From Clostridia bacterium (GTDB lineage: Bacteria > Bacillota > Clostridia > Oscillospirales > CAG-272): a stretch of DNA of 35,829 bases. Position 1 is the stretch's first letter; each line of letters begins with the position of its first letter. Below are positions 1-35,829 of this stretch, piece after piece. The notes beneath the pieces are model-generated. The model searched no databases, was not told where the DNA came from, and saw nothing but the letters and a program-made list of their open reading frames with translations. Made by a program: the position numbers and the translations under genes. The stretch covers positions 1-35,829 of the forward strand of contig JAFQOX010000093.1 in NCBI GenBank assembly GCA_017412045.1. The letters run 5' to 3'.

Positions 1-235
1 CAGGGCTCACGCATGAAACCTTATTTTTCCAAAAAAGGAAATCTTGATATAGGGTTAAAAGCCTTCTCCAGTGGGAGAAGGGGGACCTCTCAACGCAGTT
101 GAGAGGTGGATGAGGTGTTCTATAGAAATTGCCCCGTAGAAAGCTGTAATGAAAGATTTTTTCTTTTAAAAACTCAACTTTTCTTGTGATTACAGACACG
201 GTTGACAAACAAAAAATTTTCATGCGTGAGCCCTG
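1..235. mobile_element. MITE-like element with 18-bp terminal inverted repeats
   Basis: Bases 1-18 are the exact reverse complement of 218-235. Inside are two hairpins: CCTTCTCC/GGAGAAGG at 62-69/74-81 and CCTCTCAAC/GTTGAGAGG at 86-94/98-106. There is no convincing gene. This is the build of a short non-autonomous palindromic element. It begins at the first base of the window, so its left edge and any target duplication cannot be judged. Confidence 0.55.
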
Positions 236-264
236 GCATTCCCTTGAAAAATCGCGCGCGGGAC

Positions 265-293
265 TTGTTTTTCACACTCCGCCGTGATATAAT
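265..293 (+). promoter_or_regulatory. Promoter for the rhamnosidase gene
   Basis: TTGTTT at 265-270 is followed after 17 bases by TATAAT at 288-293. TG at 285-286 makes an extended -10. It lies 61 bases before the start codon. Confidence 0.6.
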
Positions 294-353
294 GTCATCG
301 GAAAACCTACTTTTGCGTGACCGCTTCCCGCGGTCGGAAAGGAATGGAATTTT

Positions 354-2558
354 ATGACAGACCCCATTTTTTCAGCCAATTGGCTGATGCCCTGCTTTGA
401 GGAAAAAACCTCCGCGACGGAATTTTTTCGTCCGTTCCGCCTCAAGGGTGCCGTCAAAAGCGCCGTTCTTTGCGTTTCCGCGCTCGGCGTTTACGAAGCG
501 CGCATCAACGGCGAGAAGATCAGCTGGCCTCTCGCGCCCGGCTGGACGGCGTATCAGCACCGCGTGCAGTATCAGAAATACGATATTGCCCAATACCTGC
601 AAGAGGAAAACACGCTTTCGGTCACGGTCGCGCAGGGCTGGAGAATGCCCTACGGCTTTCAGGGCGTCACCCCCGTAAAGACCTGGACGACACCCGAAAT
701 ATCGGGCGACGAATACGCGCTGATCGCTTCCCTGCATATCGTTTACGCGGATGGCTCCGAGGAGCTTCTGCTGACGGACGAAGGCTGGACGGCAAAGGAA
801 ACGAAGTACCGCTCCTGCAATCTCTATCAGGGCGACGTATACGACGAAACCTTCGAGGAGAAGACGCACGGCGTCCGCATCCTTGAACACCCGAAAAAGA
901 TTCTCGTTCCGCAGGAGGGCGAGATCATCGCCGAGCAGGAGAGGCTGAAGCCGATCGCCGTCATCCATACGCCGAAGGGCGAAACGGTTCTCGATTTCGG
1001 GCAGAATCTGACGGGCTATCTCTCGTTTTCCCTGACGGTCCCCGCGGGAAAAACGCTCGTGATCGATCACGGGGAGATCCTCGACCGCGACGGCAATTTT
1101 TATAATGAAAATTATCGCTCGGCAAAGTCCCGTATCGTCTATACGGGCGACGGCAAGACGCGTGCGTGGAAGCCCGCTTTTACGTTCTACGGCTTCCGTT
1201 ATGCGCGTCTGACGGAGCTTCCCTGCGCGTTCGAGCCCGACGATTTTACCGCCGTGGTCCTGCACTCCGATCTGGAAAGAACGGGATATTTCGAATGCTC
1301 CGACGAAAAGATCAACAGGCTGTATCATAATATCATCTGGGGACAGAAGGGCAACTTCCTCGACGTTCCCACGGATTGCCCGCAGAGAGACGAACGGCTG
1401 GGCTGGACGGGCGATGCGCAGGTGTTCGCGCGTTGCGCCGCTTACAATTTCAACGTCAACCGCTTTTTCCGCAAATGGCTCTCCGATATGTCGCTGGAGC
1501 AGCTTTCCGACGGCAGGATCGTGCAGATCGTGCCTCGGCTCGATTGGGTCAGCCCCGCCTGCGGATGGTCGGATGCCGCGGTCATCATCCCGTGGCAGAT
1601 GTATCTGCTGTACGGCGACAGGGAGCTCCTGGCGCGGCAGTACGTGACCGTGAAGCGCTGGATCGACTATACCTATGAAAAGGGAGAAGCCTATATCCGC
1701 GGAAAGCATTTCGGCGACTGGCTCGCCATGGACGCGCCCGATCCGAAGAGCTGCCGCGGCGGTACGGACCATGGCTTTATCGCATACGCCTACCGCGCGT
1801 ATGCGACCGAGCTTTTCATCCGCATTTCCCGCGCGCTCGGCATGAGAGAGAACGAGACCGCCGATTACGAGGAAAAGCTTTGCATGACGAAGGCGGCGAT
1901 CCGCGCGGAATTTTTCAGCGGCGGTATGGTAACGCTTCCCACGCAGACGGCGCACGTCCTGACCCTGCAATTCGGTCTTTGTGAAAGCGCGTACGCGCAG
2001 GCGCACGCGGATAGGCTTGCCGGAATGATCCGTGCAAACGGCGACCGCCTGACGACGGGCTTTCTGGGAACGCCTTATCTTCTCCACGTCCTGACCGCGT
2101 ACGGATACGCGGAGCTGGCGTATACGCTCCTCTTCCAGACGAAAAATCCCTCATGGCTCTACTCCGTCGAGCGCGGCGCGACGACGATGTGGGAGCATTG
2201 GGACGGCATCCGCGAGGACGGCAGTCTGTGCGGCGCGGATATGAATTCCTTCAATCATTACGCCTACGGCGCGGTGGGAGATTGGCTCTACGGCACGGTC
2301 GCGGGCATTGAGACCGACGAGAAAAAGCCGGGCTTCGAGCATATCCGATTCGTCCCGAAAACGACGGAAAGGCTCGCCTTTGCCAAAGGCTCCGTCAAGA
2401 CGAAATACGGCGTAGCCGCCTCCGAATGGCACAGAGAGGGAGACACCGTCCGCTACGTCTTTACCGTTCCGAACGGTACGACGGCAACGGCGGAAATCGA
2501 GGACGGAAGCCATACCCTCGGTGCGGGCACGCATACCTTCACGGTCAAAATTTCTTGA
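354..2558 (+). CDS. Alpha-L-rhamnosidase, glycoside hydrolase family 78
   Basis: Hydrolyses terminal alpha-L-rhamnose from glycans or glycosides by the inverting GH78 mechanism. At 734 residues it is on the short side for the family. An N-terminal beta-sandwich region (about 1-290) precedes the (alpha/alpha)6 catalytic barrel. The family hallmark DCPQRDERLGWTGD is present, with D341, E347 (expected general acid) and D354. The second catalytic motif MWEHWDG carries E614, the expected general base. A beta domain closes the C-terminus. There is no signal peptide, so it should act in the cytoplasm on imported oligosaccharides. The start ATG follows GGAAAGG. A sugar isomerase-like gene follows 61 bases later with no terminator between them, suggesting a two-gene sugar-use operon. 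The family is clear; the true substrate is not. Confidence 0.92.
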   Translation: MTDPIFSANWLMPCFEEKTSATEFFRPFRLKGAVKSAVLCVSALGVYEARINGEKISWPLAPGWTAYQHRVQYQKYDIAQYLQEENTLSVTVAQGWRMPYGFQGVTPVKTWTTPEISGDEYALIASLHIVYADGSEELLLTDEGWTAKETKYRSCNLYQGDVYDETFEEKTHGVRILEHPKKILVPQEGEIIAEQERLKPIAVIHTPKGETVLDFGQNLTGYLSFSLTVPAGKTLVIDHGEILDRDGNFYNENYRSAKSRIVYTGDGKTRAWKPAFTFYGFRYARLTELPCAFEPDDFTAVVLHSDLERTGYFECSDEKINRLYHNIIWGQKGNFLDVPTDCPQRDERLGWTGDAQVFARCAAYNFNVNRFFRKWLSDMSLEQLSDGRIVQIVPRLDWVSPACGWSDAAVIIPWQMYLLYGDRELLARQYVTVKRWIDYTYEKGEAYIRGKHFGDWLAMDAPDPKSCRGGTDHGFIAYAYRAYATELFIRISRALGMRENETADYEEKLCMTKAAIRAEFFSGGMVTLPTQTAHVLTLQFGLCESAYAQAHADRLAGMIRANGDRLTTGFLGTPYLLHVLTAYGYAELAYTLLFQTKNPSWLYSVERGATTMWEHWDGIREDGSLCGADMNSFNHYAYGAVGDWLYGTVAGIETDEKKPGFEHIRFVPKTTERLAFAKGSVKTKYGVAASEWHREGDTVRYVFTVPNGTTATAEIEDGSHTLGAGTHTFTVKIS

Positions 2559-2619
2559 TTTACGTATACGGAATATCCATGAAACAATATTGCCGCATGG
2601 GCGGCAGGAGGAAATTTTT

Positions 2620-3549
2620 ATGAAAATCAGTATTCAGACAGACGGCGCTTGTGACGTTCTCGGCGTGGATGCCGGCATAAAGGCGATTCGGGAAGCGGGC
2701 TTCGATACGATCGACTTCGGCGGTCTTTGCGGCTTTTATCCGTGGGAGGATGCGCAGGAGGAAAAAAGCTGCGCGTTCTTTGACGATGAAGAAAAGCCCG
2801 AGGCTTTGATGAAGGAATACGCCAACGCGGCAAAAAAATACGGCGTTTCGTTCGGACAGTTCCACGCGCCCTTCCCGTCCTTTTATCCGCGCCGTCCCAA
2901 GGCGACAGAGATTCAGCGGAAAGCCATTTACAAAACGATCGAGCTTTGCGGAAGGGTCGGCTGTCCGTATATCGTCATCCATCCCTGCTTCGACGGAAGC
3001 GCGCGCTTCCCCTCCATGACCAAGGAGGAGGAATACCGCCTCAATATCGAATTTTATTCCGCGATGATCCCCTTGCTGAAGCAATATCACGTCGTCTGCT
3101 GTCTGGAAAATATGTGGATTGAGGACTGGAAGAGCAAGAAGATCTATACGGGGTGCTGTTCGGATATGCGCGAGGCTTGTCGCTATATCGACGACCTCAA
3201 CGCCATCGCGGGCGAGAAGTGCTTCGGCTTCTGTCTGGACGTCGGTCATCTGATCCTGCTCGGGCTGGATCCCTGCTACGCCATGGAAGCGCTCGGCGAC
3301 AGATTGGTCGCGCTCCACGTTCACGACAACGACGGCGTTCACGATACGCACACGTCGCCCTACGTCGGTCTTTGCAACTGGAACCGCTTTATCAAGGGTC
3401 TGCGCGAGACAGGCTACAAGGGCACGCTGAATTTTGAAACGGCGGGCTTCAACCGCGCCTTCCCCAAGGAGCTTGTCCCCGCCGCGCTGAATATGCTCGG
3501 CGAGACGGCAAGATATTTCTCTGACAGAGCAGAGGCGAAGAAAGAATAA
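2620..3549 (+). CDS. Sugar phosphate isomerase/epimerase family protein (TIM barrel)
   Basis: A 309-residue xylose-isomerase-like/AP-endonuclease-2 type barrel. The metal-site residues of this superfamily can be placed: E163 in CLENMW, D207 and H210 in CLDVGH, H233 and H235 in LHVHDND, and E273 in LNFETAG. Such enzymes interconvert keto and aldo sugars or epimerise them. I start it at the ATG at 2620, behind GGCAGGAGGAAA, rather than at in-frame codons 33 triplets upstream, because only this start has a good ribosome site and the protein then opens with a typical beta strand. It probably shares a transcript with the GH78 gene and may process the released rhamnose or a derivative. Substrate is not readable from the sequence. 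Confidence 0.82.
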   Translation: MKISIQTDGACDVLGVDAGIKAIREAGFDTIDFGGLCGFYPWEDAQEEKSCAFFDDEEKPEALMKEYANAAKKYGVSFGQFHAPFPSFYPRRPKATEIQRKAIYKTIELCGRVGCPYIVIHPCFDGSARFPSMTKEEEYRLNIEFYSAMIPLLKQYHVVCCLENMWIEDWKSKKIYTGCCSDMREACRYIDDLNAIAGEKCFGFCLDVGHLILLGLDPCYAMEALGDRLVALHVHDNDGVHDTHTSPYVGLCNWNRFIKGLRETGYKGTLNFETAGFNRAFPKELVPAALNMLGETARYFSDRAEAKKE

Positions 3550-3558
3550 GCATCATCG

Positions 3559-3589
3559 GCGCATCCGTCCTTTCACGGATGCGCTTTTT
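3559..3589 (+). terminator. Rho-independent terminator after the isomerase gene
   Basis: A perfect 10-bp stem, GCGCATCCGT (3559-3568) with ACGGATGCGC (3575-3584), a 6-base loop and then TTTTT. Confidence 0.9.
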
Positions 3590-3662
3590 GTATAGGCTGT
3601 ATGAAATTGGATGCAAAATGAGAAGTGCATCCGAAAAAACGGCAAAATCTTTCCGAAAACAC

Positions 3663-3691
3663 TTGCGAAAAGGCTTCTTATATGCTATAAT
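3663..3691 (+). promoter_or_regulatory. Promoter of the restriction-modification operon
   Basis: TTGCGA (3663-3668), a 17-base spacer, then TATAAT (3686-3691) with TGC in front, an extended -10. It sits 40 bases before the methyltransferase start. Confidence 0.7.
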
Positions 3692-3731
3692 GTCTAAAAT
3701 TAACTGAAATTCGTTGCATAAGGAGAATGAG

Positions 3732-5861
3732 ATGGGAGTCGTATTGACGTCATCGGAGGTTTTGAAGGAGCTGCAAATGAGCCGCTCCACGTTTTACTAT
3801 TTACTGAAACACAATCTGATCACCGTTCCCGTAAGCGAAAAGGGACGGTATATCTGGGATGACGCGCTTTTGCGCGAGCTGAAGGAGAAATTGCGCGCGT
3901 ACAATGCGCCCGTGGAAGCGGAGCCGTCGTACAAAACCGTGAATATCAGCAACCGCCGTTATCTCGGAAACAAATATAAGCTTTTGCATTTCATCCGTCA
4001 GACCGTGGCTTCGGAATGTCCCGACGTTACGACGGTCGCGGATATTTTTGCGGGCACGGGGTCCGTGGCATCGGCTTTTGCCGATAAAAAGATCATCGCC
4101 AACGATCTTTTGTATTTCAATCATATCTGCCACGTCGCATGGTTTGGCGCGGAGAAATACGACGGGGAAAAGATCCGCAATCTGATCTGCTATTATAACG
4201 CCGTTTCGCCGACGGAGGAGAATTATATGTCCGAGCATTTCGCGGACACCTTCTTTTCGCTCCGTGATTGCCGTAAGATCGGCTTCATCCGCGAGGACAT
4301 CGAGGTCAATTTCAGGAACGGCAATATCAACGCGCGCGAGCGCGCGATCCTGATCACGTCCCTGCTCTACGCGATGGACAAGATCGCCAACACCTGCGGG
4401 CATTACGACGCGTATATCAAGGGCGCATCGTTTGACCGTACGCTGGAGCTTGCCGTTCCGCTGGCAAGCAATGAAAATAACGTCAATAATCAATGCTACA
4501 ACGAGGATGCCAATCTGCTCGTGAAGCGGATCGAAGCGGATCTCGTCTATATCGACCCGCCCTACAATTCCAGACAGTATTGCGATGCCTATCATCTGCT
4601 TGAAAACGTCGCGCGCTGGGAAAAGCCCGAAGTCAAGGGCGTCGCGCTGAAAATGGACAGACAGCATCTCAAGAGCGACTATTGCACGGCTTCCGCCGCG
4701 GCGGCGTTCGAGGATCTGATTTCGGGCATCAAGGCGCGCTATATCGTGCTTTCCTATAACAATATGGCGGAAAAGGGAAACGAGCGCTCCAACGCCAAGA
4801 TCAGCGACGACGACATCATGCGCATTCTTTCGCGCAAGGGCAAGGTCAAGATTTTTTCCGAGGAATATCGCACCTTCAACGCGGGCAAAACGCAGATCAA
4901 GGGCAATCGGGAACGCCTTTTCGTTTGCGAATGCTACGGCCAGAAATCGCTCATTCAGTCGCCGCTGAATTATACGGGCGGAAAATTCAAGCTTCTCCCG
5001 CAGATCCTGCCCCATTTCCCGACGGACGTCAACCGCTTCGTGGACCTTTTCTGCGGCGGCGGCAACGTCGGCATGAACGTTTCCTGCAATAAAGTCATCT
5101 TCAACGACAAAAACCCGCTTCTGAAAAATATGTTTGAGACCTTCAAGACGCTGGATAAGGAAACGACCTTCGCAAAGATCGACCAAATCATCGCGGAAAA
5201 CGGACTTTCCGATTCCTCGCGTTACGGCTACGAAGCCTACGGCTGTACCAGCGCGAGCGGTCTCGCGCCCTATAACGGGGAGAAATTCCTGAAGCTCCGC
5301 GAAGCGTTCAACGCCATGACCGAGCGTAACGCGGATTATTATATCACGCTCTACGTTCTGATCGTGTTTGCCTTCAATAACCAGATCCGCTTCAATAAGA
5401 AGGGGCAGTACAATCTCCCCGTCGGCAAGCGCGACTTCAATAAAAATATGCGTGAAAAGCTCTCCGCCTTCATTGACCGTCTGAAAAACGGCGATTACCG
5501 CTTTGAGAACGCCGATTTCCGCGAGCTGGCAAACGGGGATTGGGATGAAAAGACCTTCGTCTACGCCGATCCGCCCTATCTGATTACCTGCGCGACCTAT
5601 AACGAGCAGGACGGATGGAACGAAACGATGGAGCGTGAGCTGCTCGCCTATCTGGACGGCTTGCACGAAAGAGGCATTCGCTTCGCGCTCTCCAACGTGC
5701 TCCGCTCGAAGGGCAAGGAAAATACGATTCTGATCGATTGGCTCAATCGGAATCTGGGCAAATACCGCGCGATCTATCTGAATTATTCGTATTCCAATTC
5801 CAATTATCATACCAAGGACAGAACCTCTGGCGCGGACGAAGTCCTCATCGTCAACGATTGA
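3732..5861 (+). CDS. Type IIS DNA adenine methyltransferase, HTH plus two fused D12-class domains
   Basis: A 709-residue protein. Residues 1-52 form a MerR/excisionase-type helix-turn-helix. Domain 1 has the opening motif RYLGNK (77-82), the AdoMet motif FAGTG (106-110) and the catalytic DPPY (275-278). Domain 2 starts near 409 with NYTGGK, has D438-L-F-C-G-G-G and DPPY (613-616). Fusions of two D12 N6-adenine methylases are typical of type IIS systems such as FokI, because an asymmetric site needs a different enzyme for each strand. The ATG at 3732 is chosen because TAAGGAG lies 6 bases upstream; an in-frame TTG at 3714 has no such site. The endonuclease gene begins 10 bases downstream. The HTH may bind the operon promoter, but this is inference. 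Confidence 0.9.
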   Translation: MGVVLTSSEVLKELQMSRSTFYYLLKHNLITVPVSEKGRYIWDDALLRELKEKLRAYNAPVEAEPSYKTVNISNRRYLGNKYKLLHFIRQTVASECPDVTTVADIFAGTGSVASAFADKKIIANDLLYFNHICHVAWFGAEKYDGEKIRNLICYYNAVSPTEENYMSEHFADTFFSLRDCRKIGFIREDIEVNFRNGNINARERAILITSLLYAMDKIANTCGHYDAYIKGASFDRTLELAVPLASNENNVNNQCYNEDANLLVKRIEADLVYIDPPYNSRQYCDAYHLLENVARWEKPEVKGVALKMDRQHLKSDYCTASAAAAFEDLISGIKARYIVLSYNNMAEKGNERSNAKISDDDIMRILSRKGKVKIFSEEYRTFNAGKTQIKGNRERLFVCECYGQKSLIQSPLNYTGGKFKLLPQILPHFPTDVNRFVDLFCGGGNVGMNVSCNKVIFNDKNPLLKNMFETFKTLDKETTFAKIDQIIAENGLSDSSRYGYEAYGCTSASGLAPYNGEKFLKLREAFNAMTERNADYYITLYVLIVFAFNNQIRFNKKGQYNLPVGKRDFNKNMREKLSAFIDRLKNGDYRFENADFRELANGDWDEKTFVYADPPYLITCATYNEQDGWNETMERELLAYLDGLHERGIRFALSNVLRSKGKENTILIDWLNRNLGKYRAIYLNYSYSNSNYHTKDRTSGADEVLIVND

Positions 5862-5871
5862 GGAGGTACCC

Positions 5872-7857
5872 ATGCTTTCTTACAAAAGCTTTTGCTGGGC
5901 GCTCGGCACGACGAGCTTCCGTACGGAAAATTTCAATAAGACCATCGAGCAGCAGCTGTCCCTGCTGAACGGCTTCCGACAGCTTCCCGAAAACCAAAAC
6001 CGGCAGTGGGAGGCAAACAACGCGATGCAATCCCGCTATTACGATTACATGAAGGAAAAGGGCTTCGTGGACGGCAACGCCTCCAACAAGCCCAAGGACG
6101 CACGCGAGAAGACCTCGGGGCTTGTCGATATCGGACTGATCACCGCCGGCAGAAAATTGACGCCTGCGGGAAGCGCTCTGCTCGCTCTTACCGAAAAAAA
6201 CGACTTTGCCCCCGATAACCTCTTCCGTATCTCCAAGGACGGATATATCTACTTAAAGCAGCTTTTGAAAACGTATAACCCCATCGACGGCGGTTTCGTG
6301 CGCCCCTATCTGATCCTCGCGCATCTGCTCTGCGAATTCGACACGCTGACGATGGAGGAATTTACGTATCTTCTTCCGCTCTGTACCTCACCCGCCTGTA
6401 CCGAGAGCGTGATCCGCGGCATTCGGGAGATCCGCGCGGGCGCGCTCGATGCGGACGCGCTGATCCTTTCCCGTCTGATGGATATGGAGAATTACGCGCA
6501 GGCGCTGGCGCTTTTTCTGCATACCGACGTTTGCGAGGAGTTGATCTGCGAGATCGGCATGAACCGAAAGAGCCGCGCCTACGATAAGGCGTATTATCCG
6601 CTCTATCTCGCGCTTTACGATTTCTATAGGAACGGCAACCCGAACGCCGTTTACGAGATATTCCTCGCCACCAAGCAGATCAATATCGGCACGTGGTGGC
6701 GCAACTACCTTTTCACCACGCTTTCCGCCAAAACGATCCGTAAAGAAGGCGAAAAAACGCTCCGCCCGACGGCCTTCGACACGGTTCTGACGGAATCCGA
6801 ATTCAAAACGGCGTTTTTCAGAATCATGCATCTGATGAAGGCGAAGGCGACGCTCTCCGACTATCTGGATCTGAACCGCCGCTATATCAAAACGACGGAT
6901 ACCGTTCTTTTTGAGGACGGAACCGTACGCTTCGATATTCTTCCGCGTCATTTCTTCCGTTTGATCGACAGCGAGTTGTACGCGTACGCGTATCAGCCGT
7001 GCGCTCTGCTGTTCGAGGATTGCCCGATCGAGGCGATCGCGCCCTGCCTTGCCGTCGATGAAGAGGCAGTCATCCGCGCGGTCGGCGACGAGCTCGGCGT
7101 ATCGCTCTTGACCGCAGCGGATGCGCAGCGCGTGCTGGAGAAACGACGCTATCAGAGATTGGAGCGCTTGATCGAAAGCAAATTCACGGATGAAAAATTG
7201 CTCGCGCTTCTGGCGCATTTCGAAAGCAGAGCGGATTCGGAGATCCGCCGCGCCGTCACGGATAACGCCGACGTTCCCACGATCTTCGAATACGTCCTCG
7301 GCATCATCTGGTATAAGATCAGCGAGCGCCGCGGCAGGATCCTGGACTACATGAAGCTTTCTCTGGACGCGGATCTTCTGCCGAAAACGCACGCGGCGGG
7401 CGGAGAAGCGGACATCGTTTACGAATACGCGGCAACGGATGCTTATCCCGCCCACACCCTGCTTCTGGAAGCGACGCTGGCGGACAGTACCAATCAGCGC
7501 AGAATGGAGATGGAGCCCGTTTCGCGCCATCTCGGTCAGCATTTGATCCGCACGGGCAATCCGCATTCCTACTGCATTTTCGCTACGACGGATCTGAATA
7601 TCAACGTCATTTCGGATTTCCGCGGCAGAAAGTTCATCCCCTATTACGATCCCAAGGACTTTACGAAATACGTGACGGGTATGAAGATCCTCCCCCTGCA
7701 AACCTCGGATCTGAAGCTGATCCTTTCCCGTGGGATGACGTACCGCGCGCTATATCCGATTCTGGAAACGGCGTATCAATCGTTTTTGCCGCCGCACCTC
7801 TGGTATCCGGAATGTATTTCCGCGCCTCTCGCAAAAAAAGAGACGGAATCGCGCTGA
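5872..7857 (+). CDS. Type IIS restriction endonuclease, AlwI/BstNBI-like family
   Basis: A 661-residue protein that should cut DNA outside a short asymmetric site unless the paired methylase has modified it. The N-terminal half carries a DARxxTSGLVDIGLI segment like that of AlwI-family enzymes. The C-terminal nuclease region reads THAAGGEADI...LLLEAT...MEPVSRH, which closely parallels THAAG..PD.., LGEVT and SEPVTRH of the N.BstNBI nickase/heterodimeric enzyme group. By that parallel D514, E533 and E548 are the likely metal-binding residues. It follows the methylase by 10 bases and has AGGAGG upstream, so the methylase is translated first from the same mRNA. The family is assigned from remembered motifs. 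The recognition site (GGATC or GAGTC class) cannot be deduced. Single-strand nicking is possible if a small subunit is missing; none is seen here. Confidence 0.82.
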   Translation: MLSYKSFCWALGTTSFRTENFNKTIEQQLSLLNGFRQLPENQNRQWEANNAMQSRYYDYMKEKGFVDGNASNKPKDAREKTSGLVDIGLITAGRKLTPAGSALLALTEKNDFAPDNLFRISKDGYIYLKQLLKTYNPIDGGFVRPYLILAHLLCEFDTLTMEEFTYLLPLCTSPACTESVIRGIREIRAGALDADALILSRLMDMENYAQALALFLHTDVCEELICEIGMNRKSRAYDKAYYPLYLALYDFYRNGNPNAVYEIFLATKQINIGTWWRNYLFTTLSAKTIRKEGEKTLRPTAFDTVLTESEFKTAFFRIMHLMKAKATLSDYLDLNRRYIKTTDTVLFEDGTVRFDILPRHFFRLIDSELYAYAYQPCALLFEDCPIEAIAPCLAVDEEAVIRAVGDELGVSLLTAADAQRVLEKRRYQRLERLIESKFTDEKLLALLAHFESRADSEIRRAVTDNADVPTIFEYVLGIIWYKISERRGRILDYMKLSLDADLLPKTHAAGGEADIVYEYAATDAYPAHTLLLEATLADSTNQRRMEMEPVSRHLGQHLIRTGNPHSYCIFATTDLNINVISDFRGRKFIPYYDPKDFTKYVTGMKILPLQTSDLKLILSRGMTYRALYPILETAYQSFLPPHLWYPECISAPLAKKETESR

Positions 7858-7885
7858 TTTTTGTATAATAACGACCGCAACTATC

Positions 7886-7914
7886 TTGATTTTTTATTTT
7901 TGTTATGTTATTAT
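7886..7914 (+). promoter_or_regulatory. Probable promoter of the PP2C-like gene
   Basis: TTGATT (7886-7891), 17 bases, TATTAT (7909-7914) with TGT in front. The surrounding 100 bases are very AT-rich, so neighbouring alternatives exist. An overlapping TGA-TAATAT lies at 7914-7922. Confidence 0.5.
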
Positions 7915-7959
7915 GATAATATAGTATGAATTTTTTGTGTAGGAAATAGGTAAAAAGTA

Positions 7960-9609
7960 ATGAATAGAAAATGGAAAATCTCTCAATATTGCGAAAATCC
8001 GCCGCGATTCGATCTGTCACGCTGTCAGGATGCCTGCGCCTCTTACGAGGACGGCGAGCTTTTCGTCATGGCTCTGTGCGACGGCGCGCCGGCGGCTTCG
8101 CTCTCTCATATCGGCGCCGCTTGTATTGCCGAATTTTCCGCAAAGTATTTTGCGGAGCATTTTGATACCCTTTATGATGCGGAATTTAACGTTGCTTGCG
8201 AAGAATTGATCAAATATCATCAGGCTATGATCAGCAATCTCGCCGAGGTCGCTGCGGAAAAGAAGGACGTCAAGATTCTGATCAACAGAATGATTCAGCT
8301 CAGAGAATTGAATAAATTCTCCTCCACCGTTCAAATCCTTGCCGTAAAAGGTGAAAACGCGATCTATTTCAAGGTTGGCAACGGCAGCGCCGTGGTGGCT
8401 TCCCCGAAGTCCGTTCTGACGCTTTCCGATTCGCTTGTCCGCGATCCCGTCGCATACGTTACGATCCCGAACCCCGTCAATCTGCTCATCAGCTGCGATT
8501 TTCAGCGGTTTACGGTTTCTCCCTCCTGCTATGCGATTGCGCTGGCGACGGATGGCATCGAATTTGACGGCGGATTATTTTTCAACCAGAAGGCAACGCA
8601 TTTTTACGAAAAAGCGCTTGAGGACATTGTTGCCTGCGAGGATGACGTAACGACGGAATTGCAAACGCTTGCCGATTTGTTGCTGTGCGACCATAAAAAT
8701 ACCGAAAAAGACAATATCGGTATTTCCGTTTTGCACAGGGAATGCTTGCCGGAGCCCGTTGTTCCGCCCCAAGAGGCTGACGAAGACGTCAGAATTATGA
8801 TCATGGAAGAGCCTGCCGGGGAAGAGCCCAAGACAGTGATCGTCGAAGAGCCCGCCGGAGAAGAGCCCAAGGCAGTGATCGTCGAAGAGCCCGCTGGGGA
8901 AGAGCCCAAGGAAGAGCCCAAGGCAGAGATCGTCGAAGAGCCCGCCGGGGAAGAGCCTAAGGCAGTGACCGTCGAAGAGCCCGTCAAGGAAGAGCCCAAG
9001 GCAGTGATCGTCGAAGAGCCCGCCGGGGAAGAGCCCAAGGCAGTGATCGTCGAAGAGCCCGCCGGGGAAGAGCCCAAGGCAGTGATCGTCGAAGAGCCCG
9101 TCGGGGAAGAGCCCAAGGCAGTGATCGTCGAAGAGCCCGCCGGGGAAGAGCCCAAGGCAGTGATCGTCGAAGAGCCCGCCGGGGAAGAGCCCGGGGCAGA
9201 GATCGCAGATGATGCGAACGAACCCGAATTTGAAATCGTGGACGACGAAGAACCCGAGAGCGAAATCGCAGACGATGCAGAAGAGCCCGAATTCGAAATC
9301 GTGGACGACGAAGAACCTTCCTCCGAGATCACCGAAGGATCCGCTGACGAAAAATCCGAAATCGAAACGACAGGCGGTGAGGAAGCTTCTGACGCTGAAG
9401 CCGCGAACGACGAAGAAGAGCCCGAATTCGAGATCGTAGACGACGAAGAAGAACCCGAATTTGAGATCGTAGACGATGACGGTGAACCGGAATTTGAGAT
9501 CGTGGACGATGACGAAGAAGTGCCGGATCAGATCCATACGGACGATGACAAGCAAGCGATTTCCAAAACGATCCTGAAATTTTTCAACGTATCCATTAAG
9601 AAAAAATAA
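7960..9609 (+). CDS. PP2C-like (PPM family) protein phosphatase with acidic repeat tail
   Basis: Residues 1-262 have the order of PPM phosphatase motifs: LCDG with D41 (for VxDG), KVGNGSAVV (for GDSRxY), LATDG with D198 (for SDG) and KDNIGISVL with D251 (for DNxT). The three core metal-binding aspartates are present, so a Ser/Thr phosphatase activity is plausible although the motifs are divergent. Residues about 282-415 are ten copies of a 13-residue unit EEPAGEEPKAVIV. After that come five EPEFEIVDD-type acidic units, and the last 14 residues are basic. There is no signal peptide or membrane span. No partner kinase was found in the window. The gene converges on the coiled-coil operon, and I infer that it acts with that operon and the Hsp70s. 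Confidence 0.75.
   Translation: MNRKWKISQYCENPPRFDLSRCQDACASYEDGELFVMALCDGAPAASLSHIGAACIAEFSAKYFAEHFDTLYDAEFNVACEELIKYHQAMISNLAEVAAEKKDVKILINRMIQLRELNKFSSTVQILAVKGENAIYFKVGNGSAVVASPKSVLTLSDSLVRDPVAYVTIPNPVNLLISCDFQRFTVSPSCYAIALATDGIEFDGGLFFNQKATHFYEKALEDIVACEDDVTTELQTLADLLLCDHKNTEKDNIGISVLHRECLPEPVVPPQEADEDVRIMIMEEPAGEEPKTVIVEEPAGEEPKAVIVEEPAGEEPKEEPKAEIVEEPAGEEPKAVTVEEPVKEEPKAVIVEEPAGEEPKAVIVEEPAGEEPKAVIVEEPVGEEPKAVIVEEPAGEEPKAVIVEEPAGEEPGAEIADDANEPEFEIVDDEEPESEIADDAEEPEFEIVDDEEPSSEITEGSADEKSEIETTGGEEASDAEAANDEEEPEFEIVDDEEEPEFEIVDDDGEPEFEIVDDDEEVPDQIHTDDDKQAISKTILKFFNVSIKKK
8806..9207 (+). repeat. 39-bp coding minisatellite in the phosphatase gene
   Basis: About ten in-frame copies of a 39-base unit encoding EEP(A/V)(G/K)EEPKA(V/E)IV. 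Several adjacent copies are identical at the DNA level. The third copy carries an extra EEPK insertion. Such DNA can gain or lose copies by slippage without breaking the frame. Confidence 0.95.
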
Positions 9610-9611
9610 AT

Positions 9612-9668
9612 AAAAATCCCCCTCATATCATCCCGAACGTTTCAGGGACGGTATGGAGGGGATTTTTT
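9612..9668. terminator. Bidirectional terminator between convergent genes
   Basis: AAAAATCCCCCTCATA and TATGGAGGGGATTTTTTT form a long, slightly imperfect stem. It has T-runs on both strands and lies between the phosphatase stop (9609) and the stop of the leftward coiled-coil operon (9675). Confidence 0.8.
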
Positions 9669-9674
9669 TCGGAA

Positions 9675-10871
9675 TCAATCCTGAGGCATAAGGTCTTTGA
9701 AAAGATCCTCGGTTTTGCTGTTCAGATCCTCCTCGAGATTCTTGAAGAGGCTTGCCATGAGGTATTCCGTTTGTTTTCCGGTTCTGGTTCTGTATTCATC
9801 GGCTTGCTTGTGTGCGTGCGATATAATATCCTTCGCTTCCTCGTTGGCTTGATCGATCATTGTTTTTGCCTCGGCTGTGGCGTCGCTGATGATCCTGTTT
9901 GCCCGGACGGCGTTTTCATTCATCGTTGCTTCTGCTTGCTTCCGGATCGTGTCTGCCTCCGCGTTGGCGCGGTTCAAAGCATCCCGAACGATCACGCCGG
10001 CTTCAATATCCGCTTCTTTGCGGATCGCTGCCGCCTCTTGTTCCGCAGCCTTTTTGATATCGTCCGCAGATGCGACTGCATTCGCTATGATCTCCTCGGA
10101 TCTTTCTTTGACGATTTTATCGGCTTGCATTTTGGCATCCGATATGATCGCTTCCGCCGCGGCAAGAGCGTTCTTTTTGATCTGCTCTGCTTCGGCTTGA
10201 GCCTCCCGTCTCATATTTTCGGCTTCCTCGTGAGCGTTTTTGGAAATCCGCTGGGCTTGATGATTGGCATCGTGGACGATCTCTACGGATTCCGCCTTTG
10301 CCGCTTGGAGCTTTTGATCAGCTTGGCTTTGGGCATTCTCGAGGAGCATTTGCGCCTTGTCCTTTGCCCGCATGAGAAGCTCGTTTGCCTTATTTATGTA
10401 CTGATCCGCGAGCTTCCGATAGTAGTTCATGATGGCTTCGCCGCCGGCGGCGCTGTCTTCTGCCGATGCGGCGCGAACGGGAACGGCGGATCTCGACTTT
10501 TCCCATGCGAAGATGGCAATATCCGGAACCTCCGCATCCCTCGGGAGTGGATCGTGTATGGTTCGGTCATTCCATTTCATATTGGGAAAATGAGGCAGAT
10601 GATCGGCGGCTGACTTTTTTCCGTCTTTATACGTATCGTACGCTTCTATCAAGAGGGAAATTTCAAAATAAGACAAGGTATGATTCTGAAATTTCTTCTG
10701 CATTTCACGAACGAAGGAGCAGTTTCTTTGCGTGGTATATTCGTCAACGATCAGCTTGCAAACGTCCCGATACAGGAACTGCGCGGCGCTTGCAAATTGC
10801 TCTTTGTTGTACGATTCGGGCGTAGCCCTTGGCTTTTTTGCCATATAATACTGAAATGAGTTGATAGTCAT
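9675..10871 (-). CDS. Hendecad coiled-coil protein with unknown N-terminal domain (paralogue 3)
   Basis: A 398-residue protein, last of the leftward operon. Residues about 25-130 form a helical domain shared with the two upstream paralogues. Recognisable shared points are FLYRDVCKLIVDEY, FVREMQKKFQN, a YFEISLLIEAY segment, a W(N/S)D(R/K)xxH pair and an IAIFxWE end. From about 145 to 375 the chain is almost pure alpha-helix with an 11-residue (hendecad) repeat rich in Ala, Glu, Gln and Lys, predicting a long rod. It lacks the C-terminal GrpE-like part of paralogue 1. The start ATG has AAAGGA about 10 bases upstream. There is no membrane span or signal peptide. I do not recognise the N-terminal domain. 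It is the most diverged of the three copies. Confidence 0.8.
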   Translation of the reverse strand: MTINSFQYYMAKKPRATPESYNKEQFASAAQFLYRDVCKLIVDEYTTQRNCSFVREMQKKFQNHTLSYFEISLLIEAYDTYKDGKKSAADHLPHFPNMKWNDRTIHDPLPRDAEVPDIAIFAWEKSRSAVPVRAASAEDSAAGGEAIMNYYRKLADQYINKANELLMRAKDKAQMLLENAQSQADQKLQAAKAESVEIVHDANHQAQRISKNAHEEAENMRREAQAEAEQIKKNALAAAEAIISDAKMQADKIVKERSEEIIANAVASADDIKKAAEQEAAAIRKEADIEAGVIVRDALNRANAEADTIRKQAEATMNENAVRANRIISDATAEAKTMIDQANEEAKDIISHAHKQADEYRTRTGKQTEYLMASLFKNLEEDLNSKTEDLFKDLMPQD

Positions 10872-10976
10872 GATAAGAGAATCCTTTCTGGTTTGATCGT
10901 TTGATCCGCGCGTCCATTCCTGAAAACTGACGCCAAAATTTCGCGTGGCGCGGAATGGATCGGCGGTCGGTTGCCG

Positions 10977-12386
10977 TTATTTCGTGCGAATATTTTTGAA
11001 TTTGCTTTCCAGATCTGCTCTGAGCGCCTTTCGCGCTTGATCCAGAGCCTTTTGGGCGTTGTCCTTGGATTGGTTGACGATCTCGTCTGCCTGCGCGTGT
11101 GATTCCGACAAGATATGCTCAGCCTGCGCCTTGGCATCTGCCACAATTGCATCGGCTGTTGATCGCATGGTTTCTTCTGCCTGTACTCTGGCTGCCTCAA
11201 TGATCTTTTCGGCTTCTTCACGAGCCTCTGCGCAAGCTTGTTCTTTGATCGCCGTTGCCTCTGCACGCGCTTGCTCGCTGATCTCTGCCGCCTCCCGGCG
11301 CGCGGTTTCCGTGATCTCCTGCGCGTTTTGCTTTGCTTGATTTACAATATCCTCGGCAGACGTTTGGGATTCTCTGAGAATTTCATCGAGAAGCACTTTG
11401 GCAGCCTCCAGAATTTCGTCCGCCATCGTTCTGCCCTCTTCTTCCTCAGGGCAATCTGTCGATTCGGTCTGCTTCGTTTCGGCGGCTTCTTTGTTTGCCT
11501 GATTGATAATGTGAGACGCAGAGGCGCGGGCTTCCTCTATGATCCTCATTGCTTCTGCATTGGCTTCTTTTTGGGTATTTTCGGCTTGTTCGTGCGCATA
11601 GGAGCGGATGGTCTCCGCATCTGCGCTTGCCTCTTTGATCGTGTTTTCGGCTTGCAATCTGGCGTTTTCAGCGTCCCGGTTTGCCTGCGCTCGGATTTCT
11701 GCGGCATCCTGATTTGCGCGAGATCTTCTCTCGTTTGCCGCTTGGGTTGCTGCCGCGCTCAGCTCTTGGGCAGCCTGTTTTGCTTGCGATTGGATCTTTT
11801 CTGCTTCCTGCGTTGCAGTACCCACGATCTGCTCTGCCGTTTTTTGCGCATCATCTACGATCTGGGCTGCATTCTTTCTTGCTCTTGCATCAATGTCGAG
11901 GGACGCTGTTATAGCCTCTTTTCGCGCTTGATCTACGATGATTGCGGCAAGGTCTCTTGCTTTTTCTTGCGCCTTCGCTATATCTACGAAACTGTCAAGG
12001 TTTTCTCTTTCAAAATTGAAAATAGCGAATGACGGCAACTTTTCTCTGTGAGAATGGGGCGTATGCAGATTTTTATCGGACCAGCGTGCGCCGGATGTAA
12101 ACGGTACGTTGTCGGAAAGATCGCTCTTTTTTTCTTTCGTAAGTATCCGAAATGCTTCTCCCAGGATGGCTATCTCAAAATTAGTCAAGCTGGTACCCGT
12201 TTTTTTCGAGTTCTGGATTTTGTTCATCATTTCCCTGACGAAAGGACTGGTTTGGTCCTTGCGGTATTCATCCACGATTTTATCGCATATTTCGTAAAAT
12301 AATTTTTGATTTTGAGCGATTTGATGTCTTTGGAATCCTTTATTAACGGCTCCCTTGTTTAAATCATAATGCTCCCACGAATTCAA
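10977..12386 (-). CDS. Hendecad coiled-coil protein with unknown N-terminal domain (paralogue 2)
   Basis: A 469-residue protein. Residues about 5-140 carry the shared N-terminal domain (SWEHYDLNKG, YEICDKIVDEY, a TNFEIAILGEAF segment, PFTSGARWSDKNLH). From about 150 to the end it is hendecad coiled coil, for example ADEIVNQSKDN-AQKALDQARKA. A TTG start at 12386 is chosen: homology with paralogue 1 begins here and AGGAAAGG lies about 11 bases upstream. A longer reading from 12476 would run through the terminator of the previous gene. The first 380 bases and part of the coiled coil are nearly identical in DNA to paralogue 1, showing recent duplication. Its role is unknown; a scaffold working with the neighbouring Hsp70s is inferred from context. 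Confidence 0.8.
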   Translation of the reverse strand: MNSWEHYDLNKGAVNKGFQRHQIAQNQKLFYEICDKIVDEYRKDQTSPFVREMMNKIQNSKKTGTSLTNFEIAILGEAFRILTKEKKSDLSDNVPFTSGARWSDKNLHTPHSHREKLPSFAIFNFERENLDSFVDIAKAQEKARDLAAIIVDQARKEAITASLDIDARARKNAAQIVDDAQKTAEQIVGTATQEAEKIQSQAKQAAQELSAAATQAANERRSRANQDAAEIRAQANRDAENARLQAENTIKEASADAETIRSYAHEQAENTQKEANAEAMRIIEEARASASHIINQANKEAAETKQTESTDCPEEEEGRTMADEILEAAKVLLDEILRESQTSAEDIVNQAKQNAQEITETARREAAEISEQARAEATAIKEQACAEAREEAEKIIEAARVQAEETMRSTADAIVADAKAQAEHILSESHAQADEIVNQSKDNAQKALDQARKALRADLESKFKNIRTK

Positions 12387-12397
12387 AATCTGATCAT
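12383..12397 (-). promoter_or_regulatory. Four-codon leader ORF overlapping the TTG start of paralogue 2
   Basis: ATG ATC AGA TTT TGA (peptide MIRF) starts directly after GGAAAGG, and its TGA overlaps the TTG start codon of the gene. The same arrangement precedes paralogue 1. It may be chance conserved by duplication, or a reinitiation device. Confidence 0.35.
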
Positions 12398-12427
12398 CCT
12401 TTCCTATTAGATTATTGATAGAAAAAC

Positions 12428-12464
12428 TGTAAAAGCCCCCTCTGTCGTATGGATAGAGGGGGCT
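12428..12464 (-). terminator. Terminator after paralogue 1 (leftward)
   Basis: On the minus strand AGCCCCCTCT and AGAGGGGGCT form a perfect 10-bp stem (12455-12464 with 12434-12443), followed by TTTT and a second T-run. It lies between two genes of the same direction, so it may reduce rather than stop expression of paralogues 2 and 3. Confidence 0.75.
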
Positions 12465-12491
12465 GAAAGAAATCACCGTACGTTTGCTTTG

Positions 12492-14417
12492 TTATTTCTG
12501 GGTATTTTTGGCAATGATCTCGATATTTTCGGGCGTATCTGCGATCACGACGTCAGCATATGCCAAAACTTCTTCGCCGTAAAGCGTATCTCGTTTGATG
12601 CCGGGCGTTGTGAAAGATGCAATTTCACAACCTGCGTATTTCGTGCAGACGCTATAGGACGTTTCATCCTCGGCTCTATGGTAACGGGAATCGTATTTCT
12701 CACCTGCTGCCGGTTTGATGACGTCAAATCCAAGCGCTGTGATGGTTGCTTCAAACTGACGCAAAAATACCTGAATCTGCTCGTTCAATTTGTTTAGCTT
12801 CTTAACCATGTAGTTGCCAAGCGTTTCGTCTATCCGATTTTCTTCCGTCGTGTTGTAGATCGCTTCCATGATGGATTTGATCAGCTCATCGGCAGTTCTT
12901 GTCAAAAACAGGTAGTTGCTCAGATAAGTATCGATGCAGATTTTCTCTTTTCTCGGATAAAGAGCGAATCGCCATGCTTCCAGATCCTTGCACATTTTTT
13001 GCTTTTCACTTTCTAATTCTTCCATCGCATGCTTGAAGATCTGAACCATATGAGCCTGATATTGGCTTGACGCGGCTTCCATTGCTCTTTGTGCGTCGCC
13101 GTTATTTTCAAACGTGTTCATGATTTCGTGAGACATAGCGAAGCACTTTTGATTATACTTCAAAAGCTCATCGGAGACCACGTTGGAAACGATTTCTCTC
13201 GCATCGCTGCGTTGCTCTGCTATGGTGTTCTTGATGAGTGCAGAGGTCTCTGTTTCCGCATAATTGATAATGTTCCTTGCCGATGCTTGCGCTTCTTCTA
13301 CGATCTCCCTTGCCTCTGCATTGGCTTCATTTTTTGTCTTTTCTGCCTCTGCATTAGCTTCGTTTCTGGTCTTTTCGGCTTGTTCCTGTGCATTGGAGCG
13401 AATGATGTCCGCCTCTGCGCTTGCCTCTTTGATCATGTTGTCGACTTGTATTCTGGCATCGGCGATGAGCTTTTCGGCTTCTTCCTTTGCGACCGCGGTT
13501 GCTTTTTCGATGATGTCTTTTTTCTCATTGTCTGCGTTTATTTTTGCTTGCGATCTGATGTATTCAGCGTCCCGGTTTGCCTGCTCTCGGATTTCTGCGG
13601 CATCCTGATTTGCGCGAGATCTTCTCTCGTTTGCCGCTTGGGTTGCCGCCGCGCTCAGCTCTTGGATCTCCTGCTTTGCTTGCGATTGGATCTTTTCGGC
13701 TTCCTGCGTTGCAGTACCCACGATCTGCTCTGCCGTTTTTTGCGCATCATCTACGATCTTGGCAGCTGTCGCCTCTGCATTCTTTCTTGCTCTTGCATCC
13801 ATGTTGAGGGACTCTGTGATAGCCTCTTTTCGCGCTTGATCTACGATAATTGCGGCAAGTTCTCTTGCTTTTTCTTGCGCCTTTGCTATAATCTCATTTT
13901 CCGGTTGCGGTGTGTCTGCGGCATTCGTCGCGTCACGGGAATCCTGCCCCCGCTTATCTGCCGCTTGTTTTGCAAACTTATCGTCCTTCGATTGGGTTCG
14001 CTTCGTTACTTGTACGTAACTGTCAAGGTTTTCTCTTTCAAAATTGAAAATAGCGAATGGCGGCAACTTTTCTTTGTGAGAATGGGGCGTATGCAGATTT
14101 TTATCGGACCAGCGTGCGCCGTATGCAAACGGTACGTTGTCCGAAATATCGCTCTTTTGTTCTTTCGTAAGCATCTGATATGCTTCTCCAAGGATCGCTA
14201 TTTCAAAATTAGTCAAGCTGGTGCCCGTTTTTTTCGAGTTCTGGATTTTGTTCATCATTGCCCTGACGAAGGGGCTGGCTTGGTCCTTGCGGTATTCATC
14301 CACAATTTTATCGCATATTTCGTAAAATAATTTTTGCGTTTGGACTATTTGCTGTCTTTGGAATCCTTTATTAACGGCACCCTTGTTTAAATCATAATGC
14401 TCCCATGAATTATTCAA
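12492..14417 (-). CDS. Coiled-coil protein with C-terminal GrpE-like domain (paralogue 1)
   Basis: A 641-residue protein directly after the Hsp70 gene. Residues about 5-150 are the shared N-terminal domain and about 185-440 a hendecad coiled coil. About 440-555 is further helix, and 560-628 resembles the GrpE exchange factor end: long helix, then ALGFDVIKPAAGEKYDSRYHRA, which matches the GrpE pattern FGVEVI...DPNVHQA, then an I-A-S-F...GEEVLAYADVVIA strand end matching the GrpE finish (GYTLNGRTIRAAMVTVA). GrpE releases ADP from Hsp70, so this protein is the likely partner of the Hsp70s here. It uses a TTG start with AAAGG about 11 bases upstream. The rod plus exchange-factor fusion is unusual. 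The assignment is by motif only. Confidence 0.78.
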   Translation of the reverse strand: MNNSWEHYDLNKGAVNKGFQRQQIVQTQKLFYEICDKIVDEYRKDQASPFVRAMMNKIQNSKKTGTSLTNFEIAILGEAYQMLTKEQKSDISDNVPFAYGARWSDKNLHTPHSHKEKLPPFAIFNFERENLDSYVQVTKRTQSKDDKFAKQAADKRGQDSRDATNAADTPQPENEIIAKAQEKARELAAIIVDQARKEAITESLNMDARARKNAEATAAKIVDDAQKTAEQIVGTATQEAEKIQSQAKQEIQELSAAATQAANERRSRANQDAAEIREQANRDAEYIRSQAKINADNEKKDIIEKATAVAKEEAEKLIADARIQVDNMIKEASAEADIIRSNAQEQAEKTRNEANAEAEKTKNEANAEAREIVEEAQASARNIINYAETETSALIKNTIAEQRSDAREIVSNVVSDELLKYNQKCFAMSHEIMNTFENNGDAQRAMEAASSQYQAHMVQIFKHAMEELESEKQKMCKDLEAWRFALYPRKEKICIDTYLSNYLFLTRTADELIKSIMEAIYNTTEENRIDETLGNYMVKKLNKLNEQIQVFLRQFEATITALGFDVIKPAAGEKYDSRYHRAEDETSYSVCTKYAGCEIASFTTPGIKRDTLYGEEVLAYADVVIADTPENIEIIAKNTQK

Positions 14418-14428
14418 AATCTGATCAT
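14414..14428 (-). promoter_or_regulatory. Four-codon leader ORF overlapping the TTG start of paralogue 1
   Basis: The same MIRF-stop mini-ORF as before paralogue 2, with its TGA overlapping the TTG start at 14417. Confidence 0.35.
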
Positions 14429-14479
14429 CCTTTCCATAATAAAGATTGTCGTTAAAGAAATCTGATAAATATATTGGGG

Positions 14480-14506
14480 AAAGGCTGCAAGTGACTTGCA
14501 GCCTTT
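14480..14506. other. Strong hairpin in the Hsp70A/paralogue 1 gap
   Basis: AAAGGCTGCAAG and CTTGCAGCCTTT form a perfect 12-bp stem with a 3-base loop. Read leftward, as the operon runs, it lacks a good T-tail and could be an attenuator or RNA processing site. The T-rich tail is on the other strand, where no gene needs it. Confidence 0.6.
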
Positions 14507-14577
14507 CTTTTGTTTTGAAATACGCCGCTTCAGGAGTTTATCCCGCTCCATACGGGAGTGTCCCAAATCGGATTTTG

Positions 14578-16143
14578 TTATTGTTCGCTTTTCGGTTTCG
14601 TGTTATAGACGGCTGTAACGTGAACTGCCGGATTTTTTTTGCTGAACGCTTCGACCGTGATAGAACCGTTTTTATCGGCAACGATTCTTGCTTGCGTTTT
14701 TGTGCCTTGCGGAACCGGCTTTCCATGGTCCACGATGACCTCCATAATCTCCCTGTAGTTATCCAGATTATAGTTATCTATATTATCCGTATTTCCAACG
14801 ATAGATTGGTAAACGGTCAAGCGGGATGCTTGCTGTCCCTCGTATCTGGTCGTTGAGGTGCGCCAAGACGAGTTGATCGATTTGCGCGTAAGCTTCGCAT
14901 TCTTTTTCAAATAAGTATCAATGAAATACTTTCCTTCCGAATCCAACAAACGAATGCCAATATCAAAATCGAGTACTTGAACTACAGTTGGACCATCTTT
15001 ACCATTGATGAGGTCTTTTTCCTCTGCGCCGAAACGCGCCGCGCCGCAAGCGATTGCCATCGTGGGCTTGTGTTTCCTGATCTTGCCCGCATATTCGGGG
15101 AAATATTTTTTCAGCGCTGCTTCTACCATGGGCATTTGAGAGGCGCCGCCGGTCAGAACGATATATTCGGGCTTATTATATTGGGGGTGGTTGAGCATTG
15201 CTTTCGTACGATCGATGGTCTTCAGCAAAAGATGCTCCGCCGCGGCTTCAAATTCTTCTCTCGTGACGGAAATGTCGAGTGTTTCGCCATAGTGTGTAAC
15301 CATGGGCGAAGTTGATTCGAAATGTGACAATTCAATTTTGACTTGTTCACATTCTGCCTTCAGCTTCTCCTCTTCTTTTGCGGTCAGAGAATCACCCTTC
15401 AGCAGCTCGCTGATTTTTTGCTTCAGAAGTTCAAACAAAGCGTTATCAAACTCAACGCCGCCAACGCGCTCCAAGCCGTCATTCGTTATAATTTCGTAAT
15501 AAAATTTGTCTTTACCGAATCCCTTGCCATTAGGATACGCACTGACGAGAGACAGGTCGAAGGTGCCGCCGCCGAGGTCGTAAACCAGGACGGTCGTGTC
15601 TTTATCTGTTTTGTTCTGGACCGCAAGATAATCGAGAGCCGCCGCCGCAGGCTCTGCGATCGTGCCGATGACCTCCACTTGTCTGCCGTCCTCCAGCGTT
15701 GCCCGCTTGGCGAGTTCAACCAACTGCCTGCGATCATCGACCCCATAGGAAACAGGGTAAGAGAGTGCGATCTGATTCGTCGTTTCTCCGAAATTGTTCA
15801 GCAGCTGCGTATTGGCTTCGCGTACGCAGAACTGGATCACCTCCGTGATCGCATCGTTGATCTCGATATCCTTGCCATCGAGCGTTTTGACTCCGTTCAA
15901 TTGACGCTTCAGATATCTCAACCGGTTTTCCACGGGTGTGGCTCTCATGGAAACCGCCTCATAGCCGACGTAGGTTTCGTCTTTGCCATGCTGGTTGGTG
16001 TAAAAATATACGCTCGGAATACCGTATGGATACTCGGGCGGAACCAATCGATGGGGCTCTCCTCCGAGCTTGGTGGTGTCATCCATTCCCTGGATCACGT
16101 AAGGGACCGAATTATAGTTTCCGAAGTCTAATCCGATAACCAT
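14578..16143 (-). CDS. Hsp70-family chaperone ATPase (Hsp70A), lid-less
   Basis: A 521-residue DnaK relative. The ATPase domain (1-395) has GLDFGNYNS (phosphate 1, replacing GIDLGTTNS), K79 in RYLKR, E164 in the AEPAAAAL motif, the DLGGGTFD loop with D189, T194 and D196, and the adenosine motif LTGGASQMPMVE. All catalytic residues known from DnaK are in place. Residues about 405-510 look like one substrate-binding beta module (DFDIGIRLLD...VYQSI...NGSITVEAF). The helical lid and a DnaK-type tail are absent. The ATG at 16143 follows AAAGGAGA; a longer in-frame extension has no ribosome site. It is first in the leftward operon with the GrpE-like and coiled-coil genes. It is not the housekeeping dnaK: there is no dnaJ and no CIRCE site nearby. 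Confidence 0.92.
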   Translation of the reverse strand: MVIGLDFGNYNSVPYVIQGMDDTTKLGGEPHRLVPPEYPYGIPSVYFYTNQHGKDETYVGYEAVSMRATPVENRLRYLKRQLNGVKTLDGKDIEINDAITEVIQFCVREANTQLLNNFGETTNQIALSYPVSYGVDDRRQLVELAKRATLEDGRQVEVIGTIAEPAAAALDYLAVQNKTDKDTTVLVYDLGGGTFDLSLVSAYPNGKGFGKDKFYYEIITNDGLERVGGVEFDNALFELLKQKISELLKGDSLTAKEEEKLKAECEQVKIELSHFESTSPMVTHYGETLDISVTREEFEAAAEHLLLKTIDRTKAMLNHPQYNKPEYIVLTGGASQMPMVEAALKKYFPEYAGKIRKHKPTMAIACGAARFGAEEKDLINGKDGPTVVQVLDFDIGIRLLDSEGKYFIDTYLKKNAKLTRKSINSSWRTSTTRYEGQQASRLTVYQSIVGNTDNIDNYNLDNYREIMEVIVDHGKPVPQGTKTQARIVADKNGSITVEAFSKKNPAVHVTAVYNTKPKSEQ

Positions 16144-16195
16144 GATATATATCTCCTTTATTATTGATAAAATATAAACTGTTATATACCCTATC

Positions 16196-16224
16196 ATTCT
16201 ATCATATCGTTTATAAAAAATCAA
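16196..16224 (-). promoter_or_regulatory. Leftward promoter of the Hsp70A operon
   Basis: On the minus strand TTGATT (16224-16219), 17 bases, TAGAAT (16201-16196) with TGA before it, an extended -10. ATGATAG occurs twice in direct repeat across the -10. No heat-shock CIRCE repeat is present. Confidence 0.65.
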
Positions 16225-16273
16225 GATATGATCAAAAAAATTCTCTAAAAAGCGTAAAATATAGCAAAATATA

Positions 16274-16302
16274 TTGAAAAAACACGAAAATTGTGGTACA
16301 CT
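16274..16302 (+). promoter_or_regulatory. Rightward promoter of the TIR-LRR gene
   Basis: TTGAAA (16274-16279), 17 bases, TACACT (16297-16302) with TGG before it. It is back-to-back with the Hsp70A promoter inside the 203-base divergent region, which holds no gene. Confidence 0.65.
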
Positions 16303-16346
16303 GTCAAAGTAATATTAAATCATATGCAAAAAGGAGGAATGATCCC

Positions 16347-19300
16347 ATGGGAAGCTTCGAAAAAACGAATGCCGCCCGTCAATGTCCGTGCTGCGGAAAC
16401 ACAACGTCCTTTATCAAGCGCAGCGAAGGGTATCTGTGCGAGCATTGCGGCTTTTTGGTAGAGCCTCTTCCGGACCAAACGAGCCTTCAGGAGCAGGACA
16501 ATGAGATCCACGCCCGCATCCTACAGGGACACGAATATTTACATAACTACGATTTCGAACGCGCCAGAAATACGTTTCAGCGGATCATGCAGGACGCGCC
16601 TGCCAATAAGCACGCGTACTGGGGATTTTTGCTCGCGAAATTCGGCGTCGTTTACGTCAAGGGATTTTTCAGCGATGAGGCGGAGCCGATCTACTGTTTT
16701 CCGGATTACGACCATCTCGGCAAAACCACGCTGAAAAGCACGAAGGAATTTGCCAAAATCCTCGAATTGGTCGGCGAGGATACCAAGCTGCAAAACCTGT
16801 ATTTCGAGCAAGCGAAAAAAATCGACCAGGCGATCATCAATTTCAGAAAGAGCGTTGACAGGGCGGAGGACGACGTATTTCTCTGCGTGAAGATCAGCCG
16901 CGCGACGGAAGCCGATCCGGAGGCCGCGGGGCATACGGAGGATTCCGCTATCGCGGAACAGATCGAGCGGGAGCTGACGGATCGCGGTCTCAAGGTCTTC
17001 TACAGCCTGCACACGCTGACGAATCAGGTGGACTCCGACGATCAGATCTGGAGCCATCTGGTCAAAAGTAAGAAAATGATCCTGATCGGAACCCGTGAGG
17101 ATTATCTGGAAAGCGCCTGGGTCAAGAGCGAATGGATGCGCTGGCTGTATCTGAACCGTCAGGAGCAGCTGTACGTTTACGTTCCGAAGCGCGACGTCGA
17201 ATCGCCCAAAAGCATTTTGCCCTACGAGCTCCGCACGAAGCAGATCTATACGCTGGATTCCTACGAAAAGCTCCTGCGTGACGTTTCGGATATGTCGAAC
17301 GCCGCCGCGCCCGCGCCGGACGATATGAACGGCAGGATCGTCTTCATCAACGGCAATGAGGAAATCATTCCGTACGGCACGGAGGAGATTTCCCCTTACG
17401 CATACAGCGGAAGGACGGACGTTTTCCGCGTCATTCTCCCCGAGGGCATCAAGCGGATCTGCAACGAGGCTTTTGCGGGCTGTGATAAAATGGTCGAGGT
17501 CAAATTGCCCGATTCGCTCCAGCTGATCGGCGAAGAAGCATTCCGCGGCTGCGATGTCCTGAAGGAGATCGATATTCCTTACCGTACGCAGACCATCGGC
17601 GTACAAGCCTTTCTGAACTGCCGCTCTCTCGAGAGCATCACCATCCCCGCCAATACGGTCAAAATCGGCTACGGCGCGTTCGGCTGCTGCGATCTTCTGA
17701 AGGAAATGTCCGTCGATAAAAGAAATAAAAATTATTACGGCAACGGTAATTGCATCGTGAGCAAAAACGGCGTGCTGGTCGTGGGCTGTGCGTCCACGAG
17801 GATTCCCGACGACGACAGCGTCGTGACGATCGGTCAGAACGCCTTCTGCGGCTGCGCGGAGCTGTTTGAGATCGATCTGCCCGACAGCGTTCAGACGATC
17901 GAGGACGGCGCCTTTCTGAACTGTCGGAATCTGGAGCGTATTTCGCTCCCGTCCAGCATAACCGAGATCGGAACGGATGCCTTCCGCGGCTGTAACGCGC
18001 TGAAAACCGTGAATTACGATAGCTCCGAGTGGGTATGGAAGGGCATCGACTGCGGCAAAGGAAACGAATGGCTGATGCAGGCTTACCGGAATACGCAGAA
18101 AAAACAGAAAAAGCCGGAAGCGGCAGAACAGACCGATGACCGGGAATACCTTGAAAACGTCGAATCCGTCGGCAGGGAATCCTTTGTCGATGACGATTCG
18201 GAATATGAATATACGGAAGAAACCAAAACGACAGAAACGGAAATTATGGAAAAGCAGGAGGAATCTACCATGATCGTGATGAAATCAAAAGCGCTTGAAA
18301 ATCTGGAGGCAGAGCTGGCGGTAGTCAGAAGACGCCTCGAGGACTCTCAGCGTATGCGTAAGGAGCTGGAGGAAAGCCTGGAGGACGTCAAACAGAAGCA
18401 GGCGGAATTGGCTCTCACCGCAGAACAGTGCGAATACCGCCAGACCGAATGTCTCAACCGCGCCAACCAGGCGGCAAGCGAGAAAATCGTGGCGGAGAAA
18501 AACGAAGCCAGTGCAAAGGAAAACAAAGCGAGAGCCATTCGTGAAATGGAACTGAAGGCGCAGGTGGAGGCCGAAGCCCGCGCGGCAGAGCTTGCAGCCC
18601 GCGCGAGAGCGGAAGCGGCTGCCCGTGAAAAGGAAAAGGCATCTCTGCGCGTGCAGGAAGCCGATGCCCGCGTCAACAGCGCGAAGGAAGAAATCAACCA
18701 GAAGGCGCGCGAGGAGTACGAAGCCAGAGAGCAGGCGCTTGCCGCCGAGCAGGAAAAAGCCGCTGCGTTGGAGGAATGCAAGCGTCTGGATGACGACGTC
18801 TCCTATAACCAGGATTATCTGGACCTCAACGCCGCTATGGAAAAGAAAACGCAAGCGAAGATCGACGATCTGCTTGCCCGCATCCGCCGTGAAATGGCAA
18901 AGGACAACCCGTCGTCCGAAGATGAGCAAACGACGACCACGACGGTCACAACGACGACGACCACGACGACGACCACCGGATCCGGTGCAAAGACTACCAC
19001 CACGACCACCACCAAGCCCGGAACGACAACCGTCAAACCCAAAACGACCGTTTCCATCCCGGAAACGTCACCCGCACAAACGGAAACACCTGCGGTTCCC
19101 GTCGGCGCCGGCTATATTCTTTACACGGACGGCAGAAAGCAGATTTTGAAAAACGGTATGACGTCCATTGCAAACTACGCTTATCAGAACAATGATACGA
19201 TCGCCATCGTCGTTCTTCCGAAAACACTGAAGCGCATCGGTGAATACGCATTTGCCGGATGCACCAATCTGACCACCGTGACCATGTTTGACAGCGTCAA

Positions 19301-19604
19301 CGAAATCGGAAAATACGCGTTTGACAAATGCACGAAGCTCTCCATCGTTCAGCTGACGCAGAATATCGCTGAAATCGCTCGCTGCACGTTCCAGAAATGC
19401 GAAAGCCTGAAAAAAATCGACATTCCCTACGGTGTAAAGAAGATCGACGTCTCCGCCTTTAATATGTGCAAGAATCTGGAAACCGTCACCCTTCCCGAAA
19501 CGCTGACGTACATCGGTGAAAGAGCGTTCTTCGGCTGTCTCGTCGGTACGGATATCGTACCCGGTAAAAACGTTTTTGTCGGAAGAGAGGCATTCGGCTC
19601 CTGA
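16347..19604 (+). CDS. Zinc-ribbon, TIR, coiled-coil and BspA-type LRR protein
   Basis: A 1085-residue multidomain protein. A zinc ribbon has C13, C16, C31 and C34. A TPR-like helical part spans 50-160. A TIR domain spans about 176-312, opening DDVFLCVKIS and closing with ESAWVKSEW, where E262 matches the catalytic glutamate of NAD-cleaving TIR domains. LRR_5 repeats run 345-562 (pattern IPxxVxxIGxxAFxxC), a coiled coil 648-855, a threonine-rich linker 860-905 and a second LRR_5 set 920-1085. There is no signal peptide or membrane span, so it should be cytoplasmic. The ATG at 16347 is set by AAGGAGG nine bases upstream. Hsp70B follows on the same strand. An NADase or signalling role is inferred from the TIR; the LRRs may be sensors. 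Confidence 0.88.
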   Translation: MGSFEKTNAARQCPCCGNTTSFIKRSEGYLCEHCGFLVEPLPDQTSLQEQDNEIHARILQGHEYLHNYDFERARNTFQRIMQDAPANKHAYWGFLLAKFGVVYVKGFFSDEAEPIYCFPDYDHLGKTTLKSTKEFAKILELVGEDTKLQNLYFEQAKKIDQAIINFRKSVDRAEDDVFLCVKISRATEADPEAAGHTEDSAIAEQIERELTDRGLKVFYSLHTLTNQVDSDDQIWSHLVKSKKMILIGTREDYLESAWVKSEWMRWLYLNRQEQLYVYVPKRDVESPKSILPYELRTKQIYTLDSYEKLLRDVSDMSNAAAPAPDDMNGRIVFINGNEEIIPYGTEEISPYAYSGRTDVFRVILPEGIKRICNEAFAGCDKMVEVKLPDSLQLIGEEAFRGCDVLKEIDIPYRTQTIGVQAFLNCRSLESITIPANTVKIGYGAFGCCDLLKEMSVDKRNKNYYGNGNCIVSKNGVLVVGCASTRIPDDDSVVTIGQNAFCGCAELFEIDLPDSVQTIEDGAFLNCRNLERISLPSSITEIGTDAFRGCNALKTVNYDSSEWVWKGIDCGKGNEWLMQAYRNTQKKQKKPEAAEQTDDREYLENVESVGRESFVDDDSEYEYTEETKTTETEIMEKQEESTMIVMKSKALENLEAELAVVRRRLEDSQRMRKELEESLEDVKQKQAELALTAEQCEYRQTECLNRANQAASEKIVAEKNEASAKENKARAIREMELKAQVEAEARAAELAARARAEAAAREKEKASLRVQEADARVNSAKEEINQKAREEYEAREQALAAEQEKAAALEECKRLDDDVSYNQDYLDLNAAMEKKTQAKIDDLLARIRREMAKDNPSSEDEQTTTTTVTTTTTTTTTTGSGAKTTTTTTTKPGTTTVKPKTTVSIPETSPAQTETPAVPVGAGYILYTDGRKQILKNGMTSIANYAYQNNDTIAIVVLPKTLKRIGEYAFAGCTNLTTVTMFDSVNEIGKYAFDKCTKLSIVQLTQNIAEIARCTFQKCESLKKIDIPYGVKKIDVSAFNMCKNLETVTLPETLTYIGERAFFGCLVGTDIVPGKNVFVGREAFGS

Positions 19605-19643
19605 TTCGCCATAGCTCATAAACAATCGCATCATACGTAAAAC

Positions 19644-19679
19644 TTGAATGGGACAGAGTCCGTGATTCTGTCCCATCAA
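19644..19679 (+). other. Intercistronic hairpin between the TIR-LRR gene and Hsp70B
   Basis: ATGGGACAGA (19648-19657) pairs with TCTGTCCCAT (19667-19676). The tail is only weakly T-rich, so it may be a partial terminator or RNA stabiliser that lets some transcripts continue into Hsp70B. Confidence 0.55.
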
Positions 19680-19708
19680 TTTATATCATAAAGAAGGAAC
19701 CATAAAAA

Positions 19709-21700
19709 ATGAAAGATCAAAATATCATCATTGGCTTGGATTTCGGCAACTATTGCACCGTCCTCAGCTGTGTCGATCAATCTTATTCCGTCGACAAAGC
19801 AACCGATATGATGCGCCTGCTTATGCCCCACGAGCAGGCGAACGGAATTCCGAGCGTATATTTTTATTCCCAAAAGAAGGGCTCGCTGTACGGCAGAGAC
19901 GCCGTTTCGATGTATGCGACGCCCGCCGCCAACCGACTGCGGTATTTAAAGCGCAGACTGGGCGAAACCGCGACCGTCGACGGCAAGGAGATTTTGATCG
20001 ACGAGGCGATCACGGATATTATCCAACACTGCGTACGGCTCGCCAACGAGCAATTGATGCTCGAATTCGGCAAAACGACGAATCTGGTCACCCTCGCGTA
20101 TCCCGCCTCGTACAAGCCCGAGCAACTGCAAAAGCTGATCACGCTTGCCGAAAAAGCCACGCTTCCGGACGGAACGCATATCCGTGTTTGCAGTACGATT
20201 GTTGCGCCCGCCGCGGCGGCGATCGATTATCTGGAGGCGCACGGCAGACCCGGAACGGAAACGACCGTTCTGGCTTACGACCTCGGCGGCGGATCCTTCG
20301 GCTTATCGCTCGTGAAAATACATCCCAACGGATGCCGCGACGAATCCGGCGCGCTGTATTACTACGACATCATTGACCAAGCAGGTCTCGCCAATATCGG
20401 CGGCATCGAATTTGACAGGGTCATGTACGAGATTTTGCTTGAGAAGGCGGACCAAGTGCTGAACGGCGCCAAGCTTTCGGATTATGAATTGAATATGTTG
20501 CGGGACAAAGAAGCCGAGCAGGCAAAAATCGAATTGTCGAAGTTCAACGTCACGTATCCGTCGGTCCTTCACAACGACGAGAATCTGAATATCGAAGTCA
20601 CCCGGGCGGAATTTGAAGAACGCGCCAGACCTCTTCTGAGACGCACGGTCGCGCTTACGCGCAATATGCTGATGGATCATTATGAAAACGCGCCGGATTT
20701 CATCATCATCACGGGCGGCTCCTCCGAAATGCCCATGGTTGAAAAAAATCTGAAGGCGGCGTTCCCCGAATACGCGGGCAGAATCATCCTGCACCGCCCC
20801 AGAAGAGCGATCTCCTTCGGCGCGGCGCGCTTTGGCGCATCACAGCAATGCCGACAGGCAAGCCGATCCGATGCACCCTCCGAGCCCGCAAAGCCCGCGC
20901 AGAATACGGCGAACGAAAGCCTCTCTCTGGTTCAGCCAAACCTCAAGTTTGATATCGGCATCCGTGTATCGGATTATCAAAAGAATCGACGCTTCATCGA
21001 GACGCTGGCGCCCGCAGGCTCCCCGCTTCCCTATGAATCTCCCTATTATTTTTCGGAAACGTCCGTCGATCAACAGCGTTTTTCCGTCTGGTCCGTTTAC
21101 AGATCCATCGTGGCACGCCCCGACCCCTATAAAATCGACGAGCATTACACGAAAATCATGGACGCTACCGTTGACCACGGCGTTCCCCTGCCCAAGGGCA
21201 CGGAAACAAAATCGAGAATGCTGATCGATACGGACGGCCGTATCAAAATCGAATCAACCGTTTGCAAGCCGGCAGATGACGGTATGGGAGCGGATCACGC
21301 CCGCTCACACAAGCGGATCGCTTTCGACATCGGCGTGCGCCTGCTGAATCCGGACAGAAAGGAGCGCTTCATCGAAACTCTTGCGCCCGCAGGAACCACG
21401 CTCCCTTATGAATCGCCCTATCACGTTTTCCCGACCGTGGCTGATCATCAGAGAACGTCGTTTTTCCCGATTTTCGAAGCAAAAACCGAAAATCCCGATC
21501 CGTATAAACCGGACGAAGATTATTCGGAAATCCTTCAGGTGACGGTCGACCATGGAAAAGCGGTCCCCAAAGGAACCCAAACGAAATCCAAAATGATCAT
21601 CAACGAAGACGGCTTTATTAAAATCGAGTCGTTCAACGCGCAGGGAGAAAAGCTCGTCTCCCATTGTCTGATGAGATTGCAGCATCTGGAATCCGATTGA
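19709..21700 (+). CDS. Divergent Hsp70 (Hsp70B) with altered catalytic residues and two substrate-binding modules
   Basis: A 663-residue protein. The ATPase domain (1-395) is close to that of Hsp70A (GLDFGNYCT, RYLKRR with K81, ITGGSSEMPMVE). The residue at the DnaK E171 position is A166 (IVAPAAAA), and the DLGGGTFD loop reads DLGGGSFG (S196 and G198 for T and D). ATP hydrolysis is therefore expected to be weak or lost, while binding may remain. After a linker two tandem beta modules follow, about 410-515 and 535-645. Each has FDIGxRxxx, FIETLAPAG, DYxEIxxxTVDHG and GxIKIES, similar to the single module in Hsp70A. There is no lid helix. AAGGA lies about 10 bases before the ATG. It lies downstream of the TIR-LRR gene, probably co-transcribed in part. 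Confidence 0.88.
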   Translation: MKDQNIIIGLDFGNYCTVLSCVDQSYSVDKATDMMRLLMPHEQANGIPSVYFYSQKKGSLYGRDAVSMYATPAANRLRYLKRRLGETATVDGKEILIDEAITDIIQHCVRLANEQLMLEFGKTTNLVTLAYPASYKPEQLQKLITLAEKATLPDGTHIRVCSTIVAPAAAAIDYLEAHGRPGTETTVLAYDLGGGSFGLSLVKIHPNGCRDESGALYYYDIIDQAGLANIGGIEFDRVMYEILLEKADQVLNGAKLSDYELNMLRDKEAEQAKIELSKFNVTYPSVLHNDENLNIEVTRAEFEERARPLLRRTVALTRNMLMDHYENAPDFIIITGGSSEMPMVEKNLKAAFPEYAGRIILHRPRRAISFGAARFGASQQCRQASRSDAPSEPAKPAQNTANESLSLVQPNLKFDIGIRVSDYQKNRRFIETLAPAGSPLPYESPYYFSETSVDQQRFSVWSVYRSIVARPDPYKIDEHYTKIMDATVDHGVPLPKGTETKSRMLIDTDGRIKIESTVCKPADDGMGADHARSHKRIAFDIGVRLLNPDRKERFIETLAPAGTTLPYESPYHVFPTVADHQRTSFFPIFEAKTENPDPYKPDEDYSEILQVTVDHGKAVPKGTQTKSKMIINEDGFIKIESFNAQGEKLVSHCLMRLQHLESD

Positions 21701-21710
21701 TTTTTGAACG

Positions 21711-21746
21711 AAAAAAATCCCCCGAAAATGATTCGGGGGTTTTTTA
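21711..21746. terminator. Bidirectional terminator between Hsp70B and the PPP phosphatase
   Basis: CCCCCGAA (21719-21726) pairs with TTCGGGGG (21732-21739), with TTTTTT on the right and AAAAAAA on the left. It can serve both convergent genes. Confidence 0.85.
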
Positions 21747-21747
21747 T

Positions 21748-21851
21748 ACCATAGGAAATTGCGCAAAATGGTCCTCGCCGTTTCGCATTGTTTCAATACA
21801 GGCTGAACTGCGGTAGGCGAGCAACTTCCTGCGGGCGTTGCCCGCTTTTTT
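21748..21851 (+). repeat. Dispersed repeat, copy A
   Basis: The unit starts ACCATAGGAAATTGCGCAAAA, has a CTCGCC...GGCGAG inverted pair and ends in the hairpin GCGGGC-GTT-GCCCGC followed by a T-run. A partial second hairpin arm (GGCGTTGCCCGC) follows just downstream. Four more copies occur near 26.6 kb and 30.1 kb. Confidence 0.85.
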
Positions 21852-21878
21852 ATGCAGCTTCCGGCTGGCGTTGCCCGC

Positions 21879-22577
21879 TCAGACGTAAAATTCCGCCATA
21901 TCGTCCAGACGGATGCAGCCGAGATTTTTTCCGTGACAGACGCCGCAGTCGATGGCGATATGACCGTTTCGGATATAGATCCTGCCGTCGTACGCGGGGT
22001 CGATCAGGAAGGTCGGCGTATGGCCCGTGATCAGATACTTATCGGGATAATAACGCTTCTCGTAATCGGCTCTGGCGTAGAGCGTGTGAACGGGGTGATA
22101 ATCATCAAGCGGCTTTTCCGGGGAAAAATCGGGAAGTCCGCCGTGAACGAGAACAAAGGTGTTTTCTCCGACGGTCAGCTCCTCGTAGAAGGAAAACTCC
22201 TCCAGATAATCCAGGATATATTCCCGATCCTCAAGGGACAGCCGCGAGAAATCCTTGGATGTCATATAGCCGCCGTTTTCATACCATTCCTGAACGGCGC
22301 GGATGAGCTCGACGTTCCAATTCGTTTCGAGACTTTCCTCCGTGATCTCCACGTTTACGGCGCGCAGGACGTGCTCCGCCATATGCTCGTGATTTCCCAT
22401 GATGGGGATCACGTTGGTCCTCATACTCATATCGGAAAGAATCCGCATGGGATGCTCTCCGCGGTCGACGACGTCGCCGAGAATATAGAGCGTATCGTCA
22501 TCGGAAAACGCGATCTTTTTCAGCATGGCTGCGTATTTTTCGTAATCGCCGTGGACGTCGGACATCACGTAAGTCAT
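21879..22577 (-). CDS. PPP-family metallophosphatase (Ser/Thr phosphatase-like)
   Basis: A 232-residue calcineurin-like phosphoesterase. The PPP signature motifs are all present: SDVHG with D7 and H9, GDVVDRG (34-40) and GNHE (61-64). Bacterial members dephosphorylate phosphoproteins or cleave dinucleoside tetraphosphates. Size and the DRG motif point to the PPP/ApaH branch rather than to a cyclic-nucleotide phosphodiesterase. The ATG at 22577 has GGAGG upstream. It follows the N-acetylneuraminate lyase gene by only 32 bases on the same strand, so both likely share a transcript, though no metabolic link is obvious. The substrate is not known. Confidence 0.85.
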   Translation of the reverse strand: MTYVMSDVHGDYEKYAAMLKKIAFSDDDTLYILGDVVDRGEHPMRILSDMSMRTNVIPIMGNHEHMAEHVLRAVNVEITEESLETNWNVELIRAVQEWYENGGYMTSKDFSRLSLEDREYILDYLEEFSFYEELTVGENTFVLVHGGLPDFSPEKPLDDYHPVHTLYARADYEKRYYPDKYLITGHTPTFLIDPAYDGRIYIRNGHIAIDCGVCHGKNLGCIRLDDMAEFYV

Positions 22578-22609
22578 TGGGAAGTCCTCCTTGTCATCGT
22601 GGTTTGGTG

Positions 22610-23491
22610 TCAGAGAACAAATCCGGCCGCCTTGAGATCGGACAGGATCTGTTTTCTCTGCTTTTCGTCATATTTTACCATGGGGAAGGATGCGTCGCCG
22701 ACCTCGAAGCCTCTTTCCTCCAGAACCATCTTCACGACGGGAATGACGGAATATTTGAGGATCACGCGGATGATCTTGTCGGCTTTTTTCTGCGCTTCTC
22801 TCGCTTGCTCGATATTTCCCGCAGAGAAGCTCTGATAAATTTCATGGATCAGCGGGAAAATAATATTATAGGTCGAGCCGATACCGCCGTCCGCGCCCGC
22901 GGACAGACCGCAGATCAGCATTTCATCGGGACCGTTGAAGATATTGGCTTGCGGAAATTTTTCCCGCAGGGAGATCATCTCGTAATAGTTCGAGGAGGTC
23001 CACTTCACGCCGGTAATATTGTCAATCTTGAAGAGCTTTTTGAAAAGGTCAAGGCTGATATTCACGCCTGCCGCCGCCGTATAATAAATAATCAGCGGAA
23101 TATCCACGCTTTTCGCGATCTCCTTGTAGTATTCGTAGATCTCGTTTTCGTCGTATTTGAAGTAGATCGGCGCAATGGAGGAGATCGCATCCGCACCGCA
23201 GTCCTGCGCGTGCCGTGCAAGCTTGAGCGTATTGCGGAAATTCATATCAGTGATATGTACGATCTTCGCTTTGTCGGGACCGATAAACTCAATCGCTTTC
23301 TCGCAAAGCTTTTTACGCTCGGGAATGTCGAGCAGCAAGCCCTCTCCCGTTGCGCCTCCGATATAGAAGCCGTTTGCGCCCTGCTCGATTTCGTAATCAA
23401 TCAGCTTTTCAAGCGCGCGGGTATTGAGCTTTTCCTTGCTTGTCAGGGGTGTGACGAGCGCGGGGAATACGCCTTTAAAATCCGTTTTCAT
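22610..23491 (-). CDS. nanA: N-acetylneuraminate lyase (DapA/NanA family aldolase)
   Basis: A 293-residue class I aldolase that splits sialic acid into N-acetylmannosamine and pyruvate. GGATGE (45-50) is the pyruvate carboxylate site, Y136 the family tyrosine, and K163 in GVKWTSSN the Schiff-base lysine. Spacing and the TSxxxYxM context fit lyase better than dihydrodipicolinate synthase. I start at the ATG at 23491, which has GAGG about 9 bases upstream and gives the usual N-terminus (M-x-x-D-x-x-GV); an ATG 7 codons earlier lacks a ribosome site. No other sialic acid genes are present in the window, so another 2-keto-3-deoxy acid remains possible as substrate. Confidence 0.85.
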   Translation of the reverse strand: MKTDFKGVFPALVTPLTSKEKLNTRALEKLIDYEIEQGANGFYIGGATGEGLLLDIPERKKLCEKAIEFIGPDKAKIVHITDMNFRNTLKLARHAQDCGADAISSIAPIYFKYDENEIYEYYKEIAKSVDIPLIIYYTAAAGVNISLDLFKKLFKIDNITGVKWTSSNYYEMISLREKFPQANIFNGPDEMLICGLSAGADGGIGSTYNIIFPLIHEIYQSFSAGNIEQAREAQKKADKIIRVILKYSVIPVVKMVLEERGFEVGDASFPMVKYDEKQRKQILSDLKAAGFVL

Positions 23492-23547
23492 AAGACTGAA
23501 CCTCGTTTTCATAATAGATTTTTGATAAAAATGGGGTCTGCGCTTTT

Positions 23548-23575
23548 ATTATAGCACAAAACGGAATGTTTTCAT
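23548..23575 (-). promoter_or_regulatory. Leftward promoter of the lyase-phosphatase operon
   Basis: On the minus strand ATGAAA (23575-23570), 16 bases, TATAAT (23553-23548) with TGC before it, an extended -10. Confidence 0.6.
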
Positions 23576-23622
23576 GCTTTTTTTGAAAAAAACAGAAAAA
23601 TTTTTGAGTTTTCGCTTATCAA

Positions 23623-23651
23623 TTGACATTTTGATAAAAAACTTATATAAT
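23623..23651 (+). promoter_or_regulatory. Promoter of the aldehyde dehydrogenase gene
   Basis: A consensus promoter: TTGACA (23623-23628), 17 bases, TATAAT (23646-23651), 51 bases before the start codon. Confidence 0.85.
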
Positions 23652-23702
23652 ATAAACAGAATTCTCCTATAGTTTAAAAAATATCGGAAAGAGAGAACAT
23701 CT

Positions 23703-25079
23703 ATGACAAACAATATTGATCTGATTCTGGAAAGTCAAAAAAAATATTTCCGCAGCGGTGCGACGCTTTCCGTGGAATCCCGCGTAGAATTGCTGCAAAA
23801 GCTTTACGATACGATCAAAGAAAAGAAGCAGGAGATCGCGATCGCTCTGGCGCAGGACCTCGGAAAAAGTGAATTTGAAAGCTTCATGTGTGAGACCGGA
23901 ATGGTTTTGTCGGAAATCACGTATATGATCAAAAACACCGCCAAGCTGGCGGCAAAGCAAAAGGCTGCGACGCCCCTTGCGCAATTCCCTTCGACGAGCT
24001 ACCGCATGGCGGTTCCTTACGGAAACGTTCTGGTCATGAGCCCGTGGAACTATCCCTTTTTGCTCGCGCTGGATCCCGTCGTGGATGCCGTCGCGGCGGG
24101 CAACACCGTGGTTCTGAAGCCGAGCGCGTATTCGCCCGCGACCACGGAGATCGTCAGAACGGTAATCGAAGCCGTATTCCCCGCCGAGCACGTTGCGGTC
24201 GTGACGGGCGGCAGAAAAGAGAATCAGGACCTGCTGACAAAGAAGTTCGACATGGTCTTTTTCACGGGAAGCCAGAAGGTCGGAAAAGAGGTTCTGCGCC
24301 ACACGGCGGAGCATTTGACACCCACCGTGCTGGAGCTTGGCGGCAAATGCCCCTGTATCGTGGATAAAACGGCAAATATTTCGCTCGCGGCGAAGAGAAT
24401 CGTTTTCGGCAAGTTCCTGAACTGCGGTCAGACCTGCGTCGCGCCCGACTATATCCTCTGCGACAAAACGATCAAATACGAGCTGATCGGCGCGATCCAG
24501 AAGCAGCTCCGTCTGCAATACGGCGTGCTTCCCATCGAAAATCCCAGCTACGGCAAAATGATCAACGAGAAGCATTACGAGCGCGTAGCGAAGCTGATCG
24601 ATCCCGATAAGGTCGCCTTCGGCGGTTACGGCAAGCGCGACCAATTGCAGATCGCGCCCACGCTGATGGATCACGTGACGTGGGACGATCCGATCATGCA
24701 GGAGGAGATCTTCGGTCCTGTCCTCCCCGTATTGGATTATGAAGAATTTGAGGATATCTTCGGCATTCTCGCGGATAAGCCCAAGCCTTTGGCGCTCTAT
24801 CTCTTCACGGAGGACAAAACGCATATCGATGCCGTTAACGAACGCTTGTCTTACGGCGGCGGCTGTATCAACGATACTGTCATTCATCTCGCAACCACGG
24901 AGATGGGCTTCGGCGGCGTCGGCGAAAGCGGTATGGGCTCCTATCACGGCAAGGCGGGCTTCGAGGCTTTCTCCCATATCAAGAGCATCGTGGAAAAGAA
25001 AACGTGGCTCGATCTTCCCATGCGCTATCAGCCCACAAAATTCGTATACGAAAAATTGCTTGAAAAATTTCTGAAATAA
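23703..25079 (+). CDS. Aldehyde dehydrogenase, class 3-like
   Basis: A 458-residue NAD(P)-dependent enzyme oxidising aldehydes to acids. It carries the folding and cofactor motif PWNYPF, FTGSQKVG of the Rossmann fold, E211 in LELGGK (general base) and the catalytic C245 in NCGQTCVAPD. EEIFGPVLPV and a GMGSYHGKAGF segment are typical of the class 3/fatty-aldehyde branch, and the C-terminus is amphipathic (KFVYEKLLEKFLK). Length is normal. AGAGAG lies before the ATG and a consensus promoter lies upstream. It is a single gene with its own terminator. The physiological aldehyde is unknown. Confidence 0.93.
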   Translation: MTNNIDLILESQKKYFRSGATLSVESRVELLQKLYDTIKEKKQEIAIALAQDLGKSEFESFMCETGMVLSEITYMIKNTAKLAAKQKAATPLAQFPSTSYRMAVPYGNVLVMSPWNYPFLLALDPVVDAVAAGNTVVLKPSAYSPATTEIVRTVIEAVFPAEHVAVVTGGRKENQDLLTKKFDMVFFTGSQKVGKEVLRHTAEHLTPTVLELGGKCPCIVDKTANISLAAKRIVFGKFLNCGQTCVAPDYILCDKTIKYELIGAIQKQLRLQYGVLPIENPSYGKMINEKHYERVAKLIDPDKVAFGGYGKRDQLQIAPTLMDHVTWDDPIMQEEIFGPVLPVLDYEEFEDIFGILADKPKPLALYLFTEDKTHIDAVNERLSYGGGCINDTVIHLATTEMGFGGVGESGMGSYHGKAGFEAFSHIKSIVEKKTWLDLPMRYQPTKFVYEKLLEKFLK

Positions 25080-25082
25080 GGC

Positions 25083-25119
25083 AAAACAGCCCGTTCCGCA
25101 AGCGGAACGGGCTGTTTTT
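25083..25119. terminator. Bidirectional terminator between the dehydrogenase and the esterase
   Basis: A near-perfect 17-bp stem, AAAACAGCCCGTTCCGC with its complement, ends in T5. The right arm overlaps the stop codon of the convergent SGNH gene. The A-run at the left gives a T-run on the other strand. Confidence 0.92.
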
Positions 25120-25786
25120 ATATGACGGCTTCCGTTTGGAAAATCCGATTCGTTGCTTTCAGAAATTCTCTTGCTATGAGCGCGTGTCCTGCTTCTGTCG
25201 GGTGGGTGCCGTCCCACAGCCAGTATTCCGGCTCGCGGATCTCCCGCGCTTGATCGAACAGCGCCTGCAAAGGAATGAATACGGCATGAAATTCACTTGC
25301 CAGACGGCGAACGATCCTTTGCTCGCTTTTCAGTATCGCCCGACGGATCGAGGGGGAGGAAGCCTCCGCCTTCTGTATTTCGGGATACGCGAATGGCTCA
25401 AGCAGGACGATGTGCAGATTCGGATTTTTTGCAAGGCTCTGACTCAAAATGAGGCGATAATTTTCCTCATATTCCGATGCCGAAAAATCCTTGATGGGAC
25501 GGGCGCTCCCGACGAGGCAGTCGTTGACGCCGACCAGAACGGAAAGCACGTCCGGAGCAATATCCAGCGCATCCGTTTGCCAGCGGTCGGCGAGCAATTT
25601 TGCCGTATTACCGGAAACGCCACGGTTTACGAAGGAAAAGCCGCGCTCGGGATATTGCATTCCCAGCAGTCCCGTAACGATATAGACGTAGCTGTGACCG
25701 ATCTGATGATTTTTGTCCCATTCGGCGGATTTGCTCTTGTAGCGATTGCCGTCCGTTATGGAATCTCCCTGAAATAAAATTTTCAT
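25118..25786 (-). CDS. SGNH/GDSL-family hydrolase
   Basis: A 222-residue esterase/lipase-type protein. The four family blocks are present: GDS with S9 as nucleophile, the glycine block RGVSGN (55-60), GVND with N88, and WDGTHPT with D192 and H195. The opening QGDSITDG is the usual block I of cytoplasmic rhamnogalacturonan-acetylesterase-like and GDSL lipase-like proteins. There is no signal peptide. It may deacetylate sugars; this is inferred from family members only. The ATG at 25786 has GGAG about 9 bases upstream and an extended -10 promoter. Its stop codon lies inside the shared terminator. Confidence 0.9.
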   Translation of the reverse strand: MKILFQGDSITDGNRYKSKSAEWDKNHQIGHSYVYIVTGLLGMQYPERGFSFVNRGVSGNTAKLLADRWQTDALDIAPDVLSVLVGVNDCLVGSARPIKDFSASEYEENYRLILSQSLAKNPNLHIVLLEPFAYPEIQKAEASSPSIRRAILKSEQRIVRRLASEFHAVFIPLQALFDQAREIREPEYWLWDGTHPTEAGHALIAREFLKATNRIFQTEAVI

Positions 25787-25840
25787 ATATGATCTCCGTC
25801 CTTTTGAATTCAGAATCGAGGAGAATACCCTCGCACATCT

Positions 25841-25869
25841 ATGATAGCATATACAAAAGGGAAATACAA
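25841..25869 (-). promoter_or_regulatory. Leftward promoter of the SGNH gene
   Basis: On the minus strand TTGTAT (25869-25864), 17 bases, TATCAT (25846-25841) with TGC before it. The 5' leader contains a small CGAGG/CCTCG hairpin. Confidence 0.6.
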
Positions 25870-26009
25870 CAATTTCGGAGCAAATATCCTTCTGATTTTG
25901 TGGGATACGAGGGATAAAAAATATTGAAGCTGACCGTCATTTGTTCTTTTTGCACAAAAATTGTTTTCGCATATCGTGAAAAAGACGAACGAAAATTTTG
26001 AAAAATTTA

Positions 26010-26037
26010 TTCATAAATCATTTTTTTATGGTATAAT
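26010..26037 (+). promoter_or_regulatory. Promoter of the small flavodoxin-like gene
   Basis: TTCATA (26010-26015), 16 bases, TATAAT (26032-26037) with TGG before it, an extended -10. Confidence 0.65.
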
Positions 26038-26083
26038 GAATATACCATCCTAAAAATTGTATTCATGAAAGGAAATGATAACC

Positions 26084-26503
26084 ATGGCAATCAAAATGCA
26101 AGTTCTTCACTATCCCGAGAAAGGAAAAGTTGCTACCATCGCAAGCGCTCTCGCTACGGAATTTCAGGCAAAATGCGATAAAATCCCCCCTGCATACGGC
26201 TGCACCAGAGAAAGAGTCGTTTTCATCGGTATTTCTTCCAAGACCAAGATCCTCGACGACGCGCTCTCCCGCTTCCTCGCGCTCCTCAACAGAGAAGCAA
26301 CGCAGAACGTTGCAATCTTTACCGATGCTCCCGAGGCAGCTGTTGAAGCAGCAAAGGCTGTCATCACCGAAGCAGGTGCAAACGTCATTGACGTAAAGAC
26401 CTTCAAGAAAAATGCATTCGCCTTCCTTACCGGCGTGAAGCCCGAAGAAATGGAAGATATCCAGGCTTGGGCAAACGGTATCGTTGCACAGGTTCAGGAA
26501 TAA
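26084..26503 (+). CDS. Small flavodoxin-fold-like protein
   Basis: A 139-residue protein. The layout is that of a flavodoxin-like fold: strand MQVLHYPEKGKVATIASALA, then VVFIG followed by a DDALSRFLALL helix, then the QNVAIFTD strand and the AGANVIDVKTF strand. The usual TxTGNT flavin phosphate loop is not recognisable, so flavin binding is doubtful. The ATG at 26084 is chosen because GAAAGGA lies 10 bases before it; the ATG at 26075 is too close to that site. It has its own promoter and a strong terminator. Codon use in the gene is tidy, suggesting good expression. Function is unknown. Confidence 0.6.
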   Translation: MAIKMQVLHYPEKGKVATIASALATEFQAKCDKIPPAYGCTRERVVFIGISSKTKILDDALSRFLALLNREATQNVAIFTDAPEAAVEAAKAVITEAGANVIDVKTFKKNAFAFLTGVKPEEMEDIQAWANGIVAQVQE

Positions 26504-26520
26504 TTTTTCGTACATGCTGA

Positions 26521-26564
26521 AAATTCCCGAACGGCGGTGAAAAACCGCGGTTCGGGAATTTTTT
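26521..26564 (+). terminator. Terminator after the small flavodoxin-like gene
   Basis: AATTCCCGAAC (26522-26532) pairs with GTTCGGGAATT (26550-26560), with an inner CGG/CCG stem, followed by T-run. Just beyond it the dispersed repeats begin. Confidence 0.9.
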
Positions 26565-26566
26565 GT

Positions 26567-26691
26567 ACCATAGGAAATTGCGCAAAATCAACCTCGCCGT
26601 TTTGCGTTGTTTGGATACAAGAATAACTGCGATAGGCGAGCACACAGCTTGCAGAGCAAGCAGTTTTCCAGTGGGCGTTGCCCACTTTTTT
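26567..26691 (+). repeat. Dispersed repeat, copy B1
   Basis: The same unit as copy A, with an extra segment between the GGCGAG arm and the terminal hairpin GTGGGC-GTT-GCCCAC plus T-run. The 345-base stretch 26504-26848 contains only the preceding terminator and copies B1 and B2. Confidence 0.85.
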
Positions 26692-26693
26692 GT

Positions 26694-26796
26694 ACCATAG
26701 GAAATTGCGCAAATAGAACCTCGCCGTTTATATCGTTTGGATACAGTCTTAACTGCGATAGGCGAGCAACCTCCAGCGGGCGTTGCCCGCTTTTTT
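26694..26796 (+). repeat. Dispersed repeat, copy B2
   Basis: A shorter copy directly after B1: ACCATAGGAAATTGCGC start, CTCGCC/GGCGAG arms, and terminal hairpin GCGGGC-GTT-GCCCGC followed by TTTTTT. Confidence 0.85.
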
Positions 26797-26848
26797 GCGC
26801 CATAAGCGTCGGCGTAACGGGAATCTTGCCGTTTCGCAGGATCCCGTT

Positions 26849-28462
26849 TCATGCGGTAACGCGGTCAACTGCGTTGCCCCATTCCTCGAGATCCGACGGG
26901 AAATCAATCTCCCGCGGCGTTTCGGAATAACGCATCCCGTACTGCACGGCGTACGTTGCCACTGCCTTCGTTGCGCCCGATTCGACGGTAGCCGTCACGG
27001 TGAGCGTATAGGACGTCAGATAATTGAAGCGGTCGAGCGTGACCGTGAGGGTTGCTTCGAGAATTTCCGCGTTCGGCATAGACGCGAGGTCGTCGTTGTA
27101 GATCGAGAGGATATGATAGAAAATATTGTTTTTCTGTGATGCGCCGTCGAACTGCATGGAGGCGGTCACGGATTGGTCGGGATTGACCGTGAGGACGGCT
27201 TTTTCCAGCATTTCCGCCGTCAGAAAGAAGGTCGTGATGCCCGCCTCTTCCTTTTCCTTGGCGGCTGCCTCCACGTTTGCGAGATATTCCTCCGCGGGAT
27301 ACGGCATCGAGAAGCGTCGGTCGCCGTCGGCGTAATAATACGTGTCGTCCTTATAATACGTTTCCTTCTTGCGCGCAATGCCCATCGCGTCCCATTTGCT
27401 CTCCACGACGGAAACCTTCGGCGCGCGCGGGTCGGAAAGATCGACGGCGGTTACGTTCAGGATCGGAATCTTTACCCAATGTCCCTCGGGAAATTCGTAC
27501 GTGGCGGTGGAATTGGTGATCATTTCCGTATAAACGGCGGCTTCGGATTTTGCATCGGATTTTTCAAAGCGTTTCAGAAACGCCTGCGCATCGATTTCCG
27601 TAATCTCCGGCTCTGCTTCCGCGTAATCCGCGCGCGCCGCCGCATCGGGAATTTCGGGGACAAAGTCCGCAGTCAGCGCACGGTAAACCGCTTCGACCGT
27701 ATAAGTGACGGGATAAATCTCCCTGTTGGCATCCTGACCCGCCATGATCGTTTCCATGCGGTAAGAAAGCAGGCGTTCGCCGTCCATGCAGACGGTGACC
27801 GTGATCTGACAGGGATCGCCGTCCATGCCGTAAGCGTATCCGCTCGCCTCAATACCGAACAGCTTCAGATATTCCGTGAACGCTTCTGCGCCGCGGCTGA
27901 GCGAAATACCGATCTCCGCCGTCACGGTTCCGTCCGCGTTTTCCGTAAGAAGCGCGGTTTCCAACGCTTCCGCAAAGCCTCCGCCGAGCAGAGCGGTGAG
28001 TCCGTCAAAGGGGATTTTATCCTTGGCTTGACCGAGTGAGGCGGGCTGACGGTATCGGGAAACGCTGTCCTTCACGTAAAGGAAGCCTTCGTCGTAAAAC
28101 AGACGGATCTCAGGCTCCTCGGCTTTGGGATTTCTCTGCATGGAAAAGGAAAAGCGCGGATGCGCCTTATTGGAAAAATCCGATTGCCATTTGGCGAAAA
28201 GAGTCCTTTCCATGATGGAGGAGGGCTGATACGCGTGCTTTTCCCGTATCTCAAAGCGAAGGTCGGCGCGCTCTTCGTTTTGCAACGCGTTTTGCAGACG
28301 TTCGGCAAAATCGCGCGCGGGCGCGTTGGGATTCTGCGTCTGCGGCGCGGATTCCGTGGTTTGGGAGGTTTGCGCGCCGTCCGAAGGGCTACGGCAGGAG
28401 GTCAGCGTACAGACTGCGAGCAGTACCGCAAGAATGCGGATGAGAGTCCTTTTTTGATTCAT
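26849..28462 (-). CDS. Uncharacterised lipoprotein
   Basis: A 537-residue secreted protein. Basic residues, a hydrophobic stretch and the lipobox LTSC (Cys23) mark a lipoprotein anchored outside the membrane. A Ser/Thr/Gln-rich linker (24-50) follows. The remainder seems to hold two similar halves of beta-rich character, each with a YxxDDTYYY- or FYDEGFLYVKD-like element and an alternating TVTAxIxI pattern. That resembles LolA/LppX-like lipid- or ligand-binding folds, but I cannot confirm the family. The ATG overlaps the stop of the upstream CCA-adding gene (ATGA), so translation is coupled. AAGGAAA also lies 8 bases upstream. No clear terminator follows on this strand. Confidence 0.75.
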   Translation of the reverse strand: MNQKRTLIRILAVLLAVCTLTSCRSPSDGAQTSQTTESAPQTQNPNAPARDFAERLQNALQNEERADLRFEIREKHAYQPSSIMERTLFAKWQSDFSNKAHPRFSFSMQRNPKAEEPEIRLFYDEGFLYVKDSVSRYRQPASLGQAKDKIPFDGLTALLGGGFAEALETALLTENADGTVTAEIGISLSRGAEAFTEYLKLFGIEASGYAYGMDGDPCQITVTVCMDGERLLSYRMETIMAGQDANREIYPVTYTVEAVYRALTADFVPEIPDAAARADYAEAEPEITEIDAQAFLKRFEKSDAKSEAAVYTEMITNSTATYEFPEGHWVKIPILNVTAVDLSDPRAPKVSVVESKWDAMGIARKKETYYKDDTYYYADGDRRFSMPYPAEEYLANVEAAAKEKEEAGITTFFLTAEMLEKAVLTVNPDQSVTASMQFDGASQKNNIFYHILSIYNDDLASMPNAEILEATLTVTLDRFNYLTSYTLTVTATVESGATKAVATYAVQYGMRYSETPREIDFPSDLEEWGNAVDRVTA

Positions 28463-29853
28463 GAGTTATTTCCTTTCGGATTGCATTTCGATGCTTGTTT
28501 TTTCAATTCTCTTTCGTAAGCGAGCGTTTGCTTCAGAGCCGCTTCTTTTTTTACGCCCGCGAGACGAAGCTTGTGCGCGTACGCCAGAAGTTCCGAAAAA
28601 TGCGGTCCCGCCTTCAATCCCGCGGCGATCAGATCCCTGCCCATCACGTACGGCTGTGCCATGGTCTGCTCGTAGATCCGCAAGCGTTCCAGCAAAAATT
28701 CCTCCCGAAAGGGCGCGGCGACGTCGCTGATCCTACCGAAGTGATCGGCTTTTGCAAAATAAAAGAGATCCTTCGGTGCGCGGACGGCATCGTACATTTT
28801 GTTCGTCGCCTTGACGGAAGAGCCGAAGGCGGCGATCGCGTTCGGGCGCATATGATGCGCCGTCAGATTCATGACGTAGGAGATCATCCTCGTTTCGTTC
28901 GTCAGACGGAGCAAAAAGCGTTCGACGAGCGGCAATCCGAGCGTTTCGTGATCGCGGGAGCAGAGCTTGCCGTCCAGCATCTGCGTACAGACTGCCTTAC
29001 CGAAATCGTGGCACAGCGCGGTCAGCATGAAGGCAAAGGGATCTGCGGTATCCTCGCGGTATTTCGCCGCCTCGTCCAGCACCATCATCGTATGGGTAAA
29101 AACGTCGCCCTCCGCGTGATAGGCGGGATTCTGCTCCACGCCGATCAGCGCCCGTACCTCGGGAAACCAATCGCCGAGCTGATCCGTACGGCGCAAAACC
29201 TCGAAAAAGACGGAGGGCTTCTCCGATTTCAGCATGGCTTTCCGCAGTTCCTCCCATACGCGCTCGCGGGAGAGGAAGGAAAGACTCATGCCGCGGCACA
29301 GCGCCAGCGTTTCCTCAGCGGGCGAAAAGCCGAACCGAGCGGCGAACTGCGCCAGACGAAGCACGCGCAAAGGATCCTCCGTAAAGGTCTCCTCGCAAAC
29401 GTGCCGCAGTACGCCCCTTTTCAGGTCCTCCGCGCCACCGAAATGGTCGGTGATCTCCCCCGTCAGCACGTCCATCATGAGTGCGCCGACCGTGAAATCG
29501 CGCCTTTTCGCCGCCTCGTACGTCCCGATCCAAGGGTCTGTGAAGGTTTCAAAATCGCGGTGTCCCTTTCCGATCGCCCGTTCCTTTCTCGGCATGGCAA
29601 TGTCGATGCCGTAGCCCTTCAGCGAAAAAATGCCGAAGCTTTCTCCCATGGAAACCCGTTCTCCCAGCGTATCCAGCACGTCGGCGAGCGCGGCAGCATC
29701 GATGCCGTGCACCTCAATATCAATATCTTTATTTTCTATATGCAAAAGACTGTCCCTGACGTAGCCGCCGACGTAATAGGCGGTGCCGCCCCGCGCGCGT
29801 ACGGCCTCGGCAAGCCTTTTTGCCATGTCGTGATTGCGTTGATCGTTCGTCAT
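28459..29853 (-). CDS. cca: CCA-adding tRNA nucleotidyltransferase / poly(A) polymerase family with HD domain
   Basis: A 464-residue class II nucleotidyltransferase that builds or repairs the 3' CCA of tRNA. The head has GG at 29-30, R33-D34 and the metal pair D43-x-D45, then RRDFTVGAL (117-125), then the neck motif DPLRVLRLAQFAARF (160-174). The C-terminal part carries an HD motif, H282-D283 in LCHDFGK, expected to give phosphohydrolase activity. The ATG at 29853 is chosen for AAGGAGG upstream; the open frame extends 79 codons further without a start of comparable quality and into the repeat region. It is first gene of a pair with the lipoprotein. A CCA-adding role is most likely; poly(A) polymerase cannot be excluded. 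Confidence 0.9.
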   Translation of the reverse strand: MTNDQRNHDMAKRLAEAVRARGGTAYYVGGYVRDSLLHIENKDIDIEVHGIDAAALADVLDTLGERVSMGESFGIFSLKGYGIDIAMPRKERAIGKGHRDFETFTDPWIGTYEAAKRRDFTVGALMMDVLTGEITDHFGGAEDLKRGVLRHVCEETFTEDPLRVLRLAQFAARFGFSPAEETLALCRGMSLSFLSRERVWEELRKAMLKSEKPSVFFEVLRRTDQLGDWFPEVRALIGVEQNPAYHAEGDVFTHTMMVLDEAAKYREDTADPFAFMLTALCHDFGKAVCTQMLDGKLCSRDHETLGLPLVERFLLRLTNETRMISYVMNLTAHHMRPNAIAAFGSSVKATNKMYDAVRAPKDLFYFAKADHFGRISDVAAPFREEFLLERLRIYEQTMAQPYVMGRDLIAAGLKAGPHFSELLAYAHKLRLAGVKKEAALKQTLAYERELKKQASKCNPKGNNS

Positions 29854-29886
29854 CGTGTTACCTCCTTCGTCCGATCCTGTTGCTTT

Positions 29887-29915
29887 AGTATAGCATATCT
29901 TGAAGTCCGTTGCAA
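29887..29915 (-). promoter_or_regulatory. Leftward promoter of the cca-lipoprotein operon
   Basis: On the minus strand TTGCAA (29915-29910), 17 bases, TATACT (29892-29887) with TGC before it, an extended -10. Confidence 0.7.
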
Positions 29916-29970
29916 TATGCAAAAGAAATTTGACAGGGCAACAGCATTTACTTTTTAAAATCATAAAATC

Positions 29971-30074
29971 AAAAAAGTGGGCAACGCCCACTCGAAGCTG
30001 CTCGCCTATCGCAGTTATTCTTGTATCCAAACAACGCAAAACGGCGAGGTTGATTTTGCGCAATTTCCTATGGT
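29971..30074 (-). repeat. Dispersed repeat, copy C1
   Basis: An inverted copy of the unit: T-run and hairpin GTGGGC-AAC-GCCCAC at the left, CCTATGGT end at the right. The 518-base stretch 29854-30371 holds the cca promoter, copies C1 and C2 and the promoter of the next gene. Confidence 0.85.
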
Positions 30075-30076
30075 AC

Positions 30077-30198
30077 AAAAAAGCGGGCAACGCCCGCTGG
30101 AAAACTGCTTGCTCTGCAAGCTGTGTGCTCGCCTATCGCAGTTAAGACTGTATCCAAACGATATAAACGGCGAGGTTCTATTTGCGCAATTTCCTATG
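30077..30198 (-). repeat. Dispersed repeat, copy C2
   Basis: A second inverted copy, next to C1. It combines the extra segment seen in B1 with the CGATATAAACGG stretch seen in B2, so the copies are mosaics of each other. Confidence 0.85.
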
Positions 30199-30284
30199 CG
30201 ATAAAAAAAGTAAATGCGGTTGCCCCGAACGTATGACCACATTTTTGAACCGAAGAATCTTTGATGCGGAATAAAAGATAGGGA

Positions 30285-30313
30285 TTGACAAATTTTTAAG
30301 TTTATGGTAAAAT
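30285..30313 (+). promoter_or_regulatory. Promoter of the surface-acetylation cassette
   Basis: TTGACA (30285-30290), 17 bases, TAAAAT (30308-30313) with TGG before it, an extended -10. Confidence 0.8.
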
Positions 30314-30371
30314 TATTTTATCAATTCTTGTTGATTTTAACGAATCTATTCAAAACAGAAAGGAAAACATC

Positions 30372-32315
30372 ATGCTTACGAAAAGATTGATTGCAGGATT
30401 GCTTGCGGTCCTGCTTTGCTTCTCGCTGGTCGCGTGCAATACCAAGCCTCCGGCAGAATCCACCTCCGACACGGCTGACGCCAACGCTACGAACGATTCC
30501 ACCGCCGGCTCGACGTCCAATTCGACCGCAAAGCCGACCACGCAGTCGTCCACTTCCCAATCCACCTCCGGAACCACGTATCCCACGCTTCCGACGGAAA
30601 ATCCCACGCCTACCTTCCCCTCGCTCGTTGCAAGCAACGACGACCTGGAGAGCGTTCAGGTTGGCAAATACGTCACGCTTCGCTACAATGCAAACGCCGC
30701 TGAGGTGACCTACGAGGCTGTCAAGGGCGTTGGCTCCAGAGAAACCGTCACCGTCACCGTGAAAGCAAGAAACGGCTACACCTTCGACGGCTTTACCAAG
30801 GATGATGCCATCGCAAACGGCAGAGCGCCCGTTTCCACGGATACGACCTACACCTTCACCGCAAACGCGGCAATGAAGCTTTTCGTAAACAGCTCCTTTA
30901 CCGTCAATTATCACGCAAACGGCGGTGAATTCGCAAACGGCTTCGACGGTACGGACACCTCCTCTGCCGTATTCTACCTCAATCCCGCCACCGTTCACGA
31001 TAACGGCTCCTTTGAAAGAGAAGGCTACACGCTCATCGGCTACAACACCAAGGAGGACGGCACGGGCGAATACGTTGCGCTCGGCTCCAGAGTCCGCTCC
31101 TACGGCAAGGGCACGATCGACCTCTGGTGCGTATGGACGGAAAACACGCCTGCCGATCAGTTCACCTACGATGCATCCGGCAGCGGCGTCGTGATCACAA
31201 AATATAACGGCACCGCCGAGACCGTCACCATTCCCGAAACGATCGAGGGCAAGAAGGTCACGGAAATCGCCTCCGATGCATTCCTCGACAACACCACCGT
31301 CAAGATGATCGTTGTCGGCAAGACCGTCAAAACCATCCGGGACAACGCTTTCAACAATTGCTCTGCGCTGGAAACCGTCATTCTCTGGGATGCCGCGTTC
31401 TCCGGCTCCTCCTGGACCGGCGGTTCTCTCTCCGACTACTGCATCACCGATTGCTCCGCCTTCCAAACCGTTCACATCAATACGGTCTACACGATGAATA
31501 GCGACTGGACCTCCTGCGGCGCGGCAAAATTCGACCGTCTGCTGTGGGCGAAGGATAAGAAAAAGGTCATCATCGTCGGCGGCTCCGGCTCTCTCTTCGG
31601 CTTTGACTGTGCCGTGCTCGATGCCGCGCTCGGCGGCGAATACGAGATCGTTAACCTCGGCGAAAACGCACAGATTACCGCGCTGATGTACTTCGACGTC
31701 ATCGAAGAATTCATCACCGAGGGCGATATCGTGCTCTGGTGTCCCGAACCCGGAAGCTGGACGCTCGGATCCGAAAACTGCCACTCCCGTCTCTGGGACT
31801 TCCGTAAATCCGATTACGGCTTTACACAGCACCTCACGCTCTCCTATTATTCCAATTTCTTCTCCTCCTTCGCGGCAAGCTGCTCCAAACTCCAATCCGC
31901 AAGCTTCAAGGCTTTTGACCAGCTTTCCTCCAGTATGTCCAAATACGGCGACGACCGTTCTCCCCGTAAGAGCAAGAACGAAACCTACGATTACAACTTC
32001 GATTATTCGATCTCTGCTGTGGAAGCGATGTCCGAGGTATTCACCAATATCAAGAATAAGGGTGGCAGGATCTTCTTCTCCTTTGCGGCTATGCAGGACA
32101 CCGGCTCCTGGAATACCAGCGAGGCCGACGTGAAAGCATACGAAAAGATGATCACCGATCTGCCCGGCGTCACCTCCATTTCGGAATACGAAGGCTGTAT
32201 TTACCTTGACAAATACTTCTACGATTCCGCTTGGCATCTGACCGACGAAGGCGGCACCGTCCGCGCTTCCTTCGTTGCGCAGGATATTCTCCGCGCGCTC
32301 GGTAAAATCGAGTAA
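30372..32315 (+). CDS. SGNH-domain lipoprotein with InlB-type and LRR_5 repeats
   Basis: A 647-residue exported protein. The signal peptide ends in the lipobox LVAC (Cys22) and a Ser/Thr/Asn-rich stalk runs to about 75. Residues about 176-255 look like an InlB B-repeat (Listeria-Bacteroides repeat: VNYHANGGEF, then FEREGYTLIGYNT). About 270-380 holds short BspA-type LRR_5 repeats. From 397 to the end comes an SGNH-like domain with VGGSGSLFG (block I), NLGENA and DSAWH (Asp-His block). The same SGNH type occurs in the gene at 34115. Together with the MBOAT gene it suggests acetyl transfer onto an exported polymer, as AlgX/AlgJ do for alginate. The polymer is unknown. Confidence 0.82.
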   Translation: MLTKRLIAGLLAVLLCFSLVACNTKPPAESTSDTADANATNDSTAGSTSNSTAKPTTQSSTSQSTSGTTYPTLPTENPTPTFPSLVASNDDLESVQVGKYVTLRYNANAAEVTYEAVKGVGSRETVTVTVKARNGYTFDGFTKDDAIANGRAPVSTDTTYTFTANAAMKLFVNSSFTVNYHANGGEFANGFDGTDTSSAVFYLNPATVHDNGSFEREGYTLIGYNTKEDGTGEYVALGSRVRSYGKGTIDLWCVWTENTPADQFTYDASGSGVVITKYNGTAETVTIPETIEGKKVTEIASDAFLDNTTVKMIVVGKTVKTIRDNAFNNCSALETVILWDAAFSGSSWTGGSLSDYCITDCSAFQTVHINTVYTMNSDWTSCGAAKFDRLLWAKDKKKVIIVGGSGSLFGFDCAVLDAALGGEYEIVNLGENAQITALMYFDVIEEFITEGDIVLWCPEPGSWTLGSENCHSRLWDFRKSDYGFTQHLTLSYYSNFFSSFAASCSKLQSASFKAFDQLSSSMSKYGDDRSPRKSKNETYDYNFDYSISAVEAMSEVFTNIKNKGGRIFFSFAAMQDTGSWNTSEADVKAYEKMITDLPGVTSISEYEGCIYLDKYFYDSAWHLTDEGGTVRASFVAQDILRALGKIE

Positions 32316-32330
32316 TTCCATGATTTTTTC

Positions 32331-32352
32331 AAGGGAGGCACTTGCCTCCCTT
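32331..32352 (+). other. Intercistronic hairpin
   Basis: AAGGGAGGC (32331-32339) pairs with GCCTCCCTT (32344-32352). The T-run behind it is weak, so it may only lower read-through from the lipoprotein gene into the membrane genes. Confidence 0.6.
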
Positions 32353-32387
32353 ATTGACGATTATATTCAGAGAAAGGATTGATTTCT

Positions 32388-32645
32388 ATGTACGGAACGG
32401 AAAATCTGATTATATCCTCTCCCATCATGTGGATATGCTTCGCCGTCACGGCGATTCTCGGCTTTCTGGAATACAAGCTCCCGCTCAAATGGCTCTGGAT
32501 CACGCTGACCGTCGTATCGCAGGCGGCGGCTGTCGTCGCTCTGCTCTTTGCAAACGCGGCGCTCTCCGAATTTTTGCTCTATATCCTCGTCGTTCTGTTT
32601 ATCAGACTTTGCTATATTATGCTTGAAAGGAGAAAGACCGCATGA
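32388..32645 (+). CDS. Small membrane protein of the acetylation cassette
   Basis: An 85-residue protein with three predicted membrane spans, about residues 10-28, 33-53 and 57-78, and a basic C-terminal tail (ERRKTA). The ATG at 32388 has AAAGGA 9 bases upstream. Its stop overlaps the start of the MBOAT gene by ATGA, so the two are translated together. I do not recognise a family. Position suggests a helper subunit of the acyltransferase, perhaps analogous to small partners in D-alanylation or acetylation systems. Confidence 0.75.
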   Translation: MYGTENLIISSPIMWICFAVTAILGFLEYKLPLKWLWITLTVVSQAAAVVALLFANAALSEFLLYILVVLFIRLCYIMLERRKTA

Positions 32646-34099
32646 TCTTCAATTCACTTGGATTTCTGATTTTTTATCCCGTGGTCCTGCTTCTGTATTT
32701 CGCTTTGCCGAAGCGCTGTAAGTGGCCCGTTCTCCTTGCCGCAAGCTACTATTTCTATATGTACTGGAACTGGAAGCTGGTGTTCCTGATTCTCTTCACG
32801 ACCGTCGTTTCCTATATCAGTGCTATCATCATCGAAAAAACGGAAAACAAACGCCGTAAGAAATTCTGGCTCGCCATGACGCTCATCACCTCGCTCGGCG
32901 TGCTCTTTTTCTTCAAATATTTCAATTTCCTCGCGGACTCCGCCGTTTCCATCTGGAACCTCTTCGGCGGCGAAGCGGACTTTATCGCGCTGAAGCTGAT
33001 GCTTCCCGTCGGTATCTCCTTCTATACCTTCCAGACGCTCTCCTACGTGATCGACGTTTATCGCTGCGACACCAAGGCGGAGAAGCATTTCGGCTGGTAC
33101 GCGCTTTTCGTTTCGTTCTTTCCCCAGCTCGTTGCGGGACCGATCGAGCGCCCCGACAATCTGCTTCCCCAGCTCAAGGCAACGCATAAGCTCGAAGCGG
33201 ATAACGCCTTCGTCGGCTTGCAGAAAATGGCGATCGGCTTCTTCAAAAAGATCGTCGTTGCCGATCTGATCGCGGAATTCGTCAACGCCGTTTACAACAA
33301 CCCTGCGGAATCGACGGGTCTCGGTATCATCATCGCTTCCGTTCTCTTCTCCGTACAGATCTATTGCGACTTCTCCGGCTATACGGACATCGCCATCGGC
33401 TGCGCGAGAATCATGGGCATCCGCCTCATGCAGAACTTCGACCGTCCCTACCGCGCGAGAACCATCAAGGAATTCTGGGCGAGATGGCATATCAGCCTTT
33501 CCACCTGGTTCCGCGATTATCTCTACATACCGCTCGGCGGCAACCGTTGCTCCAAGGCAAGACATTATTTCAACCTGTTCGTCGTATTCTTCGTCAGCGG
33601 TCTCTGGCACGGCGCAAGCTGGACCTTCGTCATCTGGGGCTGTCTGCACGGCATTTATCAGATCATCGGTATGATGACGAAAAAGCCCCGTCTGGCGCTG
33701 CACAAGGCGCTCCATATCAAGGAGGATTCCCTCTTTCTGACGCTCTGGCAAAGATTCTGGACGTTCGTGCTCGTTTGCTTCTCCTGGATCTTCTTCCGCG
33801 CCAACAGCACGCAGGACCTCGGCACGCTCCTCAAAAATCTCTTTACCGGCTGGAATATCGAAGCCATGAAGGCTACGGTCTCCTCCATGGGCATTACGCT
33901 GACGGGCGTTCTCGTCACGGTGCTCTCCATCGTCATTCTCTCTATGCTCGACGCGCTTTGCAGTGACACCGAGCTTTACGAAAACGGAACCGCTTCCCGT
34001 CAGTACACCGTGACGTGGATCGCGCTCGCCGTTGCCGCGGCATGGTGCCTGCTCCTCTCCGTGGGCGGTGCTTCCGCATTCATCTATTTCCAATTCTGA
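32642..34099 (+). CDS. MBOAT-family O-acyltransferase (AlgI-like)
   Basis: A 485-residue polytopic membrane protein that passes an acyl, usually acetyl, group across the membrane for O-acylation of a cell-surface polymer. Family marks are MLPVGISFYTFQTLSYVID, VAGPIERP, YCDFSGYTDIAIG, FWARWHISLSTWFRDYLYIPLGG with H283, and the invariant MBOAT histidine H323 in SGLWHGASWTF. Length is that of AlgI/PatA-like proteins. It overlaps the small membrane gene upstream, and the SGNH-LRR gene follows 15 bases later with its own AAGGGGG ribosome site. The acceptor polymer cannot be read from this window. Confidence 0.94.
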   Translation: MIFNSLGFLIFYPVVLLLYFALPKRCKWPVLLAASYYFYMYWNWKLVFLILFTTVVSYISAIIIEKTENKRRKKFWLAMTLITSLGVLFFFKYFNFLADSAVSIWNLFGGEADFIALKLMLPVGISFYTFQTLSYVIDVYRCDTKAEKHFGWYALFVSFFPQLVAGPIERPDNLLPQLKATHKLEADNAFVGLQKMAIGFFKKIVVADLIAEFVNAVYNNPAESTGLGIIIASVLFSVQIYCDFSGYTDIAIGCARIMGIRLMQNFDRPYRARTIKEFWARWHISLSTWFRDYLYIPLGGNRCSKARHYFNLFVVFFVSGLWHGASWTFVIWGCLHGIYQIIGMMTKKPRLALHKALHIKEDSLFLTLWQRFWTFVLVCFSWIFFRANSTQDLGTLLKNLFTGWNIEAMKATVSSMGITLTGVLVTVLSIVILSMLDALCSDTELYENGTASRQYTVTWIALAVAAAWCLLLSVGGASAFIYFQF

Positions 34100-34114
34100 T
34101 AAGGGGGTGCAAAT

Positions 34115-35572
34115 ATGAAACAATCAAATATGAAAGTCGCATGGATCCGCTTCATCGCGTTTTTGCTGGTATTTGCGCTTCCGATCATCGCGGTCGGCTC
34201 GGTCGTTTTCCTCGCGCCGTCCCGATTTGACGAGACCTTCCTCGGCGAATTTGAAAAAAAGGTCGACCGACTTTACGAAACCGAGGGAGAAAAGATCGTA
34301 TTCATCGGCGGCAGCTCGCTCGCCTTCGGTCTTGACGCCAAGCTTCTCTCCGAAACGCTCGGCAAGCCCGTCATCAACTTCGGTCTTTACGCAACGCTCG
34401 GAACGAAGGTCATGATGGACTATGCGAGAGATGCCATCGGCGAAGGCGATATCATCGTCATCGCGCCCGAAATGAACGCGCAGACGTGGTCCCTCTACTT
34501 CAACGCAGAGGCGATGTGGCAGGCGCTCGACGGTAATTACGACGATTTCCGACACCTCTCCAAGGATAATTACGCGGCAATGCTCGGCGGCTTCTGGCGC
34601 TTCGCCGCTTCCAAAGCAAAATATTTTACAACGGATATCAATATCGACGGTATGGGCATCTACCGCGCATCCGCGTTTGACGATCACGGCTTCATCCGCA
34701 ATCACCGCGACAAGGACTATAACACCATGGTCGGCGGCGCAAGCCCCGATATGGTCATTGATTTCAGCACGGACATTATTTCCGAGGAATTCATCGACTA
34801 CGTCAATGAATTCACCGCCTACGCAAAGAGCAAGGGCGCTACCGTCTATCTCGGCTCCTGCCCGATGAATGAGGGTGCGCTTTCTCCCGATCTCGCGCTG
34901 GAGGATATTGAAAATTACGTTGCATATCTCGGCGAGGTCTTTGACTGCGAGGTGCTCGGCGATCCCAATAACGCGATCTATACGCCCGGCTACTTCTTCG
35001 ACAGCAACTTCCATCTCAACAGCGCAGGCGCCGTTCTGCATACCGCACAGTTTGCGTATGCGCTCGCTCCGCTCGTCGGTCTTTCCGAGGAGAATATCAA
35101 TATCGAGATCCCCGAAGAACCCGAGATTCCCGATCCCGATGCGGGAATCGTTTACGAGTATGACGAAAACGAGGTATACTTCACCTACGAGGTTACCGAC
35201 TCCGCCGTCTTTATCACCGGTCTGACCGAGCTCGGCAAGGCGCAGACGACGCTCCGCACGCCCGTCGCATACGACGGCAGAAAGGTCACGCAGATCGCCG
35301 AAAACGCATTTACGGGCGGCGCAGGTATTAAGGAGCTGTACGTCACGGACAATATCTCCTGGATCGCCGACGGCGCGTTCCGCGGCGCGGATACCCTTAC
35401 CAAGATCCATATTCTCGCCGTCGATCCCGATATGACCAAGGTCAACAGTCTGGGCAATCCCAGAGAAGGACTTCCCGCCGACAGTATGTTCTACGTTCCG
35501 AAGGCTTCGCTTTCGGTCTACGCGAACAACTATTTCTGGGGCGGATTCGCTCAATTCTTGGTCGGAGAATAA
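34115..35572 (+). CDS. Membrane-anchored SGNH-like protein with C-terminal LRR_5 repeats
   Basis: A 485-residue protein. Residues about 10-32 form one membrane span or uncleaved signal. An SGNH-like domain (about 58-330) has FIGGSSLAFG as block I, an NFGLY block and DSNFH near the end, matching the DSAWH block of the lipoprotein at 30372. Residues about 345-485 are BspA-type LRR_5 repeats (VTQIAENAF, ISWIADGAF). It likely acts outside the membrane as the acetyl-transferring or esterase partner of the MBOAT protein, in the manner of AlgJ/AlgX or DltD. AAGGGGG precedes the ATG. A strong terminator follows, ending the operon. Confidence 0.82.
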   Translation: MKQSNMKVAWIRFIAFLLVFALPIIAVGSVVFLAPSRFDETFLGEFEKKVDRLYETEGEKIVFIGGSSLAFGLDAKLLSETLGKPVINFGLYATLGTKVMMDYARDAIGEGDIIVIAPEMNAQTWSLYFNAEAMWQALDGNYDDFRHLSKDNYAAMLGGFWRFAASKAKYFTTDINIDGMGIYRASAFDDHGFIRNHRDKDYNTMVGGASPDMVIDFSTDIISEEFIDYVNEFTAYAKSKGATVYLGSCPMNEGALSPDLALEDIENYVAYLGEVFDCEVLGDPNNAIYTPGYFFDSNFHLNSAGAVLHTAQFAYALAPLVGLSEENINIEIPEEPEIPDPDAGIVYEYDENEVYFTYEVTDSAVFITGLTELGKAQTTLRTPVAYDGRKVTQIAENAFTGGAGIKELYVTDNISWIADGAFRGADTLTKIHILAVDPDMTKVNSLGNPREGLPADSMFYVPKASLSVYANNYFWGGFAQFLVGE

Positions 35573-35592
35573 AATCTGAACGAAATTCAAAC

Positions 35593-35633
35593 AAAGAACC
35601 GTGTTCCGCAGACAGAGGAGCACGGTTCTTTCT
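35593..35633 (+). terminator. Terminator of the acetylation operon
   Basis: AAAGAACCGTG (35593-35603) pairs with CACGGTTCTTT (35621-35631). The T-run is part of the right arm. Confidence 0.85.
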
Positions 35634-35695
35634 CAGACCGTCGAAAAAGCCATGTAGAAAATTCAAAAATAAAAAGTTGCACAAAGCCGGAAAGG

Positions 35696-35762
35696 CTCCC
35701 TCTGCACATTATGCGAAGCATAATGTAGGAGCTGGATTTTGCGAAGCAAAAGACTGAGGGAG
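35696..35762. repeat. Dispersed palindromic element with nested hairpins
   Basis: Outer arms CTCCCTC (35696-35702) and GAGGGAG (35756-35762) enclose two perfect hairpins with GAA loops: ACATTATGC/GCATAATGT and TTTTGC/GCAAAA. The clover-like fold resembles short palindromic repeats common in Clostridia genomes. Confidence 0.7.
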
Positions 35763-35795
35763 AGTGCGTGATTCAAGAATTTTGGATTGGATTTG

Positions 35796-35829
35796 TCTGT
35801 TTGCAAGTGTAAAATTGTACGCAAACAGA
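35796..35829. repeat. Inverted repeat at the window end
   Basis: TCTGTTTGC (35796-35804) is the exact reverse complement of GCAAACAGA (35821-35829). It may be part of a larger element continuing past the window. Confidence 0.5.

Follow-up and report, generated by a model that had tools for sequence, protein, structure and literature searches.

Dedicated HSP70 and GrpE genes are known from theme 2 of the GAP1-N2 double-GTPase systems, which lie in mobile neighbourhoods, mostly in actinobacteria and firmicutes, and of which a subset carries a second HSP70 without a peptide-binding domain (Kaur et al., 2020, PMC7159879; here and below, for the sections of that paper drawn upon). In the same sections, a chaperone-thresholded role in conflict is predicted, TIR is named among the effectors of related systems, and the GTPase systems are described as nearly completely absent from cyanobacteria. 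Another precedent is bNACHT25, for which phage sensing depends on DnaJ (PMC12169576, likewise for the section drawn upon).

The locus described here is a block of seven genes in a window of 35,829 nucleotides, i.e., the whole stretch of DNA that was analysed. Like theme 2 of the GAP1-N2 systems, it has HSP70 and GrpE genes, with a GrpE similarity at profile level only, and the HSP70/GrpE-bearing GTPase conflict systems are its nearest printed relatives (PMC7159879). However, their defining genes were not found: Pfam reported no DO-GTPase in the seven block genes, the adjacent AlwI-type endonuclease gene, 13 flanking ORFs or the scanned genes of a related Clostridia operon (L019), and no GAP1 or FNIII family in the scanned window genes or in those of the related loci L019 and L028, so that full GAP1-N2 membership was rejected. 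These scans covered the block and AlwI genes at E≤0.1 and the flanking ORFs at E≤0.01; the window ORFs 26075-26503, 32388-32645, 32642-34099 and 34115-35572 lay outside them. The second Hsp70 differs as well, having two substrate-binding domains (Hsp70B), whereas that of the GAP1-N2 subset has none (PMC7159879). With bNACHT25, the locus would share the chaperone-dependent activation of an immune-type sensor, here a proposal, but bNACHT25 is a NACHT protein that works with the host's own DnaJ/DnaK, and the section drawn upon shows no dedicated Hsp70/GrpE genes such as the window holds (PMC12169576). Other assignments were discarded: Thoeris (weak ThsB match, no ThsA among the seven block genes by PADLOC), NLR/STAND (no STAND NTPase domain in the TIR-LRR protein at E≤0.1 by Pfam) and the TerY-P triad (PP2C only, with no VWA or Ser/Thr kinase family in the genes scanned).

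The reading that we tentatively put forward, at a little short of an even chance, is that a mobile-type Hsp70/GrpE module acquired a TIR-LRR protein, an effector now gated by the chaperones, while a PP2C phosphatase beside a restriction-modification pair shares an upstream element with Hsp70A. The anatomy and ancestry of the block can be read from its sequence, with the GrpE, SBD-beta and TIR assignments made from sequence and profiles, while what the genes do together is an inference drawn from a single genome.

Layout of the block and its flanks

Gene calls and Pfam agree with the original prediction of a continuous block of seven genes, including a PPM phosphatase and adjoining a restriction-modification pair, with no other gene call in between:

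3714..5861, + strand: D12-class adenine methyltransferase (Pfam MethyltransfD12, 1.7e-69), flank of the block, restriction-modification partner of PP2C
5872..7857, + strand: AlwI-type restriction endonuclease (Pfam RE_AlwI, 6.9e-69), flank of the block
7882..7914, + strand: PP2C promoter-like site TTGATT-17-TATTAT, inside element TATCTTGATTTTTTAT
7960..9609, + strand: PP2C-type phosphatase (Pfam PP2C_2, 6.8e-17) with acidic tail
9675..10871, − strand: rod 1, N-domain and hendecad coil without GrpE head, the older paralogue
10977..12386, − strand: rod 2, recently duplicated from rod 3, whose register gives its start; GrpE head lacking
12492..14417, − strand: rod 3, N-domain, hendecad coil and divergent GrpE-like head
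14578..16143, − strand: Hsp70A, nucleotide-binding domain and a single SBD-beta, with no space left for a lid
16144..16346, no strand: divergent control region between Hsp70A and TIR-LRR, holding both promoter-like sites
16224-16196, − strand: Hsp70A promoter-like site TTGATT-17-TAGAAT, carrying the PP2C-type element
16274-16302, + strand: TIR-LRR promoter-like site TTGAAA-17-TACACT, within the divergent control region
16347..19604, + strand: protein of zinc ribbon, TIR, LRR, long helical insert and LRR (Pfam TIR_2, LRR_5)
19709..21700, + strand: Hsp70B, altered ATPase site, two tandem SBD-beta, sister of Hsp70A
20951..21268, + strand: Hsp70B SBD-beta copy 1, about residues 415-520
21305..21643, + strand: Hsp70B SBD-beta copy 2, about residues 533-645
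21719..21745, + strand: intrinsic-terminator-like hairpin behind Hsp70B

For the divergent region, the predicted length of 203 bases fits exactly, provided that the start of Hsp70A is 16143 and that of TIR-LRR 16347. A search of the window against Rfam returned nothing. No tRNA was found in it, and Pfam listed no integrase or conjugation family among the window genes scanned, which counts against the chaperone-gated reading. The same applies to PADLOC, whose matches to block proteins were single and weak (PDC-M61B 7.7e-6 for Hsp70A, ThsB 1.9e-4 for TIR-LRR).

The phosphatase has candidate metal Asp residues, its acidic tail is encoded by 39-nt repeats, and a phmmer search of the PDB gave no match. 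The D12 methyltransferase is syntenic with the endonuclease and PP2C in two further loci (L049, L050), and relatives of AlwI at 72-73% lie near PP2C in two congeners; two congeners have PP2C behind the methyltransferase–AlwI pair, and Hsp70A was found in neither. Somewhat less probable than the chaperone-gated reading is that the region is an accessory hot spot in which the restriction-modification/PP2C trio, the Hsp70/GrpE-rod module and TIR-LRR lie side by side and work independently. Relatives of every part occur apart from the other parts, a dispersed repeat marks the block edge, and synteny is broken at the block end, since the genes past the metallophosphatase are not the same in the genomes G006 and G003. 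Moreover, the block is split into two GC3 regimes (0.49-0.57 in the rods and Hsp70A, 0.59 in the PP2C domain, 0.68 in TIR-LRR and 0.65 in Hsp70B), which also counts against the chaperone-gated reading. Independent work is, however, harder to reconcile with the position of TIR-LRR between two sister Hsp70 genes, 203 bases divergent from one of them, with a helical insert that neither of the two compared TIR-LRR copies of congeners has, and with the 16-nt element TATCTTGATTTTTTAT, which matches exactly upstream of both PP2C and Hsp70A: of 2000 simulated pairs, 0 reached 16, the largest match being 15.

Chaperones, rods and the TIR-LRR protein

Both chaperones pass the Pfam HSP70 cut-off of 20.6 (Hsp70A 7.5e-32, 110.7 bits; Hsp70B 1.2e-25, 90.2 bits) but score only 99 and 76.5 bits against the DnaK model TIGR02350, whose cut-off is 822.55, and were rejected as canonical DnaK. 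The SBD-beta matches the DnaK substrate-binding domain 1dg4 (E 2.8e-4), and the tandem copies of Hsp70B are 54% alike. Hsp70A had been described as active-looking: Lys, Glu, Thr and Asp are indeed kept in its other loops, but phosphate loop 1 reads GNYN instead of GTTN, as it does, with small variations, in group-A relatives. Its ATPase activity is therefore uncertain, a point against the chaperone-gated reading. Hsp70B is altered, as predicted; its ATPase-site residues are changed, it alone among 21 Hsp70 rows carries Ala for a conserved Glu, and it appears to have lost catalytic residues. The two are sisters (support 99/98), and sequence comparison shows that, within the set compared, one duplication gave both. 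As Hsp70B lies directly behind TIR-LRR, the latter is placed inside the Hsp70 pair.

Although Hsp70 and GrpE-like parts might suggest a heat-shock or housekeeping locus, we consider this very improbable. The genome has a DnaK and GrpE of its own, close together on contig C150, Hsp70A falls far below the DnaK cut-off, and at E≤1e-30 it is present in 0 of 58 relatives, a distribution that largely rules out a housekeeping role; nor is the block the fixed core locus that the original prediction had considered.

The three rods share the N-domain, and in each the autocorrelation of hydrophobic residues is highest at lag 11 (z 5.8, 8.0 and 7.4), bearing out the hendecad coiled-coil paralogues that had been proposed. 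Rods 2 and 3 have an identical 24-nt leader in their DNA and three further stretches (300, 226 and 116 nt) that are 92-94% alike; from the register with rod 3, rod 2 probably starts near 12386 and not at 12476. Sequence comparison marks rods 1 and 2 as headless paralogues of rod 3, the GrpE-rod. The GrpE-like end claimed for one rod, rod 3, is seen at profile level: a seven-sequence profile finds PDB GrpE 8gb3 as top match (E 0.006), followed by a nucleoporin (0.059), and aligns with a relative from L028 that passes Pfam GrpE (28.2 against a cut-off of 25.8 bits). Pfam on rod 3 itself gave no GrpE match at E≤0.1, however, and a PF01025 search of the genome found a single place, on C150, with rod 3 not among the matches. 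Rod 3 is predicted to be the exchange factor of Hsp70A.

In the TIR-LRR protein, the TIR and LRR parts of the original description are recovered by Pfam (TIR_2 1.9e-7, 32 bits, cut-off 28; LRR_5 1.9e-82), whereas the zinc ribbon was recognised by eye and is not listed. The TIR Glu in the motif AWVKSEW is kept; phmmer with the zinc ribbon-TIR part had no match in the PDB. The long, charged helical insert spans 245 residues without Gly or Pro; it is not present in the two congener copies compared (genome G002, loci L051 and L052), whose longest such stretches reach at most 44 and 48. Because its heptad signal is weak (lag-7 z 3.0 or 1.8 depending on the residue set, 1.9 in another run) and no hendecad is seen, the insert is not taken as a coiled coil, which again weighs against the chaperone-gated reading. 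The congener proteins resemble the window copy in their zinc ribbon, TIR region and BspA-type LRR (44% and 36% across the first third of the protein), but differ in that TIR_2 misses the cut-off in L051 and is absent from the L052 listing, and in a hydrophobic 19-residue segment (KD 2.05 and 3.33, against ≤1.23 in the window copy). They are flanked by an AAA+ gene, or else by sugar-kinase and AMP-binding genes. Of 58 other relatives, 8 have the zinc ribbon-TIR family, with Hsp70A in 0 of these 8 (E≤1e-30), and the link of TIR-LRR to the Hsp70s rests on one genome. Independent occurrence, which the original prediction had named as evidence against a joint system, is thus seen for this family and for PP2C with its restriction-modification genes, and counts against the chaperone-gated reading.

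Related chaperone loci

Of 10 related loci, 6 have a second Hsp70 and a GrpE-rod behind Hsp70A, 3 are truncated and 1 is divergent; the order Hsp70A, Hsp70C, GrpE-rod holds in 6/6 untruncated loci of that type. The Clostridia operon runs Hsp70A, Hsp70C, GrpE-rod, X1, coiled coil, radical SAM, X4, AAA+. Its Hsp70A is 41-55% identical to the window copy in the N-lobe (nine rows; L028, 26%), and its GrpE-rod has an N-domain that matches that of the window rods (hhalign 83%, E 9e-6 for that single comparison). Hsp70C, radical SAM, X4 and AAA+ are missing from the window block, which carries Hsp70B, headless rods and TIR-LRR in their place. Sequence comparison marks Hsp70A and GrpE-rod as a recurrent pair, part of a rare, patchily spread chaperone module.

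Four related loci, two of them near-identical, adjoin a conjugation coupling-protein gene. On a mobilizable Calothrix plasmid, homologues of three downstream operon genes keep their order next to an Hsp70 gene (Hsp70, P-loop-like/TPR protein, radical SAM, X4, AAA+); near these genes only, a weak DO-GTPase2 match appeared (1.3e-3, below cut-off). With Hsp70A, tblastn returned 117 plasmid and 13 phage records, all below 60% identity (25-29% in the best 15 and 8 rows, respectively). No match was obtained with rod 3 on plasmids or the L020 GrpE-rod on phages, and no relative among viral contigs with profiles of the rod N-domain and two Hsp70 N-lobe alignments. A match of the L020 AAA+ gene to a Paenibacillus plasmid was dismissed (about 43 bases, unrelated neighbours), as was L007, a second Hsp70 locus of the same genome, as a GrpE/Hsp70 relative (profile GrpE probability 0.5%). 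PADLOC matched eight proteins of the L019 operon and two of L007 at the level of domains only; the strongest match was IetA (2.2e-10), to the L019 AAA+ gene, and others were pVip (1.2e-4), to the radical-SAM gene, and coiled-coil families. These searches used a full-length Hsp70 profile at E≤1e-45, which distant relatives could escape, contig scans that depend on exact short patterns, and gene calls from a simple custom script; rod-domain searches failed to pick up distant GrpE-rods and are valid for close forms only. No printed description of the Clostridia operon was found in open PMC full text, subscription literature lying outside.

The module could also serve to assemble or dismantle a filament or large complex, with no immune role and TIR-LRR as passenger or scaffold subunit. 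The coiled-coil-like proteins and AAA+ ATPase among the operon partners, the long hendecad coils of the rods, and the HSP70 and tubulin families in published GTPase systems (PMC7159879) would suit such a role, which we nevertheless regard as improbable, since TIR, BspA-type LRR, restriction-modification neighbours, patchy spread and conjugation neighbours fit conflict better.

By blastp, none of the genes called in the 10 other Hsp70A loci matches TIR-LRR or PP2C of the window, and the search did not turn up the seven-gene set in another genome. The seven genes, though present, are not one conserved system. Of the joint system originally proposed, what stands is the recurrence of Hsp70A and GrpE-rod, the sister Hsp70s around TIR-LRR and the element shared by PP2C and Hsp70A; against it, the parts also occur apart.

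A possible chaperone-gated switch

The chaperone-gated reading draws on the recurrent gene order, the rod N-domain match, the GrpE head and the SBD-beta; on the sister Hsp70s, the Ala of Hsp70B, the kept TIR Glu, the 245-residue insert and the promoter element; and on the patchy spread, the conjugation neighbours of relatives and the Calothrix homologues, next to the published precedents (PMC7159879; PMC12169576). Rods 1-3 might co-assemble through their common N-domains and coils into a scaffold, on which Hsp70A would cycle ATP with rod 3 as exchange factor, while Hsp70B, if without ATP hydrolysis, could be a passive two-site client trap or adaptor. Hsp70s and rods would keep TIR-LRR inactive via its helical insert or LRR. 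Upon phage infection or stress, unfolded or foreign proteins would fill the Hsp70 sites, and the TIR protein would be released or clustered, its TIR domain then consuming NAD or making a nucleotide signal. PP2C might tune the complex through dephosphorylation.

A wider proposal, which we judge unlikely, is a new class of bacterial immune switch, with gating of the effector left to a dedicated Hsp70/GrpE machine and not to a sensor-fused NTPase. The window, the Clostridia operon and the Calothrix genes would then be versions of a single mobile platform that spans phyla and whose sensors can be exchanged. In the window's version, Hsp70A, the GrpE-rods and a pseudo-ATPase Hsp70B with two client sites would guard a TIR-LRR effector. 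Plant NLRs are under chaperone control, and if the Hsp70 pair does gate TIR-LRR, the block would be a dedicated bacterial alarm of comparable logic and a testable case of immunity sensing chaperone load. Regardless of this, the analysis brings to light an Hsp70/GrpE/radical-SAM/AAA+ operon that recurs in Clostridia, with homologues of three of its genes on a cyanobacterial plasmid.

The seven-gene block and its Hsp70 pair

The window corresponds to contig C89 of a 2.57 Mb genome (158 contigs, 87.7% complete). The original prediction of a continuous seven-gene block at 7960-21700 is borne out, as all seven genes are present and no further gene is called among them:

Plus strand: PP2C phosphatase
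Minus strand: rod 1, rod 2, rod 3 and Hsp70A, in that order (the rods being coiled-coil paralogues, rod 3 with a GrpE-like end)
Plus strand: TIR-LRR gene, then Hsp70B

The predicted divergent region of 203 bases indeed separates the start of Hsp70A (16143) from that of the TIR-LRR gene (16347), and by eye both starts have a good ribosome site. The left flank is formed by the expected restriction-modification (R-M) pair of a D12 adenine methyltransferase and an AlwI-type nuclease, the right flank by a metallophosphatase, a dihydrodipicolinate synthase-family gene and an aldehyde dehydrogenase, and a terminator-like hairpin lies 3' of Hsp70B. GC3 sets the rods and Hsp70A (0.49-0.57) and the PP2C domain (0.59) apart from the TIR-LRR gene (0.68), Hsp70B (0.65) and most flanks (0.65-0.74). 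Strong hairpins occur in the gap between Hsp70A and rod 3 (14476-14510, 16 pairs) and in that between the TIR-LRR gene and Hsp70B (19648-19676, 13 pairs), and may set relative expression. Directly behind Hsp70B, at 21750-21853, lies a dispersed repeat of about 103 bp, which has no Rfam match; six of the seven genomes of the genus hold at least 35-65 matches each and G001 holds one, and most of the matches listed map to this stretch. Towards the right contig end, the protein encoded at 30372-32315 has a weak BspA-LRR match just under the cut-off, and the protein of 34130-35572 is similar to it (blastp).

The Hsp70 gene has been duplicated and one product altered into Hsp70B. In a tree of 21 Hsp70 rows, Hsp70A and Hsp70B are sisters (99/98) within a ten-row clade, group A (99/100), of which many inner forks are open. 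The two are 44% identical, and both score far under the canonical DnaK cut-off of 822.55 bits (99 and 76.5 bits, respectively); the genome's own DnaK and GrpE are encoded close to each other on contig C150. Hsp70A consists of a nucleotide-binding domain and one SBD-beta, and its length of only 521 residues leaves no room for a helical lid. The two SBD-beta copies of Hsp70B are closer to each other (54% identity) than to that of Hsp70A (35-38%), which would most simply be explained by a tandem duplication later than the A/B split. The predicted alteration of the second Hsp70 is evident from the alignment of the 21 rows: in Hsp70B alone, a conserved Glu is replaced by Ala and a conserved Asp by Gly, the latter position being Glu in the Hsp70C protein (a second, different Hsp70) of locus L028, while a conserved Thr is Ser in Hsp70B and likewise in the Hsp70C of L026. 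In E. coli DnaK, the equivalent residues are E171, D201 and T199. The proposed contrast with an active Hsp70A is less clear-cut, however, since phosphate loop 1 reads GN(Y/F/C) in Hsp70A and the other group-A proteins, but GTT in DnaK. A second Hsp70 neighbourhood of the same genome (contig C91, 704-11161) encodes a BspA-LRR/DUF6273 protein, a coiled-coil-like protein, an unknown 382-aa protein, an Hsp70, an unknown 544-aa protein and a metallo-beta-lactamase-fold protein; the 382-aa protein was found in none of 58 other relatives.

As anticipated, the three paralogues have long hendecad coils (lag-11 z of 5.8, 8.0 and 7.4) and a common N-terminal domain; identity to rod 3 in this domain is 88% for rod 2 and 34% for rod 1. 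At the DNA level, rods 2 and 3 share blocks of 300, 226 and 116 nt at 92-94% identity and an identical 24-nt leader, which shows that rod 2 arose recently from rod 3. The GrpE-like end of rod 3 is upheld by profile-level similarity but has no Pfam GrpE match. A profile of seven GrpE-like heads finds GrpE 8gb3 as its top PDB match (E 0.006) and, in a single hhalign comparison, reaches 91.6% (E 8e-7) with the GrpE of L028, a protein that does score above the Pfam cut-off (1.7e-6; 28.2 versus 25.8 bits). Because the N-terminal domain of the window rods matches that of the GrpE proteins of a Clostridia operon (hhalign 83%, E 9e-6), the rods are best read as putative GrpE-rod paralogues, two of them without the head, so that headless rods are present beside the GrpE-headed rod 3.

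A recurrent Hsp70A/GrpE-rod pair in Clostridia

Hsp70A and the GrpE-rod, i.e., the rod with the GrpE-like end, constitute a recurrent pair, and some of the relatives have conjugation neighbours. A pattern-based scan of an 84,980-species collection returned 10 Hsp70A relatives among 80 pattern matches, and a rod-domain scan of this collection returned no relatives among 123. Close forms of the rod N-terminal domain were found neither in the 58 other relatives nor in 294 other genomes of the order, and Hsp70A neither in the 58 relatives (E<=1e-30) nor in 397 other genomes of the phylum (strict cut-off, E<=1e-45). An 11-row N-lobe profile of Hsp70A matched in one of 390 other genomes of the class (G891), whose 198 relatives gave no Hsp70A. 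These sparse finds across relatives, order, phylum, class and the 84,980 species indicate that the Hsp70A family is rare and patchily spread.

Hsp70A is followed by Hsp70C in eight of ten loci (L019-L026), Hsp70C being cut by the contig end in L021 and L025. Between the two, L024 carries a second and a short truncated third group-A gene, so that group-A Hsp70 duplication, here in tandem (142-3831), also occurs outside the window. L027 is broken, its contig ending shortly past Hsp70A, and the divergent locus L028 comprises three Hsp70 genes, one other gene and GrpE. The GrpE-rod comes after Hsp70C in all six loci whose sequence extends to this point (L019, L020, L022, L023, L024, L026), followed in all five that are long enough (the same without L023) by a radical-SAM gene (Fer4_12), the coiled-coil-like gene X4 and an AAA+ gene, which is incomplete in L022, L024 and L026. 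Operon genes were assigned by Pfam for L019 and for the AAA+ gene of L020, and by blastp in the remaining loci. Over 8304 bp, L020 and L021 share 99.95% identity, although their genomes are assigned to two species, and L021 is a contig of G891, the single match in the class; L020, L021 and G891 are therefore counted as non-independent. The near-identity, beside a coupling-protein gene, reflects either recent transfer or two very close genomes. The coupling-protein gene, of the type IV kind found in conjugation systems, is upstream and oppositely oriented in four loci: L020 (identified by Pfam), L021 (an identical copy), and L023 and L025 (58-70% identity). In L023 and L027, a small HTH regulator is encoded ahead of Hsp70A. 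Among the genes called in the ten loci, blastp found no match to the window PP2C or TIR-LRR; L027 has a different TIR gene upstream, with other genes intervening. PADLOC matches for the L019 operon were at domain level only, and no description of this operon or of the window block was found in the full-text literature (open PMC).

A tblastn search of plasmids with the X4 of L020 retrieved one record, the mobilizable plasmid pCAL6303.02 of Calothrix sp. PCC 6303 (NC_019728.1), with the gene order Hsp70, 1316-aa TPR protein, radical SAM, X4 and AAA+. Its radical SAM (37-43% identity), X4 (24-29%) and AAA+ (30-41%, over stretches exceeding 200 residues) are homologous to the operon genes of Clostridia. 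The plasmid Hsp70 has no blastp match to the window and Clostridia Hsp70s at E<=1e-4, so that the cross-phylum kinship is seen for these three genes. The TPR protein has a P-loop-like motif by eye, and Pfam lists no NB-ARC or STAND family in it. GTPase genes lie near the set, as does a weak DO-GTPase2 match (E 1.3e-3, under cut-off).

The phosphatase, the TIR-LRR protein and a proposed chaperone gating

The PP2C gene derives from the adjoining R-M locus and has the promoter element of Hsp70A. Methyltransferase, AlwI nuclease and PP2C occur in the same order in the congeners G005 and G006 (84, 72-73 and 63% identity), with one extra gene between nuclease and PP2C in G005; Hsp70A was found in neither genome. 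In G005, the sequence beyond PP2C is visible and holds other genes, and in G006 (84% complete) the contig ends within PP2C. This shared order in congeners where Hsp70A was not found implies that PP2C associates first with the R-M pair, which argues against its proposed membership in one system with the Hsp70s, but the common promoter element speaks for it. The element, ATCTTGATTTTTT, occurs only four times in ten same-genus sequences, 5' of PP2C in three genomes and 5' of Hsp70A in the window. The upstream regions of the two window genes have an exact 16-mer in common, a length reached by none of 2000 first-order Markov pairs (largest, 15). The window PP2C keeps four candidate aspartates, which we take to be metal ligands. 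The aspartate at position 41 is absent in both congener copies (Gly or Ala; L049 5382-6179, L050 9500-10303), which may be pseudophosphatases. The acidic tail of the window PP2C is encoded by 39-nt tandem repeats (8742-9290); the G005 protein resembles it both in its acidic repeat tail and in its C-terminus.

The zinc ribbon and TIR part of the TIR-LRR protein has matches in 8 of the 58 other relatives and seven more in its own genome, the best being two G002 proteins (L051 and L052; 44% and 36% identity over that part) with different neighbours. The Glu of the AWVKSEW motif (residue 262, counted from the ATG at 16347), presumably the catalytic position, is conserved in the window protein and L051, whereas L052 has Asp there. 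A stretch of 245 residues (610-854) lying between two LRR blocks of the window protein contains no Gly or Pro and is 60% Ala, Glu, Lys, Gln or Arg; the longest such runs in the two congener proteins, both of which have a hydrophobic segment absent from the window copy, are 44 and 48 residues. The stretch resembles a long helix or coiled coil, but with a weak heptad signal that depends on the residue set (lag-7 z of 3.0 or 1.8; 1.9 in a separate analysis).

For the block, PADLOC returned only single weak matches. The closest printed systems belong to the HSP70/GrpE theme of GAP1-N2 GTPase systems (PMC7159879), which have HSP70, GrpE and a second HSP70 in common with the block. However, the second Hsp70 of the block differs, and the defining GTPase, GAP1 and FNIII families are not listed for it; on these grounds, the block is not filed as a GAP1-N2 member. 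In CoCoNuT systems (PMC11090510), Hsp70-like domains accompany McrBC parts, either fused to them or encoded alongside, whereas Pfam lists no McrBC parts here. Phage sensing by bNACHT25 depends on a chaperone (PMC12169576).

The idea of one co-occurring system holds in so far as the TIR-LRR gene is located between the sister Hsp70 genes, but the PP2C and zinc ribbon-TIR families occur in genomes where no Hsp70A was found. Against gating of the TIR-LRR protein by chaperones, the strongest argument is that just one genome is known to have the arrangement. The strongest argument in its favour is that the TIR-LRR gene is flanked by the pair of genes derived from a single Hsp70 duplication, from which we infer that the TIR-LRR protein would be gated by the chaperones.
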